Shown: positions 1-41,389 of the stretch, in pieces
How the letters are laid out: the number at the start of each line of letters is the position of its first letter
Position numbering within the stretch: the first letter of the stretch is position 1
Assembly: GCA_018242005.1 (NCBI GenBank)
Contig: JAFECU010000305.1
Span: 1 to 41,389 of the forward strand
Source of the DNA: Pseudomonadota bacterium
GTDB lineage: Bacteria > Pseudomonadota > Gammaproteobacteria > Burkholderiales > Burkholderiaceae_C
DNA: 41,389 nt
Reading direction: 5' to 3'
Position numbers and translations under genes: made by a program
The notes under the pieces: generated by a model
Database searches by the model: none
Seen by the model: the letters and a program-made list of their open reading frames with translations, nothing else
What the model was told of the DNA's origin: nothing

Positions 1-58
1 CCCTTCCCACGCGAAGCGTGAAGAGAAGGGGGAAGCGGCGAAGCCGCTCAGGGGGTTG
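1..58 (-). repeat. Post-stop GC-rich repeat (copy 1), possible terminator
   Basis: Read on the minus strand, the bases just after the hemoglobin stop codon form CCCCCTGAG, then GCGGC-TTC-GCCGC, then TTCCCCC. A closely similar string follows the fdnI stop at 11806. The short GC hairpin placed directly behind a stop suggests a transcription terminator or mRNA 3' end, although there is no long T tract. The copy may continue beyond the window edge. Confidence 0.5.
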
Positions 59-59
59 T

Positions 60-464
60 CTACTTGTTCCTCATCCAGTCGGCCGTATTCATGAAGCTCA
101 GCTTGAGCCGCTGGCGCAAATCCTCGGGCACGCCGACCTCGCCCATGGCCTGGTCCATGCAGGTGACCCATTGGTCGCGCTCGAGAATGCCGATGGAAAA
201 CGGCAGGTGGCGCGCACGCAGGCGCGGGTGGCCGAAGCGCTCCTGGTAATGGTCTGGCCCGCCGAGCCAGCCGCAGAGGAACCAGAACAGCTTGTTGCGC
301 GCATCGTCGAGCGTGCTGCCATGCGTGGCGCGCAGCTCGGCATAGCCGGGCTCGAGATCCATGAGGTCGTAGAAGCGGTCCACCAGCTGGCGAAGGGTGG
401 CCTCGCCGCCTATCCACTCGAAGGGCGTGGCAACGGCGGCGGGCGATAGATCGGTATCGGACAT
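60..464 (-). CDS. Group II truncated hemoglobin
   Basis: A 134-residue globin of the truncated 2-on-2 type. These bind O2 or NO at heme and are linked to oxygen chemistry or NO detoxification in the cytoplasm. The sequence has the group II pattern: a WFLCGWLGG stretch (about 61-69) before the F helix, the likely proximal heme His at about 86 in RARHLPF, and a Trp at about 99 (G8 position) in RDQW. The start is taken at MSDTD; nine extra in-frame codons upstream look like leader. It is the last gene of a minus-strand run after the zinc-finger gene, but the MITE-like element at 510-680 lies in the gap, so the promoter or leader may come from that element. Family assignment is secure; ligand and role are not shown by sequence. 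Confidence 0.9.
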   Translation of the reverse strand: MSDTDLSPAAVATPFEWIGGEATLRQLVDRFYDLMDLEPGYAELRATHGSTLDDARNKLFWFLCGWLGGPDHYQERFGHPRLRARHLPFSIGILERDQWVTCMDQAMGEVGVPEDLRQRLKLSFMNTADWMRNK

Positions 465-509
465 GGGCGCGATTGTAAAAACCCGGCCCATTTCCTGCCC
501 GAGGGCTCA

Positions 510-680
510 GAGGCTGTGGGTATTTCCCTCGTGCCCGAAAGGCGCGCCACAACGCACCCGAGCGCGCACCCGATCGAGGCGCAAAACGCCGACATAGCTC
601 GGGCTATGGCGAGTATTTGCAACGACGAGCGGGGGTGTTTTGGCGTGCAAGGCGGGCACAGGGAAAAAACTCACAGCCTC
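510..680. mobile_element. MITE-like element with IS5-type ends
   Basis: A 171-bp imperfect palindrome. The ends are GAGGCTGTG (510-518) and CACAGCCTC (672-680), and similarity between the arms extends about 28 bp (510-537 against 653-680) with few mismatches, continuing more weakly inward. The element is flanked on both sides by TCA (507-509 and 681-683), which looks like a 3-bp target duplication. GAGGC-type ends with a TNA duplication are known from some IS5-family subgroups, so this may be a non-autonomous derivative. It has no coding capacity. The right TCA is also the stop codon of the zinc-finger gene read on the minus strand. Confidence 0.6.
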
Positions 681-1073
681 TCAGCGATGTCCCCGTGCCT
701 CGGCCTTGGACTGGCAGGCAATGCAGCGCACGGCCGAGGGCTGGGCCAGCAGGCGCGCCACACCCACGCTCTGGCCGCAGTCGGTGCATTCGCCATAGCT
801 GCCGTCGGCCATGCGCTCGAGGGCGGCGCGCACCGCGACCAACTCGGCATGGTCGCGTGCGGCCTCGGCGTCGCGCACCATGCTGGCGGCCATGCTGTTG
901 GCCTGGTCGCGCGGGCTGCCGGGTTCATCGAGATCGCCCTGGCTGGCGGCGGCGGCCACGTCGAGCGTGTCACGCTGAACGGCGTCGAGCTCCTGCAGCA
1001 GCAGCTCCTTGCGTTGCTCCAACTGGGCGCGCAACTGTTCCCGTTGGCTATCGGTGAGAGTTGTGGTGTTCAT
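681..1073 (-). CDS. TraR/DksA-type C4 zinc-finger protein
   Basis: A 130-residue protein of the TraR/DksA family, whose members bind in the RNA polymerase secondary channel and adjust transcription initiation. The N-terminal half is a charged, probably coiled-coil helix (about 8-90). The C-terminal C4 zinc finger has Cys 96 and 99 (CTDC) and 117 and 120 (CIAC). It is shorter than DksA of E. coli (151) and looks like the short YbiI/TraR-like class rather than the housekeeping copy. The start is MNTTTL; a 14-codon upstream extension lacks support. Its stop codon coincides with the TCA flank of the MITE-like element. The upstream neighbour is the kinase fusion, 43 bases away on the same strand. 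Confidence 0.85.
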   Translation of the reverse strand: MNTTTLTDSQREQLRAQLEQRKELLLQELDAVQRDTLDVAAAASQGDLDEPGSPRDQANSMAASMVRDAEAARDHAELVAVRAALERMADGSYGECTDCGQSVGVARLLAQPSAVRCIACQSKAEARGHR

Positions 1074-1116
1074 GAATCGAGCATGCCACCCTGACCGGCT
1101 GCCGCATTGACGCATA

Positions 1117-2667
1117 TCAAGGCACAGGCGCCTGTGCCTGCCAACGCCCGTAGAGCGCCCGCGCGTCCCAAGGCTGATCGGTCGCCAGGGCTATCGCATG
1201 GGCAAGCTCCCCGGTCGCCAGCGGCTCGGCATGCTGCTGCTGGCGGGCGAGCACGGCCAGGTCGGCCTCGGACGGGTCGGTGCCAGACGCCTGGCGCCAC
1301 TGCACGCGCTCGCGCAGGCTGTCCGGCGCCGCATGGCAGTGCAAGATGGCAAACGGCAGGCCCAGCCCGCGCGCAACAGCATGGAAGGCCTCGCGCTCGC
1401 CACGGCGCAGAAAGGCCGCGTCCACGATGACGGGGTAGCCGGCCTGCAGCAGGGAGCGCGCCTGCCCGGCGATGTGGGCAAAGGTGCGCCGCGAGGCCTC
1501 GGCCGTGTAGATGTTGAGGCCTTGCGCGGCGGAATCGGCCAGCGGCGCCAGGCCATGGAGGCGCTTGCGCTCCACATCCGAGCGCAGGCGCACGGCGCCC
1601 TGCTGCAAGAGCGCCGCGGCCACGGTGGATTTGCCCGAGCCCGACAGGCCGTAGGTGATGAGCAGGCGCGCGCCCATGGGTGCGGCCAACCGCTCGGCGC
1701 AGGCCAGGTAGTCGGGGCCCTGCACCTCTGCCCCCTGGGCCGCACGAAGCCGCGCCGCCATGGCGCGCACCAGGGCGCGGTAGACCTCATAGGGGCGCAG
1801 CACGGCCAGGCCGGCGTAGTCGCCCGATGCCGCCAGATAGGCGTCGAGAAAGCGCCAGGCCAGGTCGGCGCGGCCATGGGCGTGCAGGTCCATGGTGAAG
1901 AAGCCAGCATCGGCCAGCGTGTCTATCCAGCGGAGCAGCGGGCTGAATTCCAGGCAGTCGAAGGCCGTGAGCCGGCCATCCAGGCGCACCACGTTGCCCA
2001 GGTGCAGGTCGCCATGGCATTCGCGCACCTGGCCCGCAGCGCGGCGCGCGGCCCAGCACTCGGCCAGATGGGGCTGGCGCGCGTCGAACCAGGCGCGCAG
2101 CAGCGTCAGGTCTGCCCGTCCGGCTGCGTCCAGAAGCGCATCGAGCTGGTCGAACACATCGCCGATCGCCTGGCCCACCTGTGCCGCGCTGCCCCAGTCG
2201 CTGGCCGCAGGGGCCACGGGCGCGTCGGCATGAAAGCGTGCCAGGCGTTCGGCAAAGGCGTCCAGTTCCTCGGGCATGAGCGTGCCGGCGCGCACCAGGG
2301 CGTCAAGCTCGCTGCCCGCTGGAAAGCGGCGCATGCGCAGCACCCAGTCGATGGCCCGGCCCGCGTCCTGTGCCGTGCCCAGCCACGGGCGGTGCACGCT
2401 GCCCAGCACGGGCAGCACATCCAGGTACAGGGACGGCGCCAGGCGCTGGTTCAGGCGCAGCTCCTCAACGCAGAAATGCCGGCGCGCGGCCAGCGTGGAG
2501 AAATCGGCAAACGGCAGGCGCAACGGCTTCTTGAGCTTGTAGGCATGCGTGGGCGTGAGCAGCAGGTGCGACAAATGCGTCTGCAGGTGCTCGACCGGCC
2601 CGCCCTCGGCGACATGCAAGGCCGCGCGCAGCGCCAAGGCCAGTTCGGTGCCTTCGTCTGAATTCAT
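1117..2667 (-). CDS. APH-like kinase / AAA P-loop fusion protein
   Basis: A 516-residue two-domain protein. The N-terminal ~330 residues resemble the aminoglycoside phosphotransferase/choline kinase fold: HGDLHLGN at 218-225 fits the catalytic HxDxxxxN loop, and FDCLEF at 236-241 sits where the metal-binding Asp is expected. The C-terminal part is a small-molecule-kinase-like P-loop domain with Walker A GLSGSGKST at 340-348. This fusion is known as a conserved bacterial family, usually annotated as a bifunctional phosphotransferase/ATP-binding protein, with unknown substrate; drug resistance should not be assumed. Its start codon lies one base from a dispersed palindrome (2669-2720), so its leader is element-derived. 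It is followed on the same strand by the zinc-finger gene. Confidence 0.85.
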   Translation of the reverse strand: MNSDEGTELALALRAALHVAEGGPVEHLQTHLSHLLLTPTHAYKLKKPLRLPFADFSTLAARRHFCVEELRLNQRLAPSLYLDVLPVLGSVHRPWLGTAQDAGRAIDWVLRMRRFPAGSELDALVRAGTLMPEELDAFAERLARFHADAPVAPAASDWGSAAQVGQAIGDVFDQLDALLDAAGRADLTLLRAWFDARQPHLAECWAARRAAGQVRECHGDLHLGNVVRLDGRLTAFDCLEFSPLLRWIDTLADAGFFTMDLHAHGRADLAWRFLDAYLAASGDYAGLAVLRPYEVYRALVRAMAARLRAAQGAEVQGPDYLACAERLAAPMGARLLITYGLSGSGKSTVAAALLQQGAVRLRSDVERKRLHGLAPLADSAAQGLNIYTAEASRRTFAHIAGQARSLLQAGYPVIVDAAFLRRGEREAFHAVARGLGLPFAILHCHAAPDSLRERVQWRQASGTDPSEADLAVLARQQQHAEPLATGELAHAIALATDQPWDARALYGRWQAQAPVP

Positions 2668-2668
2668 A

Positions 2669-2720
2669 GAAAAATACGGCTCCAGCGCCCTACCTATAAG
2701 CGGTAGCAGCTATCGAGTTT
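2669..2720 (-). repeat. Dispersed palindrome (copy 1)
   Basis: On the minus strand this reads GATAGCTGCTACCGCTTAT, then GGCGCTGGAGCC, then a T run. It fills the gap between the stop of the 73-residue gene and the start of the kinase fusion. Eight related copies occur in the window (see findings). Confidence 0.65.
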
Positions 2721-2941
2721 CATAAAGGCCGACGGCGCAGCGATTCGTCCCACGCCGGGTTGGGCCGGCCCTGGCCTGCATACTGCTGGTTGCGCGAGTT
2801 GGAGCGCCACACGCCGCCGCCAAAGCCGGCGATGGGCTCGGTGCGGTACCAGAACCAGCGCCCGTCCTCGTCCTGCGCGAGCCAATCCCAGCCCGCGGGG
2901 GCCTGTGCCCAGTCGGGCGCCCCATCTGCTGCTTCATTCAT
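2720..2941 (-). CDS. Small Trp-rich hypothetical protein
   Basis: A 73-residue acidic protein with a central aromatic stretch (DGRWFWYRTEP) and a C-terminal Asn/Gln/Gly-rich tail. No family is recognised. Coding is supported by codon usage like its neighbours, a plausible GGGAG upstream of the ATG, and a start/stop arrangement that fits the minus-strand run. The stop codon falls at the edge of a dispersed palindrome. It could be a conserved small protein of this bacterial family; no function can be assigned. Confidence 0.55.
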   Translation of the reverse strand: MNEAADGAPDWAQAPAGWDWLAQDEDGRWFWYRTEPIAGFGGGVWRSNSRNQQYAGQGRPNPAWDESLRRRPL

Positions 2942-2966
2942 TTAGAACTGGCTCCCTCATTGCGGC

Positions 2967-3059
2967 GCCACCCGGTGCCGGGTGGCTGTTGACGAAAACT
3001 TTACATGCCATGCCGGCCCATTCAGTCCAACTCCTGTGAACCGCAGCCGATCGGCTGCG
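2967..3059. other. Two palindromes in the intergenic region
   Basis: A hairpin with 9-bp arms (2967-2975 and 2978-2986, GCCACCCGG pairing with CCGGGTGGC) and a perfect 18-bp palindrome (3042-3059, CGCAGCCGATCGGCTGCG) lie between the divergent small gene and the lipoprotein gene. They could be terminators or operators; neither has a clear T tract. Confidence 0.4.
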
Positions 3060-3099
3060 TTCTAACATGCACCATGGCTCGATACCGGAGAGGTTCATC

Positions 3100-3489
3100 A
3101 TGACCAAAAGCGTGAAAAGCATGGCGACACGCCTGGCGTTTTCGCTGCTCGCGTTGTCCGCCCTGGGCGGGTGCGCGGTCTATGGGCCGCCTTCGGGCCC
3201 TTACGCGTACTACGGAACCGACGCCAGCGGCCAGGCCGTCTATGCGGCGCCACCCGTCAGCTATCCCGCCGCGCCCGTCTATTCCTCCCCGTACTACTAC
3301 GGACCGGCCTATGTGGGGCCGCCAATAGGATTGAACCTTGGTTTCAGCTATTGGCGTGGCGGCGGTGGTGGCTGGCATGGCGGCGGTTGGCGCGGCGGTG
3401 GCTGGCGCGGCGGTGGCTGGCGCGGCGGTGGCTGGCATGGCGGTGGCTTCCATGGTGGCGGGGGCCATGGCTGGGGCGGCCGACGCTGA
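3100..3489 (+). CDS. Gly-rich lipoprotein with tandem repeats
   Basis: A 129-residue predicted lipoprotein. It has a Lys/Arg N-terminus, a hydrophobic segment and a lipobox LGGC (Cys at about 26). A Tyr/Pro-rich middle (about 28-78) follows, then a low-complexity C-terminus of WRGGG/WHGGG units encoded by 15-bp repeats. The start is the ATG at 3100 because GGAGAGG (3087-3093) is well spaced in front of it; an 11-codon extension upstream is disfavoured. Similar short Gly-rich lipoproteins are common in this family of bacteria but have no established function. It is convergent with the permease gene, 15 bases away. Confidence 0.75.
   Translation: MTKSVKSMATRLAFSLLALSALGGCAVYGPPSGPYAYYGTDASGQAVYAAPPVSYPAAPVYSSPYYYGPAYVGPPIGLNLGFSYWRGGGGGWHGGGWRGGGWRGGGWRGGGWHGGGFHGGGGHGWGGRR
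3373..3462 (+). repeat. 15-bp tandem repeat coding WRGGG units
   Basis: Six units of 15 bp. The three central ones (3388-3432) are identical copies of TGGCGCGGCGGTGGC; the outer units differ by a few bases. The repeat lies in frame in the lipoprotein gene, so copy number changes would alter protein length by five residues without frameshift. Confidence 0.85.
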
Positions 3490-3504
3490 TGGGCGCGCCC
3501 TGGG

Positions 3505-6057
3505 CTACTCGGCTGCCGCTCGGCGCAGGGTCTCCACCACGGGGCGGCGCAGCACCTCGCGCAACCCCCACCAGCCTGCGGCCAGCGCCAGCAAGGCGCC
3601 CGCCAGGGCGCCCGCCAACGGTACCCAGGGCCGGGCCGTCCAGCTGAAGTCGAACACATAGCGCGCCAGCAACCAGCCCACGGCGACGGCCACGCAGCTG
3701 GCCAGGAGGCCCGCGAGCAGGCCCACGCCCGCCAGTTCGGCGCGCTGCACCTGGCGCAGCAGGCTGGCGCGCGCGCCCACCGCGCGCATGATGGCGTACT
3801 CGCGCGCGCGTTCCTCGCGCGTGGCCGTGACAGCAGCAAAAAGCACCACCAGGCCCGCGGCCAGCGTGAAGACGAAGAGAAACTCCACCGCCCCTATGAC
3901 CTGCGCCAGCACGCCCTGCACCTGTGCCAGCGTGGCGCTCATGTCCACGTTGGTGATGTTGGGGAAGGCATGCACCAGGGCGTTGTCAAAACCCGGGCGA
4001 TCGGGCGCGCGGTACGCGGCCAGGTAGGTCAGGGGCACGTCGGGCATCTGCGCCACGGGGTACATGACGAAGAAGTTGGCGCGCATGGAGCCCCAGTCCA
4101 CGCGGCGCAGGCTGGTGATGCGCGCCTCGCTGGTCACGCCGCCGATGTCAAAGCGCAGACTGTCGCCGAGCTTGAGGCCCAGGGTCTTGGCGATGCCCTC
4201 CTCCACGCTCACGGCGTCACGCTCGCCGGCGGTCCACTGGCCGGCGACGACGAGGTTGTTCTCGGGTGCTTCGAGCGCATTGGAGAGGTTGAACTCGCGG
4301 TCCACCAGGCCCTTGGCGCGGTCGTCGGGGTAGTCGTCCAGTTTGACGGCGCGACCGTTGATGGCCACGAGGCGGCCGCGGAACATGGGGTACCAGTCGT
4401 AGCGCGTCACGCCGTCCTGCGTCAGCAGGTGGCGAAAGGCGTCGGCCTGGTCCGGCATGATGTTGATGACGAAGCGGTTGGGCGCATTGGCCGGCGTGGC
4501 GCGCTGCCAGCTGGCGATGAGGTCGGTGCGCAAGAGCACCAGCAGCACCAGCGCCAGCAGGCCCACGGCCAGGCTGGCCACCTGCACCACCGCATAGGCC
4601 GGGCGCGCGGCGATCTGGCGCGTAGCCAGCACCAGCCAGCGCGGCGCCAAGGTCTCGCGCACGGCCTGGCGCAGCAGCCGCACCGCCACCCAGGCCAGGG
4701 CCGCAAACAGCAGCACGGCGGCGGCAAAGCCGCCCACGGCGATGGCGCCCAGCTTCCAGTCGCGACTGACCACCAGGAGCAGCGCGGCAAAGCCCGCCAG
4801 CCCCAGGCCCAGCACGGCCAGCGAGGTGGGGCGGACACCCCCCAGATCACGGCGCATGACGCGCAGCGGCGGCACCTGGGCCAGTTGCAGCACGGGCGGC
4901 AGCCCGAAGGCGCACATCAGCGTCAGGCCCACGCCCGCGCCCAGCGCCACGGGCCAGAGGCTGGGCGCAGGCAGCGTGGTCTGCACCAGAGGGGCGACCA
5001 TGAGCACGAATACATGGTGCACGGCGAAGCCCAGCAGCACACCCAGGGCACTGGCGCACAGGCCCACGAGCAGGAACTCCAGCGCATAGGCGCCGGCAAT
5101 GGCGCGCTGACTCTGGCCCAGCACGCGCAGGAGCGCGGCGGCGTCCAGGTGCTCGTTGGCAAAGCCGCGCGCGGCCAGGGCCACGGCCACGGCCGACAGC
5201 AGCGCCGCGAGCAGCGCCACGAGGTTGAGGAATTTCTGCGCGCGGTCCAGCGTCTGGCGCATCTCAGGGCGGCCGCTATCGAGCGACTCCACGCGCACGC
5301 CGCGCATGTCCGGCCCGGCAACGGCCGCGTTGGCCCAGGCGGTGAAGCGCTTGACGGCATCGGGCCGGCCGGCCACGGCAAAGCGGTAGGTGATGCGGCT
5401 GGCGGGCTGCACCAGACCTGTGGCGGGCAGGTCCAGCGCGTTGATCATCACGCGCGGCGCAAAGCTCATGAAGCCGGCGCCGCGGTCGGGCTCCAGCGTG
5501 ATGATGCGGGTGATGCGCAGCTGGGTGTCTCCCAGCAGCAGCGGGGCGCCGAGTTTGAGGGGCAGGGCATCAAGCAGCGACGCGTCGACCCAGGCCTGGC
5601 CGCGCGCGGGAATACCCTGCGTGGGGCTGCCTGCGCGCTGCAGGTCGGCCGTCACCTGCAGGCGGCCACGCAGCGGGTAGCCCGGCTCCACGCTCTTGAG
5701 CGCGACCAGCCGGCTGGCGCCACCCTGGGCGTCGCTGGCACGCGCCATGGTGGGAAAGCCCAGCGTGGTCACGCTCGTCAGGCCCAGGGCGCGCGCCTGA
5801 TTCCGCACCGCCGCGGGCGTGGGGTTGTCGCTGGCCACGACGGCATCGCCGCCCAGCAGTTGCAGCGCGTCGCGCGCCAGGCCACCCTGCATACGGTCGG
5901 AAAAAAAGCCCACCGAGGTCAGCGCCGCCACGGCCAGCGTGACGGCCACCATGAGCAGGCGCAGTTCGCCCGCGCGCAGATCGCGCCACAGCGTGCGCCA
6001 GCCCAGCAAAAGTGCAGAAGATTTGATTGATTTTTCCATCCAGGCCTTATTTGCCAA
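3505..6057 (-). CDS. FtsX-type ABC permease (YbbP-like)
   Basis: An 850-residue inner-membrane protein with the layout of the large YbbP-type permeases (COG3127-like). There is an N-terminal TM helix (about 32-50), a periplasmic domain, a first FtsX block with several TM helices (about 275-410), a central TM pair, a second periplasmic domain, and a C-terminal FtsX block (about 720-840). Such proteins pair with a LolD/YbbA-type ATPase, and none is next to this gene. The nearest candidate ATPase in the window (36050) has its own permease. The first ~13 codons (MANKAWMEKSIKS) overlap a dispersed palindrome, so the native start could be Met7 or the second half of that stretch. The substrate is unknown; lipid-linked or lipoprotein export is the family expectation. 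Confidence 0.85.
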   Translation of the reverse strand: MANKAWMEKSIKSSALLLGWRTLWRDLRAGELRLLMVAVTLAVAALTSVGFFSDRMQGGLARDALQLLGGDAVVASDNPTPAAVRNQARALGLTSVTTLGFPTMARASDAQGGASRLVALKSVEPGYPLRGRLQVTADLQRAGSPTQGIPARGQAWVDASLLDALPLKLGAPLLLGDTQLRITRIITLEPDRGAGFMSFAPRVMINALDLPATGLVQPASRITYRFAVAGRPDAVKRFTAWANAAVAGPDMRGVRVESLDSGRPEMRQTLDRAQKFLNLVALLAALLSAVAVALAARGFANEHLDAAALLRVLGQSQRAIAGAYALEFLLVGLCASALGVLLGFAVHHVFVLMVAPLVQTTLPAPSLWPVALGAGVGLTLMCAFGLPPVLQLAQVPPLRVMRRDLGGVRPTSLAVLGLGLAGFAALLLVVSRDWKLGAIAVGGFAAAVLLFAALAWVAVRLLRQAVRETLAPRWLVLATRQIAARPAYAVVQVASLAVGLLALVLLVLLRTDLIASWQRATPANAPNRFVINIMPDQADAFRHLLTQDGVTRYDWYPMFRGRLVAINGRAVKLDDYPDDRAKGLVDREFNLSNALEAPENNLVVAGQWTAGERDAVSVEEGIAKTLGLKLGDSLRFDIGGVTSEARITSLRRVDWGSMRANFFVMYPVAQMPDVPLTYLAAYRAPDRPGFDNALVHAFPNITNVDMSATLAQVQGVLAQVIGAVEFLFVFTLAAGLVVLFAAVTATREERAREYAIMRAVGARASLLRQVQRAELAGVGLLAGLLASCVAVAVGWLLARYVFDFSWTARPWVPLAGALAGALLALAAGWWGLREVLRRPVVETLRRAAAE

Positions 6058-6085
6058 CCGCAGATAGCTATAAATTAAATAGTAC
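6022..6085 (-). repeat. Dispersed palindrome (copy 2) at a gene start
   Basis: On the minus strand AGCTATCTGCGGTTGGC is followed by CCTGGATGG and an A run. The copy covers the gap between fdhD and the permease and supplies the start codon and first residues of the permease. Confidence 0.5.
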
Positions 6086-6090
6086 CCAAT

Positions 6091-6933
6091 TCATACGTAG
6101 CGCAATGCGCTGGGCGGGCGGCACATGCCCCACAGCTGCATGCCCGCCTCATGCGCCAGCTGTAGCGCCAGTGAGGTGGGTGCGGAGATGGTGGCAAATG
6201 CGGGTACGCCCAGGCGGGCGCATTTGCGCACCAGCTCGTAGCTGGTGCGGCTGGTCATCACGACGAAGCCGGGCTCGCCCAGCCGGCCCGCCAGCGCCAG
6301 CCGGCCAAACAGCTTGTCCAGCGCGTTGTGGCGACCCACGTCCTCCAGCACATCGGTTAGCTCGCCCGCGGGCGTGGCCCAGCCCGCCGCATGCACCGAC
6401 CCGGCCCGCGCGTTCAGCAGCTGCCGCGCGCCCAGGGCGTCGAACGGGCGCAGGACGGTGGCGACATCCAGGCCCTCGCGCCAGGCGGGCGCGGGCAGGG
6501 GCTCCGGGTGCAGGTCCAGCGCCTGCAGGCTGTCAATGCCGCACACGCCGCAGCCCGTGCGGCCCGCCAGGACGCGGCGCCGCTCCTTCAGGCGCGCGAA
6601 CTGGCGCGGCGCAATCTCCATGTGTACCGCGCAGCTGGCGTCCGGCGTGCCGGCGCCGTGGGTGAAGACTTCGACGTCGCGGCAGTCCTCGGGCCGTTCC
6701 ACGACGCCCTCGCTGAGCGCAAAGCCGACGGCAAACTCGGCCAGGTCCTGCGGCGTGGCCATCATCACGGCCTGCGATATGCCGTTGAAGACCAGGGCCA
6801 CCGGCACCTCGGCCGCCACGTCCACGGTCTGCGCGAGCACGCCGCTGCCGCCGTGCCAGTGGCTGGCACGCAAGGAGGCCAGGGGCGGCGGCAGGTCGGT
6901 TTCGGCGATCTTGGTCATGTCGGGCATCAGCAT
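6091..6933 (-). CDS. fdhD: Formate dehydrogenase accessory sulfurtransferase FdhD
   Basis: A 280-residue cytoplasmic FdhD. In E. coli this protein moves sulfur from IscS to the molybdopterin guanine dinucleotide cofactor of formate dehydrogenase. The conserved CGVCG motif is present with Cys 128 and 131 (E. coli 121 and 124), and the C-terminal half carries the conserved DVGRHNALDK and SRTSYELV segments. It is transcribed divergently from fdnG across a 243-bp region. The initiation codon could be the first or second of closely spaced Met residues (1, 3 or 6). Length matches the family. Confidence 0.95.
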   Translation of the reverse strand: MLMPDMTKIAETDLPPPLASLRASHWHGGSGVLAQTVDVAAEVPVALVFNGISQAVMMATPQDLAEFAVGFALSEGVVERPEDCRDVEVFTHGAGTPDASCAVHMEIAPRQFARLKERRRVLAGRTGCGVCGIDSLQALDLHPEPLPAPAWREGLDVATVLRPFDALGARQLLNARAGSVHAAGWATPAGELTDVLEDVGRHNALDKLFGRLALAGRLGEPGFVVMTSRTSYELVRKCARLGVPAFATISAPTSLALQLAHEAGMQLWGMCRPPSALRYV

Positions 6934-7176
6934 GCGCGCACCATACCAGCGACGACCATCCCTATGGGCGCAGGTGCGTTAACGCGATGAGTTGCGCAAT
7001 GCAAAGAGTCGGTGACGCCGCACGTAAACCTCAATTCTTGACCGTATGATCGGCCAGCCCATGGATACCCCCCGGACATGTCGACCGTGTCAAGGGGTGG
7101 GAACCCTGTAGCCCAGATAAAAGCACGCACCCAAGATGACTCTGCTAATAACAAACCCACGAGAGGAGGTCCCGTC
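6934..7176. promoter_or_regulatory. Divergent fdhD / fdnGHI control region
   Basis: This is the shared upstream region of fdhD and the formate dehydrogenase operon. It contains a perfect 10-bp palindrome GCGTTAACGC (6976-6985) and an 8-bp TTGCGCAA (6992-6999) nearby, which could be operator sites. TTGACC at about 7038 could be a -35 element, but no convincing -10 is seen. No canonical FNR box was found. GAGGAGGT (7163-7170) is a strong ribosome binding site fixing the fdnG start. Confidence 0.4.
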
Positions 7177-10100
7177 ATGGACATGAACCGCCGGCATTTC
7201 TTCCGCGTGAGCGGCGCGGGACTGGTTGGCTCCAGCCTTGTCGCCATGGGCTTTTCGCCCGCTGCCGCGCTTGCCGAGGTCCGCCAGTACAAGCTGGCCG
7301 CCACCACCGTCACCCGCCAGACCTGCACCTACTGCTCGGTCGGCTGCGGCATCCTGATGTATGCGCTGGGCGATGGCGTCAAGAACGCCAAGCTGTCGGT
7401 GATCCACGTCGAGGGCGACCCCGACCACCCGGTCAACCGCGGCACGCTGTGCCCCAAGGGCGCAGGCCTGCTGGACTTCGTCCACAGCCCCAACCGCCTG
7501 CTCTACCCCGAGTACCGCGCGCCCGGCGCCAAGGAATGGCAGCGCCTGTCCTGGGACGATGCCCTCACGCGCATCGCCAAGCTGCTCAAGGACGACCGCG
7601 ACGCCAACTTCCAGGCCAAGACCCAGGACGGCCTCACCGTGAACCGCTGGCTCACCACCGGCATGCTGGCCGCCTCGGCGTCGAGCAACGAGGCCGGCTA
7701 CATCACCTACAAAGTGGCCCGCTCCTGGGGCCTGCTGGCATTCGACAACCAAGCCCGTGTTTGACACGGCCCGACGGTGGCAGGTCTTGCCCCGACGTTT
7801 GGCCGTGGAGCGATGACGAACCATTGGGTCGACATCAAGAACGCGGACGTTATTTTGATCATGGGCGGCAATGCCGCCGAAGCGCATCCCTGCGGCTTCA
7901 AGTGGGTGACCGAAGCGAAGGCGCACAACAAGGCGCACTTCATGGTGGTCGACCCGCGGTTCAACCGCTCGGCCTCGGTCGCCGATTTCTATGCCCCCAT
8001 CCGGTCGGGCAGCGACATCGTGTTCCTCGGCGGGGTCATCAACTACCTGCTGTCCAACGACAAGATCCACCACGAGTACGTGCACAACTACACGGACTTC
8101 AGCTTCATCGTGCGCGATGACTTCGAATTCGTGGACGGCATCTTCTCGGGCTACAACGAGGAAAAGCGCCAGTACGACAAGAAGAGCTGGGACTACGAGC
8201 TGGGCGACGACGGTTTCGTGAAGACCGACCCCACGCTGCAGCACCCGCGCTGCGTGTACCAGCTCATGAAGAAGCACTACGAGAGCTACACGCCCGAGAA
8301 GGTGGAGAGCGTCTGCGGCACGCCCCAGGCCAAGTTCCTGCACGTGTGCGAGAAGATCGCCGGCACCGCCGTGCCCGGCCGCGCCATGACCATCATGTAC
8401 GCGCTGGGCTGGACGCAGCACTCCATCGGCGCGCAGATCCTGCGCTGCGCCGCCATGGTGCAGCTGCTGTGCGGCAACATCGGCGTGGCCGGCGGCGGCA
8501 TGAATGCGCTGCGCGGGCACTCCAACATCCAGGGCCTGACCGACCTGGGCCTGCTCTCGGCCAGCCAGCCGGGCTACCTGACGCTACCGGGCGAGAAGGA
8601 GCAGGACTACCAGGCCTACATCGCCGCTCGCACGCAGAAACCCCTGCGCGCGGGCCAGATGAGCTACTGGCAGAACTACCCCAAGTTCCACGTCAGCCTC
8701 ATGAAGTCCTTCTTCGGGGCCAACGCCACGGCGGAGAACAACTGGTGCTTCGACTACCTGCCCAAGCTGGACAAGCAGTACGACATGCTGCAGATCTTCC
8801 AGCTCATGAACGAGGGCAAGGTCAACGGCTACATCGCGCAGGGCTTCAACCCGATCGCGGCGCTGTCCAACAGCGGCCGCGTGCGCGACGGCCTGGCCAA
8901 GCTCAAGTTCCTGGTCGTCATGGACCCGCTGGCCACGGAGACCTCGGAGTTCTGGAAGAACTACGGCGAGTACAACGACATCGACACGGCCTCCGTGCAG
9001 ACCGAGGTGTTCCGCCTGCCCACGACCTGCTTCGCCGAGGAAGAAGGCGCGGTGGTGAGCTCCTCGCGCGTGCTGCAGTGGCACTGGAAGGCGGCCGAGC
9101 CACCGGGCGAGGCCAAGACCGACGTGGCCATCATGTCGGCCCTGCACCTGCGCCTGAAGGCCCTCTACCAGAAGGACGGCGGCGCCTTCCCCGACCCGAT
9201 CGTGAACCTGGACTGGAAGTACGCGCAGCCCGCGCACCCGAGCTCCGAGGAGATCGCCAAGGAATACAACGGCAAGGCGCTCGTGGACCTGCTCGACCCC
9301 AAGGACCCGGGTAAGGTGCTGCGCCCCGCGGGCCAGCAGGTCTCGAGCTTCGCCGAGCTGCGCGACGACGGCAGCACCGCCTGTGGCTGCTGGATCTATG
9401 CCGGCGCGTGGACGCAGGCAGGCAACCAGATGGGCCGGCGCGACAGCTCCGACCCCTCGGGCATAGGCAACACGCTGAACTGGGCCTGGGCCTGGCCGGC
9501 CAACCGCCGCGTGCTCTACAACCGGGCCTCGGCCGACCTGCAGGGCAAGGCGTTCAACCCGAGCCGCAAGCTGGTCGAATGGAACGGCAAGAGCTGGGGC
9601 GGCTACGACGTGCCCGACATGGGGCTGACGCTCGCGCCCGACACGGGCGCCGGGCCGTTCATCATGAACCCCGAGGGCGTGGCGCGCTTCTTCGCGCGCA
9701 AGGGCATGAACGAAGGGCCCTTCCCCACGCACTACGAGCCGTTCGACACGCCCGTGGGCCGCAACCCGATGTACCCGGACAACCCCAAGGCCACGTCCTC
9801 GCCGGCCGCACGGGTGTTCCCGCACATCTGGGAAACCTTCGGCAAGGCGGACGAGTTCCCCCACGTGGGCACAACCTACCGCCTGACCGAGCATTTCCAC
9901 TACTGGACCAAGCACTCGCTGGTCAATGCCATCACGCAGCCCGAGCAGTTCGTCGAAATCGGCGAGGCCCTGGCCAAGGAACTGGGCATCGTGGCGGGCG
10001 ACCGCGTCAAGGTCAGCTCCAAGCGCGGCTTCATCAAGGCGGTGGCGGTGGTCACCAAGCGGATCAAGCCGATGAAGATCGAGGGCAAGACCGTGCACCA

Positions 10101-10242
10101 TGTCGGCATCCCCATCCACTGGGGATTCAAGGGCCTGACCAAGCCAGGCTACCTGGCCAACACGCTGACGCCGTTCGTCGGCGACGGCAATACCAACACG
10201 CCGGAATTCAAGTCCTTCCTCGTGAAGGTCGAGAAGGCGTAA
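7177..10242 (+). CDS. fdnG: Formate dehydrogenase alpha subunit, selenocysteine-containing
   Basis: A 1021-residue catalytic subunit of the periplasmic, membrane-bound formate dehydrogenase (FDH-N/O type; E. coli FdnG is 1015). It oxidises formate to CO2 at a Mo- or W-bis-MGD centre. The N-terminus has a Tat signal with twin Arg at 5-6 (RRHFF). A [4Fe-4S] motif uses Cys 50, 53, 57 and 92. Codon 196 (7762-7764) is an in-frame UGA in the context NQARV-U-HGPT, the same residue number as Sec196 of E. coli FdnG. The reading frame continues with FdnG-like sequence for 825 more codons, and a SECIS hairpin follows. A simple translation would split the gene in two; it should be read as one. The start is set by GAGGAGGT upstream. 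fdnH follows after 10 bases. Confidence 0.97.
7762..7800 (+). promoter_or_regulatory. Bacterial SECIS element with UGA(Sec) codon
   Basis: The UGA at 7762-7764 is followed by a hairpin whose apical part is GGCA-GGUCU-UGCC (7779-7791), closed below by CGG (7775-7777) pairing with CCG (7792-7794). A single U at 7778 is bulged between the two helices. Counting from the U of UGA, this bulged base is position 17, and the loop G and U are at 23 and 24. In the E. coli fdhF SECIS these same features are what SelB recognises. Confidence 0.93.
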
Positions 10243-10252
10243 GGAGGCCACG

Positions 10253-11182
10253 ATGTCATTGCAATCCCTCGATATCAAGCGCCTCTCCGCCACCACCACC
10301 CCTGCGCCGCAGGCGCGTTCCCCCCAGTCGGGCGAGGTGGCCAAGCTCATCGATGTCTCCAAGTGCATCGGGTGCAAGGCCTGCCAGACCGCCTGCATGG
10401 AGTGGAACGACCTGCGCCAGGAGCCCGGCGTGAACGTAGGCGTCTACGACAACCCCAACGACCTGACCGAAAACGCGTGGACGGTGATGCGCTTCACCGA
10501 ATACGACAACGAGGCCAGCGGCAACCTGGAATGGCTGATCCGCAAGGACGGCTGCATGCACTGCGAGGACCCGGGCTGTCTGAAGGCCTGCCCGTCGCCC
10601 GGCGCCATCGTGCAGTACACGAACGGCATCTTGGACTTCCATGAGGAGAAGTGCATAGGCTGCGGCTACTGCGTCACCGGTTGCCCGTTCAACGTGCCGC
10701 GCATCTCCAAGAAGGACAACAAGGCCTACAAGTGCACGCTGTGCTCCGACCGCGTGGCCGTGGGCCAGGAGCCGGCCTGCGTGAAGACCTGCCCCACGGG
10801 TGCCATCGTGTTCGGCACCAAACAGGCCATGAAGGACCACGCCGAGGAGCGCATCGCCGACCTCAAGGAGCGCGGCTTCGACAAGGCCGGCCTGTACGAC
10901 CCGGCCGGCGTGGGCGGCACGCATGTCATGTACGTGCTGCACCATGCGGACAAGCCCTCGCTGTATGCCAGCCTGCCCGACGAGCCCAAGATCAGCCCGC
11001 TGGTGGGCCTGTGGAAGGGCGTTTCCAAGCCGCTCGCCATGGCCGCTCTGGGCGCGGCGGCCCTGGGCAGCCTGTTCCACTACATCACCAAGGGGCCCAA
11101 CGACGTCTCCAAGGAACTGGAGGACGAGATGGACCGCCAGGACCGTGAGGCCGATGCCGCCCACAAGGAGAGCCAGCCATGA
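10253..11182 (+). CDS. fdnH: Formate dehydrogenase iron-sulfur beta subunit
   Basis: A 309-residue electron-transfer subunit (E. coli FdnH 294). It carries four ferredoxin-type Cys groups: [35 protein letters not shown], and CTLC with CVKTC, expected to bind four [4Fe-4S] clusters that pass electrons from FdnG to the cytochrome. A C-terminal hydrophobic helix (about 260-280, [15 protein letters not shown]) anchors it in the membrane, facing the periplasm. AAGGAGG at 10241-10247 is the ribosome binding site and overlaps the fdnG stop. Its stop overlaps the fdnI start (ATGA). Confidence 0.96.
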
Positions 11183-11805
11183 GACGCAATCCACGCGACC
11201 TGCAGCGCTACACGGCCGGCGAGCGCGCCAACCACTGGATCGTGGGCATCTGCTTCATCCTGCTCGCGCTCTCGGGCCTGGCGTTCTTCCACCCGGCGTT
11301 CTTCCCGCTCACGCAGCTGTTCGGCGGCGGGCCCTGGACGCGCATCCTGCACCCCTACGTCGGGGTGGTGATGTTCGTGTTCTTCCTGGCCATGGCCCTG
11401 CGCTTTGCCGCGCTCAACATGATCGAGCAGCGCGATGTCGAATGGCTCAAGAACGTGGACAAGATGGTGGACGGCGACGACCACGACATGCCCGAGCAGG
11501 GCAAGTACAACGGCGGCCAGAAACTGCTGTTCTGGGGCCTGGTGATCGGAATGCTGGCCATCACGGCCAGCGGCGTGCTCATGTGGCGCGCCTGGTGGAC
11601 GCCGCCGATCACCGCGGTGCGCGCCGCCTCGGTGGTGCATGCCGTGGCCGCCGTGTGGATGATCGGCCTCATCATCCTGCACGTGTATGCCGCCATTTGG
11701 ACGCGCGGCACCATACGCGCCATGATGTACGGCACCGTCACCCGCGCCTGGGCCAAGCAGCACCACCGCGGCTGGTACCGCAAAGTCACGGGCGATAACA
11801 ACTAA
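11179..11805 (+). CDS. fdnI: Formate dehydrogenase cytochrome b gamma subunit
   Basis: A 208-residue inner-membrane cytochrome b556-type subunit (E. coli FdnI 217, FdoI 211). Four hydrophobic helices are visible at about 17-37, 53-75, 113-133 and 150-173. They include His residues suited to heme b ligation (NHW near residue 16, LHPY near 56, VVHAV near 154, LHVY near 168). It takes electrons from FdnH and reduces quinone. Translation is coupled to fdnH by ATGA. The stop is immediately followed by the post-stop repeat. Confidence 0.95.
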
Positions 11806-11895
11806 CCCCCCTGAGTCGCCTGCGGCGCCTTCCCCCCAGGAGGACGCCGCCAGCGGCCTGGCAAAGCCAGCTCCGCGGCGTCTGCTGGCCTGGGC
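11806..11895 (+). repeat. Post-stop GC-rich repeat (copy 2), possible terminator
   Basis: Directly after the fdnI stop comes CCCCCTGAG, a GC hairpin (CGCCTGCGGCG) and TTCCCCCC, the same layout as 1-58 on the minus strand. A second GC-rich block (GGCAAAGCC core, about 11860-11870) follows. It may attenuate transcription between fdnGHI and fdhE. Confidence 0.5.
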
Positions 11896-11999
11896 CGCGC
11901 CCCACGTCAGGAAGCGCCGAAAGCTGATACCCTGCCACCGTTTCTGCCGCCAGCAGCAACCCTGCCCGGCGGCAGTTGCATTTCTGGAGATCTGATTCC

Positions 12000-12950
12000 G
12001 TGCAACGCATTCTTCAACCGGGCGAGATCGAAGCCCTCGATCGCACCAGCCCGCTTCGCATCCGCCTGCCCCAGCCCGCCAGCCTGTTCGCAGACCGCGC
12101 CGCGCGCCTGGCGCAAAAGGCCGAAGGCAACCCGATTGGCGACTACCTGCGCTTTCTGGCCCGACTGGTGCGCGCCCAGCAGCAGGCGGCGGGCACGGTG
12201 CAGACCACTGCGCCCGATCCCGCCCAGATCGCCCAGGCGCAGGCGCATTCCATGCCCCTGCTGCCCGCGGCCAGCCACATCGACCCCGCCTGGCAGGGCG
12301 TGCTCGACCAGTTGCTCGCCGCGCTCGATGGCGCGGCCGAACTGCCCGCGGCGCTGCAGCCGACGCTGCAGAGCCTGCGCGCCATGCCGGCGCAGGAGCG
12401 TGACGCGCTGGCGCGCCGCGTGCTCGTCGGCCTGCTGTCCGGACCGGCCGACCTGGCCGCAGCCCCCATCGTCATGGCGGCGCTGCAGGTGGTGTTCGCC
12501 GACCGCGCAAGCCGCTTGCAAGAACGCGATATCCCCTACACCGACCCGGCCACCATCTGCCCGGTATGCGGCGGCGTGCCCGTGGCCAGCGTGCTGCGCA
12601 TCGGCGGGCGCGAGGCCGGGCTGCGCTACCTGCACTGCGGCACCTGCTGCACCGAATGGCACATGGTGCGCGTCAAGTGCAGCCACTGCGAATCGACCAA
12701 GGGCATACGCTACCAGGGCCTGCAGAGCGAGGGCGATGGCCACAAGGACGAGGTAGTGCTGGCCGAAACCTGCGACCAGTGCCACAGCTACCGCAAAATC
12801 ACCAACCAGGAAAAAGACCCGCTGGCCGAGCCCCTGGCCGACGACCTGGCCACCCTGCTGCTGGACCTGCTCATGGGCGAGACCGACTACGCGCGCGCCA
12901 GCATGAACCCCCTGCTGCCCATGGCCGAGGCCGAGGGCCCGGCGCCATGA
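12000..12950 (+). CDS. fdhE: Formate dehydrogenase accessory protein FdhE
   Basis: A 316-residue cytoplasmic FdhE (E. coli 309), a metal-binding protein needed for activity of respiratory formate dehydrogenases. The C-terminal part carries the Cys pairs typical of the family: CPVCGG, CGTCC, CSHC and CDQC, arranged as rubredoxin-like knuckles. The start is taken as GTG at 12000, with CTGGAGA (11983-11989) as ribosome binding site; a TTG eight codons upstream would include that site. Its stop overlaps the selA start (ATGA), so maturation and Sec synthesis are translationally coupled. Confidence 0.93.
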
Positions 12951-14365
12951 ACGGGGCGGCCCGCCTGCCCGGCGTGGACCGTGTGCTGTCCACGCCGCTC
13001 GGGCGCACGCTGTCGGCCGAATACGGGGCGTCGTCCACCACCGCCGCCGTGCGCACCGCGCTCGACGCACTGCGCCCCGCCGCACTCGCGGGCAAGGTGG
13101 CCACCGAGCAGCTTGCGCCCGATGCGGTGGCCGCGCGCGCACAGCAGCACCTGGCCGAGCGCTTCGCACCGCGCCTCACGGCCGTGTTCAACCTCACCGG
13201 CACGGTGCTGCACACCAACCTGGGCCGCGCTCTGCTGCCCGACGAGGCCGTGCAGGCCGTGGTGCAGGCGCTGACCACGCCGGCCAACCTTGAGTTCGAC
13301 CTGACCACGGGCGGGCGCGGCGACCGCGACGACCTCATCACCGACCTGCTGCGCGAGCTCACGGGCGCCGAGGCCGCCACCGTGGTCAACAACAACGCCG
13401 CCGCCGTGCTGCTCACGCTCAACGCCCTGGCGCCGCGCAAGGAGGTCATCGTCTCGCGTGGCGAACTGGTCGAGATCGGCGGCGCCTTCCGCATCCCCGA
13501 CATCATGGGCCGCGCAGGCTGCAGGCTGGTCGAGGTGGGCACCACCAACCGCACCCACGCCAAGGACTACGAGGGCGCCATCACCGACCGCACCGCGCTG
13601 CTCATGAAGGTGCATTGCAGCAACTACGCCGTGACCGGCTTCACCAAGAGCGTGCCCAAGGCCGAGGTGGCGCAGATCGCCCACGCACGCGGCCTGCCGT
13701 TGGCCGTCGATCTGGGCAGCGGCACCCTGGTGGACCTGGCGCAATGGGGCCTGCCGCACGAGCCCACAGTGCGCGACGTGGTCGCCGCCGGCGCCGACAT
13801 CGTCACCTTCAGCGGAGACAAGCTGCTGGGCGGCCCGCAGGCCGGGCTGATCGTGGGCCGCAAGGATCTCATCGCCAGGATCAAGAAGAACCCGCTCAAG
13901 CGCGCGCTGCGCGTGGGCAAGCTGACGCTGGCCGCGCTCGAGCCCGTGCTGCGCCTGTACCTCACGCCCGAGCGCCTGCCCGAGCGCCTGACCACGCTGC
14001 GCCTGTTCACACGGCCGCAGGCCGACATGCGCGCCCAGGCCGAGCAACTGCTGGCGCCGCTCCAGGCCGCGGTCGGCGCGGACTACCACGTGCGCAGCGC
14101 GCCCCTGTTCAGCCAGATCGGCAGCGGCGCCCTGCCCGTGGACACACTGCCCAGCCACGGCCTGGCCATCGCGCCGACCAGCCCCAGGCGCACCGGGCGC
14201 GCCCTCGCCAAGTTGGAAACCGCGCTGCGCGCCCTGCCCCGCCCGGTCATTGGCCACATCGCCAGCGACGTGCTGTGGCTCGACCTGCGCTGCCTCGAGG
14301 CGGGCGACATGCCCGCCTTCACGGCGCAGCTGCCGCGGCTCCACGATGGGCTTGCTCAGGCATGA
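12947..14365 (+). CDS. selA: L-seryl-tRNA(Sec) selenium transferase
   Basis: A 472-residue PLP enzyme (E. coli SelA 463). It converts Ser-tRNA(Sec) to Sec-tRNA(Sec) using selenophosphate and acts as a decameric ring in the cytoplasm. The PLP lysine is K292 in [13 protein letters not shown] (E. coli K295). The N-terminal tRNA-binding region and the [17 protein letters not shown] segment (about 81-97) are conserved. The start overlaps the fdhE stop. The longer frame upstream lies inside fdhE and is not coding. selB follows after a 217-bp gap filled with repeats. Confidence 0.97.
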
Positions 14366-14402
14366 GCGCCAAACCCATCGCCAGGCTGGGCAAGGCCGCA
14401 AG

Positions 14403-14492
14403 CCCTCACCCCCGCCCTCTCCCAAAGGGAGAGGGAGCAAAGCCCGCGCGACCGATCGCCCTCGCCCCTTTGGGGAGAGGGAGGGGCGAGGG
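14403..14492. repeat. REP-like long inverted repeat
   Basis: Arms at 14403-14427 and 14468-14492 (CCCTCACCCCC...CCCTCTCCC against GGGAGAGGGAGGGGCGAGGG) form an imperfect inverted repeat with an inner GGGAGAGGG. This purine/pyrimidine pattern is widely dispersed in proteobacterial intergenic DNA. It lies between selA and selB and may form an mRNA hairpin. Confidence 0.6.
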
Positions 14493-14524
14493 TCTGCCGC
14501 AGCCGGCAGCTACCCAGACGAAAT

Positions 14525-14578
14525 CGGCATCCAACGCTTTATTGGCAAGTGCAAGCAGCTACTTAATAGATAGCAACT
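14525..14578 (-). repeat. Dispersed palindrome (copy 3) in front of selB
   Basis: On the minus strand this reads TAGCTGCTTGCACTTGCC, then AAAGCGTTGGATGCC. It ends four bases before the selB ATG, so the selB leader and ribosome binding region are made by the element; no strong Shine-Dalgarno is visible. Confidence 0.6.
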
Positions 14579-14582
14579 CACC

Positions 14583-16514
14583 ATGATCATCGGCACCGCA
14601 GGCCATATCGACCACGGCAAGACCTCGCTCGTGCGCGCGCTCACCGGCGTGGAGACTGACCGCCTGCCCGAGGAAAAGCGCCGCGGCATCTCCATCGAAC
14701 TGGGCTACGCCTACCTGCACGCGCCGGATGGCCACGGCCAGAACGTTTCACTGGGCTTCGTGGACATGCCGGGCCACGAGCGCCTGCTGCACACCATGCT
14801 CGCGGGCGCCACGGGCATCGCCCATGCCCTGCTCATCGTCGCCGCCGACGACGGCGTGATGCCGCAGACGCGCGAGCACCTGGCCGTGGTGGCGCTGCTC
14901 GGCGTCACCCAGGGCACGGTGGCCATCACAAAAATAGACAGGCTGGACCCCGCCACGCGCAACGCGCGCCTGGCCCAGGTGCAGGCCGACGTGCGCGCGC
15001 TGCTTGCGCCCACGGCGCTGGCGGGCGCGCCCATGTTCCCCGTCTCCACCATCACGGGCGAGGGCGTAGACAGCCTGCGCCAGCACCTGCTGGACAGCGC
15101 CCGGCGGCATGGCGCCGGCCCGCAGGACGCCGCGCGCGCCTTCCGCCTGGCCGTCGATCGCGCCTTCACGCTGGCGGGCGTGGGCACGGTGGTCACCGGC
15201 ACCGTGGCCAGCGGCCGGGTGCGCATGGGCGACGAACTGCTGCTCGCGCCCAGCAACCGCAGCCTGCGCGTGCGCGGCATCCACGCGCAGAACCAACCCG
15301 CCGACGAGGCGCATGCCGGCCAGCGCTGCGCCCTGGCGCTCGCAGGCGTGGCCAAGGACGAGGTGCAGCGTGGCGACTGGGCCTGCGCGCCCGCCATCGC
15401 GCTGGCCACGACGCGCATCGACGTCGAATGCACGCTCTGGCCCGACGAGCCGAAGGCCCTGCGCTCGGGCACGCCCGTGCATGTGCACCTGGGCAGCAGC
15501 GACGTGATGGGCAGCATCGTGCTGCTCGAGGGCGACAGCCTCGCCCCCGGCGCCACGGCCCTGGCCCAGCTCGTGCTGCACGCCAGCGTGGCCGCCTGGC
15601 ATGGCGACCGCGGCGTGCTGCGCGACGCATCGGCCACGCGCACCATGGCAGGGGTGCGCGTGCTCGACCCCTTTGCGCCGCAGCGCTACCGCCGCACGCC
15701 CGAGCGCCTGGCACAGCTGGCCGCCCAGGCCCTACCCGAGCGCGCCGCGCGCATCGCCGCCCTGCTTGACCAGTCGCCCCTGGGCCTGGACCTCGTGCAG
15801 ACCGCCCGCGCCGAGGGCCTGGCCGCCCCCGACGCCCTGCCCCTGCCCGAAGTCGCCATACGCCTGGACGGCGGCAGGGCGGCCATTGGCCCGGCCCTGC
15901 TGCAGGCGCTGCAGGCCCAGGCCGTGGAGCGCCTGCACGCCTTCCATGAAGGCAACCCCGGCGAGATCGGCCCCGATACGCGGCGCCTGCGCCGCCTGGC
16001 CGCGCCGCGCGCGGGCGATGCGCTCTGGCAGCACCTGATCGACGACCTGGTGGCCCGCAGCACCATCGTGCGCAGCGGCCACTGGCTGCACCTGCCCGCG
16101 CATGCCGCACACATGAACGCCACCGAAGAAAAGCTGGCCCAGCAGCTCATGCCACTGCTGCTGGCCGGCGGCTTCGACCCGCCCTGGGTGCGCAAGCTGG
16201 CGCAGGACTGCGGCGCCGCCGAGGCCCTGGTGCGCCAGACCCTGGCCAGCCTGGCGCGGCGCGGCGAGGTCTTTCAGTGCGTCAAAGACCTGTACTATCC
16301 GCTGCCTACAATCGAGCGCCTGGCCGCCATCGCACGCGACTGCATGGCCAGCGGTGATGCGGTGCAGGCATCGGCCTTTCGCGACGCCACGGGCCTGGGC
16401 CGCAAGCGCGCCATTCAGCTGCTGGAATTCTTCGACCGCGTGGGCTTCACGCGCCGCGTGAAGGACGCGCATCTGCTGCGCCCGGGCACACCGCTGTTTG
16501 CGGCGCGCGATTGA
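14583..16514 (+). CDS. selB: Selenocysteine-specific elongation factor SelB
   Basis: A 643-residue GTPase (E. coli SelB 614). It carries Sec-tRNA(Sec) to ribosomes paused at UGA by binding the SECIS hairpin. The EF-Tu-like part has GHIDHGKT at 7-14, the switch region RRGISIELG (about 34-42), DMPGH (about 61-65) and the TKID motif. The C-terminal ~270 residues form the winged-helix repeats that bind SECIS RNA. The P-loop has the usual SelB form. The stop is 9 bases before tRNA-Sec, which suggests co-transcription. Upstream, the only leader sequence is repeat DNA. Confidence 0.97.
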
Positions 16515-16523
16515 GTCTAAATC

Positions 16524-16615
16524 GGAAGGGAAGCGCCCCCGGTGGGGCGCCCGGGCTTCAAACCCGGCGGGTTGCGCCACGCGCGGCCGGTGGGTTCGAC
16601 TCCCTCTCCCTTCCG
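16524..16615 (+). tRNA. selC: tRNA-Sec (UCA anticodon)
   Basis: A 92-nt selenocysteine tRNA without an encoded CCA. An 8-bp acceptor stem is formed by GGAAGGGA (16524-16531) and TCCCTTCC (16607-16614), followed by discriminator G. The 6-bp D stem GCGCCC/GGGCGC, anticodon arm CCGGG-CTTCAAA-CCCGG with anticodon TCA, long variable arm and GTTCGACT T-loop all fit bacterial tRNA-Sec. The T stem has one U-U mismatch. It lies directly downstream of selB. Confidence 0.96.
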
Positions 16616-16704
16616 CCCCCTGTTCTTTCGGCCTGGGCGGAATGTGTCCACGCTGCCCTGGCTTTTCGCACGTTTCGCTTCGGCGCCTTCTGCCGCCCAC
16701 ACTC

Positions 16705-17241
16705 CTATGGCGCTGGCGGGTAGCTCACCGCTCCGCCCTCTCCGACCACGGCCCCCGCCGTCAGCCGCGCCGGCTCCACCCTGCCGTGCCCCATGATGTG
16801 GAACACCGTCTCGCCCCTGGCCAGCAGATGGTCGGCAACGATGCGGCGGTGGCAGCGCCACCAGACGACCTCGGCGCACATCAGGGCGCAGCGCTTGTGC
16901 TGGCCCAGCGCCAGCACCTGCTCCAGGCCCGCATGGAACGCCGGCGTGCCCGCGTAGTCGGCATAGCGGTGAAAGCTGGCATTGCGCCACAGGCCATTGC
17001 GCTCGGCTGGCACGCCGGGCGTCTTGCCGCGCAGGCCGCCCAGCGCGGCCAGGTGCAGATAGGCCAGGCCCTGAGCGGCCAGCGCCGCACTCAGGCCCGA
17101 CTCATTGAACTGCGGATGCGCACGCGAGCCCGGCAGCTTGCGGATATCGATCAGGCAGGCGACCTGGCTCTCGCGCAACAGGGCGATGAATTCGTCCAGG
17201 CTGCGGCTCGCATGCCCTATCGTGAAGAACGGCTGTGCCAC
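16705..17241 (-). CDS. DUF488 family protein
   Basis: A 178-residue protein of the DUF488 family. Typical features are TIGHASRSLDEF at the N-terminus, DIRKLPGSRAHPQFN (about 32-46), LGGLRG (about 68-73) and a C-terminal CAEVVWWRCHRRIVAD segment with two Cys residues. The family is widespread and its biochemical role is not established. It is convergent with selC, and 6 bases downstream of the DUF2945-like gene on the same strand, so the two probably form an operon. Confidence 0.88.
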   Translation of the reverse strand: MAQPFFTIGHASRSLDEFIALLRESQVACLIDIRKLPGSRAHPQFNESGLSAALAAQGLAYLHLAALGGLRGKTPGVPAERNGLWRNASFHRYADYAGTPAFHAGLEQVLALGQHKRCALMCAEVVWWRCHRRIVADHLLARGETVFHIMGHGRVEPARLTAGAVVGEGGAVSYPPAP

Positions 17242-17247
17242 GGTGCA

Positions 17248-17457
17248 TCAAAGCCGCCGGAGCACGGCGCCGCGGTGGGCCGCGACATGCTCCGTCTTGT
17301 CGCTGCGGATCTCGTATTGTGGGTCGTCCGGCGTGGCGCGGTGGGTATGACCCTTGTAGTCGAAGTCGCTCGTGTGCACGGCGATGATGTGGCCGCAGAC
17401 ACGCCCGGCCTCCGAGTTCCAGCTCACATGGTCGCCTACCTTGAATTTTTCGGCCAT
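17248..17457 (-). CDS. DUF2945 / HVA1-type small protein
   Basis: A 69-residue protein matching the small DUF2945 (hypervirulence-associated, tudor-like) family: KVGDHVSWNSEAGRVCGHI, then HRATPDDPQYEIRSDKT. The start at MAEKF is set by GGGAGGTG just upstream on the minus strand; a 33-residue extension is not supported. It is probably co-transcribed with the DUF488 gene. The family's molecular function is unknown. Confidence 0.82.
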   Translation of the reverse strand: MAEKFKVGDHVSWNSEAGRVCGHIIAVHTSDFDYKGHTHRATPDDPQYEIRSDKTEHVAAHRGAVLRRL

Positions 17458-17554
17458 CTGTGCACCTCCCGGGCAATTCGTGCGTTGCTCACAAGCCTGT
17501 CCGTTCTGCGCACTATAGCGATGGCGCCGCGGACAAGCTCTTCGCCCGCGCATC

Positions 17555-17902
17555 ATGTCAGACCCCCTACACCCCTGCCTCGCCTGTGGCGCCTGCTGCC
17601 ACGAATACCGCGTAGAGTTTCCCGTTTACGAACTGCAATCCATGGGCGGCAGCGTGCCCGACGCGCTGGCGCATGAGGTCAACGGCAACCGCTGGCGCAT
17701 GAATGGAACCAGCCACCGCCCGGTGCGCTGCGCGGCGCTCGTCGGGCGCTGTGGCGAGCAGTCGATCTGCGGCATATACGAACAACGCTCGTCCACCTGC
17801 CGCAGCTTCGAGATGGGTTCGGTGCGCTGCAACGACGCACGCCAGCGCCATGGCCTGCCGCCGCTGGATACGCCCTGGGACGAGTTCCCACTGGCGGCAT
17901 AA
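17555..17902 (+). CDS. YkgJ-type cysteine cluster protein (paralog 1)
   Basis: A 115-residue protein with the CLACGACC motif (residues 8-15), a second Cys in RCAALVGRC, and CGIYEQRSSTCRSFEMG (about 72-88), then another Cys. This is the pattern of the YkgJ family (Zn- or Fe-binding cysteine cluster, UPF0153), proposed to bind metal or an Fe-S cluster; no activity is proven. A related paralog lies at 20529. It is divergent from the DUF2945-like gene and convergent with the Feo-associated gene. Confidence 0.85.
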   Translation: MSDPLHPCLACGACCHEYRVEFPVYELQSMGGSVPDALAHEVNGNRWRMNGTSHRPVRCAALVGRCGEQSICGIYEQRSSTCRSFEMGSVRCNDARQRHGLPPLDTPWDEFPLAA

Positions 17903-17917
17903 CGCCTGAAATTCGAA

Positions 17918-17972
17918 GAAAAACGGTTCCAGCGCCCGTCTGGCAATAGCTTAAAGCTATTTATTTTGAAGC
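17918..17972 (-). repeat. Dispersed palindrome (copy 4)
   Basis: On the minus strand this reads AATAGCTTTAAGCTATTGCC, then GGGCGCTGGAACCG and a T run. It fills the short gap between convergent genes and could act as a bidirectional terminator. Its last bases touch the end of the Cys-rich membrane protein gene. Confidence 0.6.
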
Positions 17973-18206
17973 ATGAAAGTGGCGCCCAGCCCGTTCCGGC
18001 ACGGGCGGCTGCGCCGCCGCCCCCTGCGCCGCGGAACACCCGCCGCAGCTGCTGCATCCACCACCGCTGCCGCAGCCGCCCGGCCCCTGCGCCAGACTGG
18101 GGTGCAGGCGGCCCAGGCGCTGGCGCCAGGCTGCGGGCAGGTAGCGCCAGGCCATGTAGGCCAGGGCGACAACGACGATCAGGGTGACGATGATTTCCTG
18201 CAGCAT
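17961..18206 (-). CDS. FeoB-associated Cys-rich membrane protein
   Basis: An 81-residue small protein. An N-terminal TM helix (about 4-22, IIVTLIVVVALAYMAW) is followed by a basic stretch, then a Gly/Cys-rich motif GCGSGGGCSSCGGCS (about 46-60) and a tail. It occupies the position of FeoC or the short Cys-rich proteins that follow feoB in many bacteria. The start at MLQEII overlaps the feoB stop region (4-base spacing), indicating coupling. The cysteines could bind Fe or assist transport; this is inference from context. Confidence 0.75.
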   Translation of the reverse strand: MLQEIIVTLIVVVALAYMAWRYLPAAWRQRLGRLHPSLAQGPGGCGSGGGCSSCGGCSAAQGAAAQPPVPERAGRHFHASK

Positions 18207-18207
18207 G

Positions 18208-20112
18208 TCAGCCTCCAAGAAATGCCAGCGCTACGCGGTAGGTGATGAAGCTGGCACCGTAGGCCAGCGCGAACAGGTAGGTGGTCATCACCAGCGGCCA
18301 GCGCCAGCCGTTGGTCTCGCGCCGCACGGCGGCGATTGTGGAGATGCACTGCGGCGCGAAGATGAACCACACCAGCAGCGACAGCGCCGTGGCCAGCGAC
18401 CATTGCGCGGCTAGCATGGGCGCGAGCTGCGCGGCCGTGTCGTCGTTTGAGGCCGCAATGGCGTACACCGTGCCCAGGGCGCTCACCGCCACCTCGCGCG
18501 CGGCCATGCCGGGCACCAGGGCGATGCTGATCTGCCAGTTGAAGCCTATGGGTGCAAAAACCAGTTCGAGCAGGGCGCCCAGGCGCCCGGCAAAGCTGTA
18601 CTGGATGGCCGCTCCCGTCGCGCCTGCGGGCGCCGCCGGGTAGGTCGAGAGGAACCACAGCAGCACGGTGACGGCCAGAATGATGCCGCCCACGCGGCGC
18701 ATGAAGATGCCGGCGCGCTCCCAAAGGCCCAGGGCCAGGTTGCGCAGGCTGGGCCAGCGGTAGGCCGGCAGCTCCATGAGCAGTGGCGCCGCACCGCCGC
18801 CGCGCCTGGCCAGTTGCGCCACGGCCGCCACGGCCATGGCGCTCAGGATGCCGCCCAGGTACAGGCCAAACAGCACCAGTCCCTGAAGATTGAACAGGCC
18901 GGCCACCGTGCGATCGGGGATGAAGGCCGCGATCAACAGCGCATACACCGGCAGGCGCGCCGAGCAGGTCATGAGCGGCGCAATCAGTATGGTCACGAGC
19001 CTGTCGCGCCAGTCGGGAATGGAGCGCGTGGCCATGATGCCGGGCACGGCGCAGGCAAAGCTCGACAGCAGCGGAATGAAGGAGCGCCCCGACAGCCCTA
19101 CGGTGCCCATCACGCGGTCCAGCAGGAAGGCCGCGCGCGGCAGGTAGCCCGACTCTTCCAGCGCCAGGATGAAGAAGAACAGGATCAGGATCTGCGGCAG
19201 GAACACCACCACCCCGCCCGCGCCCGCGATCACGCCGTCGGCCAGCAGGCTGCGAAGCGGCCCCTCGGCCATGTGCAGTCTGAGCCATTCGGCGGCGAAG
19301 GAAGTGACGGCCTCGATCCAGCCCTTGGGCACCTCGGCCCAGCTGAACACGGCCTGGAACATCAAAAACAGCGTCGCCGCCAGCAGCAGCGTGCCCCACA
19401 GCGGGTGCAGCACCAGGGCGTCGATGCGGTCGTCGCGCCGCAGCCGCAGCGCGGGCTCGCGCACGGCCAGGCCCATGATGCGGCGCACCTCCTGGTGCAG
19501 ACGCTGCACGCGCTGAGGTTGGTCATCCTCCAGGGCATTGACTGCCGGCTGCGCGGCCGTTGGGGCGGCGTCGCTCGCGGGCACGGGCGCCGCCTGGTCC
19601 AGCCAGCGCAGCAACTCGTCGGCCCCATTGGCACGCACGCCCACCGTGGCCACCACGGGCAGGCCCAGCTCGCGCGCCAGTACCTCGCGGTCGATCTCTA
19701 TGCCCTGGCGCCTTGCCATGTCGCTCATGTTCAGCACCAGCACCATGGGAAGGCCCAGGTCACGCGCCTCCAGCACCAGGCGCAGGTTCAGGCGCAGGTG
19801 TGTGGCGTCGGTCACGCACACCAGCAGCTCGGGCACGGGTTCGCCGGGGCGCCGACCCGTGACCACGTCGCGCGTGACGGCCTCGTCCAGGCTCTGCGCA
19901 TGCAGGCTGTAGGCGCCGGGCAGGTCCAGCACGCGCACGCGCCGGCCGCTGGCGGTTGTCAGCATGCCCTCCTTGCGCTCCACGGTCACGCCGGCGTAGT
20001 TCGCCACCTTCTGGCGCGCCCCCGTGAGCACGTTGAACAGCGCCGTCTTGCCGCAGTTCGGGTTGCCCAGCAGGGCGATATGGGTGAATGCCGTGGCCGC
20101 CTGCGCCGTCAT
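18208..20112 (-). CDS. feoB: Ferrous iron transporter FeoB
   Basis: A 634-residue inner-membrane Fe2+ importer. The N-terminal G domain has GNPNCGKT (16-23), the G3 DLPGAY motif and G4 LNMSD. It is followed by a helical linker and a membrane domain with two Gate regions (the first begins around LFFFILALEESGYLPRAA) and the intervening core segment. It is shorter than E. coli FeoB (773), as in many betaproteobacteria. The start overlaps the feoA stop. An iron-starvation operon is implied by the Fur-like site at 20426. Confidence 0.95.
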   Translation of the reverse strand: MTAQAATAFTHIALLGNPNCGKTALFNVLTGARQKVANYAGVTVERKEGMLTTASGRRVRVLDLPGAYSLHAQSLDEAVTRDVVTGRRPGEPVPELLVCVTDATHLRLNLRLVLEARDLGLPMVLVLNMSDMARRQGIEIDREVLARELGLPVVATVGVRANGADELLRWLDQAAPVPASDAAPTAAQPAVNALEDDQPQRVQRLHQEVRRIMGLAVREPALRLRRDDRIDALVLHPLWGTLLLAATLFLMFQAVFSWAEVPKGWIEAVTSFAAEWLRLHMAEGPLRSLLADGVIAGAGGVVVFLPQILILFFFILALEESGYLPRAAFLLDRVMGTVGLSGRSFIPLLSSFACAVPGIMATRSIPDWRDRLVTILIAPLMTCSARLPVYALLIAAFIPDRTVAGLFNLQGLVLFGLYLGGILSAMAVAAVAQLARRGGGAAPLLMELPAYRWPSLRNLALGLWERAGIFMRRVGGIILAVTVLLWFLSTYPAAPAGATGAAIQYSFAGRLGALLELVFAPIGFNWQISIALVPGMAAREVAVSALGTVYAIAASNDDTAAQLAPMLAAQWSLATALSLLVWFIFAPQCISTIAAVRRETNGWRWPLVMTTYLFALAYGASFITYRVALAFLGG

Positions 20113-20414
20113 GCCGCAACCTCCGCCACGTCCACATGCACCAGGATATGGGCCGCCTCATGGCGGCGCAGCGCGAAGGTGGACTGGCCCACGCGCACGG
20201 CCAGGGGGTCGGCCGCGGGGAAGCCCCGGGCGATCACGCTGACCGGCTCGCCGGGCAGAAATCCGATCTCCATCAGGCGCAAGACCATGGCGCGCGCGCG
20301 CCCATCCTCGGCCCCCCGCAACCCGGCCACGGTGGCCGCCACGCCGCGCGGCAGCGTGTCCAGCCCTTGCGGCTGGCCCTGGGCCCCGCCCTTGCCTGTC
20401 AGTTGCATATCCAT
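20109..20414 (-). CDS. feoA: Ferrous iron transport protein FeoA
   Basis: A 101-residue SH3-like FeoA domain protein, cytoplasmic, thought to regulate the FeoB GTPase. The family signature LRLMEIGFLPGEPVSVIAR is present. The start is the ATG at 20414 (MDMQL); a TTG three codons upstream would also be in frame, and Met3 is an alternative. The C-terminus overlaps feoB by four bases. The Fur-box-like sequence immediately upstream supports iron control. Confidence 0.92.
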   Translation of the reverse strand: MDMQLTGKGGAQGQPQGLDTLPRGVAATVAGLRGAEDGRARAMVLRLMEIGFLPGEPVSVIARGFPAADPLAVRVGQSTFALRRHEAAHILVHVDVAEVAA

Positions 20415-20425
20415 GGGTGCCAATG

Positions 20426-20449
20426 AATAAAAGTCATTCTCATTCTAAT
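20426..20449 (-). promoter_or_regulatory. Fur-box-like operator for feoAB
   Basis: On the minus strand the AT-rich stretch includes GAATGAGAATGACTTTTAT, resembling the GAATGAGAATGA half of many Fur sites, in an otherwise GC-rich area 12-35 bases before the feoA start. Not a perfect match to the 19-bp consensus. Confidence 0.55.
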
Positions 20450-20528
20450 ACACCATGCCTCACAATGGCTTGACGCATCGCAGAGTTTGCGGCGCTGCAC
20501 AATCCGGACTTTGGCCTGCCTTGCCCCC

Positions 20529-20852
20529 ATGACCACCCATCCCTGCCTGAACTGCGGCGCCTGCTGCGCCAGTTTCCGCGTCGATTTTTCGGTGCACGAG
20601 ACCGAGGACCTGGGCGGCAGAGTGCCCCAGGGACTGGTCGTGCCGGTGACGCAACACACGGCCCGCATGCGCGGCACCGATCACGCGCGGCCGCGTTGCG
20701 CCGCGCTCACGGGCCAGGTGGGCCAGCGCGCGGCCTGCGGCATCTATGAATGGCGGCCCTCGCCCTGCCGCGAGTTCGAGGCCGGCAGCGAGGCCTGCAA
20801 CCGCGCCCGCCTGCGCCACCAGCTGCCGCCACTCGAAGGTCTGGTGCCGTGA
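20529..20852 (+). CDS. YkgJ-type cysteine cluster protein (paralog 2)
   Basis: A 107-residue paralog of the protein at 17555. It has CLNCGACC (residues 6-13), RCAALTGQ, then CGIYEWRPSPCREFEAG and a following Cys. Start at MTTHPC by alignment with the other paralog; 14 extra upstream codons are not supported. It ends in a GTGA overlap with kynB, yet it is functionally more like its partner on the other side of the feo operon. Metal binding is expected, activity unknown. Confidence 0.85.
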   Translation: MTTHPCLNCGACCASFRVDFSVHETEDLGGRVPQGLVVPVTQHTARMRGTDHARPRCAALTGQVGQRAACGIYEWRPSPCREFEAGSEACNRARLRHQLPPLEGLVP

Positions 20853-21496
20853 CCAGTCCCGGCCCGCCCCGCCTATGGGACATCTCTGCGCCCGTGAATG
20901 CGGCCAGCCCGGTGTATCCGGGCGATGCGCCCTACCGCCAGGAATGGAGCGCGGCGATCGGCCCAGGCAGTGCGGTGAACGTGGGCCGGCTCACACTGTC
21001 GCCACACATTGGCACGCATGCCGACGCCCCGCTGCACTACGACAATGGCGGGGAGGCCATCGGCGCCCTGGCGCTGGACGCCTTCATCGGCCCGTGCCGC
21101 GTGATCCACGCCATGGACTGCGGCCCGCTGATCGCATGGCACCACATTGCCCACGCCATGACCACCGATCTGCCGCCGCGCGTGCTGCTGCGCACCTATG
21201 CGCGCATGCCCGTGGAGCGCTGGGACGCCGGCCTCACGGCCATCGCACCCGAGGTCCTCGAGCGCCTGGCCGATGCCGGCATCGTGTTGATTGGCATCGA
21301 CACGGCCAGCGTGGACCCGGCCGACAGCCCTGGCCTGCCCAGCCACCAGGTGCTGCGCCGGCGCGGCCTGCGCGTGCTGGAAAACCTGGTGCTGGACGTC
21401 GTGCCCGAGGGCGACTACGAGCTCATCGCCCTGCCGCTGAAATTCACCACCGCCGATGCCTCGCCCGTGCGCGCCGTGCTGCGTGCGCTCCCATGA
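20849..21496 (+). CDS. kynB: Kynurenine formamidase (arylformamidase)
   Basis: A 215-residue cyclase-family metal hydrolase (KynB, ~209-213). It hydrolyses N-formylkynurenine to kynurenine and formate in tryptophan degradation. Metal ligands are in HIGTHADAP with H53, H57 and D59, and the conserved LIGIDTASVDP and LENLVLD segments are present. The GTG start at 20849 overlaps the preceding stop (GTGA). Other kyn genes (kynA, kynU) are not in the window. Formate release is a possible link to the formate dehydrogenase nearby, by inference only. Confidence 0.92.
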   Translation: MTSPGPPRLWDISAPVNAASPVYPGDAPYRQEWSAAIGPGSAVNVGRLTLSPHIGTHADAPLHYDNGGEAIGALALDAFIGPCRVIHAMDCGPLIAWHHIAHAMTTDLPPRVLLRTYARMPVERWDAGLTAIAPEVLERLADAGIVLIGIDTASVDPADSPGLPSHQVLRRRGLRVLENLVLDVVPEGDYELIALPLKFTTADASPVRAVLRALP

Positions 21497-21539
21497 ATCG
21501 CAGCGGCTCAAGTAGCGATTCCTGCTGAAGAGGATGCCG

Positions 21540-21596
21540 CCGTCATCCCCGCAAAGCAACTTCACCCCGGGCTCCGATCCGGGGCGGGGATGACGG
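21540..21596. repeat. REP-like inverted repeat / bidirectional terminator
   Basis: CCGTCATCCCCGC (21540-21552) pairs exactly with GCGGGGATGACGG (21584-21596); an inner CCCCGG/CCGGGG pair lies inside. CGTCATCCCCGC is a common dispersed palindrome type in proteobacteria. It sits between the convergent kynB and deaminase genes, where it could end both transcripts. The rest of 21497-21742 has no gene; a dispersed palindrome copy follows at 21648. Confidence 0.65.
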
Positions 21597-21647
21597 GCTG
21601 CGCGTGGGTCGCGCGCCCTGCATGGACGAATCCATAGAGATCACCGC

Positions 21648-21716
21648 TCGAGCCATCGCAATCCAATCAGGTCTTGACACCCTGCCAGTGGTCGCATACA
21701 GCTACAAAACCAGTAG
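21648..21716 (-). repeat. Dispersed palindrome (copy 5), degenerate
   Basis: On the minus strand TTTTGTAGCTGTATGCGAC is followed by ACTGGCAGGG and TCAAGACC. It is a weak member of the family, lying between kynB and the deaminase gene. Confidence 0.4.
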
Positions 21717-21742
21717 CATCGGCACAATTTCCCATGGCCGCG

Positions 21743-22795
21743 TCAGCCGCGCGCGGCGTGACGCTCAAAGCACTCGTCCAGCCGCTGGTGCCAGACTCGC
21801 TTGTCCGCATCGGTCACGAAACTGGCCTCGAAACTGTTGCGGGCCAGCTGCCAGGCGTTCTGCGCCGTCAGCACGGCAAGCGCGGCGAAGGTGCGGATGA
21901 GGTTGTCGTTGATGTAGCCGCCGAAATAGGCCGGGTCGTCCGAGTTGACGGTTGCCACCAGACCCGCACCCAGCAGCTGCACCAGGTTGTGGCGCGACAG
22001 GTCGGGGAACACGCAGAGCTTCTGATTGGACAGCGGGCATACCGTGAGCGGTATGCGGTCCTGGGCCAGGCGCCGCATCAGCGCCGCGTCGTGCACGGCC
22101 TGCACGCCGTGGTCTATGCGCTCGGCCCGCAGCACGTCGAGCGCACCCCAGATGTAGGCCGGCGGCCCCTCCTCGCCCGCGTGCGCCACCACATGAAGGC
22201 CCAGCCGCCGGCAGCGCTCGAACACGCGCGCGAACTTCTCGGGCGGGTGACCGAGTTCGCTGCTGTCGAGACCCACGCCGATGATGCAGTCCAGAAAGGG
22301 CATGGCCTGCTCCAGCGTGGCAAACGCGTCCTCCTCGCTCAGGTGACGCAAGAAACTCATGATGAGCGTGGCCGATATGCCGAACTCGGCACGCGCATCC
22401 ACGCAGGCGCGGTGCAGGCCGCGCACCACGGTCCCCATGCTCACGCCGCGTGCGGTGTGCGTCTGCGGGTCGAAGAAGATCTCTGCGTGCACTACGTTAT
22501 CCGTAGCTGCCCGTGCAAGATAGGCACTGGCCAGGTCGTAAAAATCCTGTTCATGCAGCAGCACGCTGGCGCCGGCGTAATAGATGTCCAGAAAGCTTTG
22601 CAGGTCGCTGAAGGCGTAGGCGCGGCGCAGAGCCTCCACGCCGTCATAGGGCAGCGCCGCGCCGTTGCGCCTGGCCAGGGCGAAGATCATCTCGGGCTCG
22701 AGCGAGCCTTCGATGTGGATGTGCAGTTCGGCCTTTGGCATGGCCGCCAGCAGGGCCGGTAGGCGTTCGGGGGCAATGGCGGGCAGCGTGTGCAT
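21743..22795 (-). CDS. Adenosine/adenine deaminase family enzyme (adenine deaminase type)
   Basis: A 350-residue metal-dependent aminohydrolase. Zinc ligands are HIH (25 and 27), the His of VAHAGEE and the NSDDP motif near the C-terminus; the active-site Glu is in HAGEE. The [10 protein letters not shown] segment and [13 protein letters not shown] resemble the adenine deaminase subgroup (Aah1-like) more than true adenosine deaminases, so adenine to hypoxanthine is the preferred call. The start overlaps the Rieske gene stop (ATGA), giving a two-gene unit downstream of the purine-type ABC importer. Confidence 0.88.
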
Positions 22796-23772
22796 CAGCA
22801 GGCTCCGAAGGTGATGCCGGCTCCCTTGAGGTAGCGGCGGTAGGTCGTCGATGCGCGGTCGGACACCACGTGCAGCTCGGCCCGCAGGTCCAGCGGCAGC
22901 CGCTTGGGGACCTGGGATTCGAGCACCGGCTGGTCCTGGGTGAAGATGGTGTGCTGGAACGCGCGCAGCTTCTCGTCGGGCGAATCGAAGTCGGCCACCG
23001 CCAGACGGAACCAGACGCGGCTCGTCTCCGGCGTGAGCGGGCAGATGAAGAGCGCTATCGACTCGCGCCAGCCCTGCACGGCCGTGCTGCCGGCCTCGGG
23101 CAGCTTGGTGAGCACGGCCGTGTAGGGCGCGGTCACCTCGTACTCATACTCGACCTGCGCGGGCGCCGTGGAATGCAGGTTGGACTGCGGCTGCCAGGCC
23201 TTGCAGCCGGTGGCACGCAGGCCGGTGGCGGTCTGCTCGACCTGGTAGGCATCGATGGCCGTGGCATCGCGCGCGCCCAGCCAGCCCTCGTGCACAAAGC
23301 CGAAATGCGCCATGTCGAGAAAGTTCTCGACGATGCGCGGTGCACTGGCCGCGACGTCGTAGGGGCCGCAATTGAGCTTGCGCAGCTGTTCGTCGCCCTC
23401 GGCCGCAAAGACGGGCGCCGGCGCATCGCCCGCCTCCAGCCGCAGCCAGACGAGGCCATGCGCCTCACGCACGGCGTAACGGCAGGCGCGGTGCATGGGC
23501 GGCGGCGTGATGTGCGGCAGCGCGGGCACATGCACGCACTGGCCACTGGCAGCGAACTGCCAGCCGTGGTAGGGGCATTCCAGCCGGCCATCGTGCACGC
23601 GCCCCAGCGACAGGCGTGCGCCGCGGTGCGGGCATTGGTCGGCAAAGGCCTGTATGGCGCCTTCGCCATCGCGCCACAGGACGATGCTGCGCTCCAGCAG
23701 ACGCACGGCCAGCGGCGCCTGCGCCACGTCGTGCACCGCGGCGACCGGGTGCCAGAGGGTTGCTTCGATCAT
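22795..23772 (-). CDS. Rieske [2Fe-2S] aromatic-ring-hydroxylating-type oxygenase
   Basis: A 325-residue single-component-like oxygenase alpha subunit. The Rieske centre is CPHRGARL (C47, H49) and CPYHGW (C66, H69). The mononuclear iron site is [12 protein letters not shown] with H156 and H161 and bridging D153. The length is like the small Rieske oxygenases (HpxD, NdmA/B, vanillate demethylase). No reductase gene is near it. Coupled by ATGA to the adenine deaminase-like gene and downstream of a BMP-type transporter, it is suggested to act on a purine, for example hypoxanthine hydroxylation as shown for Klebsiella HpxD; this is inference. The start is MIEATLW; a 46-codon extension is unlikely because it covers the intergenic region. 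Confidence 0.88.
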
Positions 23773-23896
23773 GGTGGGGGATCTCCTTGGGTGCCTGTCG
23801 TCGCGCCAGGCCTGGTCCGGGCCAGCCGCAAGGATAAGCGCTGGCGTCATCGCGCGCAGGCACGAGCACTTGGGCGCAACGGCCGTGCGCCGCCTG

Positions 23897-23923
23897 AAAA
23901 AAAAAGCCACCCGCGTGGGTGGC
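23897..23923 (-). terminator. Rho-independent terminator of the BMP transporter operon
   Basis: On the minus strand, GCCACCC-ACGC-GGGTGGC (23906-23923) is followed by nine T residues (A at 23897-23905). It lies just after the BMP gene stop, separating the transporter from the Rieske/deaminase unit. Confidence 0.92.
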
Positions 23924-23947
23924 CCGCCGTCGAAAGGCTGATCGCCC

Positions 23948-25108
23948 TTACTTCTTCTCGCCCCCTGGCACCTGCCCCTCCACGCCCTTGACGTAGAAGT
24001 TGATGGCGGTGAGGAACTTGTCGTCGGCCACGGTGCCCTGCTCCAGCACCGTCTTGCCGGTGTTGTCCATGATGGGGCCCTTCCAGATCGTGAAGCTGCC
24101 GTCCTTCAGGCCGGCCTTGGCGGCATCGACCTTGGCCTTGATCTCGGCGGGTACGTCCTCGGCGATAGAGACGAGGTCGATCGCACCTTCCTTCACGCCC
24201 CACCAGCTCTGGCCCGTGGTCCAGGTGCCGTCGAGCACGTCCTTGGTGGCCTTGGTGTAGTACGGAGCCCAGTTGATGATGGCCGATGCCAGGTGGGCCT
24301 TGGGGCCGTAGGCCGTCATGTCGCTATCCCAGCCGAAGGCGCGCTTGCCCTTTTCCTGTGCGGTCTTGAGCACGGCGGGCGAGTCGGTGTTTTGGAACAA
24401 CACGTCGGCGCCGCCGTTGATCAGGCTGGTGGCGGCCTCGGTCTCCTTGGGCGGGCTGAACCACTCGTTGACCCACACCACCTTGGTCTTGATCTTGGGG
24501 TTCACGCTCTGCGCGCCCAGAGTGAAGCTGTTGAGGTTGCGCAGCACCTCGGGAATGGGCACCGAGCCGACCACGCCCAGCGTGCCCGTCTTGGTCATGG
24601 CGCCGGCGACGATGCCCGAGAGGTAGGCGCCCTCGTAGGTGCGGCTGTCGTAGGTGCGCAGGTTCTCGCTGGTCTTGTAGCCCGTTGCATGCTCGAACTT
24701 GACGTCCTTGAACTCGTCGGCGAGCTTCTTCATGACGTCCATGTAGCCAAAGCTGGTGGCAAAGATCAGCTTGTCGCCCTGCGAGATCAGGTCGCGCAGC
24801 ACGCGCTCGGCGTCCGGGCCCTCGGGCACGCTCTCCACGTAGCTGGTCTGGATGCGGTCGCCGAATTCGGCCTGCAGCTTCTTGCGTGCCTGGTCATGCG
24901 CGTAGGACCAGCCGCCGTCGCCCACCGGGCCCACATAGATGAAACCGATCTTCAGCGGCCCGGGCTTTTCCGCGGGCGCCGAGGCCGGCGCCGCGGCGGG
25001 GGCGGCCGGCGCGGCCTCTTCCTTCTTGCCACAGCCCGCCAACGCGGCAGCGGCAACGGCGGACAAGGCCGCCAGCTTGAACAGGGAACGCTTGTACAGA
25101 TCAGTCAT
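23948..25108 (-). CDS. BMP-family ABC transporter substrate-binding lipoprotein
   Basis: A 386-residue periplasmic binding protein of the BMP/PnrA family (Med/BmpA type). It has a signal peptide and lipobox ALAGC, followed by an Ala/Pro-rich linker and a fold starting GFIYVGPVGDGGWSYAHDQ. The family binds purine nucleosides or related compounds. The start at MTDLYKRS gives a clean signal peptide; a 20-codon upstream extension is unlikely. It is the last gene of the ATPase-permease-permease-binding protein operon and is followed by a strong terminator. Confidence 0.93.
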   Translation of the reverse strand: MTDLYKRSLFKLAALSAVAAAALAGCGKKEEAAPAAPAAAPASAPAEKPGPLKIGFIYVGPVGDGGWSYAHDQARKKLQAEFGDRIQTSYVESVPEGPDAERVLRDLISQGDKLIFATSFGYMDVMKKLADEFKDVKFEHATGYKTSENLRTYDSRTYEGAYLSGIVAGAMTKTGTLGVVGSVPIPEVLRNLNSFTLGAQSVNPKIKTKVVWVNEWFSPPKETEAATSLINGGADVLFQNTDSPAVLKTAQEKGKRAFGWDSDMTAYGPKAHLASAIINWAPYYTKATKDVLDGTWTTGQSWWGVKEGAIDLVSIAEDVPAEIKAKVDAAKAGLKDGSFTIWKGPIMDNTGKTVLEQGTVADDKFLTAINFYVKGVEGQVPGGEKK

Positions 25109-25234
25109 ACACGGTCTTTCAGGGGATTGACAGGGAAAACGAACTCGCCAGCGGCACCGCAACGCCACCTGGACGGGCCCACGCCCTGCACTGGCAGGGT
25201 GCGCTTGTTCGGTGCGAGCATTGCAAGAATGAAA

Positions 25235-26155
25235 TCAGCTTCCGGGATAAAAGGGCTTGCCCAGCGAGGCCGGCATATTGGCACGGATCCAGGCCGGGTT
25301 GCGCGAGATCAGCACCAACACCACGATGGTCGCCAGGTAGGGCAGCATGGACAACAGCTGGCTTGCCACCTGCACGCCCGAGGCCTGCAGATGAAACTGC
25401 AGCATGGTCACGCCGCCAAACAGATAAGCCCCAAGCAGCACGCGCGCGGGCCGCCAGGTGGCAAAGGTGGTCAGCGCCAGCGCAATCCAGCCGCGTCCTG
25501 CCACCATGCCCTCCACCCACAGCGGGGTGTAGACGGTAGAAATATAAGCACCGGCCAGCCCGCACAGCGCGCCGCCGGCCATGACGGCGGCAAGGCGTAT
25601 GCGCCGGACGGGATAGCCCAGCGCATGGGCCGCCTGCGGCGATTCGCCCACCGAACGCAGCACCAGACCGGCGCGTGTGCGGTACAGGAACCAGACCATG
25701 AGCAGCACCAGCAGCATGGTCAGGTAGACGAGCGGATGGTGGCGAAACAGCGCCGGCCCGACCACGGGCAAGTCGCCCAGCAGCGGCCAGGAGAACTTGG
25801 GCGTGTCCGGCAGCCTGGCCTGCACATAGTTGATGCCCGCAAAGGCCGAGAAGCCCACGCCGAACAGCGACAGCGCCAGCCCCGTGGCGTACTGGTTGGT
25901 GTTGAGCCAGATCACCAGCCAGCCAAACAGCGCCGCCAGCAAAGCACCCGCTGCCATGCCGGCGACCAGCCCCAGGGCAAAGCTGCCCGTGTGCACCACG
26001 GTGGCAAAGCCGGCGATGGCCGCGCACAGCATCATGCCCTCCGCCCCGAGGTTGACGATGCCCGCCTTTTCGTTGATGAGCAGGCCCAAAGCGGCGATGG
26101 CCAGCACGGTGCCTGCGCTCAGCGTGCTGCCCAGCAGCAATGCATAGGACTCCAT
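25235..26155 (-). CDS. ABC transporter permease (NupQ/YufQ-like)
   Basis: A 306-residue inner-membrane permease with about eight hydrophobic helices and a conserved EKAGIVNLGAEGMML segment (about 28-42). It is typical of the second permease in BMP-type nucleoside transporters. Its start overlaps the stop of the other permease (ATGA), showing translational coupling. Together with the ATPase and BMP protein it should import nucleosides or nucleobases. Confidence 0.92.
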   Translation of the reverse strand: MESYALLLGSTLSAGTVLAIAALGLLINEKAGIVNLGAEGMMLCAAIAGFATVVHTGSFALGLVAGMAAGALLAALFGWLVIWLNTNQYATGLALSLFGVGFSAFAGINYVQARLPDTPKFSWPLLGDLPVVGPALFRHHPLVYLTMLLVLLMVWFLYRTRAGLVLRSVGESPQAAHALGYPVRRIRLAAVMAGGALCGLAGAYISTVYTPLWVEGMVAGRGWIALALTTFATWRPARVLLGAYLFGGVTMLQFHLQASGVQVASQLLSMLPYLATIVVLVLISRNPAWIRANMPASLGKPFYPGS

Positions 26156-27228
26156 CAGCGCGCCCCTCCCCTGGAGCCGATCCAGCGCACGCGGTAGGCG
26201 ATCAGCGTGTCGCAGGCCAGCAGCGTAAACAGCAGCAGGCCCTGAAACACCCCCGTGAGCGATTTAGGCAGGCCCAGGCGCGACTGCGCCAGTTCCCCCC
26301 CGATATAGAACATGCTCATGAGCAGCGCCGACAGCACCATGCCCACCGGGTGCAGCCGGCCCACGAAGGCCACGATGATGGCCGCAAATCCGTAGCCCGC
26401 CGGCACATAGGGCGTGAGCTGGCCGATCGGCCCCGCCACCTCCAGCGCACCCGCCATGCCCGCCGTCGCGCCCGAGATCAGCAGCGCCACCCAAAGCGCG
26501 CGGCGCGAGGAAAAGCCCGCGTAGCGCGCCGCCGCCGGCGCCAGGCCGCCCACCTGCAGCGCAAAGCCCGCGCGCGTGCGAAACAGGAACATCCACAGCA
26601 GCAGCGCCCCGACGAGCGCCAGCGGCAAGCCGATCGTCACGCGCGAGGATGCGAACAGCTTGGGCATCTGAGTGACGCGCTCGAACATGCGCGTCTGCGG
26701 GAAGTTGTAGCCCATGGGGTCCTTCCAGGGCCCATAGACAAGATAGCTGAGCAGCAAGGTGGCCACGTAGACCAGCATCAGGCTGACCAGGATCTCGTTG
26801 GCGTTGAAGCGGTCGCGCAAGAGCGCCGTGATGCCCGCCCACACCATGCCGCCGAGCATGCCGGCCACCAGGATGGCCGCCACGATCCACGGCCCGGTCC
26901 CCTTGTCGGCCAGCAGCGCGATGCCGCCCGCGGCCAGGGCGCCGATCACATACTGCCCCTCGGCACCAATGTTCCAGACGTTGGAGCGAAAGCACACGGC
27001 CAGGCCCAGCGCGATGAGCAGCAGCGGCGTGGACTTGAGTGCCAGCTCGCCGAGCGCATAGGGCGACTTGACGGGCTCCCAGAAAAACACCTGCAGCGCG
27101 CGCACAGGGTCCTTGCCCAGGGCCGCAAACAGCGCCACGCCGATCAGCACCGTGATTGCCAGAGCCAGCAGGGGCGAACCATAGGCCCACAGGCGCGAGG
27201 CCTGGGGGCGTGCCTCAAGCTTGAGCAT
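26155..27228 (-). CDS. ABC transporter permease (NupP/YufP-like)
   Basis: A 357-residue inner-membrane permease. It has an N-terminal helix after a short Lys/Arg leader, multiple further helices, and the conserved FRSNVWNIGAEGQYVIGALAAG segment typical of this family. It overlaps the ATPase gene end by 14 bases and the next permease by 3. Confidence 0.92.
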   Translation of the reverse strand: MLKLEARPQASRLWAYGSPLLALAITVLIGVALFAALGKDPVRALQVFFWEPVKSPYALGELALKSTPLLLIALGLAVCFRSNVWNIGAEGQYVIGALAAGGIALLADKGTGPWIVAAILVAGMLGGMVWAGITALLRDRFNANEILVSLMLVYVATLLLSYLVYGPWKDPMGYNFPQTRMFERVTQMPKLFASSRVTIGLPLALVGALLLWMFLFRTRAGFALQVGGLAPAAARYAGFSSRRALWVALLISGATAGMAGALEVAGPIGQLTPYVPAGYGFAAIIVAFVGRLHPVGMVLSALLMSMFYIGGELAQSRLGLPKSLTGVFQGLLLFTLLACDTLIAYRVRWIGSRGGAR

Positions 27229-28822
27229 GCTCGCCCTCCCCGCCCACGGCGCCTGCAGCGCCCGCCAGATGGGCCTGCACCTCGGCGTGCCACAGCCCGC
27301 TCATCCATTCGCCGATGCGCGCCACCGTCGCCTCGGCGCGCGGCACGCTGGGCGACAGCCGCCCCTTGGCCAGCACATGCAGCCGGTCACAGATCTCGAA
27401 CAATTCGTCCAGCTCCTCGCTCACCACCAGAACGGCGCAGCCCTGGTCGCGCAGCCGCAGGATCTCGCCGCGGATCTGCGCCGCCGCGCCCACGTCCACG
27501 CCCCAGGTGGGTTGCGAGACGATGAACAGCTTGGGCCCGGCCTCGATCTCGCGCCCCACGATGAATTTCTGCAGGTTGCCGCCCGACAGCGACTGCGCCG
27601 CCGCGTCGGGCCCGCCCGCCTTGACCTGAAAGCGCGCGATGATGGCGCGCGCCTGCTCATCGAGCCGCCCCATGCGCAGCCAGCCACCGGCGCCCACGGC
27701 GTCGCTGCGCGTGAGCAGCAGGTTGTGCGCCAGGCTCATGCTGGGCACGGCGCCGCGGCCCAGGCGCTCCTCGGGCACGAAATGCAGGCCCAGGGCGCGC
27801 CGGCGGCGTGGGCCTTGGCGCCCGGCGCTCTTGCCCGCGAGCTGCACCATGTCCGGTGCGGCGCGAAGGTCTTCGCCCGACAGGGCGTAGAGCAGCTCCT
27901 TTTGCCCGTTGCCGGATATGCCCGCAATGCCCACCACCTCGCCCGCGCGCACGGCCAGGTCGATGTCGATGAGCGCCACGCCGAACGGGTCGGCCGCGGG
28001 CAGGCTCAGGCCCTGGGTGCGCAGCACCACCTCGCCGGCATTGCCCGCCCTGTGGGCCAGTTGCGGCGGCTCGGCACCGATCATCATGCGCGAGAGCGAG
28101 GCGTTCGACTCCTGCGACGGATCGCACACGCCCGTGACCTTGCCGCCGCGCATCACCGTGCAGGCGGTGCACAGCGCGCGAATTTCATGCAGCTTGTGGC
28201 TGATGTAGAGGATGGAGCAGCCTTCGCCGGCAAGCTTTTTCAGCACCACGAAGAGCTTGTCCACCGCCTGCGGCGTCAGCACCGAGGTGGGCTCGTCCAG
28301 GATCAGGAGCCTTGGCTGGGTGAGCAGCGCCCGGATGATCTCCACGCGCTGCATCTCACCCACACTCAAGGTATGCACGGGGCGCTGCGGGTCTATGTCC
28401 AGGCCGTACTCGGACGCCGTGGCGCTGATGCGCCGCGCCACCTCGGCCAGCGGCACGCTTCTGTCCTGGCCCAGCCAGACGTTCTCGGCCACGGTCAGCG
28501 TGTCGAACAGGCTGAAATGCTGGAACACCATGGCAATGCCGAGCCGGCGCGCCTCCTGCGGGTTTCTGACCTGCACGGGCCGGCCGTCGAACAGCACCTG
28601 CCCGGCATCGGGCTTGACGGCGCCGTAGATGATCTTCATCAGCGTGGACTTGCCCGCACCGTTCTCGCCCAGCACCGCATGCACCTCGCCGGGCTGCACC
28701 GCCAGCGACACGTCATCGTTGGCCACGACGGCCGGATAGCGCTTGGTGATGCCCGTCAACTGCAGCCGCGGCGGCGTTCCCGCGGCGGCCGCGGCGCAAG
28801 CAGAGTGGGGCGTGGAATTCAT
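27215..28822 (-). CDS. ABC transporter ATP-binding protein (two ABC domains)
   Basis: A 535-residue tandem ATPase of the sugar/nucleoside (RbsA/YufO) class. The first ABC domain has Walker A GENGAGKST (about 53-61), Q-loop, signature LSVGEMQRVEI and Walker B LLILDEPT. The second domain lacks a classical Walker A (GISGNGQKE instead) and has LSGGNLQKFIVGRE, as usual in this class. It is the first gene of the BMP transporter operon; AGGAGA lies about 10 bases upstream of the ATG on the minus strand. Confidence 0.93.
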   Translation of the reverse strand: MNSTPHSACAAAAAGTPPRLQLTGITKRYPAVVANDDVSLAVQPGEVHAVLGENGAGKSTLMKIIYGAVKPDAGQVLFDGRPVQVRNPQEARRLGIAMVFQHFSLFDTLTVAENVWLGQDRSVPLAEVARRISATASEYGLDIDPQRPVHTLSVGEMQRVEIIRALLTQPRLLILDEPTSVLTPQAVDKLFVVLKKLAGEGCSILYISHKLHEIRALCTACTVMRGGKVTGVCDPSQESNASLSRMMIGAEPPQLAHRAGNAGEVVLRTQGLSLPAADPFGVALIDIDLAVRAGEVVGIAGISGNGQKELLYALSGEDLRAAPDMVQLAGKSAGRQGPRRRRALGLHFVPEERLGRGAVPSMSLAHNLLLTRSDAVGAGGWLRMGRLDEQARAIIARFQVKAGGPDAAAQSLSGGNLQKFIVGREIEAGPKLFIVSQPTWGVDVGAAAQIRGEILRLRDQGCAVLVVSEELDELFEICDRLHVLAKGRLSPSVPRAEATVARIGEWMSGLWHAEVQAHLAGAAGAVGGEGEHAQA

Positions 28823-28861
28823 GGCGCGATTGTCTCCTAGATTTTGCAGCGCCTCCTTGAG

Positions 28862-28915
28862 TCAAAAACGGAGGTGGCGCCGACACAATGCACGCCGGCA
28901 GCTAGCCTTTTAGTA
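28862..28915 (-). repeat. Dispersed palindrome (copy 6)
   Basis: On the minus strand this reads GGCTAGCTGCCGGCGTGC, then GGCGCCACCTCCG and a T run. It lies between the diguanylate cyclase stop and the ATPase gene start. Confidence 0.55.
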
Positions 28916-28943
28916 GTGATGGGGCGCTGCCGCGCCCCATCAC
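28916..28943. other. Hairpin overlapping the diguanylate cyclase stop codon
   Basis: A 12-bp stem (GTGATGGGGCGC, 28916-28927, with GCGCCCCATCAC, 28932-28943) and a 4-base loop overlap the stop of the diguanylate cyclase on the minus strand. No clear T tract follows, so termination is uncertain. Confidence 0.4.
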
Positions 28944-31039
28944 GCAACCGCGCGCACCGCGCCCAGGTGAATGCGGTTGCGCCCGGCGCGCTTGGCCTCG
29001 TAGCAGGCCATGTCGGCCGCGTGCAGCACGGCCGACACATCGCGCAGCCCCGGCACCAGGGGCACCAGGCCGATGCTCAGGCCCAGCGTAAAGCCACGGC
29101 CTTGGTAGGCGGGCTCCCAGGCCTGTACGGCCGCACGCAGCCGCTCGGCCAGGGCCTGACCACGCGCCGGACCGGCGCCGGGCAGCAGCACGGCGAATTC
29201 ATCGCCCCCCAGGCGCGCTGCCCAGCCGGTCTGGCGCACCTCGGCCTCAAGCAGGCGCGCCAGATGGCGCAGCACGGCATCGCCCACGTCGCGGCCTGCC
29301 GCGTCGTTGACCACGGTGAAATGGTCCAGGTCCAGGAACAGCAGCACGCCGCCGGCCTCCTCGGCGGCCAACGGCGACGATTGCGGCCCGCGCTGGGCCC
29401 GCTCGGCCAGAAACACCTGGAGTCGGCGCTCGAACTCGGCGTGATCCAGCAGCTGGGTCAGGCTGTCGTGCGTGCGTTCCCAGGCCTGCTGCAGGCGCGC
29501 CTCACGCTCGGCCGTGCAGTCCAACAACGTCCATACCTGGCCGCGCCCGGGGTCGCCGGGCAAGATCGGCTGGCCATGGACATGGGCCCACAGCGTGCCC
29601 CCATCCTGGCGCAGCAGGGGCAGCTCGCCGTCGAAGACACCATGCGCCGCAAACTCCGCATGGACCTGCTGCGCCACGTCCACCCCTTCCTGCGAGGCCA
29701 GCAGCTCCAGCAGGTTGCGCCCCTGCAGTTGCGCCGGCTCATAGCCCAGCAGGTGACAGGCCTGCAGGCTGACCGCCTCGACGTGCTCGGCGCGCGTGAG
29801 TGCCAGGCCCAGCGGCACATGCTCCAGCAGCGCCTGCAGCTGGCACTCCAGGGTCTGAACGCCACGCCGGTCCTGGCGCTGGCCGTCCAGCAGCCGGGTG
29901 CACACGCGCACCACGTCGTCCACCTCGCCCGACGAGCGAGGCCAGGGCTGATCGCCGCAAGCCTCGCCTTCGCCATGTGCCTGGCCATCGCTTTCCAGCA
30001 CCGCCCGGGCGCGCCGGCGCAGCAGCGCCAGCGGCCTTGCGAGCCAGACCATGGTCGCCAGCGCCAGCACGCAGACCGTCCCCGTGACTTCAGCCGCCAG
30101 CCACCAGGCGCGGCGCTGCGCGCCGTGCAGTGGCTCCAGCATGGTCTGCGCATCGCTCACGCGCGCCACCAGCCACTGCGGCATGGGCACGCTGGCCAGG
30201 CTCACCACATAGGCGCCCTGCAGCTGTGTCACCGCCGCGCCGGCCAGGGGCTGGTCGGCGTTGCGCCAGCGCGCGAAGACCTCGCCCAGACCGGGCTCGT
30301 CGCTCACCTGGCCCAGCACGCGCTCCAGATGGGGGTGCGAGAGGATCACCCCGTCGCGCGTGAACACGATGAGGCGTGAGTCACTGCGATCGGGCAGCGC
30401 CAGCGATTGCGGCAACAGCCCCTGGGACTGCAGCCGCAGCACGCCGGCGACTGCCCCTATGACCCGCCCCTCGCCACGCAGCAGCGGCATGGTGAACATC
30501 ACACGGGCGTCGGCGGCGCTGCTGCCGATCAGGCCCGAGACCAGCGGCTTGCCGTTGAGCAGGGTGCGCACCAGGTAGTCGCGCTCCACCGGATCGAGGT
30601 CCGAGGCCTGGGCCAGGCGGCCATAGCGCAGGTTGACACTCAGGTCTCCATCCTTGCGCGCCACCTGCATGGCGTCGAAGAAGCGCACGGCCGGCAGGCC
30701 CTGTTGCAGCAGCCATTCCAGCGAGGCCGGCGAGTCCAGCAGCTCGGGCGTGATGCTGTCGGCCACGGTGGAGAGCACCTTCTGGCTTTGCTCGATCTTG
30801 CTGCCCAGCAGGCGCGCCACCAACTCCACCTCGTCGTTTTGCTGGCTCACCACGCGATCCATATTGTCCTGGCCGATGGCATGCGACACCCACCAGGCGG
30901 ACAGGCTGCCGCAGAGCACGATCGCCAGGGCCGCCACCAGCAGCAGCTTGCGCACCAGAGGCCCCGGAAACCACGGGGCCATGCCCGCATCTTCGGGCTC
31001 CGGCTCCCACAGCGCTGCGGCCTGCTCGGGCGGGGTCAT
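28940..31039 (-). CDS. Diguanylate cyclase with Cache-like sensor and GGDEF domain
   Basis: A 699-residue membrane sensor. TM1 is at about 30-50, followed by a periplasmic Cache-like domain (about 55-300), TM2 at about 315-335, a PAS-like region (about 385-520) and a C-terminal GGDEF domain with canonical RLGGDEF at about 609-615. It should make c-di-GMP from GTP. The inhibitory I-site RxxD is degenerate: RQTG stands where RxxD is expected. No EAL domain is present. The start at MTPPEQ is chosen because the extra 42 upstream residues are Cys/Arg-rich and not membrane-protein-like. It is separate from its neighbours. Confidence 0.87.
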   Translation of the reverse strand: MTPPEQAAALWEPEPEDAGMAPWFPGPLVRKLLLVAALAIVLCGSLSAWWVSHAIGQDNMDRVVSQQNDEVELVARLLGSKIEQSQKVLSTVADSITPELLDSPASLEWLLQQGLPAVRFFDAMQVARKDGDLSVNLRYGRLAQASDLDPVERDYLVRTLLNGKPLVSGLIGSSAADARVMFTMPLLRGEGRVIGAVAGVLRLQSQGLLPQSLALPDRSDSRLIVFTRDGVILSHPHLERVLGQVSDEPGLGEVFARWRNADQPLAGAAVTQLQGAYVVSLASVPMPQWLVARVSDAQTMLEPLHGAQRRAWWLAAEVTGTVCVLALATMVWLARPLALLRRRARAVLESDGQAHGEGEACGDQPWPRSSGEVDDVVRVCTRLLDGQRQDRRGVQTLECQLQALLEHVPLGLALTRAEHVEAVSLQACHLLGYEPAQLQGRNLLELLASQEGVDVAQQVHAEFAAHGVFDGELPLLRQDGGTLWAHVHGQPILPGDPGRGQVWTLLDCTAEREARLQQAWERTHDSLTQLLDHAEFERRLQVFLAERAQRGPQSSPLAAEEAGGVLLFLDLDHFTVVNDAAGRDVGDAVLRHLARLLEAEVRQTGWAARLGGDEFAVLLPGAGPARGQALAERLRAAVQAWEPAYQGRGFTLGLSIGLVPLVPGLRDVSAVLHAADMACYEAKRAGRNRIHLGAVRAVA

Positions 31040-31377
31040 GGGTGCTCCGCGGTCAAAGCGCCCGGGGCAAGGCAATCGGTGAAGGCACGTGGCATGGGGC
31101 AGCTGGCTATTGACGGCCTCGGCGAGGCATCGAGGTGCGAGCCAATATAAGCAGCGCCTTGCCACCCCGGCTTGGGTGGAACCCTGGAAGAGATGCAGGA
31201 AAAACCCTGAGAAGCGCGCAATATGCGGCCGGAGCGAAACAAATAGACGCTTTTTTGCCTATTTTGTTTGAGACAGTCAGATTTGTTTACGCTGCGGGCG
31301 CGGGCGTTGCCGCGTCGTTGGGCGCCAAGGGCAAAAGTCCGCCGAACGGCCGGCCCATGCCTTCGAAAGGGACGGTT
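31040..31377. other. Intergenic region with hairpin and AT-rich inverted repeat
   Basis: About 340 bases without a supported gene; short reading frames here lack ribosome binding sites and family features. It contains a small hairpin (CCACCC/GGGTGG, 31162-31179) and an unusual AT-rich inverted repeat (AAACAAATAG at 31237-31246 with CTATTTTGTTT at 31259-31269). It probably holds the diguanylate cyclase promoter and the 3' end of the Crp/Fnr gene. Confidence 0.5.
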
Positions 31378-32001
31378 CTAAAAACCCGCCACCATTTGCA
31401 GCGCTCGCGGCTGCGGCAGATTCAGCACATTGCCCGTGCCGGCGATGAGGCCATGCTCGCGCAGGTGGCGCAGCACCCGCGACAGGGTCTCGGGCGCGAT
31501 GCCGAGCTGCGCGGCGATCAGGCGCTTGCGCTGGTGCAGAGTCACGCGCAGCCCGCCGTCCTCGCCGTTGTGCGCATGGCGCAGCAACCACTGTGCGCAG
31601 CGCGCCTCGGCGTCCTGCGCCAGGCGGCTCACGGCGAGCTCGGTCTGCTGGCAATAGCCTATGGCCATGTCGCGCACCAGTGCCTGGGCCGCCTGCGGCA
31701 GATTGTCGAAGTTGCGTTTGAAGTCCTCCACCGGCATGCGGCGCAACTGCACGCGCGTGTCGGCCACCATGTCCACGGCGCAGGGCTGGTCCAGCAGGGC
31801 CGTGGCGGCGTCCAGCCAGAACGGCCCCTCGACCACGCCAAGCTGATGGCGCATCACGCCGTCCTCGCGCACGCCCAGCAGCACGCGGCCGCTGTCCAGG
31901 TAGAGCACCGAAGCCGGCTGCTGATGACGCTCGCGCAACACCTCACCCGCGGTGGCCACCTCGATCTGTATGGACTGGTTGGAGGAAGGAATGGGGAACA
32001 T
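31378..32001 (-). CDS. Crp/Fnr-family transcriptional regulator
   Basis: A 207-residue regulator with an N-terminal cyclic-nucleotide-binding-like fold (about 15-120), a long dimer helix, and a C-terminal helix-turn-helix. The recognition helix reads APETLSRVLRHL: E..SR matches the residues used by FNR to read TTGAT half-sites. The N-terminal Cys cluster needed for FNR's [4Fe-4S] is absent, so it is not an oxygen-sensing FNR; DNR/NnrR-like NO sensing or another signal is possible. The start is MFPIPSSN; a longer version would run back across its own upstream FNR-type box. That box at 32036 suggests autoregulation. Confidence 0.85.
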   Translation of the reverse strand: MFPIPSSNQSIQIEVATAGEVLRERHQQPASVLYLDSGRVLLGVREDGVMRHQLGVVEGPFWLDAATALLDQPCAVDMVADTRVQLRRMPVEDFKRNFDNLPQAAQALVRDMAIGYCQQTELAVSRLAQDAEARCAQWLLRHAHNGEDGGLRVTLHQRKRLIAAQLGIAPETLSRVLRHLREHGLIAGTGNVLNLPQPRALQMVAGF

Positions 32002-32035
32002 GGCCGCACTGTGCCGCGCACGCAGGGTCCGCGCT

Positions 32036-32049
32036 TTGAGCGAAATCAA
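32036..32049. promoter_or_regulatory. FNR/DNR-type box
   Basis: TTGAG-CGAA-ATCAA matches the TTGAT-N4-ATCAA consensus at nine of ten positions. It is centred about 41 bases upstream of the Crp/Fnr start and about 196 upstream of the divergent porin start, so it may control either. Confidence 0.65.
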
Positions 32050-32238
32050 ATGCGCGCCACGGCCCGGCGCGTAGCCATGGCGCAACAGTCGTCACGGGCG
32101 TGACAAAAAAACCGGGGCGAAACCCGTTGTAACCTGTGCGCCCTGCAAAAATCCAAGGATGATCGTATTTGTGTGCAGCTTTTGCATACAAAACAACCAC
32201 CCAACGCCGCTCTTCGTCGGCCATTCCCAAGGACTCAC

Positions 32239-33261
32239 ATGCCCAAGAAACTCATTGCCCTGGCGGCGGCAGCGCTGTGCTGCGGCGGCGCCTATGCCCA
32301 AAGTTCCGTGCAGGTCACCGGCCTGGCCGACGCGTATGTCGGCTCCATGAAGATGGCTGGCGACTCCGGCCGCAAGTCGGTCGTCAACAGCGGCGGCATG
32401 ACCACCTCGTGGTTTGGCTTCAAGGGCACGGAAGACCTCGGCGGCGGTCTCAAGGCCAGCTTCCAGCTGACCTCGTTCATCCAGGTCGATGACGGCACTC
32501 AGGGCCGCTTCAAGGGCGATACCTTCTTCTCGCGCGACGCCAATGTGAGCCTGTCGGGTGGTTTTGGCTCGGTGCTGCTGGGCCGGTGGATGTCGCCCAA
32601 CTTCCTGCCCTCGGTGGTGGCCAACCCCTTTGGCGACTCGTTCACCTTCTCGCCGCTGATCCTGCACATGGACGTGCCATTGTTCAACGCCTCGGGCTGG
32701 CAGGCCACCGTGCCCTCCGACACGGGATGGAGCAACCAGATCGCCTACACCACGCCGGACATCGGCGGTTTCAAGGCCAATCTGCAATACCAGTTTGGCG
32801 AACTGGCGGGCAACAACGGCAAGAAGAACATTGGAGCCAACTTCTTCTATTTCGGCGGCCCGCTGACACTGACTGGCTTCTACGAGCGCGCCCAGATCAG
32901 CAACCCCGGCCAGGGCGTCTACCTGGGCACGACCAAGAAGGACTGGATGCTGGCCGCAGCCTACGACTTCAAGGTCGTCAAGCCCTACCTGAGCTACGGC
33001 CAGGCCAAGGCCGACAACAATCCCAGCAAGGGCAAGACCTTGCAGCTGGGCGCGTCAGCCCCGGTGGCGGGCGGCAGTCTGCTGGCGTCCTGGGCCAAGA
33101 CCGAGATGACGGTCTCCGACCTCGACCGCAAGACCTTCACCCTGGGCTACGACTACTACCTGTCCAAGCGCACCGATGTGTACGCCATGTACATGAACGA
33201 CCGCATTACCAGCCAGACGACGGGCAACAGCTTCGGCGTGGGCGTTCGCCACCGCTTCTGA
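32239..33261 (+). CDS. General porin (Gram-negative porin family)
   Basis: A 340-residue outer-membrane beta-barrel porin. A signal peptide ends at AYA (residue 20), the mature part starts QSSVQVTGLADAYV, and it ends in GVRHRF with the terminal Phe typical of outer-membrane barrels. This matches the betaproteobacterial trimeric porin (Porin_4) layout with alternating hydrophobic strands. The start is at MPKKL with AAGGA upstream; the 22 extra in-frame codons lie in the promoter region. A strong terminator follows. Confidence 0.92.
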   Translation: MPKKLIALAAAALCCGGAYAQSSVQVTGLADAYVGSMKMAGDSGRKSVVNSGGMTTSWFGFKGTEDLGGGLKASFQLTSFIQVDDGTQGRFKGDTFFSRDANVSLSGGFGSVLLGRWMSPNFLPSVVANPFGDSFTFSPLILHMDVPLFNASGWQATVPSDTGWSNQIAYTTPDIGGFKANLQYQFGELAGNNGKKNIGANFFYFGGPLTLTGFYERAQISNPGQGVYLGTTKKDWMLAAAYDFKVVKPYLSYGQAKADNNPSKGKTLQLGASAPVAGGSLLASWAKTEMTVSDLDRKTFTLGYDYYLSKRTDVYAMYMNDRITSQTTGNSFGVGVRHRF

Positions 33262-33280
33262 CCGATACTTCCTGTCAGCA

Positions 33281-33315
33281 GGGCACGCGGGCTCATGGCC
33301 GCGTGCCCTTTGTGT
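33281..33315 (+). terminator. Rho-independent terminator after the porin
   Basis: GGGCACGCGG (33281-33290) and CCGCGTGCCC (33299-33308) form a 10-bp stem with an 8-base loop, followed by TTTGTGT. It separates the porin from the HIT gene. Confidence 0.88.
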
Positions 33316-33339
33316 ATTGGGCCCCCAGGAGAAGCACCC

Positions 33340-33777
33340 ATGCCCATGTTCGTCGATACCTCGCCCCCCGGCCAATGCATCTTCTGCCGCCTGGTGGCCG
33401 GTGAGATCCCCGCTGCCCTGGTGTACGAGGACGCGCTCACCATCGCCTTCATGGACATAGGCCAGGTCACGCCCGGCCATGTGCTCGTCGCCACCAGGCG
33501 CCACGCGGCCACGCTGCTGGAGACCACGCCCGAGGAGGCCGCCGCCGTGATGCAGACCGCACACCGCGTGGCGCAGGCCATCCAGACCGCGTTCAACCCG
33601 CCTGGGCTCACGCTGCTGCAGGCCAACGGCCCCCTGGGTGGTCAGACCGTGGCGCATTTCCACATGCATGTGGTGCCGCGCCACAAGGCCGACGGCATCG
33701 CCCTGACCTGGCCGCGCAAGGAACCGCCGGCCGCGGTGCTGGCCGACTACGCCGAGCGCCTGCGCGCGGCGCTCTAG
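33340..33777 (+). CDS. HIT-family nucleotide hydrolase/transferase
   Basis: A 145-residue histidine-triad protein with the HFHMHVVPRH active-site motif near residue 107 and CIFC near the N-terminus (a possible zinc site). Such proteins hydrolyse purine nucleoside phosphoramidates or related dinucleotides; the substrate here is unknown. The start is the ATG at 33340 with AGGAGA upstream; the 15 earlier codons are part of the terminator region. Confidence 0.9.
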   Translation: MPMFVDTSPPGQCIFCRLVAGEIPAALVYEDALTIAFMDIGQVTPGHVLVATRRHAATLLETTPEEAAAVMQTAHRVAQAIQTAFNPPGLTLLQANGPLGGQTVAHFHMHVVPRHKADGIALTWPRKEPPAAVLADYAERLRAAL

Positions 33778-33832
33778 CCACTGGCCTGGCTGCTGCGCGG
33801 GACAGGCAGACTCTGCTACGCTCGCCCGCACC

Positions 33833-35083
33833 ATGTCCGTCCCGTCCGCCGCCGTCGGCCCGCTGGGGGTGCAGCGCATGACCGTCCCCCCCGGCCTGGC
33901 CATCGTGGTGCTGGCCCTGCTGCTGAGCATCCAGCCCGTCACCACCGACCTCTACCTGCCCGCCCTGCCCGCGCTCACGCGCAGCCTGGGCGCACCCGTG
34001 GCCGCGGGCCAGCTCACGCTGTCTGCCCTGCTGCTGGCCTTTGGCTGCTCGCAGCTGGCCTGGGGGCCGCTGTCCGACCGCCTGGGCCGGCGGCCCGTGC
34101 TGCTCATGGGACTGGCGCTGTACACGCTGGCCTCGGTGGGCGCGGTGCTGGCTCCTTCCATGGAGCAGCTCGTGGCCTGGCGCACGCTGCAGGGCGCGGC
34201 CATGGGCGCGGTGGTGATGTGCGCCCGCGCCATCGTGCGCGACCTGTATACGCCGCTGGCGGGGGCGCGCGCCATGTCCAAGGCACTCTCCGGCCTGGGG
34301 ATCATCGCCTGTCTGTGCGCGCCCCTGGGCGGGCTTCTGACCGAGTGGCTGGGCTGGCGCGTGGCGCTGCTGGCGCTCACGGCCTACGCCGTGGCCACGC
34401 TGGCCCTGGTGGCGCTGCGCCTGCCCGAGACGCTGCACCAGCGCAACCCCGACGCCCTGCGCCCGGCCACCCTGGTGCGCACCTGGGCGCGGGTGCTGCG
34501 CTCGCCCACGTTCTGGGCCTTTTCGTTGCAGACCACGGCAAGCTACGGCGGGCTGTTCACCTTCCTGGCGGCCTCGTCCTTCGTCTACATCGAGGTGCTC
34601 GGCCATACGCGCACACAGTATGGGCTGGTGCTGCTGTCGACGGCCTTGGCCTATCTGCTGGGCACGCTGCTGTGCCGGCGGCTGCTGGCGCGCCGGGGCC
34701 TCAGGCGCACGGTGGCCATCGCCGGCGCCCTGAGTGCCAGCGGCGGGCTGCTGATGCTGCTGGCTGCCGCCCTGGGCTGGCACAGGGTGGAGGCGCTGCT
34801 GCCGCCGTTCTACCTGTTCATGCTGGGCCATGGCATACACCAGCCCTGCGGGCAGTCGGGCGCCGTGGGGCCGTTCCCGCAGGCGGCGGGCGTGGCCTCG
34901 GCGCTCAACGGCTTCATGATGATGCTGGCGGCCTTCGCCATCGGCCGCTGGCTGGGCGGGGCGCTGGACGGCACCGTCTGGCCGCTGGTGCAGGGCGTGG
35001 CCCTGTGGTCGGTGCTGCTGGCCGCCATCACCTGGACGCTGGTGCAGCGCCACGCACCGCAGGAGCCCGCCCATGGCCGCTGA
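33833..35083 (+). CDS. Bcr/CflA-type MFS drug efflux transporter
   Basis: A 416-residue inner-membrane protein with about 12 TM helices. The Bcr/CflA pattern is clear: [11 protein letters not shown] after TM1 (about 40-50) and the [14 protein letters not shown] loop between TM2 and TM3. The family exports drugs such as bicyclomycin or other small molecules. Its 3' end overlaps miaA by 11 bases, so miaA translation may be coupled. Confidence 0.92.
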
Positions 35084-36044
35084 GCCCGTTCCCGCCATCG
35101 CTCTGGCCGGTCCCACGGCGTCGGGCAAGACGGCCGCGGCCTTCGCCATTGCCGAGGCCCTGGCGCCGCGGCTGCCAGTGGAGATCATCAGCGTGGATTC
35201 GGCCCTGGTGTACCGCGGCATGGACATTGGCACGGCCAAGCCCACGCCGCAGGAACTGGCGGCCGTGCCGCACCACCTGATCGACATTCGCGACCCTTCG
35301 CGGGCCTACAGCGCGGCCGAGTTCGTACAGGACGCCACGCGGCTCATCGAAGAAATCCGCGCGCGCGGCGCCCTGCCGCTGCTGGTGGGCGGCACCATGC
35401 TGTACTTCAAGGCACTGATGGACGGCATCGACGACATGCCCGCCGCCGACCCCGCCGTGCGCACCCGGCTGGAGCAGCAGGCTGCGGCACAGGGCTGGCC
35501 CGCCATGCATGCCGAGCTGGCGCGCGTGGACCCGGTCACGGCCGCGCGCCTGGCGCCCGGCGACAGCCAGCGCATTCAGCGCGCGCTGGAGGTCTGGCAT
35601 GTCTCGGGCCGGCCGCTATCGAGCTTTCACAAATCAAAAACAATAGTTGCCGGCGTCCGCCCCGTAAGTGCTAGTGCCCTTTTTTCCTTGGAACCGCAAG
35701 ACCGCGCCTGGCTGCACGAGCGCATTGCCCAGCGCTTTCACGCCATGCTGGCCGCGGGCTTCCTCGACGAGGTGCTGCGCCTGCGCGCGCGGGGCGACCT
35801 GCATGCCGACCTGCCCAGCATGCGCTGCGTGGGCTACCGCCAGGCCTGGGAATCGCTCGACGGCCTGCACCCCATGGCCAGCCTGCCCGAGCGCGGCATT
35901 GCCGCCACGCGCCAGCTGGCCAAGCGCCAGATCACCTGGCTGCGCGGCATGCCCGGGCGCCACGTCATCGCCTGCGATGCCCCGGGCGCCACGGCGCAGC
36001 TGGTGCGCGCCGTGTGCGACCGAGTGCCGGGCGGCGGCGCGTGA
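35073..36044 (+). CDS. miaA: tRNA dimethylallyltransferase
   Basis: A 323-residue enzyme that adds a dimethylallyl group to A37 of tRNAs reading UNN codons. P-loop GPTASGKT is at 13-20, [16 protein letters not shown] at about 41-56, and the [10 protein letters not shown] motif follows. A dispersed palindrome is embedded in frame in the variable C-terminal part, covering about residues 186-206 ([17 protein letters not shown] region), where family members vary. The catalytic regions are intact. It overlaps the upstream MFS gene and the next ABC gene. Confidence 0.95.
35628..35690 (+). repeat. Dispersed palindrome (copy 7) inside miaA
   Basis: AATAGTTGCCGGCG is followed by GTAAGTGCTAGTGCCC and a T run, in the consensus orientation. 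The copy is in frame, contains no stop, and is more AT-rich than the rest of miaA. Confidence 0.65.
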
Positions 36045-36049
36045 CACCC

Positions 36050-36706
<657 letters not shown>

Positions 36707-36715
36707 CCGCGAGGC

Positions 36716-37144
36716 TTACTCGATCGCCAGGCGCTGCGTCTTGTTGCCCTGCTTCTTGGGCAGCGTGAGCGTGAGCACGCCGTTGTCATACCTGGCCTTG
36801 GCCTGGGCCGCGTCCACCTCCAAGGGCAGCTGGAAGCTGCGCGCCACGGAGCCGTAGTAGCGCTCGCTGCGCAGCAGCTTCTCGCCATCCTTCTTCTGGT
36901 CGTGCTGGCGCACCTCGGCACGCAGGCTGACCACGTTGCCGTCGATGGAGACATTGATGTCCTCCTTGGGCACGCCCGGCACCTCGGCATGCACGGTGTA
37001 GGCGGCGTCGTCCTCCTTCACGTCGATCTTGATCTGCGAGGGCTCGGGCAACGCGTCGCCATGCAGCGGGCGCACATAGAAACCGGGGGCGAAGTCCTTG
37101 AAGAAATCGTCGAACAGGCTGCCACGGCTGATCAGTGAATTCAT
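36716..37144 (-). CDS. Hsp20 / alpha-crystallin small heat-shock protein
   Basis: A 142-residue cytoplasmic chaperone that holds unfolded proteins. The alpha-crystallin domain (about 38-130) has the DINVSIDGNVVSLRAEV and DNGVLTLTLPK segments, and the family signature A..DNGVL is present. AAGGAG precedes the ATG. A sigma32-like promoter lies upstream (37225-37253). It is inserted between an ABC ATPase and its presumed permease, in opposite orientation. Confidence 0.93.
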   Translation of the reverse strand: MNSLISRGSLFDDFFKDFAPGFYVRPLHGDALPEPSQIKIDVKEDDAAYTVHAEVPGVPKEDINVSIDGNVVSLRAEVRQHDQKKDGEKLLRSERYYGSVARSFQLPLEVDAAQAKARYDNGVLTLTLPKKQGNKTQRLAIE

Positions 37145-37224
37145 GATGAAACTCCTTGCTTGACACTAGAAAAACAATGAACCCCAGGGGGCTGCCCGGA
37201 AGGCCAACCCTGCCTGTTGAAACG

Positions 37225-37253
37225 TATATAGGCCCCTGGCCCCGCGCTTCAAG
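37225..37253 (-). promoter_or_regulatory. Sigma32-like heat-shock promoter of hsp20
   Basis: On the minus strand CTTGAAG (-35, 37247-37253), a 14-base spacer, and CCTATATA (-10, 37225-37232) match the heat-shock consensus CTTGAA / CCCCATNT reasonably well, about 80 bases upstream of the start codon. Confidence 0.6.
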
Positions 37254-37347
37254 GGCTTGAAATTCCGCCCATTTGACCTGGCGCAAACCCCGCGCATGGC
37301 CCGGCCGCGCCGCACAGGCGCCACACAACCGACACACAATCACCCCC

Positions 37348-39936
37348 ATGCTGCCCGCCCTGCTGCGCACCTTTTCCTGGCGTGAACTGCGGCGCCACCC
37401 CTGGCGCAGCGCCGCCGCCGTGGCCGCCGTCATGCTGGGCGTGGCCCTGGGGTTTGCGGTGCATGTGATCAACGCCTCGGCGCTTCAGGAATTCAGCCAG
37501 GCCGTGCGCACCGTGCAGGGCCGGCCCGACCTGGAGCTGCGCGCCACGCGCGGCAGCCTGCCCGAGTCGCTCTACGGCCTGGTCGCAGCCCAGCCTCAGG
37601 TGCAGCTGGCAAGCCCCTGGCTGGAACTGACCGTGCGCGCGAGCAGCGACTCGGCCCCTGCGGGCGTGGCGCTGCGCCTGCTGGGCGCGGACGCGCTGCT
37701 GCTGCCCACCATGGCCCCGGCCCTGGCGCCACGCGTGTTCGACGGCGGCAACCGGCTGGCCATGCTGGCGCCGGCCACGGTGTTCCTCAACCCCGCGGCG
37801 CAGCAGGCGCTGGGCCTGGTGGGCACGGCCGGCGACACGCCGCTCACGCTGCGCGCGGGCCTGGCCACGCACAGCGTGCGGGTGGCCGGCACCGTAGCCG
37901 CGGGTGGGCCGCCGCTGGCGCTGATGGACATTGGCGCGGCGCAGGATCTGCTGGGCCGCGGCGGCCAGCTCACGCGCATAGACCTGCGGCTGCGCCCCGG
38001 CGCAACACCCTCCGGGCTGCAGGCATCGCTGGCCGCGCTGCCCGGCTGGCCCCCTGGCGTGCAGTTCGCCGCGCCGCAGGACGCCGTGGCGCGCGTGGAC
38101 AACCTCTCGCGCGCCTACCGCGTCAACCTCACGGTGCTGGCGCTGGTGGCGCTGTTCACGGGCACGTTCCTGGTGTTCTCGGTGCTGGCGCTCAGCGTGG
38201 CGCAGCGCGCGCCGCAGCTGGCGCTGCTGGCCGTGCTGGGCGCCACGCCGCGCGAACGGCTGGCGCTGGTGCTGCTCGAATCCTGCGCACTGGGCCTGGT
38301 GGGCAGCGTGGCGGGCATTGCGCTGGGCACGTTGCTGGCGGCGCTGGCGCTCAGGCTGCTCGGCGGCGACCTCGGCGGGGGCTACTTTGCCGGCGTGCAG
38401 CCGGCGCTGCAGTGGAGCCTGTCCGCCGCCCTGGTCTACGGCCTGCTGGGCATGGTCGCGGCGCTGGCGGGCGGCTGGTGGCCGGCGCGCCAGGCCCAGC
38501 GGCTGCCGCCGGCACAGACGCTCAAGGGCCTGGGCAGCCAGCGCGGGCGCACAGGCCCTGCCTGGGTTGCACTTGTTTTGATAGCTGCCAGCGCTTTAAT
38601 GGCAACCGCTCCGCCCATTTTTGGCATTCCATTGGCGGCCTATGTGTCGGTCGGCCTGCTGCTGGTCGGCGGCATGGCACTGCTGCCCTGGCTGGTGCAG
38701 GCACTGCTTGCCCGCCTGTCCCCGCTGGCCGCGCGCAACGCGCCGGCCCTGCTGGCCCTGGAGCGCGCGCGCCGCATGCCCGCAGGAGCGGCCGTTGCCG
38801 TGGGCGGCGTGGTGGCCGCGCTGAGCCTGGCCGTGGCCCTGACGGTAATGGTGAGCAGTTTTCGTGGATCGCTGGGCCAATGGCTGGACAGCGTGCTGCC
38901 CGCGCCGCTCTACCTGCGCGCCGCAGGTGGTGCAAGCGGCGACGATGCCGCTGTGTTCCCGCCCGGCTTTGCCGCTGCGCTGGCCGCCCTGCCCGGCGTG
39001 GCACGCGTGCAGGCGCTGCGCACCAGCAGCCTGCAGCTGGAGCCCGACCGCCCCGCCGTGGCACTGCTGGCCCGCCCACTGGGCCATGACCCGGCCCAGG
39101 CCCTGCCGCTGGTGGGCGCCGCCCTGCCCGTGCCGCCGGATCGCGTGGGCGTGTACGTAAGCGAGGCCGTCGTGGCCCTGTACGGCGTCAGGGCGGGCGC
39201 GGACTGGCCCGCGTTATCCAAGGCTTTCAGGCGTCCAGCGACTGATGGCAAAGCGCCAGAAACTACATTTTTCATAGCTGGCGTGTGGCGCGACTATGCG
39301 CGCCAGCATGGCGCCGTTGCGCTCGACAGCCAGGACTTTGCACGCCTGAGCGGCGACGCACGCACCAGCGATCTGGTGCTGTGGCCCGCACCCGGCCTGA
39401 ACGCCGACGCGCTGCGCGCCCAGGTGCTGGCCCAGGCCCGCCTGAGCCTGGGCGAGGCCGCCGCCGCGGCGCTGGAATTCAGCTCGGCCGAGGCCATACG
39501 CGCGCGCTCGCTGGCCATCTTCGACCGCAGCTTTGCCGTCACCTACTGGCTGCAGGCCGTGGCCATTGCCATCGGGCTGTTTGGCGTGGCGGCCAGCTTC
39601 AGCGCCCAGGTGCTGGCGCGGCGCAAGGAGTTCGGCCTGCTCGCCCATCTGGGCCTGACGCGGCGGCAGATTCTGGCGGTGGTCGCCGCCGAGGGCGCGG
39701 CGTGGACGGCCGTGGGCGCGCTGGCCGGCCTGCTGCTGGGCCTGGCCGTGGCAGCGGTGCTGGTGCATGTGGTCAACCCGCAGAGCTTTCACTGGACCAT
39801 GCAGCTCGCCCTGCCCTGGCCGCGCCTGGCGGCCCTGGCGGGCGCCGTGGTGGTCGTGGGCACGTTCACGGCCTGGTTCGCCGGCCGCATGGCCGCGGCG
39901 CGCGATGCGGTGCTGGCCGTGAAGGAAGACTGGTAG
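37348..39936 (+). CDS. FtsX-type ABC permease (large, two-unit)
   Basis: An 862-residue inner-membrane permease. TM1 is at about 22-42, a large periplasmic domain follows, then an FtsX block (about 250-385), a central TM pair (about 400-460), a second periplasmic domain, and a C-terminal FtsX block (about 725-850). It has the same class layout as the permease at 3505 and should work with the ATPase at 36050 in exporting or extracting a lipid-linked substrate. Two dispersed palindromes lie in its coding region (near residues 409-428 and 626-645). Start MLPALLRTF; an upstream 25-codon extension is not supported. Confidence 0.88.
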   Translation: MLPALLRTFSWRELRRHPWRSAAAVAAVMLGVALGFAVHVINASALQEFSQAVRTVQGRPDLELRATRGSLPESLYGLVAAQPQVQLASPWLELTVRASSDSAPAGVALRLLGADALLLPTMAPALAPRVFDGGNRLAMLAPATVFLNPAAQQALGLVGTAGDTPLTLRAGLATHSVRVAGTVAAGGPPLALMDIGAAQDLLGRGGQLTRIDLRLRPGATPSGLQASLAALPGWPPGVQFAAPQDAVARVDNLSRAYRVNLTVLALVALFTGTFLVFSVLALSVAQRAPQLALLAVLGATPRERLALVLLESCALGLVGSVAGIALGTLLAALALRLLGGDLGGGYFAGVQPALQWSLSAALVYGLLGMVAALAGGWWPARQAQRLPPAQTLKGLGSQRGRTGPAWVALVLIAASALMATAPPIFGIPLAAYVSVGLLLVGGMALLPWLVQALLARLSPLAARNAPALLALERARRMPAGAAVAVGGVVAALSLAVALTVMVSSFRGSLGQWLDSVLPAPLYLRAAGGASGDDAAVFPPGFAAALAALPGVARVQALRTSSLQLEPDRPAVALLARPLGHDPAQALPLVGAALPVPPDRVGVYVSEAVVALYGVRAGADWPALSKAFRRPATDGKAPETTFFIAGVWRDYARQHGAVALDSQDFARLSGDARTSDLVLWPAPGLNADALRAQVLAQARLSLGEAAAAALEFSSAEAIRARSLAIFDRSFAVTYWLQAVAIAIGLFGVAASFSAQVLARRKEFGLLAHLGLTRRQILAVVAAEGAAWTAVGALAGLLLGLAVAAVLVHVVNPQSFHWTMQLALPWPRLAALAGAVVVVGTFTAWFAGRMAAARDAVLAVKEDW
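38572..38632 (+). repeat. Dispersed palindrome (copy 8) inside the permease
   Basis: TTGATAGCTGCCAGCGCTTT is followed by GGCAACCGCTCCGCCC and ATTTTT, close to the family consensus on its left arm. It is in frame and encodes part of a hydrophobic helix. Confidence 0.6.
39225..39282 (-). repeat. Dispersed palindrome (copy 9) inside the permease
   Basis: On the minus strand GTAGTTTCTGGCGCTTTGCC is followed by GTCGCTGGACGCC. It is in frame in a variable periplasmic part of the permease. Confidence 0.6.
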
Positions 39937-39945
39937 ACGCGCACA

Positions 39946-41025
39946 ATGCGACCTATGCCTACCACCAACACCCCCACCGGCGGCCGCTGGCTGCACCAGG
40001 CCATCGCCCGCATCGAGGCCGACTACCAGCGCAGCGCCGACACGCACCTGATACCGCTGCCACTGCCCGCGTTCACCGCGGCGGGCATTGACCTATACCT
40101 GAAGGACGAATCCACCCACCCCACGGGCAGCCTCAAGCACCGGCTGGCGCGTTCTCTGTTCCTGTACGCACTGTGCAATGGCTGGGTGGGCGAGGGCTCG
40201 ACCATCGTCGAGGCCTCGAGCGGATCGACGGCCGTGAGCGAGGCCTACTTTGCGCGCCTGCTGGGCCTGCCCTTCGTGGCCGTGATGCCGCGCAGCACCT
40301 CGGCCGAAAAGATCGCTCTCATCGAGTTCTACGGCGGACGCTGCCACTTCGTGGAGAGCGCGGGCCAGGTCTACGAGGCCGCGCACGCCGTCGCCGCACA
40401 AACGGGCGGCCACTACATGGACCAGTTCACCTACGCCGAGCGCGCCACCGACTGGCGCGGCAACAACAACATCGCCGAGAGCATGTTCAGCCAGATGCAG
40501 CGCGAGCGCCACCCCGTGCCGCGCTGGGTCGTGGTGGGTGCCGGAACGGGCGGCACCAGCGCGACGATAGGCCGCTACGTGCGCTACCAGCGGCACGCCA
40601 CCGAGGTGTGCGTGGCGGACCCGGCCGGCTCGGTGTTCGGCGCCTACCACCGCACGGGCGACGTCACGCTCACCGCCCCCGGCTCGCGCATCGAGGGCAT
40701 AGGCCGCCCGCGCGTGGAGCCCAGCTTCATCCGCACGCTGATCGACCGCATGGAGGAGGTGCAGGACCTGGACTCCATCGCCGCCATGCGCGCGCTGTCT
40801 GCGTTGCTGGGTCGGCGCGTGGGGCCGTCCACGGGCACCAACTTCGTGGTCATGCTGCAACTGGCGCAGGAGATGCGCAGGCGCGGCGAGCGGGGCTCCA
40901 TCCTCTCGCTGCTGTGCGACGCGGGCGAGCGCTACCTGCCCACCTACCACGATGCCGCCTGGGTGCAGCGCACCCTGGGCGACTGCGCACCGGCAGAGCA
41001 GCGGATGCAGGTGCTGCTGGCGTGA
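39946..41025 (+). CDS. PLP-dependent cysteine synthase / Cds1-like enzyme
   Basis: A 359-residue fold-type II PLP enzyme. The PLP lysine is K64 in TGSLKHRLA. Asn/Ser contacts lie in [15 protein letters not shown], and the phosphate loop is [14 protein letters not shown]. It resembles the cysteine synthase-related group that includes L-cysteine desulfhydrase Cds1, not canonical CysK or CysM. Both synthase and desulfhydrase activity are possible. Met1 at 39946 or Met4 at 39955 may start translation; no good ribosome binding site decides it. The stop overlaps the next gene (GTGA). Confidence 0.85.
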
Positions 41026-41389
41026 TAGCCCGCCGCACGCTGCTGGCCCTCGGTGCCCTGGGCACCCTGAGCGGCGGCGCCGGTGCATTGCCGCCACGCA
41101 CCCTGGTCTTTCCGAACGACCATGGCAGCCATCCCGGACTGCGCACCGAATGGTGGTACGTCACCGGCCAGGCACGCGCCGAGGGGCGGCTGTGGGGCTT
41201 TCAGATCACGTTCTTCCGCTCGCGCGTCGATGCTGCGCAAGACATGCATTCGGCCTTCGCGGCACCCCAGCTGATCTTTGCTCATGCCGCGCTGACCGAC
41301 GTGCAGGGCCAGCGCCAGCTGCACGACCAGCGCATCGCGCGCGCGGGCTTTGGCATTGCGCAGGCGGTGGAGGGCGACTGCGACATCCG
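41022..41389 (+). CDS. CrtC/AttH-like lipocalin-fold protein (partial)
   Basis: The first 122 codons of a gene cut by the window end. The GTG start overlaps the stop of the PLP gene. A short Arg-rich leader and hydrophobic segment (residues 1-22) suggest a signal peptide or Tat-like leader ([10 protein letters not shown]). The mature part has [20 protein letters not shown] and [10 protein letters not shown], the hallmark of carotenoid 1,2-hydratase/AttH proteins. In att-type clusters, AttH accompanies an ABC ATPase and FtsX-type permeases, which fits the genes here. The role of the group is not established. Confidence 0.85.

Follow-up and report, generated by a model that had tools for sequence, protein, structure and literature searches.

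A Dispersed, Positionally Conserved Palindromic Repeat of Comamonadaceae Genomes with a Putative DNA Signal at Its Core

The REP elements and BIMEs of gammaproteobacteria, which go together with RAYT, are short palindromes present in more than 100 copies, mainly in intergenic DNA near the 3' ends of genes. In Escherichia coli, BIMEs are used by IHF or gyrase. DNA uptake sequences, which include the DUS of Neisseriaceae and the USS of Pasteurellaceae, are dispersed, are constrained at the level of sequence, and are tolerated in coding DNA. One end of REP elements is described as carrying a tag, GTAG or CGTC (PMC3733652). Rickettsia palindromic elements (RPE) are described as being about 150 bp long and lying in frame in unrelated housekeeping genes (PMC10969869). 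Finally, the BRE elements, which are reported from Comamonadaceae as well as from Bordetella, are usually intergenic and have some copies in genes; their full-length Bordetella copies are 75 to 91 bp long, have a GC content of about 69%, and number 29 or fewer per genome (Hot et al. 2011, PMC3110155).

The repeat that we analyzed was found in a 41,389-nucleotide stretch of DNA (the window) and shared features with each of these systems. It qualified as a high-copy extragenic palindrome of the REP type, with at least 149 matches in the host genome and 86 of 107 sampled copies in intergenic or contig-end positions, and its left foot was ATAG, close to the GTAG tag, with GTAG itself in a minority of copies. 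In contrast to REP elements and BIMEs, about 20% of the sampled copies were located within genes, conservation of the inner arms lay in their sequence and not in their pairing, and the RAYT loci of the clade were mostly flanked by another repeat. Like RPE, the palindrome was translated in frame within genes (21 of 107 copies were in called genes), but it was about 62 bp long, was mostly intergenic, occupied the same sites across species, and did not extend the eight proteins compared by its own length. As far as the description of BRE goes, the two families resembled each other in their occurrence in Comamonadaceae and in being chiefly intergenic with some copies in genes, and were set apart by the GC content (about 47%), length (62 to 66 bp), and number of matches of our repeat. 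Moreover, whereas BRE also occur in Bordetella according to that source, the strict pattern of our repeat was absent from all 195 genomes sampled outside the host's family and was family-restricted in that sample. Like DUS and USS, the repeat was dispersed, constrained as sequence, and tolerated in coding DNA, but it was much longer and sparser. No description of the repeat was found in the literature collection searched, and the copies had no match in Rfam at gathering thresholds.

A profile HMM was built from 59 seeds, with the window copies excluded, and was run against 788,147 bases of the host genome, in stretches selected for containing model matches. The search yielded 131 matches at E ≤ 0.1, which merged into 107 copies (the seeds accounted for 40 of these), whereas the reversed sequence yielded no match at E ≤ 0.1 and a single match at E ≤ 1. 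The E-values varied with the set searched, and the tally of own copies could shift by one between runs. A strict 30-mer pattern had 12 matches genome-wide and none in the reversed sequence; model R1, which was scored on 150 candidates per genome, gave counts (149 for the host) of which 149 and 147 were lower bounds. Thus, the family was real and a chance origin was excluded for it. That chance resemblance or an assembly artefact explains the repeat might be argued from the weakness of several window copies taken alone; given the HMM results and the presence of the repeat in many independent genomes, we consider this idea almost certainly wrong.

The first-pass annotation of the window had placed similar strings in Comamonadaceae genomes, and it was right about both the clade and the family resemblance. 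Several genera carried one consensus, and the distribution was patchy within one family (as judged from the matches listed, which covered 80 of 119 stretches). It was also right that the repeat was AT-rich, as A+T was about 30% in the flanks and up to 81% in the AT tract of the element. Its ~50-bp unit was too short, since the outer AT tracts and the right end were also conserved, and its density of one copy per ~4.6 kb gave way to one per 7.4 kb over 788 kb, a figure that comes from stretches picked for matches. Many copies were heavily decayed, and the family formed a continuum of decay.

Nine copies had been proposed in the window, and we found a copy at eight of the nine places. An intergenic copy at 2666..2731 (minus strand; HMM 2666-2716, E=5e-7; R1 23.8 bits) adjoined the start of the minus-strand gene at 1117-2667. 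A diverged copy was located at 6021..6086 (minus; HMM 6046-6085, E=2e-4; R1 18.9 bits), and the proposal that it supplies a start codon fitted, as judged by eye, because the in-frame ATG (6039) of the permease gene at 3505-6039 lay in its right arm. The copy at 14515..14576 (minus; HMM 14518-14576, E=6e-11; R1 26.7 bits) lay shortly upstream of a gene starting at 14583. A convergent gap contained the copy at 17913..17974 (minus; HMM 17913-17973, E=2e-6), which was 10 bp past a called stop codon and had a counterpart at the matching place in genomes G268 and G209. The copy at 28858..28919 (minus; R1 13.8 bits, E=0.39) was decayed and lay in a co-directional gap, and a recognizable copy (15.9 bits) was present in G209 at the place matching 28862. 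The place at 21648 was the one that did not hold up, as the nearest HMM match was at 21693-21719 (E=2.9), and it may be a case of chance resemblance. A probable left half-copy, with a weak E-value in the window (1.1), was located at 22488..22516 (plus) within the gene at 21743-22795, and the same place scored 13 to 14 bits in G272 and G209.

The three copies that had been placed inside genes were confirmed. One was in frame at 35628..35694 (plus; HMM 35636-35692, E=1e-6) within miaA (35073..36044, plus; NCBIfam TIGR00174). The other two were in frame within an 887-amino-acid open frame at 37273..39936 (plus), for which we kept the first-pass name of FtsX-type permease: one at 38567..38627 (plus; HMM 38569-38605, E=7e-7) and one in the opposite orientation at 39216..39282 (minus; HMM 39234-39279, E=0.014). 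One homologue of this permease carried the annotation FtsX-like permease. The miaA copy was common to 8 of the 16 genomes compared, spanning four genera. The word at 38567..38627 was present as the same DNA in seven other genomes, and the place at 39216..39282 was occupied in G272, G268, G203, G271, G209, and G201. Strong matches to the permease were found in 22 of 30 genomes searched, and weak matches alone were found in the other 8. A comparison with relatives lacking the repeat, which had been suggested as a refuting test, gave a split result: the miaA loop differed in such relatives, and the FtsX protein segment was homologous and aligned without a gap while its DNA differed. The host genes of copies also included mutS, lpxB, dapF, fmt, and selO. 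A clean insertion of the repeat would add 20 to 22 residues; the eight repeat-bearing proteins that we compared with homologues showed local length changes of about -13 to +11 residues, and none matched that gain.

Placement was counted with a codon-usage gene caller made for this analysis. Convergent gaps contained 17 of the 107 copies, and divergent gaps were depleted of copies (5 of 81, where base counts predict about 20; p=2e-5). Same-strand stop codons near the left end fell at -6 to +2 of that end in 24 of 38 cases, and the start codon of the next gene was often directly behind the copy. No clear bias was observed in the orientation of copies relative to genes (34 same, 25 opposite). Copies were spaced a little more evenly than chance predicts (CV 0.73 over 61 intervals, p=0.017; p=0.032 relative to random placement in gaps). 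Using one query, we found partial matches in 3 of 72,556 plasmid records and no match in 50,697 phage records; when the FtsX stretch was the plasmid query, six records matched, one of which was a homologous FtsX-like gene.

When the places of 27 own copies were compared with five relatives, the element was retained at 50 of the 56 mappable places (79 further places were unmappable and left out). The remaining six comprised four places of equal length with a subthreshold score and two of different length. The copies are thus old, with many kept in place across species, and the data suggest vertical inheritance. Because so many are retained at the same places, the data also suggest a real function rather than recent mobility.

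As for the sequence that was retained, mean conservation at 14 gaplessly alignable loci, some of which may lie outside genes, was 0.873 in core columns, 0.747 in other element columns, and 0.833 in the flanks. The core exceeded the other element columns at 13 of 14 loci (per-locus Wilcoxon test, p=0.00085), a comparison in which loci were admitted upon detection of a copy in some genome and which therefore favors core retention. Core and flank conservation did not differ significantly at these loci (p=0.19). In all 13 overlapping comparisons of three genomes, AT-ending codons were retained more often within copies than elsewhere (with p<0.05 in 4 of them). These comparisons were run with an ancestral condition because AT-ending codons outside copies were mostly recent. 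GC-ending codons were retained less inside copies in 3 of 4 comparisons. In the FtsX gene, AT content at the third position of codons peaked in the element, and windows of synonymous conservation did not single it out.

The first-pass annotation had offered two routes to such a family, a terminator or mRNA-stability element and a REP-like element moved by RAYT, of which the former was weakly supported and the latter was not supported. We consider it improbable that the repeat acts as an RNA hairpin that terminates transcription or stabilizes mRNA 3' ends, even though copies cluster at stop codons, some lie in convergent gaps, and three canonical copies folded better than their shuffles do on average (z -4.0, -1.9, and -1.3). 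Three window copies folded no better than shuffles, and a T run of at least 4 past the right arm was present in 33 of 102 aligned copies, the same number as on the other strand; thus, the U run expected directly after the hairpin of an intrinsic terminator occurred in a minority of copies. The lack of a clear strand bias, the copies within genes, and the copies immediately before start codons also argue against this role, as does the weak covariation of the inner arms. Specifically, the observed paired fraction in the HMM-only set was reached by 406 of 1,000 shuffles and the number of compensatory cells by 110 of 1,000. A small pairing excess was observed in the own-genome set, part of which was found by a pairing-scoring model (1 of 1,000 and 8 of 1,000 shuffles, respectively), and outer AT pairs were above shuffles in the relatives' set, which contains orthologues that inflate pairing counts (0 of 1,000 and 7 of 1,000). 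This outer pairing and the GTAG-like foot led us to give more weight to a strong rival, namely that the repeat is a fossil REP-like or MITE-like palindrome that was moved by RAYT or another transposase in a common ancestor and is now decaying neutrally, and less weight to protein binding. The fossil account is quite possible. It is consistent with a palindrome that has defined ends and a high copy number, with the single consensus, patchy distribution, and continuum of decay, and with the left foot, which was ATAG in 65, GTAG in 13, and GGAG in 3 of 102 own copies and GTAG in 9 of 85 copies from relatives. Among 14 Y1_Tnp loci in 11 genomes, the repeat clearly adjoined the gene at one (L309, in G209, which had the most R1 matches of the genomes searched) and weakly at another (L312). 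GGGGTC-type inverted repeats flanked both sides at seven of these loci (in seven genomes), one side at two, and neither side at five. Given this different repeat, RAYT was not supported as the cognate system, and no cognate RAYT for our repeat was found among the 14 loci. The fossil account also has to contend with the slower change of core columns than of the rest of the element, with length changes in the eight proteins that differ from those of a clean insertion, and with the lack of clean empty sites in the cases aligned: length differed at 26 places, and the eight reference copies that we aligned showed imprecise changes or rearrangements, with no precise empty site and, by eye, no target duplication.

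Known uptake signals are several times denser than one per 7 kb, and our repeat had 65 model columns, 53 bits, and one copy per 7.4 kb rather than a short core at high density. Such signals are described as 9 to 11 bp long (PMC4212676). We therefore give little credence to an uptake-type signal maintained by biased transformation, although constraint at the sequence level, vertical inheritance, copies within homologous coding DNA, and scarcity on plasmids and absence from the phage records would all suit it. Short-arm scans also fit, as an intact partner arm was missing in 32 of 74 and 92 of 138 matches (reversed controls, 7 and 22), but the HMM found 82 of 107 copies at full length, 14 with the left part only, 1 with the right part only, and 10 others. 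Acidovorax temperans and A. facilis are described as naturally competent and Verminephrobacter as binding DNA selectively; none of the tested Acidovorax strains was transformed by DNA of other Acidovorax species (PMC4212676), a specificity left unexplained by a word common to different Acidovorax species. It is also rather unlikely, but somewhat less so, that the repeat arises in place without insertion. On this view, substitutions or short replacements would turn existing DNA, including coding DNA, into the 62-bp word, and selection or a transmission drive, for example biased uptake, would then retain it. This idea is best matched by the lpxB copy and the first FtsX-permease copy, because there the word coincides with protein segments that have gap-free alignments to homologues from word-free genomes (absence of the word was seen for FtsX; for the solved LpxB, it is presumed).

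Our preferred but tentative reading is that the repeat forms a new, clade-specific family of interspersed palindromes that is passed on vertically, and that its core serves as a DNA signal scattered over the genome, for which a protein-binding site is the likeliest role. The family, its positions, its age, and the difference between the core and the rest of the element are directly supported; selection on the repeat and its recognition by a protein are inferred. The points for a binding site are the retained positions, core conservation, retention of AT-ending codons, shuffle-level inner-arm pairing, depletion in divergent gaps, even spacing, scarcity on plasmids, and absence from the phage records searched. 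Those against it are the similar conservation of core and flanks, the detection-biased choice of loci, the decayed copies, the residual pairing excess, the lower retention of GC-ending codons, and the possibility that the consensus is kept by ectopic conversion between copies. Under a binding-site model, many copies would predate the divergence of the window's genus from its neighbor genus, and a few that of the four genera; they would since have been inherited in place, with no present movement seen. The core (ATAGCT, GCGCTT, AAGCG, and the right-foot C) would be under selection as DNA sequence more than as a hairpin, and a putative sequence-specific protein would recognize the duplex core chromosome-wide. 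By analogy with IHF and gyrase at E. coli BIMEs, the role may lie in nucleoid or supercoiling organization. The least harmful sites would be favored, namely those right after stop codons, convergent gaps, and permissive protein stretches.

For annotation in this clade, the repeat is a warning, as the ends of genes, and a start codon in at least one case, fall within it. A codon-by-codon comparison of element-bearing and element-free orthologues offers a direct means of separating inserted repeats from signals that evolve in place; should the in-place origin be true, the repeat would be a dispersed signal of unusual length in the genome. Well over a hundred copies in Acidovorax-like genomes, many of them at matching places in a genus and its neighbor and one in four genera, with some in housekeeping genes that have not grown by the size of the element, are unlike the bacterial palindromic repeats with which we compared them. 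In a common family of environmental bacteria, the repeat points to a putative DNA-binding factor or signal that acts chromosome-wide.

A strict 30-base pattern recovered 12 copies of the element from its own genome (3.96 Mb, 313 contigs), and the reversed pattern recovered none. When the same genome was scanned at E ≤ 10 with R1, a covariance model built from an alignment of these 12 copies, at least 149 matches came up; this number was a lower bound because R1 scores only 150 candidates per genome. A profile HMM, seeded with 59 stronger copies and none from the window, found 131 matches at E ≤ 0.1 in 788,147 bases of this genome, picked for holding model matches, and none in the same bases reversed. 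Merging the strands left 107 copies, 40 of which were HMM seeds. The window-free HMM also recovered seven of the nine places that the first-pass annotation had listed as copies (E of 6e-11 to 0.014). An eighth, at 28862, scored weakly with R1 in the window yet had a recognizable counterpart in a compared genome, G209. The models did not support the ninth place, at 21648, as a repeat copy. The repeat family is real, old, stable in position, and apparently undescribed; no account of it was found in the published literature searched. The nearest report from the same taxa concerns BRE, and, going by the published description of BRE (PMC3110155), the element is set apart from it by its length, GC content, and numbers.

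The element was 62 to 66 bp long, with about 53 bits of information over 65 columns and a GC content of about 47%. It began with a conserved left end of CTA type, followed by an AT tract, ATAGCTGC, and GCGCTT; beyond a center of 7 variable bases came AAGCGCT, a foot resembling AGGC, an ATTT tract, and a right end resembling ACTCAAA. Among 102 own copies, the left foot was ATAG in 65, GTAG in 13, and AGAG in 13.

In a sample of 200 genomes from the order, the strict pattern was present in the own genome and in G093, a member of the same family, and was absent from three other family members and from 195 genomes outside the family. Of 70 family genomes, three contained a stricter 37-base pattern, and one of the three was the own genome. 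R1 at E ≤ 1e-6 detected the element in 9 of 20 chosen genomes (at least 147 matches in one, and 125, 107, 88, 40, 36, 33, 9, and 3 in the others) and not in the other 11, 3 of which were outside the family. The hosts among the 80 listed stretches, of at least 119 matched, included Acidovorax, Paenacidovorax, Simplicispira, Giesbergeria, Diaphorobacter, Extensimonas, Ottowia, Comamonas, Rhodoferax, other Burkholderiales, and one bin labeled Gammaproteobacteria. A single query gave partial matches in 3 of 72,556 plasmid records, one in Agrobacterium, and no match in 50,697 phages; in viral contigs, the pattern matched 14 stretches.

Positions were compared for 27 own copies in four syntenic regions of five relatives (135 places, 79 of them unmappable). 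The element was held in 50 of the 56 mappable places, was of the same length but below threshold in 4, and differed in length in 2. Across 445 mappable ordered pairs from six genomes, the corresponding numbers were 346, 55, and 44. Eight genomes spanning four genera carried the copy in miaA (G000, G272, G203, G271, G209, G268, G202, and G201), and eight lacked it (G206, G204, G210, G205, G007, G200, G012, and G208). Eight genomes, the window's included, shared the first FtsX copy; by eye, the next seven homologues had no recognizable copy.

The window also carried a SECIS_3 element (7759-7817) and a selenocysteine tRNA (16524-16614), both from Rfam, which mark a selenocysteine cluster. Further features were seven register copies of GGC-rich 15-bp head-to-tail repeats (3347-3496) and a 56-nt inverted repeat (505-560 and 630-685; 75% complementary, arms 69 nt apart). 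Two stretches that were 73% identical over 62 nt (17570-17631 and 20538-20599) are probably parts of duplicated genes; G272 apparently lacked part of the region around 17570-17631.

Genes hosting copies included miaA, selO, mutS, dapF, lpxB, fmt, and a TIGR00275 flavoprotein gene. Two genes held two copies each (14229-15965 of L080, a fetched stretch, and 37273-39936 of the window). A clean insertion would add 20 to 22 residues; in eight proteins compared with homologues, the local length shift at the element was about -13 to +11 residues, and for a ninth protein there was no homologue of solved structure to compare. The element-coded stretch of lpxB aligned without gaps to solved LpxB (5w8n), whose R, Q, P, and VVP residues it retained, and FtsX permease homologues without the element had the same protein segment in other codons. 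These comparisons made simple insertion unlikely in at least two host genes; it is unproven for the remainder. The element-coded segment was poorly conserved in mutS, dapF, and miaA, and in four of five in-gene copies with data, protein conservation was 0.56 to 0.76 versus 0.86 for the same genes outside the copies (0.87 for a half copy at 22490).

A strong rival reading takes the family for the neutrally decaying remains of a mobile element. A Y1_Tnp gene was found in the own genome and ten relatives, with one match each except for four in G270. Among these 14 loci, the element was clearly near the gene at one and weakly at another; the sole clear case was a 45-bit copy directly upstream of the RAYT match in G209 (L309, 1375-1437). 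A search covering Y1_Tnp genes found no mover of the element, and the eight aligned length-differing cases were imprecise, none showing an empty site of the element's size together with a duplication. GGGGTC-type inverted repeats lay on both sides of the gene at seven loci (seven genomes), on one side at two, and on neither at five. The GGGGTCAGATTCCAATTAA-type inverted repeats around a RAYT-like Y1_Tnp gene (L083, 1061-1920; also L303, L305, L306, L307, L310, and L313) formed a second repeat system in the clade.

The 107 copies lay in co-directional gaps (59), convergent gaps (17), divergent gaps (5), contig ends (5), and genes (21), in sequence that was about 88% coding; divergent gaps were under-represented (5 of 81 copies versus about 20 expected from base count). 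Copies in co-directional gaps stood a median of 6 bp from the stop codon upstream of them and 16 bp from the start that follows. The copy filled its gap to within 20 bp at each end in 24 of the 59 co-directional cases and in 6 of the 17 convergent ones. Within 40 positions of a copy there were 38 stop codons of same-strand genes, and 24 of them had their first base between -6 and +2 relative to the left end. The two arms were mutually complementary. In relatives' copies, gathered by sequence alone and including orthologues, inner-stem pairing was at shuffle level (406/1000 shuffles for paired fraction and 110/1000 for compensatory cells), and the outer AT pairs exceeded shuffles (0/1000 and 7/1000). 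In own-genome copies, partly drawn from a model that rewards pairing, the inner stem showed a slight excess (1/1000 and 8/1000) and the outer pairs none (363/1000 and 302/1000). Function as a terminator appears improbable. An uptake signal is likewise improbable, the length and sparsity of the word telling against it; such a role is testable, since two Acidovorax species are reported to be naturally competent, with no transformation observed between Acidovorax species (PMC4212676).

At 14 loci, core columns had a conservation of 0.873, compared with 0.833 in the flanks and 0.747 in the rest of the element. The core exceeded the rest of the element at 13 of the 14 (p=0.00085), and its difference from the flanks was not significant (p=0.19). 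Conditioned on the ancestor, AT-ending codons in copies were retained more often than elsewhere in 13 of 13 mutually overlapping comparisons (4 at p<0.05), and GC-ending codons less often in 3 of 4. The core looks constrained as DNA; ectopic conversion or detection bias could also have produced its retention. The spacing of copies was slightly more regular than random, and this, with the retention of the core and of AT-ending codons, favors selection that would act on the element's DNA sequence. Our tentative preference is that the element may serve these bacteria as a dispersed protein-binding site.
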